From Cercospora beticola (lineage: Eukaryota; Ascomycota; Dothideomycetes; Mycosphaerellales; Mycosphaerellaceae), in NCBI RefSeq assembly GCF_033473495.1, contig NC_088936.1, forward strand, positions 4,650,001-4,714,000: a DNA stretch of 64,000 nt, in the 5' to 3' direction. The notes beneath the pieces were generated by a model that worked only from the letters and a program-made list of their open reading frames with translations, had not been told where the DNA came from and ran no database searches. A program made the translations under genes and the position numbers. How positions within the stretch are numbered: position 1 is the first letter of the stretch; each line of letters starts with the position of its first letter. Below, piece by piece: positions 1-64,000 of the stretch.

Positions 1-2283
1 CAGATGCAGGAGGCATTCGATAACAAGAGTTGGCAGGATTTGCATGCTACACTTCTTTGTTTCACGCAGATATTGCTCACCGTGCAGAACATGGCGGAAA
101 GCAAGGATGAAGAGGATCAGGAGATCGCCGAAAATATTCAGAACCGCATTTTCTATGAAGAGTCGACGCATGATCGAATCGTGCAAATCCTCCGTGGTTA
201 CACGCATCAAGGATTCGCCTACCTCGATGCTGTTACAGAATGTGTGCATGTCTTCGTCCGGATGCTTGAGCGGTACAGCAAGCAGAATGTTGATATGCAG
301 ATCCGATCGAAACGAAGAGCGAGAAAGAAGAAGCAGCAACAGACGAATGGTGAAGCCGGCGACGACGCTGAAGAAGCGGCAGAAGATGCTCGCGAAGTGG
401 CCCGAACAGTGTCGGAAAGGAAATTCGACTTTGCGAAATACTCGGCCAAATTCCTGTCGCAGCCTTGCGTCAACACCTTCAACTCCTTCACGCAATACTA
501 CCGTGACCTCACGCCGGTACAGCTGAAGCGAGCTCATCGATACTTCTACCGCTTGGCTTTCAAGCATGAGCTGGCCGTGCTGCTATTTCGAGTTGATATC
601 CTTGCCCTTTTCCACAAGCTGATCAAAGGGCCAGAAGGACTTGATTCGGCTATGGAAGGGTACAGAGATTGGGAGCAGCTCGTGCAACAGGTCTTTCGTC
701 GATGTATCAAATGGGTAGATAGAGAGACTACTGGGCAAGGTTGGCGGGAGGCTTGCATCGTGGAGATGCTTTTCAGCAAAATTCCAAACACACTGTTCTA
801 CCTGCAGAACGGCTACGAGCAGGTGGTTGAGAAACGACCACCGCGACCCCCAGCTGAGCTTGAGATCAAGCCGTCTGTGGCTGCGGAGCAACGAATCGCT
901 ATTGCCACATCTCTTCTGATCGAACAGGCTAAGGCTGAAGATCTTGACTGGGTGAAGAAGCAGCTGCAAAATGCGGCAGATGAGCGACAGTCTTGGGAAG
1001 ACGATCAAGCAGCACGCATGGGCCTGGTTAGTCTGGAGGATCGAGCGGAAGCTGCAGCCGATGCGCCCGAGCCAGAGGCAGCGCCCACAATCTTTGCGAC
1101 GCCCGACAATGAGGAGCGAAAGGCTGCTCTGTTCAAGGACAAGCACCTCCGACTTCTGCTGACCACCCTCGGGTTCCAACGACTGGGTCTTGCGGACGAT
1201 GCGGAAGCCGCCTGGATCATTCCTTCCGAACTCTCAGCCTCGCAGCTCAACGATGCACTGAATCAAATCAAAAAAGCTGAGTTCGATCCTCCGACATTCG
1301 AGGACGACAAGACTGCTGCAGACCTTGTTCGATCGAAGGCAGCCGGGAGAAGAGGTGCCACATTTAACGATAACGACTCTGACACCGATGCTAGCGGCAG
1401 TGGTGGGGACATCGATGAAGCAATGTTCCCGCCAAACCTAAAAGAGAAACGGAAGCGCAAAGACGATGACGAGAAGCCTACGAAGAGAAGAAAGAGGAAT
1501 GCAGTGGAAAGGACTGAAGAAGAGCTTGACGATTTGAGAAGAGCGCGAGATCAGAAGGAACGGGAGAAGAACGCAAAGATCAAATCAAAACTCTTCATCA
1601 CGGAGTCTGACGACGAGAGTGATGCCGAAGCCGATGCGGAGTTCTTCAGACTGGAAGAGCAGAGAAGACAGAAGACTGCTGGCGTCATCCGCAACGCACT
1701 TTTGAAACAGATGGACGATGCTGGGGACGAAGCAGAGAGACAGGTCGATGACATGCAAAAGGGAAAGAAAACAAAGCAGTCGGCTAAGACAGTGGCAAAG
1801 AAGGCGGCGAAGAAGGCGAAAAAGACTTCCAAATTCGTTGACAGCGGCGATGAAGATCAAATCATGATCGATGCTGGGGACCAAAGCAGCGACGACGCAG
1901 CAGAGGCAATAGTGCCACGGAGACGGTCCAGGAAATCCTCACCTCTTGGTGTCGAATCGAGCGATGACGACGATGAATCGGCTCTGGCCCCAAGAAACAG
2001 ACAGGAACGCTCCAAGCAGTCCTCGCCAATCGAGCTCTCTGATGATCACGACTCCTCTCCTCTACCATCGGACATGGAAGATGAAATGGACAGGTCTCAT
2101 CGTCCGCCGCAGAAGCAGAAAAATCTGCCCTTGAAAGAAGTGTCGGCGAACAAGTCGTCTGCGAGGATTGTAGATAGTGACGATGACGAGGAGGAGCAGG
2201 ATCCTGTCGTGTTGGCGAAACCTGCTGTATCGAGGCGAAATGTTCGGGCGGGATTCATTATTGACGATAGTGATGATGAGTAG
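1..2283 (+). CDS. tof1: Topoisomerase 1-associated factor 1 (Tof1/Swi1/Timeless), C-terminal part
   Basis: Subunit of the nuclear fork protection complex (Tof1-Csm3, Timeless-Tipin), which travels with the replication fork and supports pausing and checkpoint signalling. The frame is open from base 1, so the gene begins before the window and the ATG at 4 is only an internal Met. About 760 residues are visible. The first ~130 carry the conserved helical Timeless stretch (RIVQILRGYTHQGFAYLDAV, then EARKKK-like basic residues) and residues ~140-300 continue it (FNSFTQYYRDLTPVQLKRAHRYFYR). From about residue 440 the protein is low-complexity: Lys/Arg blocks alternating with Asp/Glu/Ser blocks, as usual for the Tof1 tail, ending in a DDSDDE-type acidic cluster. 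No intron is needed. Family assignment is from recognised sequence and is firm; the N-terminal domain cannot be judged. Confidence 0.92.
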   Translation, partial: QMQEAFDNKSWQDLHATLLCFTQILLTVQNMAESKDEEDQEIAENIQNRIFYEESTHDRIVQILRGYTHQGFAYLDAVTECVHVFVRMLERYSKQNVDMQIRSKRRARKKKQQQTNGEAGDDAEEAAEDAREVARTVSERKFDFAKYSAKFLSQPCVNTFNSFTQYYRDLTPVQLKRAHRYFYRLAFKHELAVLLFRVDILALFHKLIKGPEGLDSAMEGYRDWEQLVQQVFRRCIKWVDRETTGQGWREACIVEMLFSKIPNTLFYLQNGYEQVVEKRPPRPPAELEIKPSVAAEQRIAIATSLLIEQAKAEDLDWVKKQLQNAADERQSWEDDQAARMGLVSLEDRAEAAADAPEPEAAPTIFATPDNEERKAALFKDKHLRLLLTTLGFQRLGLADDAEAAWIIPSELSASQLNDALNQIKKAEFDPPTFEDDKTAADLVRSKAAGRRGATFNDNDSDTDASGSGGDIDEAMFPPNLKEKRKRKDDDEKPTKRRKRNAVERTEEELDDLRRARDQKEREKNAKIKSKLFITESDDESDAEADAEFFRLEEQRRQKTAGVIRNALLKQMDDAGDEAERQVDDMQKGKKTKQSAKTVAKKAAKKAKKTSKFVDSGDEDQIMIDAGDQSSDDAAEAIVPRRRSRKSSPLGVESSDDDDESALAPRNRQERSKQSSPIELSDDHDSSPLPSDMEDEMDRSHRPPQKQKNLPLKEVSANKSSARIVDSDDDEEEQDPVVLAKPAVSRRNVRAGFIIDDSDDE

Positions 2284-2698
2284 GATTTATTTATGAATGA
2301 CCAGCACTGTTTGATAGGTTACTGCACGGATGACCGTACGCGGCTCCATCAGTTGCTCTTTGCATGAAGTAGGATAATGAATCTGTGGTGCTAGGGCATA
2401 CAATAGCTGCCACTTCCTCCAGCCAGCACAGCATTCTTGGCATCAATCGCAGCTGCTTTCCTCTTTCCTCGCCTTGTCCTCTTAAGAACTGCGCGGCATA
2501 TTTTTCCTTCTCAAAGCTGGAACCTTTCTCGCGGCAATGGGATGCCGTCATGCTCGACGCACTGTCCTTGGAGCCATGCAGACAAAGTCCAGCTCCGACA
2601 ACTGGGGAACGACAGAGCACATTGGTCTGTCATAGCCCAGGCCGTCTGCTGACGCTATTGTCTTGCCCGCCGCAACCCCAGTATTTGCCTCGTCTTGA
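2284..2698. other. Intergenic, between convergent genes
   Basis: Short 3' region shared by tof1 and the minus-strand membrane-protein gene. No additional coding pattern or RNA gene is apparent. Confidence 0.5.
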
Positions 2699-3016
2699 CT
2701 AGTCATAGTCATCTTCGGGCGGAATGAGATGAAAGAAGTACATCTTATCCTCGTGCTCATCATCACATAACATGGCCAAGACTTCGGTGTGGCCTCTGAG
2801 CAGGCTTTCCCCCATTTCGGGACCGACAATGGCAAAGAGGCAAAAGACTGAAACTAGTACTTTATGTTAGCAATGATGGGTTCGAGACAGAAAATATGCG
2901 ATCCTGGTGATTACCAAATGACAGGATGAACATCGTCGCTAGCGCCGCTACTACCACGGTGAGATCGTTGCCGCGAACCCCATCTTCGAGATACCGTGTG
3001 TGCCCTTGTGGTTGAG
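2699..3016 (-). CDS. Small membrane protein, C-terminal exons (5' end unresolved)
   Basis: Two minus-strand exons can be joined: 2915-3016 and 2699-2847, separated by a 67-bp intron (2848-2914) with donor GTAATC, branch site GCTAAC and acceptor TTTCAG. The join is in frame and restores one hydrophobic helix running across the junction (LTVVVAALATMFILSF, then VFCLFAIVG). After it comes a soluble tail with GHTEVLAML and an acidic end, IPPEDDYD. Upstream of ~3016 this frame meets a stop, so at least one more intron must exist. Another minus-strand frame between about 3020 and 3380 has an ATG at ~3396 and a Pro/Asp-rich composition that could be the N-terminal part, but I could not find a convincing join. 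Family not recognised. The helix and the intron are what support it as a gene. Confidence 0.45.
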
Positions 3017-3826
3017 CTGGTCGACGTCAGGCGGACTGGCAGGCAGTGCTGCACGGGCAAAGGGGTCTCGCGCCTGGTGTCCTGTAGAAATATCTCGATT
3101 GACGACCGGTTCTGCGTTTGGGCTATCGCTATCGTCAGGCGCCCTCTCCGCAATTACTTCAGCTGGCAGATGCTCCTTCTCTCGCGTGGAGCACCTGCTC
3201 GTGCTCTTCAGCCGTGAGTCGTTGCCTCAGGAATCTGCGTCAGGCGCGATGGTCGCCGCCGCCCGAGCTAGACACTACAACACGCTAGTTTGCTTTCCGG
3301 TGAATTCCTCCACTGAATTCACGCACGCCGCAGACCCTTCTTTGGTCGCTCTTTGCCATCCAGATGGATCGCGACTGCCAGTCCTATCCGCCATGTTGTC
3401 GCGTTGAACCGGCTCTCATCGGATCCGAGGCGAGCCTGCCTTTCGGTCCAACTTTGCAAGCCGACCACGGTATCGGTGTGCCGTCCATGGACCGCCAGCT
3501 CCGGTGGCCAGTGTCGAGCCGGGTAATGTGCAGACCGCAGGACAGAATGAGCTTGTGCCGTCTTCTACTCGCTTCCCTCCCTGGAGCTTGTGGGCACGAA
3601 AAACTAAGTCTCCCGTCAATCGGTTCAAGACGCCAGGCGTCCTAATATATATCAGCTTAGGCGTCTTGAAGCCCACCTGCGCTACTCTCTTCATTACCTA
3701 TCGCAATCTGGCCATTCCATTATCTCTCGAAGGGGTGTTCGTGAGCCAGCGGCATACCATCTCCGATAGCACTCTCGTGCAGCGCACTCGCACCAGTCTG
3801 CGCAGTGAGCGGTGCAATCAGCTATC
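3017..3826. other. Upstream region of two divergent genes
   Basis: Holds the unresolved 5' part of the minus-strand membrane-protein gene (candidate ATG near 3396) and the promoter of the secreted-protein gene starting at 3827. The stretch 3630-3830 is pyrimidine-rich, as expected for a fungal 5' leader. Confidence 0.4.
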
Positions 3827-5608
3827 ATGGTCAACTTCCAAGCTGTCGCTGCCGCCATCGCCGTCGCGGCCTCTATTCCATACGTGAGTGGGTTGCCAGC
3901 GCCCGCCTTCACACACCCAGTCTTCAGACATGGACCACACGTCTCGAATAACTCTGTACACCTGCCTGGTCCAACATCAAAGCCTCACACGACAAATGAA
4001 CCCAAGGCCGCACCATGGATAATCGGATCGAAAGAACACCGTCAAGCGCTGCTTGACGGCCTTCTGATTTGGCATCGCAACGGTTGCGCCAAAAAGGATC
4101 CAAGCAGTCAACTCTCGCCACTCACCCAGGACTCCGGGTGTGCAGACTTGTACAAGGATCTGAAGCCGCTGCTATCCAGCGAACGCGACGATGGGTCATT
4201 CTACTTCCCACAAGGCTGGCCCAGTAACTCTACAGCCCCGAATTGTGGGTCCATCCATGCCATCAACACCGAGGGAATCAAGATGAACCGAAATTGGCAT
4301 AAGCAAACCCTGAGGCTCATCAAGCAGAGATTGAAGCACGCTTCAGGACAGCTCCATCCTTCTTCCCGTAAGGAATCTCGAATGCATCCTCCTGAAAGGC
4401 TGATGACCGGCGGCACGAGGGTAGGAAACGCGAATGTGGCTTCGTCATCGTCTGAACCTAAGGCGCCGTACAACATTGCAACGCGCGAGCGTGCTGGTGA
4501 GATATCCAGAGCTGTTCTGAACGACTGTCTCGAGAATCAGTGGCCACATCATGTCTGTGTTGCAATGGCCGACAGCTTGCGCGACGGCACTGGTCCTCTG
4601 TTGGCCGCCGGCCATTCCTACAACAAGATGCAAGCCTCAGGAGGCGGAACCAATTTCATAGCGAAGCTCATACAAATTATTTTCGGCTGGCTGGTCAATC
4701 CTGACACATGGAAAAAGAACCACCACGCAAGCAGCAAGGCCAGCATCTCAGCGGCACTTGCGCCTTGGGTCGCACACACCGCCGATGCTCCTCCAGCTCC
4801 AGCTTCTCCGAGCGGCAACGACACCTCGACATCAAACAGCACAAGGCTGGAGCCAAAACAGCCAAAGGATATCAACTATGCCTCCAAGATCGCGAACATT
4901 CTTGATGAGTACGCCGAAGGCATGCCAGGGCGAGAATTTGGAACGTGGCCTGTTTATTTCACTCCGCTCTTCGACCAATTGAAAATTGATGGCTACGCAA
5001 ATGGCACTGCTCGAGGAAACCTGACCGCCGAAGGTATGAAGGCTAGGGAGGAGACGTATACTCCGCTGGCCAGGACGCTGCTCGCACAGACAATTTTCTA
5101 CCCGTCCACCGAGTGGCTTGGTGGCGTCAACATCTTGTTGCGAGCCATGGAGATCGACGGCCTCGTGCGTGACTTGCGAGGCAAAGCATCTCACTCAAGC
5201 TTCAACAAGAGTGTGATCCCTTTCACCGAATCCAGTCTCAATTACCTCAACGAGTACGCAGCAATTGTGCTCGAAGCGCACAAACACGACTATCGTCTGG
5301 ATGAAACACTACAAAGCTTTCGGCCTCTTCTGAAGGAGCTCGACGTAGACGGGTATATGTACCCTGGCCATCATTTCAAGTCGGGGGAGACAAAAGTGGT
5401 GACCTCACTGCAACACAAGCTCCCAACACCACAGCAAGAGAAGTACGATAAGTTGATCCTGCAGAGCCATCGGCAAATGTCGGAGGTCAGACCGGTCGGG
5501 AAGCACCATCTTCTGACGCCGTATGTGCTTTATCATCACATGGTTCGGGATGAGGTTGCTTCGAGACAGGTGCTGAACGAATTGGAGCTCCAGTCCATTC
5601 TCCTTTGA
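3827..5608 (+). CDS. Large secreted protein of unknown function
   Basis: Single exon of 593 codons. The start is the ATG at 3827 because it opens directly into a typical signal peptide: MVNFQAVAAAIAVAASIPYV followed by SGLPAPAF, with cleavage expected near residues 21-24. The mature protein has scattered N-glycosylation sequons (NNS, NST, NGT, NLT, NKS), a Pro/Ala/Ser/Thr-rich linker around residues 320-345 (PPAPASPSGNDTSTSNS) and long helical segments after it. Few cysteines are present, so it is not a small Cys-rich effector type. I do not recognise a catalytic motif or a named family. It is probably an extracellular or cell-wall protein; that location rests on the signal peptide alone. Confidence 0.75.
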   Translation: MVNFQAVAAAIAVAASIPYVSGLPAPAFTHPVFRHGPHVSNNSVHLPGPTSKPHTTNEPKAAPWIIGSKEHRQALLDGLLIWHRNGCAKKDPSSQLSPLTQDSGCADLYKDLKPLLSSERDDGSFYFPQGWPSNSTAPNCGSIHAINTEGIKMNRNWHKQTLRLIKQRLKHASGQLHPSSRKESRMHPPERLMTGGTRVGNANVASSSSEPKAPYNIATRERAGEISRAVLNDCLENQWPHHVCVAMADSLRDGTGPLLAAGHSYNKMQASGGGTNFIAKLIQIIFGWLVNPDTWKKNHHASSKASISAALAPWVAHTADAPPAPASPSGNDTSTSNSTRLEPKQPKDINYASKIANILDEYAEGMPGREFGTWPVYFTPLFDQLKIDGYANGTARGNLTAEGMKAREETYTPLARTLLAQTIFYPSTEWLGGVNILLRAMEIDGLVRDLRGKASHSSFNKSVIPFTESSLNYLNEYAAIVLEAHKHDYRLDETLQSFRPLLKELDVDGYMYPGHHFKSGETKVVTSLQHKLPTPQQEKYDKLILQSHRQMSEVRPVGKHHLLTPYVLYHHMVRDEVASRQVLNELELQSILL

Positions 5609-6151
5609 AATGTTCCTTTCACTCGCTGAGTGAAGTGGCCCACGTGATCAAAGATGGACAAAGTCGACGGGATGCTCGGAGGCGTTGTTCCCTCGATGCA
5701 TTCTGTAGGAACCGTGATGTCTCGCAATTTGGGAACGGCGTTCTTCGCCGAGCGTGAGAGAGTGAACGACGCGTTCAGCTTGGGTGACGAGGAGCGCTAG
5801 GATGGATGCATCGGCATTGGCTATGCGGTCGTGGGTTCGCAAGTATGCCGGAAGGCCTTATCTTTAGTTTGTCTGCTCCTTGTCGATAAAATCATGCCAT
5901 ATGCCAGATGCCAGGAAAACCTCCACATCCTGACCTTCTCAATTTGCAGTTGGCAGCTGAGATTCCAAATCGATGCAATACGCCCGGACTGGCCAGCTCT
6001 CGTTGGCGTTGACGTCAATATCAGTCTCGTTGTTCAATGCAGGAGTCCTCAATAATAAGTCGGAGCTGGAGGGCGTTGCGCCATGATGTGGCAGGCCGGG
6101 TTTTCAGAGCGTTCCTCGACTTCTGTTGTTCGATGGCGCATGCTGAGTGCC
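5609..6151. other. Intergenic, between convergent genes
   Basis: Region between two convergent stop codons. Short open frames exist on both strands, but none has a start context, an intron or a composition I can support. Confidence 0.5.
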
Positions 6152-6901
6152 TCACTCATCATCCACAAAACTGCTCGCCAGTCTGCCGAAGATCGGGACT
6201 TCGACGCGATCCAGTGTTTCGGCGTATCTCCAGGCTCCGTAGGCCAGGTATCCTATCAGCACAATGTCAAACACGAAAAGCAGCCAGCTAATGACCGCCG
6301 TCCACGAAAAGATGATGTGCACTAGAAAGAGTGCTGAGAATCTGTAGTTCAAAGAATATGGGTCAGCTCGGTCCTATGAGTCCACACATTATGCAGATGT
6401 CGCAACATACACTAACGCGCTCTGCCACGCGTGAAAGCGGACGTAATCGCTCTTGTGCTCAAAGAGTAGCAGCACCACACCACCGGCTGGCGGAAGCAGT
6501 AGATAGGCGAGCGTGGATTCCAATGCAATGTTCAAGCCTAACGAGGTCTCGTAAATGGACGTGAGACCTCCCCTGCCGCCTAACGCCGTATTACCGCCTC
6601 CCTCGAGCGCTCGCGAACCAATGTAGTCGTTATAGTATGGATTGCGACTGGCGCGAGAGATTTCTTGCGATTCATCTTCATTCTCCGAGTCCGAGAGGTC
6701 TTGATATTGGGAGGGCGAAGGGAGTTTCTGTGCGCGAGCTGCTGCCCAGGGGTCTTCGCGGTCTGCAACCGAGGCGATTGTCGTGCGCGGTTGGCGCGAT
6801 TGGGGTCCTGGACTGGATGGTGGACTGCGGACAGGCGGAGGCGATTTGGCGCGTTCGGATTCGGGCGGCGAGGACTGGTAGGGCGCGAAGTTCATGGCCA
6901 T
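6152..6901 (-). CDS. UPF0132-domain membrane protein
   Basis: Two exons, 6411-6901 and 6152-6341, flank a 69-bp intron with donor GTATGT and acceptor CTACAG. The join is exact and gives a 226-residue protein. The first ~125 residues are Pro/Ser-rich and acidic, cytosolic-like. From about residue 128 follow hydrophobic segments typical of the UPF0132 family: a GLNIALESTLAYLLLPPAGG segment leading into VVLLLFEHKSDYVRFHAWQS, then the VFSALFLVHIIFSW helix formed across the splice junction, then a third helix (WLLFVFDIVLIGYLAYGA). It ends with the family-like tail EVPIFGRLASSFVDDE. Biochemical function is not established for this family. It is probably a small multi-pass membrane protein. Confidence 0.85.
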
Positions 6902-7401
6902 TCTGTGTGTGTGGAAGGTGGTGGTGTATCAGCAGTAAGGCAGTAGGCAGACGAATGCCCGGCCTGCATGTTTGGGGACGTGAGCTCGAGCTTGTGCACG
7001 AGCGTGCGGCCGATGCTCGGATAAATTTCGGGAATTCATGTGCAGCGACAATGTTGACATTTTCAGAACGATCCCTTGATGTTAACACTGCAGTGAGTGT
7101 AAGGTTGAGAAAGATCTGTCGTAGGAAGAAACAGGAAGTTATTGTGGAAATTGCAGCCTTAAATCTATGGACTATAGGGAGAGTGCTATAAGGGAGAGAC
7201 GCAACAAATCGCAACATCATTAAGCTCGTTTCTTCGTGATCATCAGACCCCATCAGACCTCATCGTGTTCTTCTTGTGATCTGTCAGGTTAAGCTCGTGT
7301 GAGAAGTACCATCCGATTTGCTGCACATATCAGTCAGCGGAAGGGCTTTATGAGGATTGCAGCCGTGGAAGAATTGAGAGCACTTACGAGGACTACACTA
7401 G
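6902..7401. other. Intergenic and promoter of the UPF0132 gene
   Basis: Upstream region of the minus-strand UPF0132 gene plus the 3' flank of the VNQN-repeat gene. No supportable coding sequence seen. Confidence 0.45.
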
Positions 7402-8503
7402 TTAGTCGCTGTCATACTTGTTCTGGCCACTAGGCGCGTAACTGCTTCCGGATCCGGATCCTTGTCCTGGTGGGTACTGCTGCTCATGTCCTGAGTTAGA
7501 GGAATCTTTCTGATATCCTGAATTAGAGGAATGCTTCTGCCATCCCAAGTTAGAGGTTCCCTTTTGGATACCAGACGCCGAGGTATCCTGCTGAGAAAGA
7601 GACTCCGAGGTATCTTGCTGGGATAGAGTCTGCGAAAAGCCCTGCTGGGAATCAGACTCCAAGGAATCTTGCTGGGACTCAGAGTCAGAGGACTGCTCCT
7701 GAAGTTCAGAGTCCGAGGAATCGTTCTCATGGCCGCTTACGCCTCCACCGTATCCAGAGCCACCGCCACTGCCACCGCCCCCGCCTCCACTGTGAGCTCC
7801 ACCAGACGTCGCTTTGTTTTGGGACACGCCGGAGCCGGTACCGTGCGCGGAGCCACTGCCGCCACCGTTGTAGCCTCCGCCAGACTGAGCGAGTTTCTCG
7901 GAGCCGACAGTGTTCTGGACGGCTCCGCCGTGCCCCCGTCCAGTGCTATCTTCCCCGCCGTTCAACTTGCCAACGTCACTTTCACTTTGGTCCTTGCTAT
8001 CGCTGAGGTTAGTATTCTCACTCTCATTGTCACTCTCATCCTCTTCCTCCTGCTTGTTGTAGTTGGAATTTTGTTGGCTGGCGATCTGATTGACGTTCTG
8101 GTTGACGTTCTGGTTGACGTTCTGGTTGACGTTCTGGTTGACGTTCTGGTTGACGTTCTTGTTGACATTCTGATTGACATCTTGGTTGACATTTTGATTG
8201 GTATGTTGATTGGCATCAAGACTGACGCTTTCTGATTCACCGTAAGAGTCTATAACGGGATATCAGTGGTCAGCGAGTCGTCAAGAATGGATGCGGGCGG
8301 TCATGCGAAAAGACACGGAGCGATGAAATATTAGGTACAGGCAGGTCGGTGCTGCGTCGCCTTCGTGACAGAGCTCACTCACTCTGATGTCCATGTTGAG
8401 ATCCATCATCGTTCTTCGCCACCGAGCCTGGCTGTTGTGCCATTGGGAGGGCAACAGCTGTGGCAACGAGGCCAGAGGTGAGGAGCATACGCAAGAGCTG
8501 CAT
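7402..8503 (-). CDS. Secreted low-complexity protein with VNQN repeats
   Basis: Two exons, 8383-8503 and 7402-8249, joined across an intron (8250-8382) with donor GTGAGT and acceptor GTTATAG; the 322-residue frame is intact. The start at 8503 opens a signal peptide (MQLLRMLLTSGLVATAVA, cleavage probably before LPMAQQ). Just after the splice comes a run of about ten near-identical 4-residue repeats, Val-Asn-Gln-Asn with Asp or Lys variants. These are followed by an acidic SDNESEN stretch, a Gly/Ser-rich block (residues ~170-220) and Ser-Gln-Gln-Asp-type repeats to the C terminus. There are no cysteines in the mature part that I can see. Composition suggests an intrinsically disordered extracellular or wall-associated protein, or a repeat-containing effector; no family is recognised. 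Confidence 0.75.
8093..8215. repeat. 12-bp tandem repeat encoding VNQN
   Basis: A 12-bp unit (GTTCTGGTTGAC on the plus strand) is repeated almost perfectly about six times at 8093-8160 and then more loosely to about 8215. Because 12 is a multiple of three, gain or loss of units leaves the frame of the secreted protein intact. Confidence 0.9.
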
Positions 8504-10140
8504 GTTGTCGTCTGAGTATTATTGCGGTCGGGTGATGCTGCTTTTGTTCCTTAGTGATGGAAGATGTTAACGAGCGCGGTTGGTACTCAGACGGTGGGCA
8601 AAGCGACCTCTTTTATGTCCTCGCTGACGAATACATGGCACTGTGTGACTGTGAACTCTCCGAGCAACTTCATAGACTCTACGAATCGAAGCGCTGTTCG
8701 GTTCGCTTCGAGCTGAGTTCCGGGTCATATTTGGCAACATGGTCGTGGGTCAGCCATGTGCGCATGTTGTTGGGAGCGCAATTGTCGACCTCATGACCGC
8801 ATTGCATTCCAATCGCGTGCAAAGCATCTTTGTCTGCCGTCAGCCCCGCTGCAACAAGGTAACGGGTTCGGCTGGCCTGTCAGCCATATTGCTGGCATGG
8901 CTTGCAGAGCGATGCCCTAATCATGGTTGACAGGTGTTTTCTACTAGCTTGGGATTGCGCGTCTAGCCACCGTCAAATCGGTCTGTCGCGCTGGCCCAGC
9001 GCCGTCTTCTGAATGCTGCGCGCTTGATTGCACTGCGGACTGGAGCGCATTGGCACGATTGTTCCTCGCTGATGGCGATGAATAGGGTTACGATGAGGAT
9101 GTGTTGGTCGACGAATAAGGTGCCTGACGAGCAAGTCCAAGGTTGACTTCCCTGCGAGCCATGTGCCTCACTGTGTAGGGCTCATTCGTCCTCAGACGCA
9201 GTGACCTGTCATACGGACACGAAGTCTAAGAATAGCATGCTGGACGAAGAAGGGCAGAGAAAGGTTGAGCTTCGTGAGGTCCGAAAATCGAACGTTCTAA
9301 TAATCGTCAGCGCGTCCAGAAAAACAGTGGTGGCAGGTGCGAGCCTGTATTCATGCTGGTCTCTCGTTCCGGGGAAACCTTAGCGACTTGCCCGATCCTT
9401 CCAAGAGCTTGTGCAGTACCCTCTGATGGTTGTAAAGTTTCTGACTGGTTGAAAACTCTATGCGAGACGTGTCTTTCTCGAGCTTGAGAGTGCTTCGACG
9501 GGAACGAAGCATATTGCGTGATTGATCGTGGCCATTGCAATTGACGTTCAGGCAGTGCTGATTGTAGGTGGCAGTGTGTCAACCCGCCATTGGGTATTGC
9601 GCTGAACACTCATCATTGAAAATGCTCGGAGTGGATGTTCTTGACACGGTTGGTTCGTGTTGCATCGCGCTTGAAGTACGATATTCGATTATTCGTATGT
9701 AGAGGCGTTGGCAGCTCGAAAATAACACTCCAGGGAAGGGAAGAGGCGCTCCACGGAAAGGGCTGCAAAACCACTGGGACGCCAAGCTTTAACAGTCTTG
9801 CTTTGCACAGCTTATGTGCTCCAGCTACTCACTCACTTCACCTCTTGTCTATTTCCCGCTCAACCAGCTCGAAATGACTCACATCTATGTCAGTGGCATG
9901 CCATCAGTGGGAACGCCGGGCTTGAGTGATACACACGCGCTAAGAGAAAGGTTCAGTAACCTCAATCACCAGAAACGGCTGTCGGCAGCAGTGACTTCGC
10001 TTGGCAGCGGCACAGCTGCATCAAGTGCTGATCAGCCACCATTACTCTCGTTCGAATATTGTGTCATTCGCACAACTGATGGAATACTTCTTGACATTTA
10101 GCCCACAGGTACAGTTTCCAAGCCCGCAGCGCCTTCCACC
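8504..10140. other. 1.6-kb gene-poor stretch
   Basis: Promoter side of the VNQN-repeat gene and upstream region of the 213-residue hypothetical. Open frames on both strands are short and have random composition. A 76-codon frame at 9874-10101 is the best of them and may be an upstream ORF; it has no recognisable features. Confidence 0.4.
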
Positions 10141-10782
10141 ATGTCGAACTTCAATCTCAAGACTCACCCTGAGCGGCCGCAAGAGCTGCTGCTAACTCTT
10201 GACACGACTGGAGCCGGGAGGGAGGCCACCGATCCCGTGACAGATCCGCAAACCATCGCCGAGTCACGCGTAGCAGAGGAATATCGGCATTCGCCTGTCT
10301 CGATTACTATCAATGATCCTACAGCGCTGAAAATGCTGGGCGAAAAGATGTCTCACGATGGCGGTGATGGCAGCATCGCATTGAGCACAGACCGGGAGGA
10401 GAGGGTTCTTCGATTGGCTTCCATAGCGATACTGGAAGTCGGAATCTTGGCACCTATCACACTGGAAGACGAGCTGACTCCCGAGGAACTCAATGGTGGA
10501 ACTGATGGTCCGGTCCTTTCATCCCTGATAAAATCCTGGCGTGAAGCCTTTCGCTCTCTGCCCGAGAAGCATGCGATTCAACGCGTACGATTCAATATGC
10601 GCTGCCAGCAAAACCACGAGCCTCGACACATTGTCCGCTTACTCCAGGAGGTCAGTACAGGCATGTATATGAAAGCCAAAAGAGCAATGGGCCGACAGCT
10701 GGTCTTCGAAGCCACAGGCTGCGAAGACGATGCTAAGAAGCGCTGGCTGGAGGCAAGCTTACCAGCAGTGAAGAAGAAGTAG
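10141..10782 (+). CDS. Hypothetical protein, 213 aa
   Basis: Single open frame from ATG 10141 (context CCACCATGTC) to TAG 10782. The product is hydrophilic with no signal peptide or membrane helix. An N-terminal half with ITINDPTALKMLGEKM and a helical C-terminal half (SLIKSWREAFRSLPEKHAIQ) end in the basic tail AVKKK. Codon use is regular and composition protein-like, which is why I accept it as a gene. No family is recognised. Its stop lies about 80 bp from the stop of the convergent secreted-protein gene. Confidence 0.6.
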   Translation: MSNFNLKTHPERPQELLLTLDTTGAGREATDPVTDPQTIAESRVAEEYRHSPVSITINDPTALKMLGEKMSHDGGDGSIALSTDREERVLRLASIAILEVGILAPITLEDELTPEELNGGTDGPVLSSLIKSWREAFRSLPEKHAIQRVRFNMRCQQNHEPRHIVRLLQEVSTGMYMKAKRAMGRQLVFEATGCEDDAKKRWLEASLPAVKKK

Positions 10783-10861
10783 GATGTTTGAGCGAGATAC
10801 AACGTATTTACAACTCTGTAACGTAGGCGCTCTGATTCCAGCACGAAGGCAGTAATCCTCT

Positions 10862-11317
10862 TCAAGCCTCGACTTGCACACTCCACGCAATAGCTCCGGG
10901 CACTTCCGTCAGAGGAATACAGAGAGGGCTGTCTTGATTGCCTATGCTTTCCGTTAACACATGTCTTCGGATGAAATATGATACAAGCCGCTGACCAATA
11001 TAGAACTCCGTTATATCCCCGCAAGTGTCCTCCGCGTGGATACGGAATTCATAATCAAGATCTCCGTAATATGTCACTGCCTGTGAGACGCCAATGTCCG
11101 GGATCGGCTCGCAATTCTGAAAATCAATAGGCGGCTCGCTGGAAGGACCGCTGTAGGAACCGGTGTTCGCTCCAGAGCAAGCGTCGCCTGTCCAGAAATC
11201 GACTCTCCAGATTGGATTCTGCCTCGATGTGATGTTGTTCGATGCTTCTGGTATTGGATTCGCCGAGACTTGAAAGGCAAGTGCTACGACTGCAGCAGAG
11301 TGGCGAGTGAAGAACAT
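10862..11317 (-). CDS. Small secreted protein, 151 aa (effector-like)
   Basis: The ATG at 11317 opens a signal peptide (MFFTRHSAAVVALAFQVSA, then NPIPEA). The mature protein is about 130 residues with four cysteines (DACSG, NCEP, DTCGD, LCIP), consistent with two disulfides, and carries an N-glycosylation sequon near its N terminus (NNIT). The size, secretion signal and even Cys number fit fungal small secreted proteins; no named family is recognised. One detail is ambiguous: bases 10942-10995 have the look of a 54-bp intron (GTCAGC donor, GTTAAC branch, CATAG acceptor) whose removal keeps the frame and joins FYIG to NQDSPLC, so the mature protein could be 18 residues shorter. Confidence 0.7.
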   Translation of the reverse strand: MFFTRHSAAVVALAFQVSANPIPEASNNITSRQNPIWRVDFWTGDACSGANTGSYSGPSSEPPIDFQNCEPIPDIGVSQAVTYYGDLDYEFRIHAEDTCGDITEFYIGQRLVSYFIRRHVLTESIGNQDSPLCIPLTEVPGAIAWSVQVEA

Positions 11318-12170
11318 TTTTTTGCGGAGATTGTTGAGTACGGTGTCAATTTTTTAACCTGATGCCGACGCGTGATTCAGGCAGCATACTGGCGAGACTG
11401 TGCGCTTTATGTACGCTAGACAGTCGAGGAGGAAACCATTATCCACTGCCCATGACGCTTGCTGTACGCCGCTCTGGCTCCTTCGCATTGCAACGCTGCT
11501 GATCGAAGGATTGTGCTTTCTTCTGCATTATTTGCTGAGCCCGATCTATGGCCTCGCAAGCTCATCTCCACGTCACCAACTGATGGACAGGTCATTGTCG
11601 ATCGATGGTTGTCATAAGCTTGGATGATTATTTTGACAGAGCTTGTCGTGGTCCAACGATTCGTACGCCGTCAAAACCATCGTCTGCAGTGATACGATCT
11701 GATGCGACCTTGAGCTGCCGTCGAAGGAGTCTGCTGCATTTGCGTGAATGTCTGTGTGTGGCACAGTATTGCCAAGTTCTCCGCCATTCCCAACGCGTCC
11801 AAGCCGGATGTGCCAAGACCGGAGCATTCTTCGATCGACATGTTGTCGTCTCCTTTCGACCAGGAGGTTACATCTGATTCTGGCTCCTCTGATACAACTG
11901 GCCGAAGAGTGTTGTTCTGCAAGTCGATTGTGCTGTGCCTCCTTCGAGTCTCACCGATCCTCAACGCTAAAGTGGCCGTCTGGCTCATGACTGCGTCGCA
12001 CTAGAGCTCTGTGATCGAGTAAATGGCTCATGTCGAGGAGCAGTGCCGAGAGCTACTGGCACGTACGGTGCATAAAAAGAGGACCCTCCTCGTTCAATCC
12101 TTGTGCAACCAACACTACACACAATCATACCTTCTCATTATCGTTGTGATACTATCAAGAGCCTGCCACA
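11318..12170. other. Divergent promoter region of two secreted-protein genes
   Basis: Separates two divergently transcribed small secreted-protein genes. No supportable coding sequence; short frames at 11400-12004 overlap on both strands without coding features. Confidence 0.5.
12072..12080 (+). promoter_or_regulatory. Probable TATA box
   Basis: CATAAAAAGAGG lies about 100 bp upstream of the ATG at 12171, followed by a CA-rich leader (ACACTACACACAATC). This is a strong core-promoter arrangement, common for highly induced secreted-protein genes. Confidence 0.5.
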
Positions 12171-12788
12171 ATGTTGTCTCATATTAGCATCATTTTGCTA
12201 GGCGTACAATGGTCTTATGCCCAGACCGTCACAGGCGTTACACTCAGCAACTACCGCCGTCGTGATTGCAGCGTTGCTGGCGGTGCAGAAATCTGTTATT
12301 CGAAATACCCGTTGCCAGACTGCTGCGGAAGCACCAGTACACAGTACTTCGTTTCTGGCGATTGCTCTGGCTGCACATCAACAGATATACACTTTCTCTT
12401 CGGACCAGGGGCGCAAGGAGCGTGCAGCGTGGCCCGCACCGGCTCAAACAACGGCAATTGCATCAACGCTCAAAATGCCAAGGGGCACGGATGGTGCAGA
12501 GTGTGCGGCACTCGCGTGCAACAATTGGTCGATGAGGACGCTTCGGAGGAAGATTGGGCTGACCCTTTCAACGGGATATCGGCGCAGCCAGAAGACGAGA
12601 AAGTCTGCTCAAAGCCGAATGTTGTGACCAAAGATGGCTTGAGATTTTTTCGCGTTCACTATGATGTTCCGCAGGAAGTCACTGATATGATTTACGAATG
12701 GTATGACGACGAAGAGAACACTCGCTTTGCTGTCGGTACCGTTCCTGAGGAGTTTCTGCCTTACGAGACGACTAGTCCTTGGGAGTAA
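12171..12788 (+). CDS. Cysteine-rich small secreted protein, 205 aa
   Basis: The signal peptide is MLSHISIILLGVQWSYAQ, with cleavage expected near YAQ-TV. The next ~115 residues contain eleven cysteines (RDC, EIC, DCC, DCSGC, GAC, NC, WCRVC, VC), a disulfide-rich domain typical of apoplastic fungal proteins. From about residue 120 the protein becomes acidic and Cys-free, with DEDASEEDWADPF and a C-terminal helical part (VPQEVTDMIYEWYDDEEN). It is a single exon with a TATA box ~100 bp upstream. Not assigned to a known effector family; calling it an effector is inference from size, secretion and cysteine content. Confidence 0.75.
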   Translation: MLSHISIILLGVQWSYAQTVTGVTLSNYRRRDCSVAGGAEICYSKYPLPDCCGSTSTQYFVSGDCSGCTSTDIHFLFGPGAQGACSVARTGSNNGNCINAQNAKGHGWCRVCGTRVQQLVDEDASEEDWADPFNGISAQPEDEKVCSKPNVVTKDGLRFFRVHYDVPQEVTDMIYEWYDDEENTRFAVGTVPEEFLPYETTSPWE

Positions 12789-13177
12789 ATGGCTGGAACG
12801 ACAAGTTGCGAATTTATTCTGCCTGAATCAGCATTTGCAGTGAAGGAATACGGCGCATGATACCATACGTGTCGGCCCGAGAGATTTGAAGTTCATGGGA
12901 TGAGCAGTGCATGGAGACAGTCCGTTGAGCGATGAGGCAAACAGAGCAAAAGCAAAGTGCCATGCCCGAGAGTGGATACTAGATAGTTAGCAGCAAGATA
13001 TACCTTTTCGGTCCATCAAGAGTGCGCATGTCAGGTCTCAAGGGTAGTTGCCAAGGACAATGCCCCCTGCTCCTTTCGTTGGCAGCTTTCCGTCGCACAG
13101 TATGGGTGGCCGCATGCCTCGATCGCGGGCGGTGCTCGTTGAGGCAGCAGAAATAAGTGCTGGACAACGGCACCTTC
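12789..13177. other. Intergenic, between convergent genes
   Basis: 3' flanks of the Cys-rich secreted gene and of the SR-like gene. Nothing else seen. Confidence 0.5.
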
Positions 13178-14191
13178 TCAGCCGAACCTCTCCCTCGCCA
13201 GACTCCTCAACATATCCATCGTCTTCTCTTCTTTCGCCCTGACGCCCTGCATCCTCTCCTCCCGCTCCGCCATCCTCGCCCGTAGCGCTTCTTCTTTCCG
13301 AACCTCCCTTTCAGACTTCACCTTCTCTCTCCTCTTCAACTCTCTTTTAAAGTCGTCTTCACCACCTCCCATCATTTCCTGATCATTGACTTCGACATCG
13401 CCACCATCCTTCGCTTCACGGAATGCATGCAAGTTGGAGGTTTTGTCGGCCTTTTTCTCCAGTTGTCGCTCGCGACTGCCCGGGTCAGCGCGGGGAGCGA
13501 GTTCTTCCAGGCGGTCTTTTTGGAGGTTGCGGTCGACTTTGCGGGAGTACTGAAGGTCGGTGCGGGAGTTCTGGCGGGCTTCTGAGATGAGTTCTTCTCG
13601 GTGCTGGAGGTCTTGAAGGGAGGGTATGCTTGCTCCTAGCGTGCGAGACTCTCTGTCAGGGAGAGCGGGGCCGTATCCGTCCTCATCGCTATCTTCCTGG
13701 GCATCTTCTACGCCGCTGACTCCAACTTGTAGTGGTCGCGGAGCTATGGGAGCGTCCATCTGTGTCACCAGCTTTGCTCTGTCTCGCTCATTTCTAGTCG
13801 GTCGATTTTTCCACCTGTCCTCTGCTCTCCATCTCGCCTCGGGATCGTACCAGCCTTCTGCCAATTCTCCTCGGTTCCACTTGCCCAGAAAGCTCTTCCA
13901 TCTGCCTCGCACTTCGGTCTCGCTTAACTCGTCAATGTCGATCTGCTTTTGGACATCCAGGTAGCGAGCGAAGAGGCCTTCATACTGCTTGAAGTCATGT
14001 TTGTGGAGAAGGCGGGCTGCGAAGGGCAGCTTGACCGACTCGCTGCGACTTGTGGTACTGCGACGGTGGTCGCGGTGGTTTTTGTGGTGCGGTGAAGGCG
14101 AGCGAGATCGCTTCACTTCGTCCGATCGGACATGATAACGGTCAGGCGAGCGTGATCGCTTTCTGTGATGGTCAATGTCCCTCGAAGTCAT
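13178..14191 (-). CDS. SR-like nuclear protein (HEL117-like / SCI1-like)
   Basis: 337 residues, single exon. The N terminus (residues 1-50) is rich in Arg-Ser, His and Lys (KRSRSPDRYH, KRSRSPSPHH), as in splicing-associated nuclear proteins. Residues ~53-130 form a conserved block beginning KLPFAARLLHKHDFKQYEGL and containing YLDVQKQIDIDELSE, RGRWKSFLGKWNRGELAEG and a WYDPEARW segment. That pattern is known in small eukaryotic proteins often annotated in fungi as RNA helicase HEL117 and in plants as style cell-cycle inhibitor 1. There is no helicase core here, so the helicase label would be misleading. The C-terminal half is a long charged coiled-coil region (KRELKRREKVKSEREVRKEE). A role in nuclear RNA processing is inference from composition. 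Confidence 0.7.
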   Translation of the reverse strand: MTSRDIDHHRKRSRSPDRYHVRSDEVKRSRSPSPHHKNHRDHRRSTTSRSESVKLPFAARLLHKHDFKQYEGLFARYLDVQKQIDIDELSETEVRGRWKSFLGKWNRGELAEGWYDPEARWRAEDRWKNRPTRNERDRAKLVTQMDAPIAPRPLQVGVSGVEDAQEDSDEDGYGPALPDRESRTLGASIPSLQDLQHREELISEARQNSRTDLQYSRKVDRNLQKDRLEELAPRADPGSRERQLEKKADKTSNLHAFREAKDGGDVEVNDQEMMGGGEDDFKRELKRREKVKSEREVRKEEALRARMAEREERMQGVRAKEEKTMDMLRSLARERFG

Positions 14192-15747
14192 GGCAGTATT
14201 GTAGCACGAAGCTGGAAGTCAGGACGGAAGAGACGGCTGCCTAGCTTATTCGGGTCGCGCGTCATGTGAAAGGTGGATTGCACACGCACGCTGGTACACT
14301 GCACTGCACTGCTTGATGCCTCTACTACCACACAGATTGTAGTCTGGTGTGGCACGCGTAAGCCAGTCTTGCACTTCGACGATGGGACGTGTGCGGCAGT
14401 TGCATTGTCAAGACATCCGGTTCTCAGCCCGGAGCATAGCAACGAAGCAACTGGAAATCGAGCGATTTGCGTGGACAGTGCATCGCGGCAGTGCGTTGAA
14501 TGTCGCAAGGCAGCATTGCGGTGACAGATGCCGCCATGTTTGTTGGCTGTGCATGCTTCGAATCCAATCACGTCGGCTTGACAACACGGCGATGCATGTG
14601 CTGAGCGTGGCCACTGCGCTCTGTCCGCCCGCACAGCTCGAACAAGGAACAGGCTCAATGGCTGCTCCAACGGCTCGGGAAAGCGGAGTCGTTCCCCCGC
14701 GAGGTTCGTGCCAGACCAAGTCTCGGATGATGAGTCGCTGCAGACGGCGCCCAGACAACGTGGTTTCTTGTGGCGTGGCGGAACGTTTTGCTGTGCCCAT
14801 CAATGTTGAGGATGAGGAATAGCATGGGATAGATGGGACAGGACCAGGACATGCATGCTTCGTTGAGAGCTGGACTGGACGGAACTGCACTGAACTGGCA
14901 GAGCGAAAACTGAGGCATATACCGCATTGGACGCAAAACCTCGCGCTCGCAGCGGTTGCGGCATTTTGACAATCGCGGGCGTGTGATTGGGTATTGTCGG
15001 CACAAGAGTTGGTGGCTCGCATGGACTAGTGTCGATCGAGACTATCACCAGGTACACCAGTCGTCAAAAAGGCTCTGATCTTGCCTTTGCGGCTTTTGCA
15101 TCACTTGACCACGCAAAACACTGGGTCCCAACCCAACCCATTGCTGCCGCTGCCACCTGACGTGCCATTGCGTGCTGCCTCTACTGTCCTCCCTACAACC
15201 ACCACCCTCTCCCCCTCCGCCTCCGCACCTCATTCTTCTCCCTCTGCTCGTCTTATCTTTTGCTTGATCTCTATATGCGATCAAATGTAAGCCAATCACC
15301 AGACTGCAGGCCGCGCTCTCTCTCCGCCGAGCGAGCGGTGCCCTGCATGGCCGCATTGGACGCCTTCTTCAGCAGCAGCACCACGGCCACATCGGACACC
15401 TCCGCCAGCAGCAGCAGCATGGCCACGAGCTCCTCGAGGATACACGACACCGGCACGACGGCGGGCGGCGACCATGGCCAGTCCACGCCGGGCTGTGAAG
15501 AAAGGCAGCCCAGCGTACGGCACATGTCTCACCACCCGCTTCCCGCCTGAAGCTCGAATTCCGCGCTCGGAGCTCCCGCGCCTGCGCTGCGCTGCTGACG
15601 TTGGCCTTTGTCTCCGCCGCCCTCACGCTCTGCATCCACTCGGCTCCTCCTGGCGTTGCCGTATGCGCATGCGGGAACGCTGAGCCCGACTCACTAACAC
15701 TTGTCTCTAGTGACTCCTCCTCCCACCCTCGTTCACCAACGACAGCC
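14192..15747. other. Divergent promoter region; long CT-rich leader of AIM21
   Basis: About 14.2-15.0 kb holds only short incoherent frames. From ~15080 the plus strand becomes strongly C/T-rich (CCTCTCCCCCTCCGCCTCCG), typical of a fungal transcription start region. A 68-codon frame at 15347-15550 (Ser/Thr-rich) would be an upstream ORF. A likely 50-bp leader intron lies at 15661-15710 (donor GTATGC, branch CTAAC, acceptor CTCTAG), ending 37 bp before the AIM21 ATG. Confidence 0.5.
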
Positions 15748-18700
15748 ATGTCTACGCCTTCCATTCCTCCTCGCCCGCAGCGCAATGCCCAGCAAAATGG
15801 CCAGACGACTGTCCGCAGCGACCAGCCCCTCGTGCCTCCGAGGCCTCTCCGCAAGACGGACCCCTCGCCCACTCGCTCGCCGTTGAACTTTCCGCCCTCG
15901 GCTATGGCCACTCGCCCGCCGCCGAAAAGAACGAGCCAAGAGCTGCCTCGCAGACCCCCGAGCGTGTCGCTGCCAGACCTCGGTCACGAGGGAGATGAAT
16001 ACTCCAGCTTCGACCAGCTCCCTGCTGAAGCCAAAGCAGACAATGCTGAGCAGACGAGGAATATTGCGGCGGACTTGCCGATGCACCAGCCCAAGGCATC
16101 TGTGCCGCAGTCGACAGCCACGAAAAACATTTCCAAAGTCACGGATACCGACTCCACCACCGCTGCAGGGCTCGGCATTGGCCGCTCAAAACCCGCAGAT
16201 GATGTGCATAAGATGCCTCCCGGAGATTCTTCGCCCGCCTCGCCTTCCCGCATCACTCGTGTGACCAGCAATTCCCGGCGGGCTCCCTCTACCGAGCCTC
16301 CCAACATTCTGCGCACCAAGGCCAGCTTCAACCGCTCCTCTCAGAGCCTGGGTCTGGAACGCCAGACGTCTCGTCCTGGTAGTGTCTATGGCGACGACAC
16401 CGAGCACGGCATTCCAGAAATTGGCCAGCAAATTCCGTTGAACAGATTTGCTGGAGACGCTCAAGCTCCTACCCCAGGCTCTGGTCAAAGTACGCACGCG
16501 CCGGGAATCGGCTTCTTCAACGATGGCTCGGCCAAGCAGCACAAGAAGAAGCATTCGAGACAGGAATTCTTGACTCACGACAGCTATGGTCTCGAGCATG
16601 ACGAGGATCATGCAGATCAATTCGAGAGGGAATGGATGAGGAAGCATCCTCAAGAGGCGGCCAGAGAGCAGATTTACCGCCATCTCCCAAAGCCCGAGAG
16701 CGCCTTGAGTAGCGAGCAATTGAATAGGATCGTGCACAGCAACGACTCTGGTGAGCCTCACATACTTCTCAGTTTTGAGCCAGCTAACCCCACATCCAGG
16801 CGCCGCCCCCATGCCCAGCACCCCAGGCGAGGAAGATGCCATCCAAGAGTACCTAGCTCGCATGTCTCCCCAGGTCTCCCACGACCAGCGCACCTCCAGC
16901 AACGATGCCACCCTCGGTTCGCCCGTGCGGAAGACCTTTTCGAGGAGTTTGCATCCCGATGATGCCGCCGAGGACGATCATCACGCTGCGAGAAAGTTGC
17001 ACCGATACGAATCCGAAGACGAGCATACACAGCGTGATGGCACCCCGATCCTTGCTGCTGACGAACTGATGAAGCGTCCGGGCAGTGCTTTCATGCCTCC
17101 TGCTGTGGTTCCTGAACCGCGCGCCGATGATGATTATTACTACGAAAGTGGTGGTGAGCACAACAGCCGTCGCAGTAGTATGCACGTGCCCAGTCGTCCA
17201 TCAAGTCGGCCGGGTAGTGTTCACGGCGCTCAGAATCTGCATGGCTACGGGGGCGGGTCTCTGCATCGTTTTATCTCGCACGAAGAGGTGCACCACTCCG
17301 GCAGTGGCACTCCTCTCGAAGAGATCGAAGAGTATGAGCCGCTGTTCCCAGAAGATGACGGGAAAGCGGAGAAGCCCAAAGCAATCAAGAAGCGACCTGA
17401 CCTCGCGGCCATGCATCATTTCCCCAGTCAAGACGTGTGGGAAGACACGCCGGATTCGTTGCAGTATCTCGCAGAAGTGTCCACTCCTGAGCTGGAGCGA
17501 CAGCAAGAGGCTATCGACGCGGACCGAGCAGCCGGTGCCGTATTCGAGACACCAGAGCAAGAGCAGGCGCGTCAACGTGCAGGGCCGGACATGACGAGTA
17601 AGGAGAAGACCTTGATCCCTCCACACTTCAAGCCTGGCGTCATCGAAGAGGTCAAGGCCGCACATCGACCCGGTGCACATCGTTTCCCCAGCTCCGATGT
17701 GTGGGAAGATACGCCGAGCAGTATGTTGGGCGAGACCACAGTCAATCTTCCAGACATGGACGACGTGAGAAGTCCGCCTGAGGAGCGGGCAACCACGTCC
17801 GCGCTCCCGTGGAGCCAGGATGACATGGATGCCCGTGCCACTACTGCTGGCGGAATGGGCAACAAGCCGTCAATACCTTCCCGACCACAGCGACCTTCGA
17901 AATTGTCGGCTGAAAAGAAGCTGGGTGATGAGCAAACAAGTCCCACGAAAACGAAGCCGCCGGGTATCCCAGCAAAGCCTAGTATTCCGGCTCGACCGAC
18001 GCGATCTTCCCGCGAGGGTGATAGCGACGAGAATGTTACCTCGCCACCTCAAGCCAAGGCGAAACCCGCCGTTCCAGCACGGCCCGGGTCCAAAATTTCA
18101 GCTCTTCAAGGCAACTTCTTGAGCGATTTGAACAACCGCCTGAAGCTTGGCCCGCAAGCCATCCCCAAGAAGGAAGAAGTGCCGGCCGCCAGCGAAGAAG
18201 CGGTTGAACGAGAACCTCTTGCGGATGCACGCAAGTCTCGCGCCAAAGGTCCTGCTCGCCGCAAGCCCGCATCCTCGTCGGATCGCAAGCCCTCGCATAC
18301 GTTCGCCATGTCTCCACTCATCACCTGTTGGACGATTGACGAGACCGATGAATTGCAAGTGCAGAATGAATCTGAGAAGGAGAACGCTGATCCTGAAGCT
18401 GAGACCGAGAAAGTATTGGAGGCAAATGAGAAGACGAATACAGATTCTGCTGCACCTCCTGCGAGGGACGTTGCGGCAGAAATCAGCAAGTCCCGTCATC
18501 CTTCGGAAACCGCACAATCGCATGCGGAATCGGCCGAGGCATTGAAAGCTGCGATTGCTGAGGCGGGTGCTGGGCCCAAGGTAAATGCCATTGAAGAGGA
18601 GGCTGCCGTGGCTGAGACTCCAGCGGAAGAGAAGAGTGCTGTATTGGAGACGACGGGAACTGTCAAGGCAGGCGACATTCCTGGTGGGTTCCCGGGCGAA

Positions 18701-18748
18701 GACGCAGAGGGAGAAGTGGTTGTGAAAGAGACTAAAGAGGTGGCATGA
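15748..18748 (+). CDS. aim21: Altered inheritance of mitochondria protein 21 (Aim21)
   Basis: Exons 15748-16750 and 16800-18748 are joined across a 49-bp intron (donor GTGAGC, branch GCTAAC, acceptor ATCCAG), giving ~983 residues. In yeast, Aim21 acts with Tda2 at cortical actin patches and limits barbed-end assembly; its loss affects mitochondrial inheritance. Features seen: Pro-rich SH3-type ligands at the start (STPSIPPRPQRN, PLVPPRPLRK), repeats of the family motif HHFPSQDVWEDTPDSLQY and its second copy HRFPSSDVWEDTPSS, later PxIPxRPxR motifs (PSIPSRPQRPS, PSIPARPTRS, PAVPARPGSK), then the conserved ALQGNFLSDLNNRLKLGPQ element. The C terminus is acidic and Ala/Glu-rich. The protein is largely disordered, as usual in this family. 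The segment around MSPLITCWTIDE is unusually hydrophobic and may be a retained intron. Confidence 0.88.
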
Positions 18749-19346
18749 AAAACAGAGTCATGGTGCCGGAGTTGGAAATAAACAAAAAGTTGGTTAGTTA
18801 ATGAGATGTCGACGTATTCGCATAGTGTTGTGTTGTTGATGTCCGGTGCAATGTCTCGGGCTAGTACCGATCTAAAGTGCGTGCATCTGCGTGGAAGCAG
18901 GACGAACCAGGGTACATGGAGCAGGATGGCCCTCACTCACTGATGCGGAAGGAGAAAATGATATTCATCTTTTTCAGTTTGATTCCGAGTTTAATTCGAA
19001 TCGATTGGACAAGTCGGCGTATTTGTGCAGACAAATGCGTTGTTTCCTAGCCGAGACTACTTTATCTCTCGCACTTTGCTTTGTTATCCCGTGCACCAGC
19101 GACGTTCACGACGGTGACCCAAAATGCTCAATAATGCCAGGGCCTCATGCAGGGCAGGCTTTCGTGATTCTGCACTGTCCGGTGCTAGAGCACGTTTATA
19201 TATGTACAGAATTAGAGCAGAGATATCCGCGTGTCTATCGCCCATGGCTCCCTCGCTTTGCAATGCAAGTGTTTTTCTTTTGTCTTCATGAGCGATGGCC
19301 CTCTTCATCGGCCTTCTTCGCCAACGCCATCGCATTCCCTTTGCCC
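18749..19346. other. Intergenic, between convergent genes
   Basis: 3' flanks of AIM21 and of the twin-CX9C gene. AT-richer than the genes around it; no supportable coding sequence. Confidence 0.5.
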
Positions 19347-19896
19347 TTAATACGGGCTTGCCGCAGCCTGGCAGGCCTTGAGCTGATCCAAGTACCATCC
19401 ACAGATGGTCAGATTTCCCTGATTCTCGTCCATGCACCTCTTGAAACCCTGCACTTCGTTTCCGCAAACCGTAGGACCTTGTTGCTGTTGCTGGGCGGAA
19501 TACTGATATGCTTGCTGTGCTTCCTGCGCCTGCTGAGGTGATGCAGCTTCTTGCACTGGAGTGCTGCTTCCGCCACCAAAGAAACCGCCGATGGCATGAC
19601 CGATGGAGGAGCCGACTGCTACACCGCTGCACACTGAACGTTAGCATCTTGCGTACAGAACATTGTAGAAGCGCAGGAAAATCGCCAACTTACGCTGCTG
19701 TGCTCGCCATCTGGCCAAAAAGACCTGGCCCCTGCGATGCGGCGGGCGCTGGTGGAGGTGCCTGCTGCTGGTGAGGTGGAGCAGCTGCTGTGCTAGCGGG
19801 TCGTGTTTGCTGTGGTGATGGAGGTGCCGGGCGAGCTGGAGCAGCGACTGGGCGGCGGGGGGCCGATGGGGCTGGACCACGAGACTGACGAGGCAT
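19347..19896 (-). CDS. Mitochondrial twin-CX9C protein (Mix17 / CHCHD2-CHCHD10 type)
   Basis: Exons 19694-19896 and 19347-19626 flank a 67-bp intron with donor GTAAGT, branch GCTAAC and acceptor GTGCAG, giving 160 residues. The N terminus is basic and Pro/Ala-rich (MPRQSRGPAPSAPRRP), as in this family's mitochondrial targeting region. The middle is a Gly-rich hydrophobic stretch formed at the splice junction (GVAVGSSIGHAIGGFFGGG), then a Gln-rich linker. The C terminus has the CHCH pair: VCGNEVQGFKRC and ICGWYLDQLKAC, each Cys-X9-Cys. Such proteins are imported into the intermembrane space and oxidised by the Mia40 relay, and act near MICOS and respiratory complexes. The start was chosen because it gives the basic targeting sequence. 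Confidence 0.88.
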
Positions 19897-20663
19897 GTTG
19901 TGAGATGTTCTGAGGTACGTCGATGATGAGCGCGCGATTGGTTCTTGTTGCGTCGAAGCTGAGGTTGCTGATGGCAAAAGATGAACCAGCACTAACGAGC
20001 AGTATAGAAGTCGCTCGAAGTCTCAATCACGTGACCCGGCCGGTTGCCGAAACTGTGTTGCCACCATACGATTGTGAAAGGAATGCACAGAGGGTGAGCA
20101 GGATGCAAGCACGAACATGGCACGTCTGTGACAGATAGCGAAAAGCGGACATCGACCAGATTCAGAACGATTTCACTATCTACAGCCAGCCGTCAGTTCG
20201 GCGTTTCGCAACTGACGGCTCACAGCTTGAGCCGGCCGAGGTGACGGCCTGAGAGAGCTGTGATGACCTCCAGACACTGTCGTCTGGTCCATTGTTGCAG
20301 AATGTGGAGGGTATCGTGCTTCTGCTATCCATTTCTCTCCCTCACATCCGGTGAACCATTCAAAAGTCTTCACATACACGCACAACATATGAACCGGAGA
20401 AACGCCTCATGAACACCGGTGCATGAATTGCAGCTGGTACAGATCTCGCGAACTGCACGGTCTATTCTCAATCGCTAACTTTCGTTCTGCCTGCTGATTT
20501 CGACGGTCGATTTTCGAAAGGGAGGAAACATGGTGGAAGTCGAATTTGGTGACCTAGCAGGTGGTCATTGCGAAAAGGAGCGTGTTGCGAAGTCTGATTA
20601 CGCTCACTTGCTGACTTGCTCGGCGGCGGCGGCGGCAAGCCAATCGGGGTCGGAAGTCGTGCC
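19897..20663. other. Intergenic, upstream of the CHCH gene
   Basis: Promoter of the minus-strand CHCH gene and 3' flank of the Rac gene. No additional gene seen. Confidence 0.5.
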
Positions 20664-21546
20664 TCACAAAATGGTGCACTTGGGCTTCTTGGTGGGCTTT
20701 TGTTGCCTAGGGCTGATAACGGCTCTATTACCGAGTGTTAGGAGTGAGGCGCAGCATGATGGTGCGCCGTAAAGAGGCGACTTTTGAGGTTACTGACTTG
20801 ATGGCTTCATCGAACACGCTCTTGAGATTTCTCTGCGTGAGAGCGGAGCATTCGAGATACTTCACAGCTTTGATGTCCTTGGCGACTTGCACTGCCTGCT
20901 CGTACTGGATCGGTGCCATCTTCCTTTGTCGCAATTGCTCGCGCACTTCGGGGTCGTCTCGCAAGTCAAGCTTGGTGCCTACGAGGATAATGGGGGTACC
21001 AGGTGAGTGATGCTCGATTTCAGGATACCACTAAACCGCCTGTCAGCCATACCCGGTGCACGGGGCGATGTCGTGTCTCACTTTGGCCTTGACGTTGTCG
21101 AACGAGGAAGGGCTAACGATCGAAAAGCAAATGAGAAATACGTCAGTCTGAGGGTATGAGAGAGGGCGCAGTCGGTCGTAGTCTTCTTGTCCAGCAGTAT
21201 CCCAGAGCCCCAGACTTATGGGCTTGTTGTCGACCATGACGCTTGCAGAGTAATTATCGAAGCTGAAGTATGGTCAGCCCAGCCAGCCCGTCACCTGTCC
21301 GATAGCCACGACCTACACTGTGGGGATATATTCGCCTGGAAAGGCATTCGTGGTGTAGGATATCAGCAGACATGTCTGTCGGATACATCAGTCGCGGTGT
21401 CTCGCCCGTCCTCGGAGACTTCCATACCTTGCCGACTGCTCCATCTCCCGTCACCACGCACTACTCGAGCTATCAGCAGATGTTTACAGCGTTGTAGCGT
21501 GCACGCTGCCACGCACCTTCAGTGACTGCGTTGCTTGAGCTGCCAT
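20664..21546 (-). CDS. rac1: Rac-type Rho GTPase
   Basis: Six exons: 21517-21546, 21428-21460, 21317-21375, 21082-21262, 20798-21030 and 20664-20724, all in frame, 198 residues. Signal-transducing small GTPase for polarised growth and NADPH oxidase control. Visible motifs: P-loop GDGAVGK-T (split by an intron), effector loop YIPTVFDNYSA, switch [36 protein letters not shown], and the C-terminal polybasic KPTKKPK followed by the CaaX box CTIL for geranylgeranylation. It reads as Rac and not Cdc42: [10 protein letters not shown] and WYPEIEHH are Rac-type. The last intron has donor GTCAGT, and only this join recovers the CaaX box; the unspliced frame ends in an unrelated tail. The 10-codon and 11-codon first exons are easily missed by automated prediction. 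Confidence 0.93.
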
Positions 21547-22731
21547 TGTTCCCCCTTCTGATTCAGCAGTTGCCGCTGACTCTTGCTCCTATCGTAGATT
21601 TTTACTCCGTCGCACGACAGTAGCTCTGACTGCGCACAGGTCGGTCCGCGAATCGTCGAGTATCGAGAGCCGTCCCGTCTGTGTGCTGCAACACCAAAAA
21701 ACGAGCTCTCGTGTTGTTTGTGGCTGGGACTCGGTGTGTTTTCCCTGCCCGTTCGGTCCAGGCAAAGTCGCCACGTGCAGACCCGATCAAGATGTTCGAT
21801 TCGGAAGCGCCCAGCTCAGTCGATTGCACAGGGCGAGGATTATCAGAGCTGCGATATGGTGATGGTTGTTGGGTTCTGAATGAGCAGTGGATAGCGCGCG
21901 GGCGTGGTTCGTCCGAGCGCGATTGGCGATTGGAAGAGGAGATGTTGAGCGCGGCGCGGGGCGATTCCGAGTGGATCTTCGGGGGTGTCGTGTCGTCGTG
22001 TCGTGTCGGACTTGCACACGACGTCGGCACACACGGGCAACTCGTGATGCAGCGGCGGTGATGGATGGGACACTCGTGGTCAATGTCACGGAGGCGGAGC
22101 GAGGAGCAGCAGCGGCGGCGGTGCGGTGAAAGTAATGTGGCAGCTTTGCAGGCTAATGCATCGCCCAACAGCCAAGCTCCACTCTCGACGAACCCATGCA
22201 CACGCCCGTCGACCTCACTTTGTGGAGGAGCTCAGCGCTTAAACAACCACACGCCCTCACTCTGCATGACCTCTCTGGGCCAACCACCGCTGCATGTCGA
22301 CGTTATTCGTCCAGTGCTGCAGCTGCATCGCGGCATGCGAACACTTGGCCTGCTGCAGCGTGAACCTGAACTATCGCGACCACCGGTTGTGCCTCACTCG
22401 CTGCCGAACAAGACGCCGACGTGGGGTCCGCCGCACGCCAACAGCCATCGTCGTGATCCACCGACCAAGTGCTATGGACAGGGGTGGCATCAAGTTACAG
22501 ATACAGTACTATACATTGCGAGATTGATCTGAAAGCCATGTCCCAAGAGCCGGGTTGTTGAGTGGCCCGTATCTTGTGGGAGCCGTCCTGTCAGACCGTC
22601 CGACTCAACTTGTGCGTCGACGGCGGCAGTGACCCAGTCATGCCTCTGGGCACGCAACAGATCTGTCGAAGACTGGCATGGCTCTTGACCTCGAGAGTGG
22701 AGATGATGTTGGCAGAGCATCCACGCCCGCC
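21547..22731. other. Upstream region of rac1 and 3' flank of AIM11
   Basis: 1.2 kb with overlapping open frames on both strands at 21.6-22.5 kb, all of random Arg/Ser/Pro-rich composition, which is what GC-rich non-coding DNA gives. Probably the promoter and long leader of rac1. No RNA gene identified. Confidence 0.45.
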
Positions 22732-23457
22732 TCATGACTTCTCGACTTCCTTCTTCAACATCTCAATCTTCTTCCGCAGCTCCGCCTGGTCTGCATTGCC
22801 CTTTGCCTCCTGCTTCTTCTTGTCCAATTCAGCCAGCTCAGCCATCTTCTCCACGATCGTAGTCCGCAAGTCCCCGACACCATCTTTCCTGCTCAAAATC
22901 TCCGCCATCCATTGCTCGATCTCTTTGTCCGCTTCTGTATCCCCAGCATACACGTCATAGCCTACTCCAGCTCGAACCCAGTCCCGCAAATCCTCCACGT
23001 CTCCGATGTTGTTCAACTTCATGAACATTCCCGTTCCAGCCATGAAGACGCTGAACACAGACAGCGTCGCGAGACCGAGTGCTTCGGCGGCATCGAGACC
23101 TCCTTCAGCTTTTGGCGGAGTGTTGGATGGTGAAAACGTGGGCACTTCGATTTTGCTGCCTCCTTTCGTCGTTGTCTGCTTGATCATTTGAGGGTAGGCG
23201 GCGAGATATTTCCTCCTCAGCGCCCGACGTGTCACAACCGCTGAGAGGAGGGTGAAGGCGAGGCCGCCGTATAGGAGCGCATTCTGCCGGCGAGCTCGTG
23301 TGGATGCATCGGCTCGTTCTGTGTATTTGGGTCCTAATGAGGACGAGTGAGATGCTGCACTCGGAGAATCAGGTGTTGCCGCTGCCACCACATCAGCCTG
23401 TTGCGGGCGTGACTGGCGAATGTCACCGGGCGCGAAGTATTTGTCCCACCACGACAT
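22732..23457 (-). CDS. aim11: Altered inheritance of mitochondria protein 11 (Aim11)
   Basis: 241 residues, single exon. The family signature is present: ARRQNALLYGGLAFTLLSAV followed by VTRRALRRKYLAAYP (first membrane segment, residues ~58-85) and a second hydrophobic segment around residues 125-150 (AEALGLATLSVFSVFMAGT). After it comes the conserved helical DVEDLRDWVRAGVGYDVYAG and the C-terminal coiled coil rich in Lys/Glu. Aim11 proteins are small two-pass membrane proteins linked to mitochondria; the molecular role is unknown. It is divergent from LIP5, with only ~200 bp between start codons, so the two mitochondrial genes probably share a bidirectional promoter. Confidence 0.88.
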   Translation of the reverse strand: MSWWDKYFAPGDIRQSRPQQADVVAAATPDSPSAASHSSSLGPKYTERADASTRARRQNALLYGGLAFTLLSAVVTRRALRRKYLAAYPQMIKQTTTKGGSKIEVPTFSPSNTPPKAEGGLDAAEALGLATLSVFSVFMAGTGMFMKLNNIGDVEDLRDWVRAGVGYDVYAGDTEADKEIEQWMAEILSRKDGVGDLRTTIVEKMAELAELDKKKQEAKGNADQAELRKKIEMLKKEVEKS

Positions 23458-23659
23458 CCATGCGGCCTTTTTCGATGAATGCTGACAGTTTAGGTCTGCG
23501 CCGCAGGTGACCGGCGAACAAAGTCGGAAACAATCGGCTTTCCGAAGCTCGTCGGACCCTGCGTCGGCGTCGGCGTCCGCAAGCCATGACCAAGAACAAT
23601 CACCTCAACCGCCACTGGACTTCTCTTCTGCTCATCAACACCACCCCTCACCCACGACA
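23458..23659. promoter_or_regulatory. Bidirectional promoter aim11 / lip5
   Basis: The 202 bp between the start codons of two divergent mitochondrial genes must hold both leaders and core promoters. The frame of LIP5 is open upstream to 23507, but without an ATG. Confidence 0.6.
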
Positions 23660-24874
23660 ATGGCTGCTCTGCGCCCCGCATCTCGCCGTCTGCTCTCACA
23701 GTCTCTACTCGTTCCGCAGAAGCGGTCCTTTGCGACTGCAGTTGCCGATCAGCCTCCGCCGACCACAACACCGCGCCCCGCGACATCTTTCACAGACCGC
23801 TTGAACAATGGCCCGTCCTTTGGCGACTTTGTCAGCACACCAAAAGAGACGGTTCTGACTTCAGAAGAGCTTTACGAGCTGCGCGAAGTAGAAATTGGCC
23901 CTGCCGGGCGGAAACGAAAACACACTCGACTTCCCGAATGGCTGAAAACGCCCGTGCCTTCGAATAACAACTACAAGAAGATCAAGTCAGATCTGAGGGG
24001 GCTGGGCTTACACACGGTGTGCGAGGAGGCACGATGTCCGAACATCAGCGATTGCTGGGGAGGGTCGAATAAATCTGCTGCCACTGCAACTATTATGCTG
24101 ATGGGCGATACGTGCACGAGAGGATGCAGATTCTGCTCCGTCAAGACGAGTAACAAACCTCCTCCTCTGGATCCTCACGAGCCTGAGAATACCGCTGAGG
24201 CGCTGAAGAGGTGGGGTCTGGGTTACGTGGTGCTAACATCTGTGGATCGGGATGACCTGGCGGACGGAGGTGCGAGGCATTTTGCTGAGACGATCATGAA
24301 GATCAAGCAAAAAGCGCCACACATGCTTGTTGAAGCGCTGACAGGTGACTATGCTGGAGACTTGGAGATGGTCAAACTGGTCGCTCAAAGTGGACTGGAC
24401 GTGTATGCGCATAACATGGAAACGACAGAGGAGCTGACGCCGATGGTTCGGGATCGGAGAGCCCAATTTAGACAATCGCTCGCTGTGCTGGAAGCCGCAA
24501 AAGCGGCGAAGCCCACTCTCATTACGAAGACGAGTATCATGTTGGGACTTGGCGAGACCGAGGAGCAGCTTTGGAATACGTTGAAAGAGCTGAGGAAAGT
24601 GAATGTGGATGTCGTAACCTTTGGGCAGTACATGCGGCCTACGAAGAGACACATGAAGGTCCATGAGTACATTACACCGGACGCTTTCGAGCTCTGGCGA
24701 CAGAGGGCCTTGGACTTGGGGTTCTTGTACTGCGCTTCTGGGCCATTGGTGCGGAGCTCCTACAAGGCAGGCGAGGCTTTCATTGAGAATGTGCTGAAGA
24801 AGAGGGCTAAACATGATACGCTGCTGAGTGCGGAGAGTGTCGGGAGATTTGCGGACATGAAGGTGGTGGAGTAA
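23660..24874 (+). CDS. lip5: Lipoyl synthase, mitochondrial
   Basis: Radical-SAM enzyme that inserts two sulfurs into protein-bound octanoyl groups to make lipoyl cofactor for pyruvate and 2-oxoglutarate dehydrogenases and the glycine cleavage system, in the mitochondrial matrix. 404 residues from ATG 23660. The N terminus is a basic, hydroxylated presequence ([20 protein letters not shown], then KRSFATAV). Auxiliary iron-sulfur cluster ligands are seen in [14 protein letters not shown], and the SAM-cluster motif is [12 protein letters not shown] (CX3CX2C). Downstream conserved parts include [46 protein letters not shown] and the [13 protein letters not shown] element; the terminal RSSYKAGE includes the conserved RSSY. 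No intron. Length and motifs are complete. Confidence 0.96.
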
Positions 24875-25703
24875 TGAGGTGTAGGGGTGGCGTTTGGAAG
24901 GAGTTTTGGCAGCATCAGGCGTGCATTGCGAGGCCTAGGTGCACCAAGCACTAAATTGACAGCTATTGAATTGGGAGCCAAGGATGAGACGCACACTTTG
25001 CTGCAACCAGTGCCAATCTGATCAGATTAGTACATCCAATTTAGTCAAAACTTGGATGCTGTTTTGCCGTTGTGGAGTAGAAGGAATGGGCACTCATAGT
25101 ACTGTACCTTTTCTAGACTCCATCGAGTCGTTACCACACTCGGCAGACGGTACAGCGACGGTATCCTAATGTTGGCGGAACGAGATATGGAGCCATCACC
25201 GCGACGACAGCAGCAATTGGCCTGATCAACACAGCAACTTGGGACGACCCTATTTCGGTCTAATATCAGAGACAATGTAGCATAAACAGGCTCCGCGGAG
25301 GGACAAGAAGACGCGACAATGTACGGGCTACTCACACAAGCACGTCTGGAGTCGCTAAGTTCAACACACGTGAAAATTGCCGTATTTGGCGACGACAGAC
25401 TACCGACTACGAGCTGGTAGCTTCTGCTCCCTGATGGGAGTGCGGGGCGACGAGGACTAGGCCCTGCGCATATCAACTCATCTTCACATTCAAAGACGAG
25501 GCCCGCTCTTCACCTGAATGTTTTGGGTCTCCACTTGCGTGCATTAGCGTGGGTCCGTGCATCATGGGCGGCACAAAAGGGCACCTCTGTTTGCCTTCCA
25601 AACCTTTCCACTCTCCTACCAACAACAACATCAGCAACTCGAACAAGGTAGCGCGCCGCGCCACAGTACGTCTCAAAGCCATGCGAATGCTGACAACACT
25701 TAG
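24875..25703. other. Left margin of the accessory island
   Basis: Non-coding. The first copies of the island's dispersed GAC-AGG-CCT motif appear near its right end (around 25457 and 25497), and GGGTCCGTGC at 25551-25560 matches a word upstream of other island genes. A leader intron ending TTAG immediately before the ATG at 25704 is likely (donor at 25647 or 25666). Confidence 0.5.
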
Positions 25704-26615
25704 ATGAGCGGTCGTAACTCCAGCCAGCCCGTTCCCCCAGACGCGGCATCCCCCAATGGAGTCGCCATGAACGGCCGCGACAGCAACGACGATAGCGGTC
25801 TTCAGACCAACAACAATCCGCACTCTCTTTCTGAGGTGGAGGTCAATCTTGCGCACAGCCTTGCCCAAGAACTAAATCCCAATCTCCCGCTTGCCACCAC
25901 TCCACCATACGACCCTAACCAGGGCTTTGTCTCGGACCATTACATGCCAGGCACTCAGCAGAGCACCAGCACTCAGTTCTACACTGAGAACCGTCCCGAG
26001 CCACCGCATGACCAGGTGCGGGGCTTCGTACAGGGGCAATACGGGCAGGAGGGAAGTCACAACTTCGACGGCGAGCACCAGTCGAAGCATCAGGACGAGG
26101 GCTACACCGGACCTAACAACTCGTCTGGCTTCCAGCAGGCCCTCGGCCACTTGGGCGTGTACGGCGCAGCTTCTTTGCGCGACTACTCGAACGGAGCCGG
26201 CACGACAAGCACTGACGCGATGGACGCTGGAAACGGAGGCTTCGAAGAACCCGATGAATTCCAAATTGTAAGACCAGACATACGGCCTGGTCCAATACCT
26301 GACATACTGACTGAGCTACAGGCCCCGGTGGATGAGGGTGACGATACGAGACGTCAAGAGGCAGAAGCCCGCGAATCCCTGGTTCATTTCGCCAATCTTC
26401 AGACGGAGACCGCACGTCTCAAGAACGAGACCCAGGGGCTACAGGCCGAGCGCCATGCCCTGCGCGTCCAGGCGACGTGCATCAAGAATCTGGCAATGCT
26501 GCAGAAGACCCTGGGTGATGATGTCAAGGGCAGCATGAGTGGCTTGCGCAAGGCGCTGGCGGGCATTCACGAGGTCAAAGACATGCTCACCAAGGTGGGT
26601 GCAAGAGAGCTCTAA
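25704..26615 (+). CDS. Island gene A: hypothetical protein with C-terminal coiled coil
   Basis: Start at ATG 25704, directly after a probable leader-intron acceptor (ACACTTAG). Unspliced it is 303 residues. A 54-bp segment, 26268-26321, has donor GTAAGA, branch CTGAC and acceptor CTACAG; its removal keeps the frame and joins FQI to APVDEGDD, so the mature protein is probably 285 residues. The N-terminal two thirds are Gln/Asn/Gly/Ser-rich and disordered. The last ~90 residues form a coiled coil (LQTETARLKNETQGLQAERH) followed by a helical SMSGLRKALAGIHEVKDMLT. No family recognised. The intron itself carries a copy of the island motif (ACGGCCTGGTCC). The gene sits alone at the left end of the island with GGTCCGTGC ~145 bp upstream. 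Confidence 0.65.
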   Translation: MSGRNSSQPVPPDAASPNGVAMNGRDSNDDSGLQTNNNPHSLSEVEVNLAHSLAQELNPNLPLATTPPYDPNQGFVSDHYMPGTQQSTSTQFYTENRPEPPHDQVRGFVQGQYGQEGSHNFDGEHQSKHQDEGYTGPNNSSGFQQALGHLGVYGAASLRDYSNGAGTTSTDAMDAGNGGFEEPDEFQIVRPDIRPGPIPDILTELQAPVDEGDDTRRQEAEARESLVHFANLQTETARLKNETQGLQAERHALRVQATCIKNLAMLQKTLGDDVKGSMSGLRKALAGIHEVKDMLTKVGAREL

Positions 26616-26729
26616 GCAACCACGGCTCATGCCGAGAACGTTACGAGCCAATGAGGCCCCATGCCTACAGTTTGTCTACAGATGCGCTGATGCGCAGGAC
26701 AGGTACATGATCGCGCCTATGAAATTGAA

Positions 26730-27377
26730 ATGAAGCGTCATACAGAATCCCGTCATACTAGTTCGTTACCCCGGTGTCTGACTACCTTCACCTCACTGAT
26801 ACCATGCTTAGGCCCTAGTGTCCCTCTGAAATATGGCCTTCGACGAGGCAAGCCACGAGTAATGTACAACGTCGAAGAGCTTGCCAGTGAGTCGAGTGAC
26901 ATAAGCGATTCCAACGGAGACCATGATGAAGGCTTCGACTCGAGCGGAGATGAGGCACGAGGGCGCCTCGATTATGAGCAGCCGCGTGTCACTGACGACG
27001 AGTCTGGGCACATGGACATGGGTCTGGTGGTGGTGAAGAAAGACAAGACCTCGCATGAAGCCAGTACCGATGAGTCGGCAGAGAGCAGCCTCGATGACGA
27101 AGTACAAGACTTGATCGACGAGAAGGAAGAGTTGCGACGGATCAAGAAGCTTCGCCGTTGCTCTACTGATGCCTATGCCAAAGGGAAGAATGCTGATCGA
27201 AGAGTCAGCCGGGAGTACCTCGTGCACTACAAGGACGACGAGGACTTTGTCGTTCCTGACGACATGGTAGACTACAGGACGAGTAGCTCGTCTTCGGAGG
27301 ATGCTGAAGCCAGCGAAGATGTTGACGATGACGAGGAAGGTGGCATGGGTGACTACGATGTCATGGATGAGGAGTAA
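26730..27377 (+). CDS. Island gene B: acidic hypothetical protein
   Basis: Open frame of 215 codons from ATG 26730; an alternative start is ATG 26862, inside GKPRVMYNVEEL. A probable acceptor (CCATGCTTAG at about 26811) and an upstream donor-like GTACAT near 26703 suggest that the first ~27 codons are intronic and that the real N terminus lies elsewhere, perhaps in an exon I cannot place. The secure part is very acidic (SSDISDSNGDHDEGFDSSGD, LDDEVQDLIDEKEELRR) with one basic patch (RRIKKLRRC) and the sequence VSREYLVHYKDDEDFVVPDD. It ends in a DDDEEGG-type tail. Composition recalls nuclear or chromatin-associated acidic proteins, but no domain is recognised. Confidence 0.5.
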   Translation: MKRHTESRHTSSLPRCLTTFTSLIPCLGPSVPLKYGLRRGKPRVMYNVEELASESSDISDSNGDHDEGFDSSGDEARGRLDYEQPRVTDDESGHMDMGLVVVKKDKTSHEASTDESAESSLDDEVQDLIDEKEELRRIKKLRRCSTDAYAKGKNADRRVSREYLVHYKDDEDFVVPDDMVDYRTSSSSSEDAEASEDVDDDEEGGMGDYDVMDEE

Positions 27378-27665
27378 AGTCACGAAGACAAGGGCCTGGT
27401 GTGCATGCGCATGGGCAGGACGGAAATTGACATCGTCTTGAGAACGCCACGGCTCGAGGGCCAGAGATCAGGGCCTGTGCATATGGTCAGTGCCAGATGG
27501 TCGAAGAAACAGCTGGGCCCCACTTGAGTGAATCCACACCAAATAAGGTTTAGCGGGCCGTGCGTATTGCCCCACAAACAAGAACAAACATTTCTCCAGC
27601 GTCAAACCACTTTCATTCCTTTCCATTGCATCTACCAACACAACACACAACACACCGCAAGCACT
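27378..27665. promoter_or_regulatory. Promoter of island gene C with shared words
   Basis: Contains GGGCCGTGCG at 27555-27564 directly followed by TTGCCCCACA at 27567-27576. Both words resemble elements upstream of other island genes (GGTCCGTGC; GCCGCCCCACA). A CA-rich leader follows (ACACAACACACAACACACC). Confidence 0.45.
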
Positions 27666-29273
27666 ATGGCGGCGAACTGGGATCCGAAGGAGCTTGTGCG
27701 CACAGACAACCCACCAAATGTGCCCGCAAATGAAGAACAAGCTTTTGTAGCCCGGCTGATGACTGGTGACTTGAGCGCCTACGAAGAGCTAATGGAAGAC
27801 CTCCACGATGACGAGGCCATGGTCACTATCAGGAGTAACGGCAAGGAACGACACCGAGTCTGGGTCGGAACCATGCCAGTCGAGGACGTAGACAATGACG
27901 GCAACATCATCAAGTATACTGACAAGATGTATTTGGACTATGGAGGAGCTGGTGGTACGGATACTGGCGCCGACTGGCAGGCCAAAATATGGTACGGCAC
28001 ACGCAAGATCAAGCACTCGAAAGCAAGCTCGAGCGCTCAGATCGACCTGGGCATGCCTCTGAAGTGGCACGACGACAGGCTGTCAGGTGTTCACTTTGAC
28101 AAGCAGCTCCTAGCCCTAGGTATCACTGACAAACCACAGCGGGAGAAGATATGGAAGAGGGTCCTGCTTCGTACGTGGCGAGCGTATCATCCGCATGTGA
28201 AGATGGTGAAGAAGCCCAAGAAAAAGGACCAAGGCCTGGTCTCCAAACACACGACGACGATAACCGGCAAACAGTCTCGCAATGATGACCAGGCCCCAGG
28301 TCAGCCGGACGATGACCAGACAGTCGAGGACACCATCTGCTCCGAGTGGGGCGTCGACTCCGTCGAAGCGTTGTGGGAGCTGTTCAACCATCAGCCTCAG
28401 GCATTCGTGAATTTCATCGACAAGGACGAGGGCCTGGCCAACGCTGTGGCACAGGGCGCCGTCGACAGTCTCAGCGGGGGCGACTTTGCGCCTATGACCC
28501 AAAAGGCCCTGGTCAAAGCTGCCATCGCGACAATTGAGCAGAACTTGGCCCAGGTCTCGCTGTCTGCGACCTACAGCGAGTGGCTGAATCGTGCGAGCAC
28601 TGGAGCGAAGGGACGAGTCACGAGTGGTACGAAGCCCTCGTTGCAAGAGCGAGCCCTGATGAAACAAGAGCAGTCCAAGGACGAAGAGAAGCGCCTGCGT
28701 CGGGAGGAGAAGCAGCAGAAGAAGCTTCGCAAGGAGGAGAAGAAGCTTCGTAAGGAGGAGAAGAAGCGCCGCAAGGAGGGAAAGCAGCGCCGCAAGGAGG
28801 AGAAGCAGCGCCGCAAGGAGGAAGAGCAGGCAAGCACGGACAATGAGTCGCAGCCCAGTGACGACCGTGACGAGGCATTGGAGGACAAAGACGAGCGACT
28901 TTCGCGCTCACAGAGGAAGCACGCACGCCACCAGGCCTCGTCTTCCGACCAGGACGGGGCTCCCCGCCGCAAGAAGGGAAAGTCTTCGCGTAGTAAATCT
29001 CGGGCAGCCGACGACGAGGATGAGGCCGAGGCTGAGGTGTCTACACAGAAGAAGCTCACCAATCGCAAGCATCACCGCCAGACTCCGCCGAAGGAACCAG
29101 CATACGAAGACGAGGACGAGGATGAGGATGAGGACGAGGATGAGGATGAGGACGAGGACGAAGATCAGGGCCAAGTGTCTTCGTACGAGGAGAGTCGCAC
29201 GACTGAGCAGACGACCACGGCTTTTGAGGAGGACCTTGAGGACCTGGACGACTTTGTGGTAGCTGCTGCATGA
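27666..29273 (+). CDS. Island gene C: hypothetical protein with charged repeats
   Basis: 535 residues from ATG 27666, which lies after a CA-rich leader and starts MAANWDPKELVR. The N-terminal ~330 residues look globular: a region with VTIRSNGKERHRVWVGTMPV, YLDYGGAGGTDTGADWQAKIWYG and KRVLLRTWRAYHPHV, then a helical part (SVEALWELFNHQPQAFVNFI). The C-terminal third is extreme low complexity. First come tandem pentad-like blocks of Lys/Arg/Glu (RREEK, RKEEKK) at about residues 340-385, then a run of Asp-Glu dipeptides near residue 485, then an acidic tail. Several copies of the island word encode DQGLV, DEGLA and QKALV here. No family recognised; nuclear location is inferred from the charge pattern. 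Confidence 0.65.
   Translation: MAANWDPKELVRTDNPPNVPANEEQAFVARLMTGDLSAYEELMEDLHDDEAMVTIRSNGKERHRVWVGTMPVEDVDNDGNIIKYTDKMYLDYGGAGGTDTGADWQAKIWYGTRKIKHSKASSSAQIDLGMPLKWHDDRLSGVHFDKQLLALGITDKPQREKIWKRVLLRTWRAYHPHVKMVKKPKKKDQGLVSKHTTTITGKQSRNDDQAPGQPDDDQTVEDTICSEWGVDSVEALWELFNHQPQAFVNFIDKDEGLANAVAQGAVDSLSGGDFAPMTQKALVKAAIATIEQNLAQVSLSATYSEWLNRASTGAKGRVTSGTKPSLQERALMKQEQSKDEEKRLRREEKQQKKLRKEEKKLRKEEKKRRKEGKQRRKEEKQRRKEEEQASTDNESQPSDDRDEALEDKDERLSRSQRKHARHQASSSDQDGAPRRKKGKSSRSKSRAADDEDEAEAEVSTQKKLTNRKHHRQTPPKEPAYEDEDEDEDEDEDEDEDEDEDQGQVSSYEESRTTEQTTTAFEEDLEDLDDFVVAAA
28685..28830 (+). repeat. 15-bp tandem repeats encoding R/K-R/K-E-E-K
   Basis: A GA-rich unit (AAGGAGGAGAAGAAG with CGCCGC variants) recurs about eight times in frame, producing a highly charged helix in island gene C. 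A separate GAGGATGAGGACGAG simple repeat at 29108-29163 gives a polyacidic run in the same protein. Confidence 0.8.
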
Positions 29274-29880
29274 GTCGCGGCACAAGGGCTTTGTACCCAC
29301 TAGGCATGAGGGGTGATGGATGAGCAACAACATGAGAGATGAGAGACATGAAACGAGGGACGAGGCCTTGTAGCTAGCCTCTTGGGTTATCTAGCGTGGG
29401 CGCTGGACTTGACTCGATCATTGCATTGAGGTTTTGCTTGATGTTCTCGACCGAGAGTCGCGATGAAGCTTGGTTTGTGGGTCATAGACGAGGCTTGATA
29501 CGGCCTCCAGGCACCTGGTGCTTGGTCTATTCTGCCAACAGCGCCATAGTTGACCATAGCCAAACCCGGAAACGTTGCATTACGTAGGTCTTGTCTTCCC
29601 ATGCATCGTGCAAGGCCCTGGACCTAGGCCTGGTCCCCGTCTTCCAGCCAGCACTGAGCTTCGCATCTGAGTCTGGCCATCAGTGACTCGTGGAGTGATG
29701 CGTCCATATTTTGACACACGCACAGGACCCAGTCTTCGCAGTTCGCTCGATTGTGCCCGGTCTGTGGGGCTCGATAAGTGGGTCGTGACTTCCCTCTTGC
29801 TGTTACTTACGTACAGAGACTTTGCTGGCTCTGACGCGACTTGTCTGGCCTTCGCAACTACATCAACCACGTCGCCCGCG
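29274..29880. other. Intergenic with motif copies
   Basis: Contains several island-motif variants (for example CGAGGCCTTG near 29360, GACGAGGCTTG near 29486, GACCTAGGCCTGGTCC at 29621-29636). An upstream ATG at 29698 is in frame with gene D and would add 61 residues, but its sequence is not conserved-looking. Confidence 0.5.
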
Positions 29881-32800
29881 ATGGCGCCTACCACCGGCCA
29901 ACCCAAAGCATACGCCAGCAAGAACGCGGGTGCGCTGGCTTCTACCACTATGCAAATGGACTTTGGCGCGTGGATGCAAGCCGATACGACAGCAAGCTCG
30001 GCAAAGATCCGCGATCTACTTGCCAACGCAAAGCGCGATGTCCTGGAGGCTGAGAAGACCAAGGCACGCGAAGAGATCCGGCGACAGACCGCTGAGATAA
30101 AGCAGAGGCTCCGGGACAAGCCCTGGCTCGCGACTAATGCTACAGTCCTAGATGAGCTCGCAGCAGTTGCAAGTGAAGCACAAGTGGAGCATGTCAATAG
30201 GCTCACTACTACCTGGACTAAGCTGGGGGACGAGGTGCAGAGCGCCCAGAAGCGACACGAAGTTCGGAAATCAGAAATGGACGACGAGCTCACCGACAAA
30301 CGCCGAAGCCTGGTCGCGACACAGCAGGAGATAGCTCGTCTCTCGGGTGACCGTGATCACGCAAAACAGGCTCTTGCAGACAAGTTGAAGGAGAAGGAGG
30401 CCCTCGTCGAGATGGTCGCAGCGGAGCAGCTTCAATTGCAGAAGGCCAAGACCGAGCACGAGGGCCTCGTCAAAACCCGGCAGAGCGAAGAAAGACGTGC
30501 CCACGACCTTGCTGCCCACATTAAGGAACAGGAGTCGAAAGTCTCAGCTGTGCAGGCCTCGTTGGTTCAAGCTGAGGAGGAGAGCAAGTCTCAGCTCCAA
30601 GCTCGAGAGCAAGAGCTTGCCGGCCTTGCCGCGAACAAGCAGTCATTGACAAGTACGATTCAGGAGAAAGAAGAAGTTGTGCAGAAGCTGAAGCACGAGC
30701 ACGAGGGCCTAGTCTCGCAGCACAAGAAAGCACTCAGCGCGTTGAAGGACGAGCAGCAGGGCATCGTGGCACAACATGAGCAGGAGATGAGAAAGCGGAA
30801 TGTTCAGCACAATGAGCTCGTCTCGAACAGAAAAAAAGAGTTTGATGACCTGCAGCAGCAGCATGAAGCTCAAGTTGAGCGTCACCGAAAACGAATAAAC
30901 CATCTCAATAACGAACACGACAAGCTTATCGCACAGCACAAGGAAGAGGCGACCAAGCTGAGACGTGAACACGAGGCCCTCGTCCAACAGCAGCAGGGAC
31001 AGACAACTGAGTTGAAGCAAAAGCACGATGCCCTTGTTGAGGAGTGTCGAGCGGAACGAGCACGACAGGAGGCCCTGGAGGAGCGCAAGGGTCGCCTCGA
31101 GCGACTGGTTACCAGAGTGGAAGAACAAGGTCACGACCTGCGGATGTCAAGCGGGCGTCTACAAACGACCAAGCGTGCTGCGATGTTCCTCGTGGCGATA
31201 ATGATGCTCAAGATACGTGCCTTGCTCCGCGGTCACGATCTCGCTCACAGGAGGCAGAGAGGCCGACTCCACGCCAGCGTCTCCATCAGCCAAGTCCTGC
31301 ATGCGCGCGTCTCCTCACTCGAGGGCGACAAGCAGGCCTTGCTCAACGATACAGCTACTCTAAGATCACAGCTGCTGGATTGGAAAGATGGGGTTCGACT
31401 ACTGCAGTTGCAGCTTGGTCGGGCAAAAGGCATGCTCAAGGCCAAGGACGCGTCAATTCGATCGCTCAACCGTCGTCTGATAGAGCAGGACGAGGCCTCC
31501 GTCTCCATGGTCGCAGCACTCTCGGTCGTGTTGCAGGCCTCATACGTGAGCCTCGGTCAGCACAGGAAGCTTGTGCCCATTCAGAGGCAGCGAATCACTC
31601 GACTGCATAATGCGAATACGTCCCAGCACCAATCGTCCGCGAATAGAGAGTCAGTCCTCGTCCAGCAGATTCAGGGCTTGCAACAGCAGGTGGCACAGGC
31701 TGTCAAGGAGTCGACCTGGCGTACTCGCAAGGGACGCATTCAAGCGAGAAAGGTTCGCGCCCTTCGTACGAAAGCTCACCAGCTCCAGGGAGACAACCAA
31801 GCCCTGCGCTCGAACATGCATGAGAGGAGCCTTGAATTACAGTCACAACTTGACAAAGCAAAAGACCAAGTCCTGGTTGCTCGAAAGGAGGCCTCAATTG
31901 CTGAAGTCCGCCTTTTCCAGGCAGACGAAGATCTAGCCAACATGGCGAGCGAATGCCACGAGCTGGATGATGAGATTGACAAAGCAAAACATCAAGTCCT
32001 GATTGCCGAGCAGGAGGCCCTGGTCGCTGAAGTGTGCCATCTCCGGGCAGACGAGGATCTAGCTAACATCGCGAGCGAATGTCACGAGCTACACGATGAG
32101 GTGGAGGAGCTCAACCACGCCCAGTCCTCGTTGCTTTCCCGACAGAGCGAGCTTGAAGATGAATTATCGAGCGTGGTATTGTGTCTCATTGATCTTACCA
32201 AGCAAGCCCGGGGCCTCATCTCCGAGAAGAACGTCCAGATCGCAACGTGGAGCGATGAGGCAGGCCGATGGAAGGAAGCGTATGTCTTGATCAAAGCTGA
32301 TTGGGTGGAGGATCGGGAGTACATAGAGGATCAAGACCTCGTCATCGAAGAACTTGAGGAGCAGGTTGCTGAGTTGGCAACTGAGCACAAAGACGAGCTT
32401 ACAAGTGCAGGCATCCTGGCCGAAGCCCAAGAGAACCATGTCCACAAGCTGCGCGCCGATGTGAGGAACGCCAATGCCACCGTCCAGCTCACGACACAGC
32501 AAACCCAAGCTCTGGGCCTACTAGTTGCAGAGCAAGGCATAGCACTTCATCTCCGGCAGCAGGCCATTGACCAGGCGGCCGAGGTGAACAAAGGTTTGGT
32601 GCGCTCGGGCAAACGTGTCACCTACCAGGGCCGGCACTGTCGATCGACTGCTGTAGGAATGGAGGAAGTGATCGGCACTGTCCTCAAGGAGGTACTACAG
32701 AACATGACGAGCATGAAGACGAAGTACGAGCGTCGCCTCCACCAAGCATCTCAAAGAGCTACTGCCAAGGACAAGACATACCAAGACCTGCTGGCTCGTG

Positions 32801-33246
32801 CACGCATAGAATTTGTACAGCAACAGAGGATGTACGAGGACAAGATCTACAAATTGATGCGACGAGGCCCTGCTCCTATCGCCCAGACAGCAGTCAAGCG
32901 GCTGTTGCTGGCGGTCGCGCAACAGCTGGAGATGGAGCACGAAGAAAAGACTAGGCTCCATGTGGGAGAGTTCGAGCAGGAATTGGGCAAGCTTCAGCAG
33001 ACGATCACGGAATCCAAGCAGGAAGTAACCTCATACAAAGGCCTCGTACTCAAGTTCAAGAAGGCGAACGAAGAAAAATCGGCCATGATGAGGCACCTGG
33101 CGGACGAGGTTCCGCGTTCTATTGGGCAGTACCAGCATGAGGTGAGATCGCTACAACGGCTAGTGCTGCTGGCCAAACAGCAATCTCAGGAGCAGAAGGA
33201 AAAGTTGAAAGAGTTGATGGAGGTCATGTCGCGTGTCATGGGTTGA
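29881..33246 (+). CDS. Island gene D: 1121-aa coiled-coil protein
   Basis: Start at ATG 29881 (CCCGCGATGGCG); ATG 29698 is an in-frame alternative. From residue ~70 to the end almost everything is predicted helix with heptad-like spacing, as in SMC-hinge-less or myosin-tail-type proteins, but no head or nucleotide-binding domain is visible. Between residues ~170 and 400 there is a loose ~17-residue repeat built on H-E-x-L-V-x-Q-H (EHEGLVKTRQ, EHEGLVSQHK, REHEALVQQQ, KHDALVEECR), in which the LV core is encoded by the island motif. Bases 31849-31977 and 31978-32106 are a tandem 43-codon duplication. A short hydrophobic segment (AAMFLVAIMMLKIRALL, residue ~440) interrupts the coil. A structural or scaffolding role is inferred; the family is unknown. 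Confidence 0.7.
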   Translation: MAPTTGQPKAYASKNAGALASTTMQMDFGAWMQADTTASSAKIRDLLANAKRDVLEAEKTKAREEIRRQTAEIKQRLRDKPWLATNATVLDELAAVASEAQVEHVNRLTTTWTKLGDEVQSAQKRHEVRKSEMDDELTDKRRSLVATQQEIARLSGDRDHAKQALADKLKEKEALVEMVAAEQLQLQKAKTEHEGLVKTRQSEERRAHDLAAHIKEQESKVSAVQASLVQAEEESKSQLQAREQELAGLAANKQSLTSTIQEKEEVVQKLKHEHEGLVSQHKKALSALKDEQQGIVAQHEQEMRKRNVQHNELVSNRKKEFDDLQQQHEAQVERHRKRINHLNNEHDKLIAQHKEEATKLRREHEALVQQQQGQTTELKQKHDALVEECRAERARQEALEERKGRLERLVTRVEEQGHDLRMSSGRLQTTKRAAMFLVAIMMLKIRALLRGHDLAHRRQRGRLHASVSISQVLHARVSSLEGDKQALLNDTATLRSQLLDWKDGVRLLQLQLGRAKGMLKAKDASIRSLNRRLIEQDEASVSMVAALSVVLQASYVSLGQHRKLVPIQRQRITRLHNANTSQHQSSANRESVLVQQIQGLQQQVAQAVKESTWRTRKGRIQARKVRALRTKAHQLQGDNQALRSNMHERSLELQSQLDKAKDQVLVARKEASIAEVRLFQADEDLANMASECHELDDEIDKAKHQVLIAEQEALVAEVCHLRADEDLANIASECHELHDEVEELNHAQSSLLSRQSELEDELSSVVLCLIDLTKQARGLISEKNVQIATWSDEAGRWKEAYVLIKADWVEDREYIEDQDLVIEELEEQVAELATEHKDELTSAGILAEAQENHVHKLRADVRNANATVQLTTQQTQALGLLVAEQGIALHLRQQAIDQAAEVNKGLVRSGKRVTYQGRHCRSTAVGMEEVIGTVLKEVLQNMTSMKTKYERRLHQASQRATAKDKTYQDLLARARIEFVQQQRMYEDKIYKLMRRGPAPIAQTAVKRLLLAVAQQLEMEHEEKTRLHVGEFEQELGKLQQTITESKQEVTSYKGLVLKFKKANEEKSAMMRHLADEVPRSIGQYQHEVRSLQRLVLLAKQQSQEQKEKLKELMEVMSRVMG
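31849..32106 (+). repeat. Tandem 129-bp duplication inside gene D
   Basis: Two adjacent 43-codon units share the frame DKAKxQVLxAxxEA, then AEV, then ADEDLANxASECHEL. The unit length is a multiple of three, so the duplication lengthened the coil without breaking it. Confidence 0.8.
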
Positions 33247-33762
33247 GAGGTGTATGCTGAAGGCTGAGGATGACAAACCTAGTGTGGAGATCAAGGCTTG
33301 TCCCAAGAGCTCACTGCCGGTGCTCTGGGCAGAGGACACGGACAAAGGCGTTGTAGGTAGATATCCCTGTGCAATGATTGCTGAGACACCGGCTATCGCA
33401 CGCAGACACCAAGGCTACAATAGTCGACGAGCTCAAGGCTGAAGATGAAGGTAGAAAAAATCATTTGTAAATATTCAGTACAGAACCTGGTGATCGCAAT
33501 AAAATGCACAAGCCCATGGCCTCGTAGATACAAGATAATCAATGTTGTAGCCACGGCGCTTTGCCTCAACCAAGCCTCGACAAGAATACTGGTCGTTACT
33601 GATGTTGTTCGAAAACAGGTCCTACGACCACAACCCTGCCGGTGTCTTTGCTCGGTCATCACTTCTTTGCCATCTGGCTTGGTCTCCAAGGCGTGGTGGT
33701 AGCTCTCCTTCAAAGACCTGCTCTCCCAAGGCTACGACAGACAGGACGTTCTGATCTGGAGA
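33247..33762. other. Intergenic, between convergent genes D and E
   Basis: No supportable coding sequence. AT-richer patch at 33440-33560; a few loose motif variants (GGTCCTACGACC near 33620). Confidence 0.5.
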
Positions 33763-34734
33763 CTATCTCAGACACAAGCCCTTCCTGTTCGTACATGTTT
33801 GGCATGCAGCTTTCGATCTTTCCGTAGTCCATTTGAATGAGGTCTGTCCACTCAAGTGCTTGAGGCGGAGGCACTTGTCGTAGCAGCCTTTGTCTCGCCA
33901 ATCAGGCTTCTCCGCATCGAGCTTCGCAACTAGCTCGCGTACCTGGAATACGATGGTCGCCGGGAGAGAGGATTGGGGTACCACGACGAGGGCTCCGTTC
34001 TCAAGGACCGAGCCCTGGACCAGAGGCTGCGATGTGGCAGATGTCTCCGATGGTGCAGCCTGTGACCGAGACGAAGCGGGCGTAGAGGGGTTGGTAGGGC
34101 GAGGCCGCGACAGAGTGGAGCGATGGGTCTCGAGGCCTCGACGTGAGTGGGTTTTACGAAGCGTGGAGCTCGATGTAGCAATTGACTCCGTAGGTACAGT
34201 CTGTGGCCGAGACGAAGGTGGGGTGGAGGTGATGGCACGGCGAGTACGAGCCAGGGTGGAGCCATCAGAGTCCAGGGCTTGGGAAGACTGGATCACATGA
34301 GGCATCGGGCTTGATGTATCAGCTGTCTCGTCCGATACAATCTGAGACCAAGACGAAGTTGTTGGAGACGCAACGGCCGGCTGATCACGCGCTGAGGCGA
34401 AGCGCTGTCTCTTTGACGCTGGGTTGGCATCGTCCACATGGTGTAATGCGCTTGATGTGACAGGCGTCTCCGTAGACCGAGCCTGCTGCTCTGTCTCGGT
34501 CTGCGAAGTAGTAGTGGCAGCGCGTGTACTCAGTGAGTCGGAGCGCTTCCTCTTGGAGGCCTTGTTCACTGGCTAGGACGAGTCAGGGCGGAGGCCTCAT
34601 CTCATGTGCGTGACACTTACTTGTAGCATCAGGCGCATGCTTTGGTACATCGCAAGGAAGTCTTCATGATTCTTGACTAAGGCTGCCTCCTCTTCGGCGA
34701 GATTAAAGTTGTCGAGCTGGGTGGCACCTTCCAT
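33763..34734 (-). CDS. Island gene E: Ser/Thr-rich protein with C-terminal Cys cluster
   Basis: Exons 34621-34734 and 33763-34572 flank a 48-bp intron with donor GTAAGT and acceptor TCCTAG; the joined frame gives 307 residues. Exon 1 encodes a short helical start (MEGATQLDNFNLAEEEAALV). Then comes a basic patch (NKASKRKRSDSL, a likely nuclear localisation signal) and ~170 residues of Ser/Thr/Pro/Arg-rich disorder with quasi-repeats of the type TSSWSQ / PSSRPQ / ASSRSQ. The C-terminal ~85 residues look folded (LPATIVFQVRELVAKLDAEK, DWRDKGCYDKCLRLKHL) and end with Cys-X2-Cys-X6-Cys (ACQTCTNRKGLC), a possible zinc site with the preceding CYDKC. The intron holds an island-motif variant (GATGAGGCCTCC). 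Divergent from the SNF2 gene, with 289 bp between start codons. Confidence 0.65.
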
Positions 34735-35023
34735 CAGGGGTTCAGGACGAGGGCCTCGTCTCGGAAGACGATGACCGGGCTGCGTTGACGGAGCCCAGAG
34801 CCTTTCGAGAAGCTGTGGAATATCTGAGAAGTCTGAGCATAGGTACCGAGGGAGTGCTTGATAAGGGCGTGGTGCTGGTGTTGGTGTTAGAGAGTTGAGT
34901 CAATGTTGATGTGGAGCCAAAGTCAGCGGTCCGTGCGCGGGACCCACTTTCGCATGTGTTAAACTTCGATCATCCACTTTCGCTTCTTCACCCACCTCGA
35001 CACAACCTAACAACACATCGAAA
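34735..35023. promoter_or_regulatory. Bidirectional promoter between island genes E and F
   Basis: Contains a complete island palindrome at 34746-34760 just upstream of gene E's ATG and GGTCCGTGCGCGGGACC at 34928-34944, whose ends GGTCC/GGACC form an inverted repeat. The latter lies ~85 bp upstream of the SNF2 gene's ATG. Confidence 0.5.
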
Positions 35024-37745
35024 ATGGCGAATCCAGCTGCTGAGCATATACGGGTGGCTGGCAGAATCGCAGCTGCTGTCGCAAACTGGGGCGATCCCAT
35101 GGACGAGTCAAGCATTTTTGATGATGTTGATGAAGATGCTGAGCTACGAGCGCATGATTTATATGCCGCCAACATTCCACTTTCCGGTTGGCTAGACAAT
35201 TTCGCAGCTGCACAAGAAATAAGACGTCGCCAAGACTATTGCAACAAAATGCGGATCGACTACCAGGGTAGGACCGAGGCCTCATACTTCAACATACCAG
35301 AGGAGCCTGAGAACCCAGACCTCGCATCATACATGAGAGAACTCCAACGCGGCAAAAAGAGCATTGACGACGAGGGCCTAGTGGGGCACGCCGCCGACGT
35401 TGCAGACGAGGCCCTGGTCGAAGGTGAAGTTCCATTGGCAGGCTTCGACATGGTCGATGAACAAGCCCCTGCGGTGGGTCCAGCGCGCGCGGAACGAGCT
35501 CAGAGACCACGGCGTCGAATGACGTTCGAAGACGACGTCAAGCTCAGGGCCGTACTACTGGAGACCAAGCACATGGTCGAAGAGGGTGTCGCCAATGCCC
35601 GTCGCAATCATGTCAAAACACGCGCAATCGCTGACGATGACCTGGTCCTGGGCATGGAAGACCGAGCCGACTCACAAGGTCGTACGATCCGCCTCGAAGG
35701 ATACCAGCGAGAGGCTATAGGCAGGATTGAGCACTCTCTCCGTCTGAGACGAGGCGTTATCCTAGCAGACGAGATGGGGCTTGGAAAGACGCCGACAATA
35801 GTCGCCGTCATTCAACGGACCGTCAACAATGCAGCACCAGGCATGAGCCCTTTGATTGTGATCTGTGTCCCAGCTAGTCTTCTGGACAACTGGACATCAG
35901 AGCTTGGACGAGCCCCCGACCTTCGTGTATACCACATGGCTGACGACGAGGCCCTGGACGCGCGGACAATTCGTCGCCGGTTCGACGTAGTCCTCGTGTC
36001 ACAGCAAAAGCTAGGTCGGAGGTATGGAGCCCTGCTCCTCAAGTATCGACATTGGCAGGCAGTAGCCGAAGGACGAGAGGTTGAGCTCCGTGACCTGCTT
36101 ACAGAGAGGAACAAGAAGGTCGCCTGGCAGGGTGATGCGAAGAGGGAGGAGGAAGCCACATCCTCGCTTGAAGCGAACGGCTTGATCGTTGATGAGGCCC
36201 ATGCCATTCGAAACCAGGCCACAGCTCTGGCTCGCGCTTTGAATGCCTTCAAGGCCTCGTCTAGGATTGCTGTGACCGGCACTCCATTGCAGAACGGCGT
36301 GACGGACCTCGGAGGCCTGTTCACGTTTCTCAATCTCCCACCTTTCAACCTACCCTCACTCTTCAGAGCATGCTTCAGTTCAAAAAAGAATTCTGGAAAG
36401 CTCAAAAAGAAGACGAGGGCGTTGAACCGCCAGAACAATGCCATTCTCGCAAGCATCAGGTCTTGTGTCACTATTCGACGTCAACAAGACGGCTACTATG
36501 AAGGCGACAAGATCCTCGAGTCGGTCGGGTACGACAGTCATAGATGGAACTGCAGGCTCAGTGATAGCGCACAAGACTACCAGCAGATGACACAAGACAT
36601 GTGGGATGCCAAATATAAGGCCGATCTTGAGGACGAGCGCAGAGAGGACCGTGATGCGGCAGAGGCCAGACATCCCAAGCGGACAGACCTAGCCCAGGCC
36701 CTCCTTGAAATCAATCTCTGTCGCATGCATGTTCTGCACCCGGACCTCATTCATGCAAAATATGGCGATTATGGCGTCGAAGATGTGCACGAGGCTCAGC
36801 CAGGTGATCTTGCGGGTTACGACGTGAACCCGATTGAGGCCCTCGAGCCTGGTGATCCAGAGGTGGCAAACGCTGTCCCACAGCCCAGGCCCGAAGACCG
36901 TGCGGCGGACCTCAACGAAAAGGCCCGCAAAAAGCTTAATCGCAGACGGATGCGTTTCCTTGAGAGGTTCTTCAACGACAAGACTCTGTGGCAATCAGAC
37001 CGGTTCTATGCCGTTGTCGAGGAACTTATCAAGCTCTACGACCAGCGCGTTGCAGAAGCCGCTCGTCTCCCTTCGATATGGCAGAGGAGGAAGTACTTGG
37101 CCGAGCACAAGATCTTGGTGTTCTGCGAATTTCTCTCGGCCCTTGATATTCTCGAAATCGGACTTCAACATATGCGACCCGATATCAAGGTCCTGCGCTT
37201 CGATGGTCATGTCACCAAGAACCAGCGTCAGGCCGCCAAGTCAGCATTTGAAGAAGTAGGCAAGCATTGGGAACGGTACAATGACGAGAGTCCCGTGGAA
37301 GATCTGCCTATGAACGACGAGGCTAGCATCATGTTTGTCACGAACAGAGCCGGGTACGAGGGGCACAACTTCGTACATGCTACTGATGTTTTCATCATTA
37401 GTCCCAGCTGGAACCCGACTATCGAGGACCAGATCATATGCCGCGCTGCACGGAAAGGCCAAAAGAACAATGTCCGCCTGCACCGCTTCTACTCAGAGCT
37501 AAGCATTGAAGGCCGGGTCGTCAGCATTCAGCGAGTTAAGAGGTACTACGTCGACATGATCCTCGACGACAGCTTCGTCTTAAGGCACTCGGAGGCTCTC
37601 CTCAACGCCACCGATGATTCCTGGATCGAGAAGGTAAGTCCAGGTCTTCTTGGTACGTGGACGAGGCTTCGTCGCTAACGTGATTGAATAGATCGGATAC
37701 AATCGAGTCAAAACCGCTTTTGAGCGAGGAGACATCCTCTTGTAG
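35024..37745 (+). CDS. Island gene F: SNF2-family ATPase/helicase-like protein
   Basis: Exons 35024-37633 and 37692-37745 are joined across a 58-bp intron (GTAAGT...GAATAG), giving 887 residues; without splicing the C terminus is different. SNF2 motors use ATP to translocate on DNA and remodel nucleosomes or strip proteins. Motifs seen: Q-like GYQREAIGRIEHSLRLRRG, Walker A DEMGLGKT (residue ~249), DEAH box in LIVDEAHAIRNQ (~390), motif III VTGTPLQNGVTDLGGLFTFL, then the second lobe: KILVFCEFLSALDILE, LRFDGHVTKNQRQAAK, GYEGHNF (~777), and motif VI in IICRAARKGQKNNVRLHRFY. The first ~190 residues are specific and acidic, with DEGLV/DEALV motif copies; even the DEAH codons sit in a motif variant. 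No bromo-, chromo- or RING domain was seen. The only island protein with a clear enzymatic family. Confidence 0.85.
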
Positions 37746-38353
37746 CTGCACAGGGTGTATGTAGTGGGCGATGCAATTGAGACCTAGGCCTCGTCTCATG
37801 CGACGGACAGGCGTAGTGACAAGGCGTGACCAGGGAACCCGCCTCGTCAGCTTGCAGCATAGGCCACTTGGTTTTGACGGGCCATGTACCTGGTGTGCGT
37901 ATGCGATAATGCGCCGCTTTCAGATAGCGAGAGAATCACAAAGCCAAAGCATAGCGCTATATCTAGAGGCACCAAGCCTAGTGTCAGATCATCTCGTTCG
38001 TGTTCGCTCCTTCACATAAAGCCGAATGCCTGGTCTTCAGCCGTGCACCAATTTGATAGCGCATGCGACAGGACGACGGCCTGGTCCTGCGCCCAGGCAC
38101 GGGGCCTTGTTGCAGGTCCTGTCGCAAAAGACGGAGGCTTGTATCGCATCTGCCCTACCGTCCTATTGAAGCCACAGTGATAATCAGGTGCAGACGAAGC
38201 TCGAGGCGTGAATACATGCACTGACACCTGCGCTCCAGAAGCACGATCGCAAATCAGCACGACGTGGCAGTCACACAACGCTCCTGCTCTTCCCACGCAC
38301 CCACAGCATTGATTTTTACAACACAACCCCAGTCACCGCATTACCTGCACGCA
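37746..38353. other. Intergenic with several motif copies
   Basis: Contains GACCTAGGCCTCGTC (37781-37795), GACGGCCTGGTCC near 38073 and further variants, plus a CA-rich leader for gene G. No supportable coding sequence. Confidence 0.5.
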
Positions 38354-39069
38354 ATGGCTCGCAAGGTCAGCCGCAAAGACTCAGCCCTTCGATTCGACAG
38401 CTCCGCTGTAAGGAGACGGCGCACAGCCCCTCCACAATTAACGTCAACGAACGGGTGCATCCCAGGCGAGATCCTGCGCCAACGATACGTGCGCTTCGTT
38501 CGCGGTACTGCAATACACCGACCATCACATTCGTCTTCACCTTCCCCGGCGCCAAAGAAAGAAGAGCCAGAAGAACGCGATGTTACGCAGGACAATCCCA
38601 CAAGCTCCCAGTCGTTTCTGCGATCTAGCCCTACCGCTGTTCAAATAAAGAGAGGAAGACGAGCGGCAAGCGCAGAGATGGCACCAGCAAGTGAACAGGT
38701 AGGACGAGGCCTCCGTTGCTTGAAGCACGGACTGACCAGGTGTAGCAACCAGACGGCGCCCATCACTCGACCTCGCAGCTCTTCCTGCCATCCAGCCCCA
38801 CTGTTCTGCGTCAACAACGAAAGAGAGAGCAGGAGGCGTTGCAAGCTGTGCGCACACAGGGTGTAGGTTGCGTGTTCCTTCCGAGTGACACATTTGACTC
38901 AGACTTGCCGCAGAGAACGCAGCCCTTCTTGGAAGATGAACCTGCACTACCAGGCCCTCGTCAAGACAGAGACGAGGCCTCTGGCGCCAGACGAGCGAGG
39001 AAGAAGCGCATCCAACCATCATCAATGGAGGTACAAGCCTGGTCGCAGTCACCAGAGTATAAGAGATAG
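38354..39069 (+). CDS. Island gene G: small basic hypothetical protein
   Basis: Exons 38354-38698 and 38746-39069 are joined across a 47-bp intron (donor GTAGGA, acceptor GTGTAG), giving 222 residues in frame. The unspliced reading frame instead ends in a Cys/Arg-rich random tail, so splicing is favoured. The N terminus is basic (MARKVSRKDSALRF, RRRRTAPP), then a possible folded patch (PGEILRQRYVRFVRGTAI), then Ser/Pro/Glu-rich disorder. Exon 2 continues with SQLFLPSSPTVLRQQRKREQ and a second basic block (RRARKKRIQPSS). Basic patches suggest nuclear or DNA-binding behaviour; no family is recognised. The intron includes GACGAGGCCTCC, and exon 2 has two motif copies near 38960-38985. Confidence 0.55.
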
Positions 39070-39291
39070 CTCGTGGATAAGGAATGAGCTGGGCACTGGC
39101 AGCGTTTGGAGGGATGGTTCTCGGTTCAGATCTACGCAACAGCCGTCTTGTGGGCAGGTTGCAGCTTCGGATACTGCTTGTAGTGACGATGCCTCGCCAA
39201 TGTACATACAATCATGATAAGGCCTCCGTCCTCGTGTCAGCAATCTGAACTTCCCTCTCTCACGTTCTCGAATCAGCAACGTGCTCCCATC

Positions 39292-42200
39292 TCAAGACTC
39301 GGCCTTGGAAGCAACATCCATTGCCTGGAGAATGCGTGCCAGCTGAGCGGAGAGCACCATGGGCGCCACAGCTTCCTCTAGACACTCCTCATCCTGCGCC
39401 AATTCGAGCGTAGCCTCGCCCTCATCCCCCATGCCTGGTTCGTCCATGCCCTCATCCTCTATGCCTGGTTCTTCCATGTCCGCTTCCCGCTGCAGACTCG
39501 ATGCAAGCAAAGCTGCACGCCGCTTGAGCAGGTCTTGCAACTCTGTCTCCAGCTCTGCGTCCTCTGGGTTCAAGTTCTGCAAACGACGAAGCTTTTCCTT
39601 CTGATGGGTCTCTTTCTTGAGCATGTTGTCGAGGGCCCATCTCTCTGCCTCCTCCCAAATCTTGGCGGTGTATTTGTATCCAGATCCTACACTAATACTA
39701 GCAGGATAGAAGCTGAATCCACCTGCATTGCCGATGTAGCCCTCGTTCAGCCGTGTGAAGAGAATCTCGGCGATAGCGACTTGGTCTTGCGCAACGCAGG
39801 AGTGTATCACGAACTGATGGATGCGGTATCTGCTACCCTCGAGCCCAAGGATAGCCTCAAGCATGTTCATGAGGAAATTGGATCCTCTGTGCTTAGCGTG
39901 GCAGTCCAGGCGCTCAGGTATGTTGTCTGTGTATCCTATCTCGACGAGAGGAATTTCAAGAGGCAGGTCACGCTGATCAGCGGGGATCTTCGCAATACGG
40001 GCACGGAGGTTTCGAAAGAACGTCCTGGCGCGCTCAGGGCGCTTGGAACTGGGCCTGTACTTGCTGTTGAACATGTAGCGGCGGTAGTTGGGTGTCGCTT
40101 CGGCCTTGACTCCAAGCGAACCAATCCACTTGTCCACGCGCCTGACCAAGTCACGGTCGTTGGCTATGTATGCTTCTGCTTTGTCGAGGGCACGAAGCAG
40201 CTCGTTCGCTGTCGGTGCATTGCCCTGGTCATCGCAAAGCTCGTTGAGATAAATGAACGGGTGCCTCTTGCCCTCGGCGCGGTGGCGGAGTTTCTTCAAT
40301 ACTGTACGCAGAGCAGGGTCGCGTTTGTATGACTTGGTCCAGCTGCCCTTCAGACATGTGTTGACTATCAATGGATGAGAAGAGACGAGGATCATGTATC
40401 CCTTGCAATACACAGCACCTGGTGTTGCACCCTCGAGCACGGAGAAGACCTCGTTCTCGAGTTCGAGCGTATGCTTGGCCAGTGCGACAAGGCCCTCGTC
40501 ATTATATATGCGGATCTTGCGCGACCGAGCCTCGTCGACGCTGCTGAAGGGGAAGGACTTGATGATGTCCTGGACTTGAGCTTGGGTATGGGCGGGTGCG
40601 TGGCGTAGGAAGATGGAGTACAGAGGGAGAGTGGTCGTCTGCGCGGCCGCAGTCTGCTGAGGTGGTGCAGGGTGTTGTGAGGATGAGTCTTCAATCTCGT
40701 CAGGCACGGAGCTTCGTGGTGGTTGCGATGATGTGTCTTCGATCTCGTCAGGCACAGGTCTTCGTGCTGGTGATGTGTCTTGAATCTCGTCCTGAGCAGG
40801 ACTACTCTGCTCCGCAGGCTGAGGTCGCGTATCATCGTCTTCGATGAGAGCAGGGCTGTCCACTAGTTGCTGGCCCGCTGAGTCCTCGACCTCGTCCAAA
40901 GCAGCCTTTTGCTTCGAAGGCCGATGCGGCGTGGCTCTATCTTCAGGTCCTCCAATGGAGACCTTCTGGGCTTGAGGCTGTGGATCACCGCATAGTTGAG
41001 GATGGTAAACAGGCGTGGTCCAATCCTCGTATCGGACTGGCGCTCGATGTGTGGACTTGGGCTGCACATTCGCGCCAAACTGAGGAGGCTTTGGTCTTTT
41101 GTTTACCGGAACACGATAGACGAGCCATGGTTTGCGAAATCGCTCATGACAAGGGCCTGATGCGCGAGTCGGTGTGCGTGGCGTAGTGTCGTCTCGAGCT
41201 GGCTGCTGAGTCTGGGTAGCTGGGATGGACTGTTCCTCTTGTGGCGACGGTCGAGAATTGACAGAGATCTGAGCCTGGTTTGCTTGCTCCTTGCGTTTGC
41301 GAGGAGGTGTTGCACTTACTTGGACTTGGACTGGGGGCTCGTCTTGATCTGCGAAACGGGAACGAGCCTTGCTGGATGAGACCCTGTTCTGTTGATCACT
41401 CTGCGGGCGGTTCTTGGTACGCGAGGAAGCTGCAGACATGGGCTTGGCTTTTGCAATTTCGATGGTCGCGGCCGTGTCGGTAGACCGAGCCTTGGTGCTG
41501 TGCAGAGACGCATCTGACGACGAGCCTTGAGCGTTCGTCGGGCTGGGACCATCGGCTGTGTTGCCAGACCTAGCCTTGTCTGTCTGCTTCGAGCGAGTCC
41601 TAGCGCTCTTTCTCTGTGAGAACAAGCCATCGTCTGAACTGTCTCCATCGTCGGGGTGTGGTGAGACGTGGGCCTCGTCTGATCGATTCGCGGGGCTCTT
41701 CCTCTGCGGGAACAGGCCATCGTCGGAAATGTCTGCTTCGTGAGGGTGGAAGACGAGGGCCTGGTCAGATTGCTTCCGGCGGGTCGCAGACGTGACCTTC
41801 CTCTGCGAGAAGAGACCGTCATCAGAATCATCTGCTTCACTAAGGTGCAAGACAGGGCCTTCGGCCTGGTTCTGCGCTTGATCGACCGCAGTGTCGTCCT
41901 CGACTAGGGCCTGGTCGTCCACTTCATCGGCACTTTCGCCGGACACAGCCTCATCATCGGAGTCGGCTTCGTTGAATGTTTCGAAAGGGACACCCTCTGC
42001 TAACGCGGCCAAGTACGCAACGTTCTGTGTCAGCTGTCTTTGTTGCTGAGTGAGGTCGTCCGGGCCCTCGAGTGCATCCAGCCAGTCACGGGCGCGCTCA
42101 GTCGACGAGGGCTCGTCATCGTCAAACGGATCCTGGTCTTCGCTATCGGAATCCTCTTGACGGGCAGGCGGTGCGCTGCGGTCTGCGAGCCGTCGCTGTA

Positions 42201-42330
42201 GCACGTCAACTTGTGTGCCACCCCACTGAGAAATGGCGTCGTCGTCGTCGCTGTAATCGTGCGCGGCCAATGTCTTGCGCTTCTTCGGCTGCCAAAGCAC
42301 AGCATCTTTCCCGCGACGCGACGGATGCAT
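39292..42330 (-). CDS. Island gene H: 1012-aa protein with disordered N half and folded C half
   Basis: Single exon from ATG 42330 (MHPSRRGKDAVLW). Residues 1-560 are disordered and strongly Asp/Ser/Gln-rich with two sets of short internal repeats: SDDGLFSQRK (three copies, residues ~165-240) and PDEIEDTSSQ (about four copies, ~510-560). From about 575 the sequence is folded-looking: PLYSIFLRHAPAHTQAQVQD, VYCKGYMILVSSHPLIVNTC, NYRRYMFNSKYRPSSKRPER, NFLMNMLEAILGLEGSRYRI and HQFVIHSCVAQDQVAIAEIL. A coiled coil and a repeat of EPGxxDEGM-type end it. I recognise no family. The start codon lies only ~150 bp from the AT-rich array, yet the coding sequence shows no mutational decay. The island word encodes DQALV, DEGLV and similar. 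Confidence 0.7.
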   Translation of the reverse strand: MHPSRRGKDAVLWQPKKRKTLAAHDYSDDDDAISQWGGTQVDVLQRRLADRSAPPARQEDSDSEDQDPFDDDEPSSTERARDWLDALEGPDDLTQQQRQLTQNVAYLAALAEGVPFETFNEADSDDEAVSGESADEVDDQALVEDDTAVDQAQNQAEGPVLHLSEADDSDDGLFSQRKVTSATRRKQSDQALVFHPHEADISDDGLFPQRKSPANRSDEAHVSPHPDDGDSSDDGLFSQRKSARTRSKQTDKARSGNTADGPSPTNAQGSSSDASLHSTKARSTDTAATIEIAKAKPMSAASSRTKNRPQSDQQNRVSSSKARSRFADQDEPPVQVQVSATPPRKRKEQANQAQISVNSRPSPQEEQSIPATQTQQPARDDTTPRTPTRASGPCHERFRKPWLVYRVPVNKRPKPPQFGANVQPKSTHRAPVRYEDWTTPVYHPQLCGDPQPQAQKVSIGGPEDRATPHRPSKQKAALDEVEDSAGQQLVDSPALIEDDDTRPQPAEQSSPAQDEIQDTSPARRPVPDEIEDTSSQPPRSSVPDEIEDSSSQHPAPPQQTAAAQTTTLPLYSIFLRHAPAHTQAQVQDIIKSFPFSSVDEARSRKIRIYNDEGLVALAKHTLELENEVFSVLEGATPGAVYCKGYMILVSSHPLIVNTCLKGSWTKSYKRDPALRTVLKKLRHRAEGKRHPFIYLNELCDDQGNAPTANELLRALDKAEAYIANDRDLVRRVDKWIGSLGVKAEATPNYRRYMFNSKYRPSSKRPERARTFFRNLRARIAKIPADQRDLPLEIPLVEIGYTDNIPERLDCHAKHRGSNFLMNMLEAILGLEGSRYRIHQFVIHSCVAQDQVAIAEILFTRLNEGYIGNAGGFSFYPASISVGSGYKYTAKIWEEAERWALDNMLKKETHQKEKLRRLQNLNPEDAELETELQDLLKRRAALLASSLQREADMEEPGIEDEGMDEPGMGDEGEATLELAQDEECLEEAVAPMVLSAQLARILQAMDVASKAES

Positions 42331-42479
42331 GTTAGCGGTGGTGTTGTGGTGGTAGTTGTTAGAAGTGCAAAGTTGAAGTCGGGTCTAGAACAGGAAAGTG
42401 GAGACGGGCGCGGCTGCCTAATATGGGCCTTAGAGGACGCTCGGATGTAGACGGCAGCAGAGGAAGCCTAGACGGGCTG

Positions 42480-45400
42480 GAGGACGCTCGGACGCTCAAG
42501 AGCAAGCCTAGGCTACAGAGCTAAGACCTAAAGATAGGAACTCTATAATTTAGTATACTAGCTTTAGCTCTTACTATAACGAGTCTTTCTAGGGTATTAT
42601 AGAGTCTTCTAACTCTTAAGAGCTATAAACCTATAAAAAAGACTCGAAATATCTATAGAAGAGGCTTCTTCTAATAGTTATTAGAAATTAGAAGATTCTA
42701 CTACTCTTTTTAGTATCTAGTTCTCTAATTAGTAGAGTAGGTCTTTTAAAGATAAATTAGAGTCTTTATACTTCATAGAGCTAGTTACCTACTAGAAGGA
42801 CTCTAAATGTTTTTAGAAGAGCCTACTAATAGCTCTAAGAGGCAAAACTTATTTTTTACTACTACTATTAATACTAGGCTCTCTACTTATTAGATCGGAT
42901 CTTTCTAAGTTAGTCTAGAGTCTTTAAACCCTATAAAGCTATTTCATTTATAGGAAGACTAAAAACCTCTTTAGAATAGGCTTTAAGTATCCGATAAGAG
43001 TAGATTCTCTAAAGTTCTACTACTTCTTATATTAGCCTCTGTACTTTATATAAAGGGTCTTTTTAAATTTATATAGAGTCTCTAGACTCTATAAGTTTGC
43101 TGTTATATTAAAAAGACTCTAACTATTTAGTAAAGAGGCTTCTAATAATTAATTATAGAGAAGCAAATATCTAAAACTTATCCTCCTTCTTATATTAGCT
43201 TTTCTACTAGTTAGAATAGATCTTTCTCGGCTATTATAGAGTTGTTAGATCCTAAAAGTCTATATCTAAACTAGAAAGATTTATAATATCTTTATAAGAG
43301 GCTTTTAGTAATAATAGAGACGCAAAAGTTAGAGACTCTCCTACTCTTCTTATATTAGGTTCTCTACTTATTAGAACGGGTCTTTCTAGATTATATTAGC
43401 GTCTTTAGACTCTATAGAGTCTAGTTCATATTAAAAAGATCCTTTCTACTCTTAAGATAGGCTTTTAGTAGTCGTAGAGTAGAACTTATAGAATTAGCTC
43501 TTCTTAGCTTCTTTACTTAATAGAACGGGTCTTTTTAGATCTTATTAGAATCTCTAGACTCTATAGAGCTAGTATCAGCCTAAGAAGACTCTAAATAAAT
43601 TTAGGAGAGACTTCTAATAGTAATAAATAGTAAATATTATAAAATTCTACTACTTACTTTTAGTATTAGTCTCTCTTCTTACTAGAACGGGTCTTTCTAT
43701 ATTTATCTAGAGTCTCTAGACTATAGAAAGATACTCCGTTACTAGAAAGATTTAAAATACCTATAGATAAGGCTTTAAAGAGTTAGAGAAAGGAGAAATT
43801 ATAAAATTCTACTACCTATCTTAGTACTAGCTTCTTTATATTAGAGAACGGATCTTTCTAGGTTAAGTTAGAATCTCTAGGTTCTATATAGCTAGTTTAG
43901 TACTAAAAAGATCTTTAATATCTTTAGAAAAGGCTTCTTAATAATAGAGAGTAAAAACCTCTAAATTCCTCTACTATTTTATATTAGATTACTTACTCGT
44001 ATAGGTCTTTCTATATTTTCCTAGAATCTCGAGACTCTATAGAGTATTCTAACTACTAGAAAGACTATTAATATATATCGAAGAGCTTTAATATAGATCT
44101 AGAAGAGAAAAAGCTAAAAGTCTATATAATTCGACTCTTTTCTTATTTAAACGAATCTTTCTTAATAAAATTAGAATCTCGGGACTCTATATAATTTATT
44201 TACTACTAGAAAGACTCTATCTATATATAAGCGAAGTTTATAATAGCTATAGAGAACTAAAGGATAGAAACTTTTTTCTTTCTATTCTAGAAATCTTTCT
44301 AGAATATAGAACGAGTCTTTCTAAATTTTATTATAGTATTTAGACTCTCTTTAGCTAGTTTTATATAGAAAAGACTCTTAATATCTTTAGAAAAGGCCTT
44401 TAATAGTCCTAGAGACTTTAAAGCTTTAGATTTTACTCTTCTTCTTATTTAAGCTTCTCTATTTATTAGAATAAGTCTTTCTAGATTATTATATAGTCTT
44501 TAGACTCTATAGGCTTACTTTATTACTAGTAAGACTCTTATTCTACTTAGAAGAGGCTTCTAATAGTACTTAAAAGCAAAACTCCTAGAATTCTAAACTC
44601 TACTATTATATTAGCTTCTCTACTTATTATAAAGAGTCTGTCTATACTATTATAGAATATTTAGACGCTTTCTATTTACTTCTTACGGGATATAGCTAGT
44701 CTAAGCTTAGAAGGAGCTTATAATAGTTCTACTAAAAGGAAAAAAGTAAAAATCTAACTTACTTATACCTTTAGCCTCTTACTTATTTAAACGGATCTTT
44801 TCATTTCTATTTAGAGCCTTTAGACTATATATAGTTACTTTATAACTAGAAAGATTCGAAATATTTATTAAAGAAGCCTATAGAAGTTATAAAGAGCTAA
44901 AAGAGTAAAAGAAAAACTTTTACTTTCTTTTAACTCTTCTACTCTATAGAACGAGTTTTTCTTAATTAAATTAGAGTCTTTAGACTCTATAGATACTCTT
45001 TATATCTTAAAAGATCCGAAGTATACTTAGATAAAGTTCTAACTACTAATAGAAAGTAAAATTCTAGATATTTAAGTCTTTCTATTATACTAGTATCTTT
45101 ACTTATAAGAACGGGTCTTGCTAAATTATAATAGAGTCTTTAGAGTCTAAAGAGCCTATTTTATACTAAAAAGATCCTATCTACTCTTAAAAGAAACTTT
45201 TAGAAAATATAGAGAGAAAAGGTAAGAAAATTTATTCTTTCTAGTATATTAGCTTCTATACTTAATAGAATAGATCTTTTTAAGTTATATTAGAATCTTA
45301 AGACTCTATAGAGGTCTATTAAATCTAAAAAGATCCTAAGTATACTTTAGAATAGCTTAATAGAAATCTAGAAAGAAAATAAGCTTAATTCGCTTTATAT

Positions 45401-47830
45401 TAGCTCCCCTACTTACTATAACGAGTCTTTTCTAGTTTATTAAGAATCTTTAGACTCTCTATAGTTGCTTTCCTACTAGAAAGATCCTATCTATGCTTAA
45501 AAGAGACTTATAGTAGTACTAAGAAGCAAAAGGCTAAGAATCTAGCTTTTCTTTTTATAATAGCTTCTCTACTTACTAGAACGGGTCTTTCTAAGTTAAT
45601 CTAGAGTCTTTAGGTTCTATATAATTACTTTTATACTAGAAAGATTTTTAATAACTAAAGAAGAGGCTTTCTATATTTATAGAGAGCTTTTTTACTCTAA
45701 GTTTTCCTACTATTCTATATTAGTCTCTCTACTTAGTATATCGAATCTTTCTATATTTCTTTAGAGTATTTAGGCTCTAGATAGCTACTCTTATACTAGA
45801 AAGACTCTTAATAGTATTAGGAGAGGCTTTTAATAGTTATAGAGCGATAAAATCTCTTAGTTTTTATTTCTCTTATACTACTTACTAGAGTAGGTCTTTT
45901 AAAGATTATTTAGAGTCTTATAGATCGATCTAACTACGTACGTACTAAAAAGTTCTTAATATTCTTAGTAGAGGCTCTAAAGAGTAAAAGAGTAAAAAGC
46001 TTTTAATTCTCTTACTATTTATATTAGCTTCTCTACTTACTAAAACGAGTCTTTCTTAATTTATTTAGAGTCTTTAGCTACTAAATAGCTACTTAAATAC
46101 TAGAAAGATCCTTAATATATAGAGAAGAGGCTTATCCTTATTATAGAGAGAGAAAAAAAGCTAAAACTCTAGCTTTTTCTTTAATATTAGCGTCTCTACT
46201 TATTAGAACGAGTCTTATTAAGTTAAATTAGAGTCTCTAGGCTCTATATAGCTATTAAACTACTAGAAAGATTCTTAATACTCTAAGAAGAGGCTTATAA
46301 TAGTACTTAAGAGTAAGAAAGCTAGAAATCTAGCCTATTTATTATTATAGCTTTCTTACCTGCTAGAACAGATCTTTCTTATTTATTTTAGAGTCTTAGA
46401 TCTCTAAAGAGCTACTTCTATACTAAAGAGATTCTTTATATATAAAGAAGAGGCTTATAATAGATATATAGAGAGAAGAAAGCTAAAATTTAAGCCTTTC
46501 CTTTTTTATATTAGCTTTTCTACTTCTTAGAACAGGTCTTTTTCAATTAACTTAGAGTCTTAAGGCTCTATATAGCTTCTTTTATCTTAAAAAGATCCTT
46601 AGTATCTAAAGGAGAGGCTTATAATAGCTATAGGGAGCTAAATACTTAGAGTTTCTAGATATTTCTATATTAGATCTTTTACTTAGTAAAACGAGTCTTT
46701 CTAAATGTTTTAAGAGTCTTTAGCTACTAGATTTAGTTTTATACTAGAAAGATTCTTAATATATCGAGAAGAGGCTTATAATAGCTATAGGGAGCTAAAT
46801 ACTTAAATTTTCTAGATATTTCTATATTAGATCTTTTACTTAATAAAACGAGTTTTTCTAAATGTTTTTAGAGTCTTTAGCTACTATATAGCTAGGTTCA
46901 TACGAGAAAGATTCTTAATATATAGAGAAGAGGCTTATAATAGTTATATAGAAAGGAAAAAGCTAAAATTCTAGTATTTCCTTTTATATTAGCTTCTCTA
47001 CTTAATAGAACGAGTCTTTTCTAGTTAGGTTAGAGTCTCTAGACTCTCTATAGCTACTTTCGTACTAGAAAGATTCTTAATACTATAAAATAAGCTACTT
47101 ATAGAGCTAAACTCTCTAAGATTTAAAATTTATTAAATATTCGTCTCTTTACTAACTAGAAAGAGTCTTTCTTAGTCTACTTATAATCTTTAGACTTTAT
47201 ATAGCTAGTCTACTACTACTAGAAAGACTCTAAATATCTTTAGAGGAAGCTTTTAATAGTAATAGAGTAAAAAGCTTAAAGTTTAAGCCTTCTTATTATA
47301 CTAGCTTCTATACTTACTAGAACGGGTCTTTTAAGATTTTTATAGAATCTTTAGACTGCTTATAAGTACTTTAGTACTAGAAAGACACTAATTATCTAAA
47401 GGAAAGATAATAGATAGTCGTAGTATAGAAATCTACTAAGAATTTTCCCTATTAGTCTCTTACTCTATTAGAAAGAGTCTTTTAGAGTAAACATAATATC
47501 TCTAGAGTCTAGTAAATAGAACGCTTAATATATCGGGTCTATATTAGCTTAAGAAAGGCTTATAGTAGCTAAAAGAAAGAAAAAAGTAGAAATTTTAGCT
47601 TCCTCTACTATATTACTTTATATACTTAGATAAGTCTTTCTAGATCTAATTAGAATAGGATTTTCTAGTTTCTTTAAGAGTCTTTATACTCTATAGAAGT
47701 CCTTATATTATATAGAGACCTAGAACAAGCTTATAAGAGGCTTATAATAATAGAGAAATTATTCTTTTTATAAGAAATTTACTAAGTCTTTCTTAGCTGT
47801 TTTAGACTCTTTAGCTTCTCATAAAAGCAG
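42480..47830. repeat. AT-rich ~158-bp tandem satellite array, RIP-like
   Basis: A landmark of the type AACG(A/G)GTCTTTCTA recurs with near-constant spacing from 42578 to 47629, about 33 units of 147-178 bp, mean ~158. Each unit carries, in order: the landmark; a dyad GAGTCTTTAGACTC (arms GAGTCT/AGACTC); GCTA-rich sequence; TACTAGAAAGA; GAAGAGGCTTATAATAG; and a purine-rich stretch before the next unit. CA and TG dinucleotides are nearly absent while TA is abundant, the signature of saturating CpA-to-TpA mutation on both strands. Units have diverged, except for some close neighbours (46614 and 46771). No open reading frame. The edges are sharp against the genes on both sides. Candidate centromeric or heterochromatic DNA; not proven. 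Confidence 0.85.
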
Positions 47831-48140
47831 TCTGGCTTTAGCCTTTTACTAGGGAAGAGATAGACCTAGGTATCGCCAGAAAAAAGCTCGTTTACTCGTT
47901 ACTATTTTGTATAGAGACTACGAGGCTATACCTACGTAGCAGACCTTGCTTGCTTTGCAGACCTTTTCTCTGCAGCAGGTCCTACCTATGTCTCGCTGTC
48001 TGCCTAGCAGAGGACTAGGGCTTTGTCTTACTTCTCTCGACCAAGCCTCGTCTTATCGCAAGACCTTGCGCTCACGATGACCAGGCCTCGTTCTACGTGC
48101 AAACCGCATCTGTCCGCGAACAACAGACCAGGCCCTCATC
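47831..48140. other. Right edge of the array and trailer of gene I
   Basis: Composition changes from AT-rich to GC-normal within about 100 bp near 47830. Three island-motif copies lie in 48050-48140 (CGACCAAGCCTCGTC, GACCAGGCCTCGTT, GACCAGGCCCTCATC). Confidence 0.55.
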
Positions 48141-50506
48141 TCAGTACTCAGGCTTGGTCTCCGAGCCCCTCGCAGCCTTCTCCTTCTTTGCCTCCTTAGC
48201 CTCCCTCTCAGCCTCTCCCTCTGCAACAAGTTCTTCGAATCTCTCCATACTATCGAAGTTCGGGCCATGCTCCTCCTCCAACGTCTCGACCTCGTCTTCG
48301 TGCACAATTTCGCGGGGGCAGCCAAATGTGTGTGCGTCGCAGAGGGCGTTAATGTCCTTGGTGCTCCAAGGCTTGCCGTTTGGTCGCGGGTTGATATCGT
48401 CGAGCACGCGGGCCATGACCCAAACGAGCTTGCGGGGGACGGCGTCCATGGTCATCTTGCCTCGCAGATAATCCATCATCTCCCACACACGCACCGGCAC
48501 GTCCTCCCAGTCGTTAGTCCATTCGAGATGGACCCGGTGCAGGTCTTGAGTGCATATGCGGACATCGAAGCCTTGTGGATTGCCATGAGCGGTTCTGGGG
48601 CCCAGGAAGTACGGGTCCTCGCTGACCTTGTACTTCAATGCCCGACTCATATCATTCCACTCGTCGCCGAACTGCGCCTTGAGGGCAGACACTTCGGCCC
48701 GCTGCAAGAAACCGTCTGGAGTGCCGAAGCAGTGGGTTCTGCTCATGTGCACCATAGCGAGCGGGGACCAATGCTTTCTGTCAGGACGAGGGTTGACAGT
48801 GTCCAGGATATCGGCCATCAGGCGCGTAGACTTAGCGGCGAGGACGAGATGCTGTTCGCGTTTCTTCTTCATCTGGTCCCGGAGGTAGTTGAAGATTTCC
48901 CACAGGCGCTTGTGGTCGACGGGATTGACGGAGTTGAAGACGGCGGCTGCATCTTGGTCGCAAGTCTCCAGTGTCATGGGCAGTGTGTTACCGTAGGGGC
49001 TGATGCTGGAAGTCGGTTCCTGGTCCATGTCCTCGTCGCTGTCCTCGTCGCTGCTTTCGTCTTCGTCGCCGGCTTCGTTCTCGCTGGCCTCATGCTCGCT
49101 TTCTTCGACGCTGCTGTCACTGTCGTAGCTATCGTCGCTGTTATTGCCGGCCTCGTCCTCGCTGCTCTGTTCGTTGCTGTCGTCGCCATCTTCGTCATCA
49201 GCATCAATCTCCTCGTCACTGCCCATCAATTCTTGGTCCTCGTCATCTGAAGCCTGGTCTGACGACTCTTCATCGCCGACCTGGCCCTGGTCTTCATCTT
49301 CTGCGGCCTGGTCTGACTGGCTCTCCATGTCCACGTCGTCACCCCCTGGGGCCTCGTCTGGCAGGCCCATGAACTCGGCACTAGGAAAACGCTCCTTCAT
49401 GGCATCAACGCGGGCTTCGTCCTTCTCCTGCTGATCGAGTTCGTCTCTGATATCTGGCCTGTTGATGAAGGCATCGATGATGAAGCGCACGTCAGAGACC
49501 AGGCGCGGGACACGCTCGACGACGTTCAGGAGCCTCAACTACATTCAGTCAGTGTGGGTTACAATATGACTAGGCCTCATGTCTGCACTTACCCGCGAGT
49601 CTGCAACGACAGTCGCAATGACAGCACTCCACTGGTCTTCGTACCGGGCTGCGCACATCATGCTTGGTTCATTCTTTCGAACGGATCGAAGAATTAGTTG
49701 CTTGATGCTCTGGTCGCGCGCGTCGTACGGGAGGGCCGTCCAGCCCGGGATGCGTAGGGCCGTCTGGACGTTGTTCTCGATGATGTCCTTTCGCGCAAGC
49801 CTCGTCTCGACGTAGAGCTTCGATAGATCCCGGCTCAAGCCGACGAGGGCTTCGTGGCAGGCCTTGATAAGCACGATCAGGACGTTGCCTGCATCCTCTG
49901 CAGCGTCATGGTCGTCTTGCCACGTTTCGTGGAAGGAATTGTAAATGTGCTGGTACGTGTCAGCGATGAGGGACGAGGCCTGGTCCCTGGTCTATTGTGA
50001 CTTACTGCAACGGTGTGTGGTAACTCAAAGCTGTCGATGTCGAGGGCCTGGAGGTGGTCATAGGTAGTGCTGAGGTGAGAAATGTAGGCTTTGGCTGCAG
50101 CGCCCACCTCGGCTGTAGCGGAGTTGAGGATGCGTGGAAGGAGGTCGTCAAATTCTCGACCAGTCGTGTGTGGAGTGATCTCCTGGATCAGGGCCTTCCA
50201 ATGGTAGCGGTCGGGGTTACGCTGCGAAGGATGGTCTTGGACGTCAACGTAGAGGACTCCATCACGTGAGGATCCCAGTCGCTTGAGAATCTTGAGGTAA
50301 ACGTCCGAGGCTTCATTGTTCAAGTCTTTGAGCTCCACGGCAGCAAGCTTGAGCTTGTTGCGGAGAAACACCCACTTCTCGCTGAGATTCAGATTCTCGT
50401 TAGCGAGATTTGCGGGCGGGTCTGGCCGTGTGAGTCTGTGGAAGTTCTCAGGGGTGAGATCGTTACCCAGAGGGCCGTACGGCTCGTGAGGCGGCTCCTG
50501 GGACAT
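48141..50506 (-). CDS. Island gene I: acidic protein with a duplicated C-terminal domain
   Basis: Exons 50006-50506, 49593-49949 and 48141-49538, introns of 56 and 54 bp with GTAAGT donors and CCAG/GTAG acceptors; all joins hold frame, 751 residues. Residues 1-330 are helical (WVFLRNKLKLAAVELKDLNN; ADRN-type linkers; KACHEALVGLSRDLSKLYVE). Residues ~345-480 are an almost pure acidic/Ser stretch (DEEIDADDEDGDDSNE). The C-terminal ~250 residues contain two diverged copies of a ~75-residue module: copy 1 LWEIFNYLRDQMK...LDTVNPRPDRKHWSP...HCFGTPDGF, copy 2 VWEMMDYLRGKMT...LDDINPRPNGKPWST...HTFGCPREI. Trp, LRxxM, NPRPxxKxW and xFGxP are shared. No family recognised. Both introns contain an island-motif copy. 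Its promoter mirrors that of gene J. Confidence 0.72.
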
Positions 50507-50574
50507 CGTGGATGCGGTACTGCGGTGGTGTTGGTATGTAAGAAGGTGAAGAAGAAAAGAAGAAAGCGAGACCA

Positions 50575-50615
50575 GTTTTGTGCACAGGTGTGGGGCGGCA
50601 AAACGCGCTAGTGGA
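50575..50615 (-). promoter_or_regulatory. 41-bp promoter element, copy 1 (gene I)
   Basis: On the minus strand this segment, 69-109 bp upstream of gene I's ATG, matches 51001-51041 on the plus strand with about three mismatches. It includes the core TTTGCCGCCCCACA followed by TGCACAAAAC. Confidence 0.75.
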
Positions 50616-51000
50616 TGAAGTGGTCCGTGCGGGATTTAGTGGGGTCGAAGTGAATGATCAGGCCTGGTCCACATCTCAGTGCTCTCCAGCTGTGCGAAGG
50701 GTGACACCCGGGCCAGCTTTACTGCACTAGCAAGTTCGCTTATCAATGTAGGACTAATACCAGGGCCCCCTCTTCGGCCATCGGGTCGAGCCCAGTTGCA
50801 ACTAACCTTGGAAGATAGTTACTCGCAAGCCTGCACCTAGGCCTCGTCCCTGGTACGAGAATCCACTTATAGTGGAATGGCCGTTGAACCATGAAGCCTC
50901 TAGTGCATTCACCCTCGATTCTTCGCGCGTACGACATTATCTACCAAGCCTCGTCGTCGACCAAGATGCATGTGGATCCGCATTGCAGCAAACACGCTAG

Positions 51001-51041
51001 TCCACTAGCGCGGTTTGCCGCCCCACATCTCTGCACAAAAC
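51001..51041 (+). promoter_or_regulatory. 41-bp promoter element, copy 2 (gene J)
   Basis: Inverted partner of 50575-50615, ending ~112 bp upstream of gene J's ATG and followed by CCCCTTTATC. Both genes therefore see the same element in the same orientation relative to transcription. Confidence 0.75.
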
Positions 51042-51153
51042 CCCTTTATCTTTCAACCTACAACTCTTTCCAACTTACGTACCTTTTCCCCCGTCACCCA
51101 TTCCCTATCACCGCCTACTGCTGCGCTTTCCACGCTCTACCAGCGCGTCCAAA

Positions 51154-53024
51154 ATGGCCGACCAAAACTTGACCTCGTATGTCCCGCGCAGTATACGTTT
51201 CCGGCAGATCTACTGACTCCTTTCTAGTGGTCAACTAGCACAGCAGGAGTACGATCAGGCGCTCTAGGACAATAACAAGGCTTTGTCAGATCTCCAGGAT
51301 CAGCGCCAGAAAACCAACGATGAGATGATCGCGTTCCAAGCTATCGCTGGAGACGACATGACCGTGCTGCACGAGGAGCTGGCCCTGCTTCAAGATGGGC
51401 TAGGATCGGTATAACCATTCCCGCAACTGACCAGGGCCTGGTCCTCATTACTGACTATGTCCAGCTCCTCAGCGCTCGGCGCGCCTACGATGCCCTCGAG
51501 GACCGCATCCCTGTCCTCGCAAACGTAGTCCAAGTGGGCGCCAAAGACCTAGAGGCTCAGCTTCGCCGCGTGGGAAAGTCCTTCGAGGGTAGGTCTAAGT
51601 CCCCAGAGGTGTTAGGTGCGATTCAGGCCGCAGAGACAGGCCTCAAGATTGCCGCAGACGCTATCAAGCAGTGCGCAAGCCTACCTACCATGAGAGGTAA
51701 AGATGAGGCCCTAGACTCAAAGCGCCAAACCGCGTCGTCTGGTCGTAAAGACAGTATAGGTGTCGATGGCTCCATCGAAGAGCGGAAGTCCAAGACCAAG
51801 ACCTGGCTTCGCCGTGCAGCCGACGAGAGTGAGGACGAGGACGAGGATAAGGACCAGGGCCCGGTCGAGGAGAGTGACAAGGCTAGGGCCTCCTCGCGCA
51901 AGAAGACTAAGGTGCAGAATGATTCCGATGAAGACGAGGAGCAGGTCTCGAAGCATGCGAAGAAGGCAGCCCCACCGAAGACCACGACCAAGACCAAGCC
52001 TGCGTCGAAAGAGGTGAAAGCTAAGGCCCCGAAGCCTAGAAAGAGCAAGAAGTCCACTGCTGCCACCAACAAGGGTCAATCCGATGCAGACGAAGAAGAC
52101 GTCCACGAGCGTCTGAAGAAGCTCGAGCAAGGAAAAGCGACGACCAAGCCTAAGTCTACCTCGAAAGAGGCCAAGCACGAGGCCCTGAAGACCAAGAAGA
52201 CGAAGAAGAAGCATACGAAGACCAAGACTGAGTCTTCCTCTGAGTCCTCCTCGGAGGCTTCATCCGAGTCATCTTCAGAGTCCTCTGCAGAATCCTCGTC
52301 TGAGTCTGAAGACGAAGAACCCCAGGAGAAGAAGACGAAGCAGAAGTCCAACCCCTCGAAGACCACGACCAAGGCGAAGAACGGAGCCTCAGCCAAGTCC
52401 AAGCACACTGCCCAGCGTCCAGTCTCCGAGTCAAACGAAGAGGTTGAGAGTCCTGCAGTCAAGCAGATCAAGGTGAAGAAGGAGGCTCTGTCCACGTCCA
52501 AGTCCACTTCCAAGCGCCCAGTTTCCGCATCAGACGAAGAGATTGAGAGTCCTGCAGCCAAGAAGAGCAAGGTGAAGAAGGAGGTCTTGTCCAAGTCGGC
52601 CGCTAAGCGTTCCGCCTCAGTGGCAGACGAAGAGAGTGACCAGCCTCCAGCCAAGAAGCAGAAGGCCAAGTCCAAGAAACCTGCAGAGCCGATCGCCACC
52701 CCCGAACCCTTCGCTCGCCGCCGTATGCAGGGCGCAGAGGATCAAGACTCTCGCACCAAGTCGACCAAGACCAAGCCCTCGTCCAAAGTCAAGCAGGAGG
52801 AGGTGGTGGTGTTGAGCTCCAATAACCCATCCTCCGAGCCTGAGGACGAAGTAGTCATCACCGAGACGCCTCCAAGATCTCGTGGAGATCAGAGAAACAG
52901 AGGTAGTCGTAGCGTCCACGGCGTGGGTCATGGCAGCGGAAGAACACCGGTGAACACCCCACCACCAAGCTCTGCCGTCAAGAACAAGGGCACGCCCAGC
53001 AGCAAGAGTAAGGGTGGTCGCTGA
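51154..53024 (+). pseudogene. Island gene J: Lys/Ser-rich protein with an in-frame TAG
   Basis: Exons 51154-51176, 51228-51408 and 51465-53024 join in one frame across introns with donors GTATGT and GTATAA and acceptors TTTCTAG and GTCCAG. Codon 21 is TAG (51265-51267), directly before DNNKALSDLQDQRQKTNDEM, which is clearly coding. CAG-to-TAG is the simplest origin and matches a CpA-to-TpA change. No alternative splice I tried removes it and keeps the frame. If real, the gene is broken, or starts at the later Met in NDEMIAF. The intact reading would be ~587 residues: a coiled coil of ~170, then Lys-rich chromatin-like disorder with Ser/Glu runs (SSSESSSEASSE) and three ~32-residue repeats containing KRPVSASDEEIESPAAKKSK. 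Promoter element shared with gene I. Confidence 0.6.
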
Positions 53025-53496
53025 GTACCGTTGCATTGAACCGGTCATCTTCTGGCCAACGCATTTCACCAGGCCCTGGTAACTGGCCCAAGTCCGGCTT
53101 CTCGCTGAGACGTGCCACAATCAGGCCTCATCTGTTGGAAAGGCATTGCTGCTGCTTTGCAGTAGCGCAAGACCAACGACATACCACGACGACTAAGGCC
53201 AGACATCAGGCAGTAGTCATAGCATGAGCTTCAGATATGAGATAAAATGAGAGCATGATTCGCTCTAACCTGCTTTCAACATTAGTCAAGACTGGATGAG
53301 TACCCGAGGCCTTGAGCTACGTGCTTTGCCGAGAGCGATCATTATGCTCAAGACTCTTTCTCTTGTGCTATCCCTATTCTAGTGTGTATCCGCTACACAG
53401 TGACTAACACAGTTCATATCTCCTATAGCCGTTAATATTAATCTGCCGAGAGACAATCTTGGAGAGCCGTATGTTGCAGCACAGTCGTAGTCCGAA
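53025..53496. other. Right margin of the accessory island
   Basis: Last motif copies occur here (CCAGGCCCTGG near 53073, ATCAGGCCTCATC near 53113, CGAGGCCTTG near 53309). No gene seen; the convergent stop of the glucosyltransferase gene is at 53497. Confidence 0.5.
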
Positions 53497-56293
53497 TCAC
53501 TTTGCAGAAGTAGCCTCAATCAACTGTTTCTTCTCCTCACTCTCAAGTGGCTGTACATGCGCCAGCCAGATGCCCTCAACCCAGCGCTGAGTCTCAATCT
53601 CCTTCCGTGTTTGACGATGCGCAGCCGACTTGATACTTTTGGCTATACCTGTAGCCGGATACGCCAGGGTACCAAACATGCCCGCTCCCGTCTTCGTAAC
53701 CAATCCGGTGAGGCCTTTGCCAAGTCCTGTAGCCAACCCAGCAGCACCATTCTTCTTGACATCTTTGTATGGCTGCGTAACCAACCCCGAAAGCCCATCT
53801 GCGAAGCCCCACGCGAAGGTTTTCCCAGCAACAGCAAAGCCACTCCCGATACCTGTCACTTGGCCGTGGTCTCGAATCTTGTCTCCGTAGTGTCCGGGTA
53901 TAGACTTCATGCCTTCTGTGATTGCCAGAGGGATATCTGAGGTCATGCCTTTGAGTGCCTTTGGGCCGAACATTCCTATACTTTTGACACTAGCTAGTCC
54001 TGTGTTCTGCTTGCCAGGTCGCCGGCGGGAAGTGGTAGATTGATGAGACTTGCCCGTCATATCGCTGTGCGTGCTGGCGGCGCCGGATTTAGTGGAATCG
54101 AGGCTATGTTGTTGTTCTTGGACAAAGGTCTCCAACGCTGCTGCCCTGGCTTTCTGCCGCTGTTGTTTCTGATGTTGCCCAATTGGTCTGGTAACAATAC
54201 CCGTGATACAATCTCCAAGGTCTATCGCTGTTCCTAACGTGGCAGATGCGCCACCGCTTACCGGGTCCCACCGGGTGGTCTGGATACTGATGGGTTTTGT
54301 CTTGTGGCTACAAACATTCAGCTGGCTGCGCGAGGACACCAAGTTTTGAACACTTCTTACCATTTCATGTGCTTTCGAGCATCGGATCGGACTTCAGTCA
54401 GCGTTACTGCCGCAGCTTTGCTGAGCTTGAGCCTTCTATTCGACTTCTTGTAGTCCCAGACTGCGGGCTGATCGGAAAGCATATCGCATTGAATGTTCTC
54501 GACCACCAGATGTCTGTGAAATGATTGAACAGCGGCATGAACGCCATTTTCGTGAACCATGCGGTCCGCAATAGCTGTCGCCGCTGCCTTTGCTTCTGCT
54601 GTGAGGCAAAACTGGATGCCGTCGGCGAGCAGCGCTGTTGTGAGCTTTCTAGGAGGTAGCGGTTCCGGACCTGCACCTGCGGTCGCTACCATGTGGCCCC
54701 AGAATGGCTGGCTGCAACATCGTCAGCACAGTCGTATTATGAAAGCTGGACCCCACATACTCGCCAAAGAATGGAACAATCAATGTCGGAACGCCATTCT
54801 TAAGCCCGCAAGCCGTGGTTCCTGCTCCGCCGTAATGCACGACAGCCGCCATTCGTGGGAACAGCCATTCATGAGGACAGTCTCTAATGTAAAAGATGTT
54901 CTCGCCAGCATCGCCGCCAAGTTCAGACCAACCTTTTGAAATGATCGCTCTCACTCCGCTTAGTCTCACAGCCTCAGTGATGACGGCCAAAATCTTCTGT
55001 GGATCGTCGAGCACGATACTGCCAAAGCCGATGTAGACCGGAGGAGGACCTAACTTGAGAAACTCGTCGAGATCGGGAGCTGGTGTATATGAAGGAGTGC
55101 TGCGGAAGAAGAACCCACAGACATCTGGATTGTAGGCGACGTTAGCAAGAAATGGCGACAAAGCTACTGTGGGGAACAGCTACCAATATTCTCAGCCCAA
55201 TCGACAGGCTTTGCAACAAGAGCAGGAGACCAGCAATACGTGGTTGGTATTTTCAGTCTGTCTACCAGGCGCGGACCGTCCATCATGTCAACTGGGTCCA
55301 GGTCAATGTCCTTGCGGAAATCGTTAATAACATCGCCTAATCTATGCGAAAGGCCATGTTAGCTGGTGAGCAAGCTCAAACGTCGCAATCGCCTTACCCT
55401 TGCCATGTCATCCATTCAACGATATGATAGGACAAGAAGTTAGCAACGTGAGGATCGTCGCCGACGTTCTTCAGATTCGCCAAGGGATGGGGAAATGCAG
55501 CGGTGGCTGTCCACGGCATGGTGAACATTAGGTGGAGAGGAATACCCATGGCCTCGGCGCAGTGAACATGGGCGAAGCTGGGTGGGTTCGCGATGATAGC
55601 GTCGGCCACAAAAGGCGTGTCAAAGATGGGATCTGGCAAGACGCAAGAATCCCAGAATCCTTCCAGCATATCAGCTACCATTGTCCTCTTCCGCGAGATC
55701 TCTCCATCCATGATCGTCTTCATAGAGGGCATCAGGCTGGGATTCTTGACCATGTATGCCATCAGTGCAGCAGGATCTCCACCAACTGGATAAAATTCGA
55801 GGCCAGCTTTGCGAACAAAATTCGCAAACACATCGTGCGTGGCTACGCGGACACGATGCCCGTATTTCTGAAGCTCGCAACCAAGGGCCAAAAACGGCTG
55901 CACGTCACCACGACTGCCTACAACGTGGATGACAATGTTCATCTTGATAGTCCATGTCGGCGGAGCCTTCTCGGATTGCGCTGTAGGAGGAGGTGTGGTC
56001 TCGAGCGTCGAATAGTCTGGTGGTGCCGGTAGAAAGTGCGACAATCTCTGAAGAGCACGAGAGCTGAAGTCGATGTCGATGCGCGCATCATCTGGTGCAT
56101 TTGATGAGTACAGACAGAGTGCCAAGTTTCAAGACAGTCGATCTTGAGGAGGATCTCGCGAACCTTCCAGAGAATATACCGGAGGACTGTCATAATCTGA
56201 GCTCAAGCTTGGTGGGTAGGATGGTAGCTTATGAGAAGAAGGCGCGGACGAGATCGTGGAGGATCTGCGCCTGCCATCCTTGATAGAGCTCAT
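53497..56293 (-). CDS. Sterol glucosyltransferase-like UDP-glycosyltransferase (GT28/UGT80 type)
   Basis: Six exons: 56164-56293, 55398-56091, 55184-55341, 54761-55124, 54361-54711 and 53497-54307; every junction keeps frame and the total is 835 residues. The enzyme class transfers glucose from a UDP-sugar to a sterol or lipid. Visible: N-terminal GT28 domain starting MNIVIHVVGSRGDVQPFLAL; acceptor-side regions; C-terminal donor site with PPPVYIGFGSIVLDDP, PHEWLFPRMAAVVHYGGAGT and the spliced VPFFGDQPFWG. The Asp-Gln pair contacts the sugar and appears only after intron 4 is removed. The last ~200 residues carry the fungal extension seen in many of these proteins (GLVTQPYKDVKKNGAAGLAT, GLGKGLTGLVTKTGAGMFG), resembling lipid-transfer-protein tails. 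No PH or GRAM domain is seen. The first intron has an unusual GTTCGC donor. Confidence 0.85.
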
Positions 56294-57529
56294 AGATGCT
56301 GAGAGGAGGTGCGAGTGAGGTCAGTTGGTGCATAAAAGGGGATATGGCCGCCGTTAGAAGAAGGCAGAGTGTTGTAAGGAAGCAAAAGACAGAATGAATA
56401 AATACAATGGTCGTGGACTGGACGCTGTCTTTGCTATGATTGCCGCAGTGATCACGAATTTATTCGCGGCTCGAAGACTCGGCCTCGGTGATAAAGCAAT
56501 GGGCAACGTACGTGCCCATTGAACTGAACCGAACTCTACCACATTAAGTAGTGGGCAAAATCATCGGCGTGTATGTAGCTGGCAAGGACAGCGTCATGCC
56601 TTCCGAGTTGATGGTCGAGACTGTATGTAGGCTAGCCGCTTTTGTGCTAGCTCCATGCCTAGACCGTGCTAGCGGACACTGTTGTCCACGTTGTGAGCGT
56701 ATTCCGTATCTCGTACTTCGTTCCCTCAACATCGCCTCACAAGTCCTGACTACATATAGATATCCTGCACATCGACCCGCCCACTGTCACGGTCGCACCC
56801 TCACCTTCGTACACCCATGGGTTGAGCTGCGCCTTCTCGGGCTGTCCACCGTACGCGTACTTTCACCCAACTTCGCAGAACAGATCATGAAGCTTGCAGA
56901 CGGGATGATGAATCGGGCATCAGGCTGCACGACAAACACGCGGCCATTTCGAGCGGCTCGCAAAACGGGAATATCAGCACCGAAGCAGTTCCGAAGCCCC
57001 GCCACAATTGCCTCGAACACTATCAGTCCTGTTCTCCATTCCTGAGATCACGGAGGCACATTTCCAAGGATACGACGCAGCGAGTGTTCCCAGCAGAACC
57101 GACGCTTTTGTCGTGAGCTCAGTCACGTCGCCTTTTGGCCGCGAAAAGATGGCGCCGAGATACCGAGGCCTGGGAATGCATGGGTAGGAAAAGGACAGGA
57201 GATCATGTTCATGGACAAACATTGCCCGTCATTGCCGACGTTCATGGTCATGATCAGGGCTCGAGTGCCTTCGCCATCTCCGGTCGAAAACCTGGAGCTG
57301 CTAGCGCACCTGGAGATAAATGATGGCCGACAAATGCAGGAGGTAGGTACAACCGCGGCCCATGTCGAACCCGGCGCCGCGGGTTGCGCGAAAGTTTGCA
57401 CTCGCAGTAATGTGGGAGGCAAGCAATTACTCTGGATTTTGATGTCAATGAGGCTGGAGTAGTATGTGTTGTGGGTCTGCTCTCAATTTACATTTGGCAG
57501 ACGAACGAGCAGCAGTGCTACCAATCATC
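56294..57529. other. Upstream region; possible remnant of a minus-strand gene at 56.8-57.4 kb
   Basis: Minus-strand frames here contain short coding-like runs (FSYPCIPRPRYLGAIFSRPK around 57150 and FEAIVAGLRNCFGADIPVLR around 56990) that lie in different frames without convincing splice sites. They may be a decayed or multi-exon gene; I could not build one. Confidence 0.3.
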
Positions 57530-58884
57530 CTATGCCACGGCGACCCCTGTGTTAGGGACACCAAGCCTCCTATGCTTTGCCACAAACCTCAGGACTGCAG
57601 CTGCGTTTGGTCCTTTGTATGAGAGCCGAGCCACCCTCTTCTTCTCTGCTGGTCCTTTTACAACAAGTTTCAGGCCAGGATGATACTGCTCCTCGAAGTG
57701 CACTTTGGACAGCAGCTCGCGATAGTCAACCGCCATATTGCCCACGCTTCCTTCTTCTCCCAGCATGCCCAGTGTAAACTGTTCTAGCGCCGGGAGCCGA
57801 CGTGCCAGAATAGATAAAAGTTCCAGCCAGGTGGAATCCGCTACAAGCGTAACTTGAACGAGGTGCAATTGAGTCAAGCTGTTCGCCGAAGCTGCCAGAA
57901 AAGTGCAAATCAAGTCCGCAGGAAGCTTGGTGTGAGAAAGGCGAAAGGATTCCAGATTTGGGATGACTCTGTCCGCGGATATCGCTTCGTACCCAGGAAA
58001 TCTCTCGATTGAGATGTTCAAGTCCCGGAGACTCGCAGCATGATAGAAAATCTGCTCGAGCCAGTATGTGCAGTTTCCCCTATCTAGACGCAGGTCTGCG
58101 GATCGCAGCATTGTAAACCCGGTGCCATGTCCTTGCTTATCGGGTGCGAAGTCAATTCGCAATTCTGATACTCGGGACGATCCTAGAGCGAATGAATGAC
58201 CACTTTGTGCAAAGCGTGGCAGGTGTAGTGGAGAGCTTTGAGAAAATGGAGCGCCGATATGACTGTACTTTATCGACTTCATGGCCAGATCGCCGCCTTC
58301 GATGACTTCTCGAGCGAAATTGAGAGCAGTAATCCCATGGGATGACTCGTCGCCTGTTGGCTTCAACAAACTTTGTACGATGTCCATCTCTGAGCAAAAT
58401 TTGAAATTCGCAGCTTCGATGCGATAGTCCCGAGTCAGGATCGTATGCGGCTGGATCAGCTTCTGCCGTAACACACTCTGGACGGCCGTGACATCGAGCT
58501 GACTTAAGTCGATATTACCAGATTCATAACGAGGCCAGATATGATAGGCCGTATTCATTGGCAGCTCCGAAGAGGCGTATGGGTCCACCAACTCGCTATC
58601 GTCAGCAATGCTGATGACTTTCACATATGCTGCGAGTTCCGGATCTGCTGCCAGGTGATTCAGGCGCTGCAAGTCTGATCCCATAAGCGATGTTCTCCAT
58701 GTTCCGAGCCACGATTCCAGGATAGCTCCACGCGTTGCCGTAGAAGCTATACATGCTTTGCGCAATTCCACCTGGTCTGAAGGTCGTGAACACTTGCGGC
58801 TGATTGGTATAAGTCTTCAAGAATATTTAGATTGGCAAGGGCTTCCAAAGATGCTTACAGCGCGCGCTCACAACTCCTCGGCAT
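57530..58884 (-). CDS. F-box-family-like protein with LRR-type fold, no F-box seen
   Basis: Exons 58859-58884 and 57530-58799 are joined across a 59-bp intron (GTAAGC...AATCAG); ATG 58884 is the only start I found that links in frame, giving 431 residues. Fungal members of this large class are usually substrate adaptors for SCF ubiquitin ligases. Seen here: the typical opening of the post-F-box part (LNHLAADPELAAYVKVISIAD), then widely spaced leucine-rich segments (LESFRLSHTKLPADLICTFL, LTQLHLVQVTLVADSTWLEL, LERFTL-like LEQFTLGML) and a C-terminal KGPAEKK stretch. The N-terminal ~30 residues are too short and lack an LPxEL F-box, so the class is inferred from the repeat pattern only. It may be a non-SCF relative or a 5'-truncated gene. 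Confidence 0.6.
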
Positions 58885-59599
58885 CCATCGCTGGGCTTAT
58901 ACAGGCCATCACGCTTCCATCTCAACACAATCACTCCTCGGCTTTGCACTGGGCTGCGATAATAAAAGGAGCCTAGTACCCTGAAGATTGCGCTACAATG
59001 CGCGTATGTCGGCTCTCGAGGTCGTACGATGATGCCCTCTATTCACCAGATATTGTTGCCGAGCACTTCAGCCTGCACTCTGCGCAGGCGGCAACTTTTG
59101 CAGTGCGATATTTCGACTTGAGTGCTCACGATTCATTCTCTAGCGAGACGACGGATCACACTAAGTCCGACCAAGCGTATACAATATTGGCGTGGGGCGT
59201 TGTGTCGCGAACAAGACCAAACCAGAAACGTAGAGATGAGTACACAGACACACCTTGCCTCATGGCTGGCGCTGATAAGAACAAGTACGAACACGCGACA
59301 ATGTTTACCCCGCTCCGCCAATTCGAGCGGGTGCATTAGTTTCAGCACATCAAACTCACATACTTCCAATCAAAAGCTGCCGAAGGCCACGTCAACACTT
59401 ACACCACGGGATTGAAGGAGCGCTCTAAGAAAGAGGTAGGTGATTCCGGAGCCAAAAACATATTGTCTTGATCAGACTGTAGCTTGGGTTGGACGAAGGA
59501 GATCTCGCCACGCCACTTGCCCTCGCGTGGTTGTGGTTCTCCTTTCGAAGAGCTCGCCTCGTGTCTGCACTCTCGTGCATTTCCAGACTTTTAGGCAGT
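58885..59599. other. Intergenic
   Basis: Promoter of the minus-strand F-box-like gene, then sequence that may already belong to the decayed transporter to its right. No intact coding sequence. Confidence 0.4.
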
Positions 59600-61097
59600 T
59601 AGCTAGATGCACGCCGGCCCCTGGTATCGGACGTGGCCCGACACACCTGACCTCGATATCTTAAAGCAAGAATTTGGACTGCCCCTTGTGGATCTATGCT
59701 TTGTGCGGCCTGTGCCTCTTTCGCACCCACTAGCAGCATTAAACACAAGACAGTATAGTAAGATATGGGCAAAGCAGATACTAGACCCAGCAGGGCACCG
59801 CGAGCTTTTGCGGCCTCCTTACAAGGTCAAGAAGACTGCGATCTTAACTACATTACTGGACTTACCGAGCGGGGCTGTGCCACTGACACGGTCATCGTCA
59901 TTGAGAACATTAATTAGTACTGGATTGAAACCATAGCTAATGCTTGGAAAGTCGACCTGGGCCTCTTTGCCGAGCACGGTGACAATCCTTCGACTAATCT
60001 ATACCTATGGCCTGCCGTCTTTGGCCATAAGACCAGCCCACCGAGTCGATGTAAGGACTACTAGCATGTTGACGGAGTGTTCCAATACGGGAGTAGCAAC
60101 GAGACCCAATTACGAGACGCGAATATATTTCGTCGTATTCTCGCATTCGATCCGACATATAGATGGCAAATGACAACTCGGATTACTTATATGACTAAAC
60201 TTTGGACGGGCAATCGATTAGGTTTGTGGACTCTGGTCGTCGGAATGCATAATTGGAAGTTGACATATGTGCACAGCGCTTCTACTAGTCGATGCCCCGG
60301 TCGAAGGTTTCGAACGTGGAAACGCAGAAAATCGTCTTAAACCCGGTCTGCACCTTCCACTAGCGATGTCTCGAGGAGTCTTGATCATTCCAACGCTACT
60401 CGCCGGGTGAGATCATTCAGTACTGGCACTGCTCCAGCAGTTTTTCTCGCACAGCTGGCAACTGAAAGTCTTCTTAAAGGCCCACGATGCAACGCCATAT
60501 GTCCTCTTTCACCTTCTCGCGGCTTCGACATGGCAACATAATTTCCACTTTTTAGAAGACAGAATAAAGCATATTGCGTTCAAGGAGATTCGGCGTCCCA
60601 ACACCCAAATCAACGATCAGATGCACGATCTTCGAGAGCAGCTCTCCTTCTTGAGAGCCTAGGTGGCGGCGACCAAAAAATGGCTGCCACCTGCGGTTCG
60701 GACTGAAGTTCTGTCATATCAACATCTCGGCTATCTTCCTCTGCCCGAAAATGCTCTTCAAGAGATCTCAGAAAAGGCAGAATTCCTCGAGAATTTCCTG
60801 ATTGATTCGTTTAAGTTGCTGATAAGTTCGACTAGCGTAGCGGAAGCAGAACTTGCTGTACAGCAGGGAAGACGCAACTAGCGCTTGACGCAGCTGGCAT
60901 TCTTATATGTTCCGCTCTCCTTCGTCACCGGCGTATTTGGCATGAATTTGAAGGAGATCAATAGCTCGCCATTACCTATATAGGTAGCTATGATTGTGCT
61001 GATGGTTATAGCATTGTGTACTGCGGGTATCTTTTTGCTCGCGAGCCATTGGGAGAATATATTTCGCCGTAATAAACGAGCCTCTGCAAAAGTTTAA
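59600..61097 (+). pseudogene. Decayed CorA-like Mg2+ transporter
   Basis: The C-terminal half is readable in one frame: LKAHDATPYVLFHLLAASTW, REQLSFLRA, VAATKKWLPPAVR, EKAEFLENFLIDSFKLLIS, then RLTQLAFLYVPLSFVTGVFG followed by MNLKEIN, and a second hydrophobic segment VAMIVLMVIALCTAGIFLLA. The GMN triplet after a membrane helix, plus a second helix, is the hallmark of CorA-type magnesium channels. Three in-frame TAG codons interrupt it (60660-60662, 60879-60881, 60981-60983); the last sits just after GMN, before the second helix. Upstream remnants in shifting frames (LFAEH, LYLWPAVFGHK, RRILAFDPTYRWQMTTRITY) match the N-terminal part of fungal CorA-like proteins. CAG/TGG-to-TAG changes would explain all three stops, consistent with RIP-like damage. 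Not functional as assembled. Confidence 0.7.
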
Positions 61098-61592
61098 TGA
61101 CTGGAGTTAGACGATTTGAGTCTGATAATCGATATTCTTGGGTCCGGGTGGCGACTAGGTCGGCAAGAAGATGATTTTCCCTAGTAGGAGGGGCAGTGAG
61201 TGGCAGAGACCCTAATTGATTGCTAAATGCCAAGACGTGGTATAACTACCTTCCAGCATTGTCCCCATTGCAGCACGTGGATTCGCTGCTGCGTCCATTC
61301 TGCAACGACAAGATATGCAGCTATTGCCACTTGACTCTGTATTGTTCGAGTGTTCCACCACTGATAGGTAAGAGCCAAGTTTGCCACAGCTTTAATATGT
61401 ATGTTAGAGTTCCACATTTCAGCCTTGCGGCCAGATTGGTGAGGGGCAAGCGATCTGCCAACACACTGAAAAGTCGAGGCAGGCCGTCGCAGAATTTGTT
61501 CGGCTTCTCCTCTCTGCGTGTACTTTTCCCGTGCGCGAATTTGCGCTGCGCTTTGTCAGATATTGGTCATTGCTCAGCTTGACCTGTCCAGC
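61098..61592. other. Intergenic
   Basis: Between the transporter remnant and the Ser/Thr-rich membrane protein. No supportable gene; the frame of the latter is open upstream to 61518, but without ATG. Confidence 0.4.
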
Positions 61593-62575
61593 ATGACTAC
61601 ACTTTTGAGCGCCACCGCCAGTGGCACCACGCAGCCTACCGTCTTCTATAATACGTACACAACGACGACACACAATCTGACAACTACATTCACGCCACCA
61701 GCACAGTGCTTCGCTCCGACCTACACATTGTCGCCCAGCGGAAACGATTCGGCCACAGGAAATACTGTGAACAGAGGATACAATCCGGACTGCTTCCCTA
61801 CTGGTTTCTTTGACGCTGTCACTGTGACCATCACTCGTCCCACTAAACCAAAAGTCGAAGTGTAGGGGGGCGTACCTGAGCTTGGGTTCGAACCTAGTCA
61901 AACTGGTCAGAGTATAGAAGTACCAGAGAGTTATTACTCCCTAGGAGTGTGTCCATCTAGCTATGTGTCTGCAGCGGGGACATATGATAGCAGAAACCAC
62001 TTTGATACCTGTTGTCCGTCGTGAGTATTTCAGAGCGTCTTACGGCTCAGCTGGTGGCTAAAGGCATTGGTAGTTTCATGTCCGTGATCGGCTCCAGCTG
62101 TACCAGTCTAGCCGACACCGTTACGTTCGTCAATGGGACCAAGACTCGGGTGGACTCAGGCCTACTTGCTGTCGCCCCCTCGATCGTGGTGGCTTATCAG
62201 TCTTCTGACCTCTCGCTGTGGGCCACACCGGGATCGACAAGCACGACATCTGCTGCCTCGACTTCGCGCCCGACCGATGCGGTGAACTTACCAACGACCA
62301 CGTCCGAGCCCGGTCTGAGTACTGGCGCCAAAGCAGGAATCGGCTCCGGTGTAGCTAGAGTGGTCATCGTCGGATTCATCATACTTGGACTTGTCATACG
62401 CAAACGCAGAACAGGCAGAAACGGTGATCCTTCTTCATACGCAGGCAAAGCAGAGCTCTCTGGAGAAGGCGTTCACCGGGAACTAAACGGAGAAGGAGCC
62501 GTGTACGAGAAGAGCACTTTCGTGAAGCCCGTCGAAATCGACAATGATAACCCCGTGGAACTTGATGGTGATTAG
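61593..62575 (+). CDS. Ser/Thr-rich single-pass membrane protein, possibly broken
   Basis: Exons 61593-62020 and 62074-62575 are joined across a 53-bp intron (GTGAGT...TGGTAG); reading gives ~309 codons. Ectodomain: Thr-rich start (NTYTTTTHNLTTTFTPPAQC), then Cys-containing parts (DCFPTGF, LGVCPSSY, FDTCCPS, SSCTSL) in the order seen in a common class of fungal cell-surface proteins. Then comes a Ser/Thr stalk, one membrane helix (ARVVIVGFIILGLVI) with a basic stop-transfer RKRRTGR, and a cytoplasmic tail. Codon 91 is TAG (61863-61865). Either the gene is broken, like its neighbour, or 61860-61910 is a 51-bp intron (ends GT/AG, frame kept) that removes the stop. I cannot decide. No cleavable signal peptide is evident from ATG 61593. 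Possible wall sensor; function unknown. Confidence 0.55.

Positions 62576-64000
<1,425 letters not shown>

Follow-up and report, generated by a model that had tools for sequence, protein, structure and literature searches.

A near-palindromic DNA word nearly confined to one 28-kb block of the Cercospora beticola genome

As described in PMC5735166, the Arabidopsis element VANDAL21 carries a 9-bp word (YAGTATTAY) that is non-palindromic, mainly noncoding, kept in one orientation and often arranged in tandem repeats, and the specificity of the anti-silencing protein VANC21 is ascribed to the density of this word. A block of a Cercospora beticola chromosome resembles VANDAL21, as presented there, in that a short word is dense in one kind of element, introns and spacers included, with sporadic single copies elsewhere (PMC5735166). 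In contrast to VANDAL21, the word of the block is a 14–15-bp dyad that lies mostly outside tandem arrays and also occurs in coding DNA. It is dense in this block and rare elsewhere apart from one small cluster on contig C7, and it is neither repeated in tandem in one orientation nor mainly noncoding. A Pfam scan of open reading frames (ORFs) of the block detected no MULE-type or other transposase family, and we recognized no VANC-like protein in the block. HIP1, according to PMC4390886, is likewise an overrepresented palindrome, but it measures 8 bp, is frequent throughout cyanobacterial genomes and contains internal sequences that are recognized by methyltransferases. Unlike HIP1, the word of the block occurs in a eukaryote and almost only at one 28-kb locus; outside this locus it is at control level, not overrepresented.

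Introner-like elements, as described for Dothideomycetes, also give the introns of related fungi a common sequence, but they are whole introns that have multiplied. The introns of the block share only the 14–15-bp word, which also occurs outside introns, and by eye they are alike only in this word and the splice signals. Partition sites (parS) are few in number and nearly identical. The parS/ParB system, as it is described, offers a parallel in palindromic sites that are read by a dimer and may nucleate a nucleoprotein body; unlike parS, the block has dozens of degenerate sites running through genes, and the scanned ORFs contain no ParB-type or ParA ATPase Pfam domain. Finally, Starships are large blocks of accessory genes found in ascomycetes, with a DUF3435 (PF11917) captain at one end. 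Our locus fits the first part of this description, and no such captain was found in the window, that is, the whole stretch of 64,000 nucleotides analyzed (C2:4650001-4714000), with at least 46 matches elsewhere in the genome. A comparison of the two edges of the block, whose positions are approximate, for terminal repeats or a target-site duplication gave a single inverted match of 10 bp. Among the PMC articles listed by our searches we saw no comparable fungal system, in agreement with the initial annotation of this DNA, which knew of no described system of this design.

The word is the near-palindrome GACSAGG-(N)-CCTSGTC. In the 36-Mb genome (36,074,111 bases on 10 contigs) it occurs at about chance level except in a block at about 25.45–53.08 kb of the window, the satellite within this block excluded. 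Site scans place the block at 25449..53081, from a first pair of sites at 25449-25470 to a last clear site at 53067-53081. The initial annotation had reported many recurrences between 25.5 and 53.3 kb, and the counts bear this out: 51 of the 52 distinct sites in the window (15-mer or 14-mer form, ≤2 mismatches) fall in the block. The 15-mer GACSAGGNCCTSGTC has four exact matches in the window, all within 25457-53320, where we also find 21 of 21 matches with at most one mismatch (none in the flanks) and 39 of 40 with at most two. The 14-mer GACSAGGCCTSGTC matches once exactly, 7 times with ≤1 and 13 times with ≤2 mismatches, always in the block. Half-sites (GACSAGG/CCTSGTC) number 102 in the block versus 15 in the rest of the window, and the top places in block-versus-flank rankings of 7- to 10-mers are mostly fragments of the word.

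Genome-wide, the block holds 4 of the 5 exact 15-mers (reversed control: 2), 21 of the 77 matches with ≤1 mismatch (reversed control: 60; both totals are complete, and positions on contig C4 are those among the matches listed), 8 of the 13 matches to the 13-mer core ACSAGGSCCTSGT (control: 7) and 3 of the 7 matches to the relaxed 14-mer GACSARGCYTSGTC (control: 4). The comparison of densities proposed with the initial annotation finds the genome near control level, the flanks almost free of sites and the block enriched. Since the word is dense in the block and near chance level in the rest of the genome, this distribution suggests that a protein may use it for recognizing the 28-kb stretch. 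We relied on consensus counts with controls, as a position weight matrix trained on the block gives densities biased to the block; the value of 2.9 hits per 10 kb refers to 15 of 20 loci with GC > 0.5, some loci having been picked because they hold a match. A candidate second cluster on contig C5, with two core matches 12 kb apart, was rejected, as the density there equals background.

Intergenic DNA of the block (4044 nt, excluding 38355-39060, where the gene model is unclear) contains 14 sites with ≤2 mismatches, about 100-fold more than shuffled sequence (mean 0.14, maximum 2 of 300). Introns (312 nt) contain three such sites versus a shuffle mean of 0.007. Both exact palindromic forms that had been reported are present: GACGAGGGCCTCGTC at 34746..34760 is intergenic, immediately upstream of the start codon of gene g5, and GACCAGGGCCTGGTC at 51429..51443 lies within the predicted intron 51409-51464. 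An exact 14-mer (49972..49985) stands in the predicted intron 49950-50005 of g9, and the 14-mer GACGAGGCTTCGTC (37660..37673) in the last intron (37634-37691) of an SNF2 gene, an intron backed by the gene model of C. berteroae. Among all candidates of an intron scan, a recount that is unselected and includes nested rows, 7 of 16 in the block carry the word versus 0 of 21 in the flanks. Among introns chosen by gene model, hand-picked from these candidates with one (25646-25703) added by eye, 6 of 8 in the block have a site with ≤3 mismatches, versus 0 of 10 in the flanks and a mono-shuffle expectation for the eight of 0.2 (maximum 2 of 500). The word had been claimed for seven of eight block introns and for no intron of the flanking genes; its presence in the former and absence from the latter stand, with a lower fraction in sets of introns that may differ from the original one. 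The word had also been placed on both sides of a satellite and in every sequence class. This holds for exons, introns and spacers, but the satellite itself (42450..47900), an AT-rich diverged tandem repeat with ~160-bp units and RIP-like composition, is word-free and has no excess of fossil words. The satellite sequence was not found elsewhere in the genome.

The arms of the word have a defined geometry. Inverted half-site pairs with spacers of 0 and 1 bp occur 10 and 29 times in the block and never in the flanks; other offsets in the block give 0–5 pairs, apart from a minor maximum at spacer 7 (9 pairs). Noncoding block DNA alone, with the same segment excluded as above, has 9 and 9 pairs at spacers 0 and 1. 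Such a dyad would be a dimer-read, strand-blind signal, and thus unlike an RNA or peptide signal. Site spacing is roughly random (CV 0.85–0.95), and no nucleosome or helical phasing of the sites was seen in the block. The sites are degenerate, only nine being without mismatch or with R/Y variants only, and variants at the S, R/Y and N positions are intermixed among copies.

We consider it probable that the word is a selected binding site for a putative dimeric DNA-binding protein devoted essentially to the block. A recognition site had been proposed before, and it is the best inference from the dyad with spacers 0 or 1, its strand-blindness and its near-confinement to one locus, although we recognized no sequence-specific DNA-binding domain in the scanned block ORFs. 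From the pattern of sites, we infer both that a protein binds the word and that selection maintains it. In double-stranded DNA, each site would pair the 7-bp arm GACSARG with its inverted counterpart CYTSGTC across a spacer of 0 or 1 bp. Selection on the locus would have retained such sites, or given rise to them, by the dozen at all places where the sequence can bear them, in introns, spacers, UTRs and coding DNA.

A further small cluster keeps the word from being wholly restricted to one block, and it involves gene g3 (27666..29273, + strand, 535 aa). In the spacer before this gene (27378..27665), positions 27387 and 27466 hold sites that resemble the word. The gene has a 24–27% identical paralog on contig C7. 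Upstream of this paralog, four sites with ≤3 mismatches lie within 140 bp, one of them the 14-mer with one mismatch. Shuffles of 600 bp average 0.14 sites (maximum 2 of 200), and 200-bp windows in 22 other fetched loci and the flanks contain at most two, those in the block up to five. Alignment of the DNA upstream of the two genes extends over no more than 25 bp at 80% (E 0.087), which indicates that the word has outlasted the divergence of the sequence around it. This cluster, found post hoc during a late check, raised the weight of a dedicated binding site, of co-regulation and of the self-maintaining block considered below, and lowered that of a mutational by-product, a donor relic, an insertion element or a protein motif. 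It is possible, but tentative, that the g3 family either supplies the reader, which would bind DNA upstream of its own gene, or is a partner under regulation. Closer relatives of g3 (45–48%) occur in C. beticola (P0123) and C. kikuchii (P0124). The peptide D-[EQ]-[AG]-L-V, which the word can encode, occurs 3 and 2 times in them versus shuffle means of 0.40 and 0.31; with P values of about 0.01 and 0.04, these excesses are too slight to build on. A fold prediction for the g3 N-terminus from three sequences (pLDDT 45.4) was too poor for use.

The words might instead be promoter elements through which a transcription factor co-regulates the block genes and the C7 paralog, as in a pathway. The genes are indeed clustered, several sites, such as those at 34746 and 29621, stand shortly before a start codon, and the C7 cluster sits upstream of a gene. 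However, the word is also found in introns, 3′ spacers and exons, and the scanned block ORFs include no fungal transcription-factor domain; we regard pathway-type regulation as unlikely.

Similarly unlikely, in our view, is a mutational epiphenomenon, in which an enzyme acting on the block pulls its sequence toward the word without benefit, as proposed for some HIP sequences by methyltransferase and mismatch repair. A neutral origin of overrepresented palindromes has been argued for some cyanobacterial HIPs (PMC4390886), and degenerate sites in an almost random spread would fit. Such an enzyme would have to read a 14–15-bp dyad with two spacers and be limited to one locus, but no methyltransferase or repair domain appears in the scanned ORFs, and the idea sits poorly with a distinct cluster in front of the C7 paralog.

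The gene content bears on whether the block is a relic of a donor, be it an organism or an element, with a genome rich in the word throughout. SNF2 protein apart, no scanned ORF matches a Pfam family at E ≤ 0.01. Upstream of g3 are two orphan ORFs, g1 (25704..26615, +; 303 aa, disordered-looking with a C-terminal coiled-coil-like stretch) and the acidic g2 (26862..27377, +; 171 aa). The coiled-coil-like orphan g4 (29698..33246, +; 1182 aa) is followed by g5 (33763..34734, −; 307 aa, two exons with intron 34573-34620, Cys-rich C-terminus). Gene g6 (35024..37745, +) codes for an 887-aa SNF2-type ATPase/helicase with PF00176 (SNF2_N, 1.3e-36), PF00271 (Helicase_C, 2.6e-9) and the motif DEMGLGKT; its relatives of solved structure, by sequence, include a snf2/rad54-family helicase, CHD4 and ISW1. 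Among the matches listed, its sole close relative is C. berteroae CBER1_04258 (97% identity), which with the scarcity of Pfam families would suit a donor; the remaining listed matches are generic SNF2 proteins, about 25–35% identical over part of the length. Gene g8 (39292..42330, −; 1012 aa) is 99% identical to C. berteroae CBER1_04257, and a fold prediction for its C-terminus from three sequences (pLDDT 38.7) was too poor for use. Beyond the satellite lie g9 (48141..50506, −; 751 aa, three exons), with the word in both introns (49539-49592, 49950-50005), and g10 (51154..53024, +), Lys/Ser-rich with acidic stretches, whose three-exon model has one in-frame TAG at 51265-51267. In all three protein searches, scoring was limited to about 8000 candidates with the most sequence words in common, and the absence of a relative therefore means little. 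A donor origin is nevertheless very unlikely: the block genes have ordinary fungal introns, g3-related proteins occur in C. beticola and C. kikuchii, g8 has fragments elsewhere in this genome and a weak relative in Phyllosticta, and a scan of IMG/VR yielded no relative of the SNF2 protein. The g8-fragment loci on C3 and C7 have 0–1 sites (≤2 mismatches) per 10 kb, like other loci (0–2), and the Phyllosticta relative has the word's peptide at background, which shows that the g8 family does not need the word.

The initial annotation had also considered a tiny insertion element; in this reading, or with short templated insertions, the 14–15-bp unit itself would have been copied around the block. 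A length of 15 preserves the reading frame and copies occur in all sequence classes except the satellite, yet copies >55 bp apart share exact strings of ≤15 bases, with ≤4 beyond the word (strings shared at <55 bp reflect window overlap rather than copying and were disregarded). Local tandem duplications touch 6 of 51 sites, the other 45 lying outside tandem arrays, so that a few copies stem from duplication. In g6 and g8, compared with their C. berteroae counterparts, no 5-residue stretch is gained or lost at a word. Together with the mixing of variants and a single prevailing coding phase that codon composition predicts, this leaves the proposal scarcely credible.

In coding DNA, GAC-SAG-GSC-CTS-GTC would be easily translated as D-E/Q-A/G-L-V, as in the exact 15-mers at 35405..35419 (SNF2 gene, DEALV) and 41752..41766 (g8, DQALV). 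Using the g10 model that still holds an in-frame stop, we count 30 coding sites, versus 1.65 after codon permutation and 14.2 (sd 3.0, maximum 25 of 1000) after synonymous permutation, so protein sequence and codon use explain about half of the coding copies. The frame giving D-[EQ]-[AG]-L-V accounts for 27 of the 30; codon permutation places 1.58 of its 1.65 matches in the same phase, and the preference is as predicted from codon composition. Gene g4 has nine sites of the 15-mer (≤2 mismatches), eight in phase 0, and g6 has five coding sites (two overlapping), all in residues 116–308 of 887. The encoded residues of g6 and g8 are kept in C. berteroae at 9 of 10 in-phase sites, in proteins that are 97–99% identical anyway. 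Codon bias or a protein motif as the whole cause is ruled out by introns, spacers and the synonymous permutation, which upholds the earlier view of a word at the DNA level. That block proteins share the peptide for binding a common partner, with the DNA word as its shadow, would suit the prevailing phase and the 14.2 sites retained under synonymous permutation, but this reading is largely refuted by the introns, sits ill with intergenic copies and a phase that codon permutation also gives, and is the most improbable of all.

A selected binding site for a dedicated dimeric protein would have consequences for the locus, where exons, introns and spacers together carry about one strict site every 430 bp. 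Binding may, as a tentative possibility, mark the whole locus together with its other nuclear-looking proteins, including the divergent SNF2-type ATPase, for example by keeping chromatin open beside the RIPped satellite or by gathering the locus into one nucleoprotein body; such locus-wide chromatin marking would resemble what VANC does on VANDAL transposons. It is somewhat unlikely, though conceivable, that the block is self-maintaining, having evolved a private 14–15-bp dyad; its own proteins, a dimeric reader from the g3 family and an SNF2 remodeller dedicated to the block, would use this dyad to hold the block in a distinct chromatin state, or to partition or drive it.

Eukaryotes rarely offer a natural mark of selection at the level of a locus such as this word, which is nearly confined to one chromosomal block and extends even into its introns and exons. 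Should a protein encoded in the block read the word, the locus would be a fungal, palindromic and coding-tolerant counterpart of VANC/VANDAL self-recognition. It would then be a compact system for studying how a protein finds one locus via the density of degenerate sites, and a model for how a locus resists adjacent silencing and RIP and for regulatory words in coding DNA. A locus with its own address would represent a self/non-self DNA code in eukaryotic chromatin, written also into coding sequence.

The 15-mer form of the near-palindromic word, GACSAGGNCCTSGTC, has 4 exact copies in the window, a count that rises to 21 when one mismatch is allowed and to 40 when two are. The word-rich block at 25457–53320 (27.9 kb, including about 5.5 kb of word-free satellite) contains 4, 21, and 39 of these copies, respectively. 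The 14-mer form, which lacks the 1-bp spacer, occurs 1, 7, and 13 times at the same thresholds, always in the block. Counted as distinct sites of either form, there are 51 in the block against a single one elsewhere in the window with up to two mismatches, and 111 against 12 with up to three. This outcome confirms the claim of the initial annotation that a near-palindrome recurs between 25.5 and 53.3 kb, and on both sides of the satellite: at matrix score 10 the two sides carry 4.0 and 3.7 sites per kb. A search of the genome (36.07 Mb, 10 contigs; the window lies in contig C2) detected five exact 15-mers, four of them in the block, with two matches to the reversed word as control. The core 13-mer was found 13 times (control 7; 8 in the block) and a relaxed 14-mer 7 times (control 4; 3 in the block). 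With one mismatch allowed, the 15-mer has 77 matches in the genome against 60 for the control, so the 56 copies outside the block represent background. Twenty-two other 10-kb stretches of the genome contain 0–2 sites each, 8 in total, at up to two mismatches. The enrichment is real and almost restricted to this locus.

The word had been assigned to every sequence class, which holds for intergenic, intronic, and coding DNA but fails for the satellite, where a scan found no sites. This AT-rich, diverged array (42450–47900) consists of units of about 160 bp that are about 70% alike, is strongly RIP-like in composition (TA/AT 1.89), and is confined to this locus within the genome. Intergenic block DNA (4044 nt) contains 14 sites with up to two mismatches, an excess that survives comparison with dinucleotide shuffles (0.14; maximum 2 of 300). 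Introns (312 nt) contain 3 such sites against 0.007 in shuffles. These introns are predictions; two in g9 (48141–50506, minus strand) are backed by a clean 751-residue reading of this gene, one in g5 (33763–34734, minus strand) by a clean 307-residue reading, and one in the SNF2 gene g6 (35024–37745, plus strand) by a spliced gene model from C. berteroae. With every candidate intron called by a single rule, a site with up to three mismatches was present in 7 of the 16 block candidates and in 0 of 21 from the flanks; for sets chosen by hand the figures were 6 of 8 and 0 of 10. Both the word-free flank introns described earlier and the enrichment in block introns stand; the block set may differ from the one behind the proposed 7 of 8. 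Nine sites are exact or differ only by R/Y variants, and three of them (37660, 49972, and 51429) lie in predicted introns.

Across nine spliced models totalling 17,232 nt there are 30 15-mer sites with up to two mismatches, distributed 27/1/2 over the three phases. Permutation of codons within genes left on average 1.65 sites (maximum 6 of 1000), and 1.58 of these fell in phase 0, which means that codon composition predicts the preference for this phase. Synonymous permutation, which preserves the proteins, gave 14.2 sites (sd 3.0, maximum 25 of 1000). About half of the coding signal thus follows from protein sequence and codon use, which partly qualifies the earlier dismissal of codon bias; a DNA-level excess remains beyond both. 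Of ten in-phase sites in g6 and g8 (39292–42330, minus strand), nine keep their residues in the C. berteroae proteins, weak evidence for possibly retained sites given that the proteins are 97–99% identical. The three-exon model of g10 (51154–53024, plus strand) contains one in-frame TAG (51265–51267), itself within a near-copy of the word, reflecting either a model error or a broken gene.

Inverted half-sites are paired 10 times at spacer 0 and 29 times at spacer 1 in the block, and never at either spacer in the flanks; noncoding DNA alone provides 9 pairs at spacer 0, 9 at spacer 1, and 6 at spacer 7. The lesser peak at spacer 7 (9 pairs in the block) arises in part from overlapping sites; this spacer, as in 37828–37848, has the length of one additional half-site. 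Since the S positions differ between arms, most copies are near-palindromes. One main rival to the reading as selected binding sites is that the word arose neutrally, an origin that has been argued for some HIPs, highly iterated palindromes of cyanobacteria (PMC4390886). Spacing between sites in the block is near random. No two copies separated by more than 55 bp have an identical string longer than 15 bases in common, and such strings extend at most 4 bases beyond the word; tandem duplications touch 6 of the 51 sites. Tandem repeats also occur inside genes (126 bp in g4, 31850–32090; 99 bp in g10, 52370–52597).

The block encodes about ten gene models. The g6 product is a divergent SNF2-type ATPase (PF00176 and PF00271), and the other open reading frames scanned match no Pfam family at E ≤ 0.01; several are acidic or lysine-rich. 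The C. berteroae proteins CBER1_04258 and CBER1_04257 match g6 and g8 at 97% and 99% identity, which places the genome in Cercospora. Beyond this species, the matches listed for g6 are generic SNF2 proteins (about 25–35% over part of the length), those for g8 include one weak relative, in Phyllosticta, and those for g3 (27666–29273, plus strand) are from C. beticola and C. kikuchii (45–48%). Fragments related to g8 (33–54% identity) lie at C3:3928233–3928787, C7:166157–166534, and C3:4107994–4108095; those on contig C3 hold in-frame stops, and the word is at background around the fragments on both contigs. The C7 and C3:3928-kb fragments lie tens of kb or less from AT-rich DNA. The Cys-rich C-terminus of g5 (CYDKC...ACQTCTNRKGLC; 33763–33900, minus strand) is possibly metal-binding, and a search with the g5 exon found no second match in this genome. 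No DUF3435 (PF11917) captain was found in the block; the whole genome has at least 46 matches to this domain, 41 of 46 with in-frame stops.

The single paralog of g3 in the genome (C7:1996376–1997335, 27% identity) is accompanied by a second cluster of the word, found late and after the fact. Four sites with up to three mismatches, including the one-mismatch 14-mer GACCAGGCCTGGTT, occupy 140 bp (C7:1995976–1996114) ending about 235 bp upstream of the start codon; a fifth lies directly past the stop. Windows of 200 bp contain at most 2 such sites in the 22 other loci and in the flanks of the block, and up to 5 in the block itself, and 600-bp shuffles at the cluster gave 0.14 sites (maximum 2 of 200). 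The DNA upstream of g3 also contains sites (27387 and 27466). Between these upstream stretches of g3 and its paralog no alignment exceeds 25 bp at 80%, and the proteins are 24–27% alike. Sites upstream of both genes in DNA that hardly aligns argue that the word was kept beside both members of this family.

The second main rival is plain co-regulation, with the word as a promoter element. The nearest working analogue in the sources consulted is VANC21 on VANDAL21: there, a 9-bp word, dense in the introns and spacers of this element, guides an anti-silencing protein (PMC5735166). In contrast to that system, the present word is palindromic, also occupies coding DNA, and forms few tandem arrays, and no transposase family was matched by the block reading frames scanned. 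The best reading of this strand-blind dyad, which has fixed spacers and is present at nearly a single locus and in every class except the satellite, is a set of probable binding sites for a dimeric protein, sites that locus-level selection may have kept. Any function of such sites is inferred, and the C7 cluster points to the g3 family as candidate reader or target of the word.
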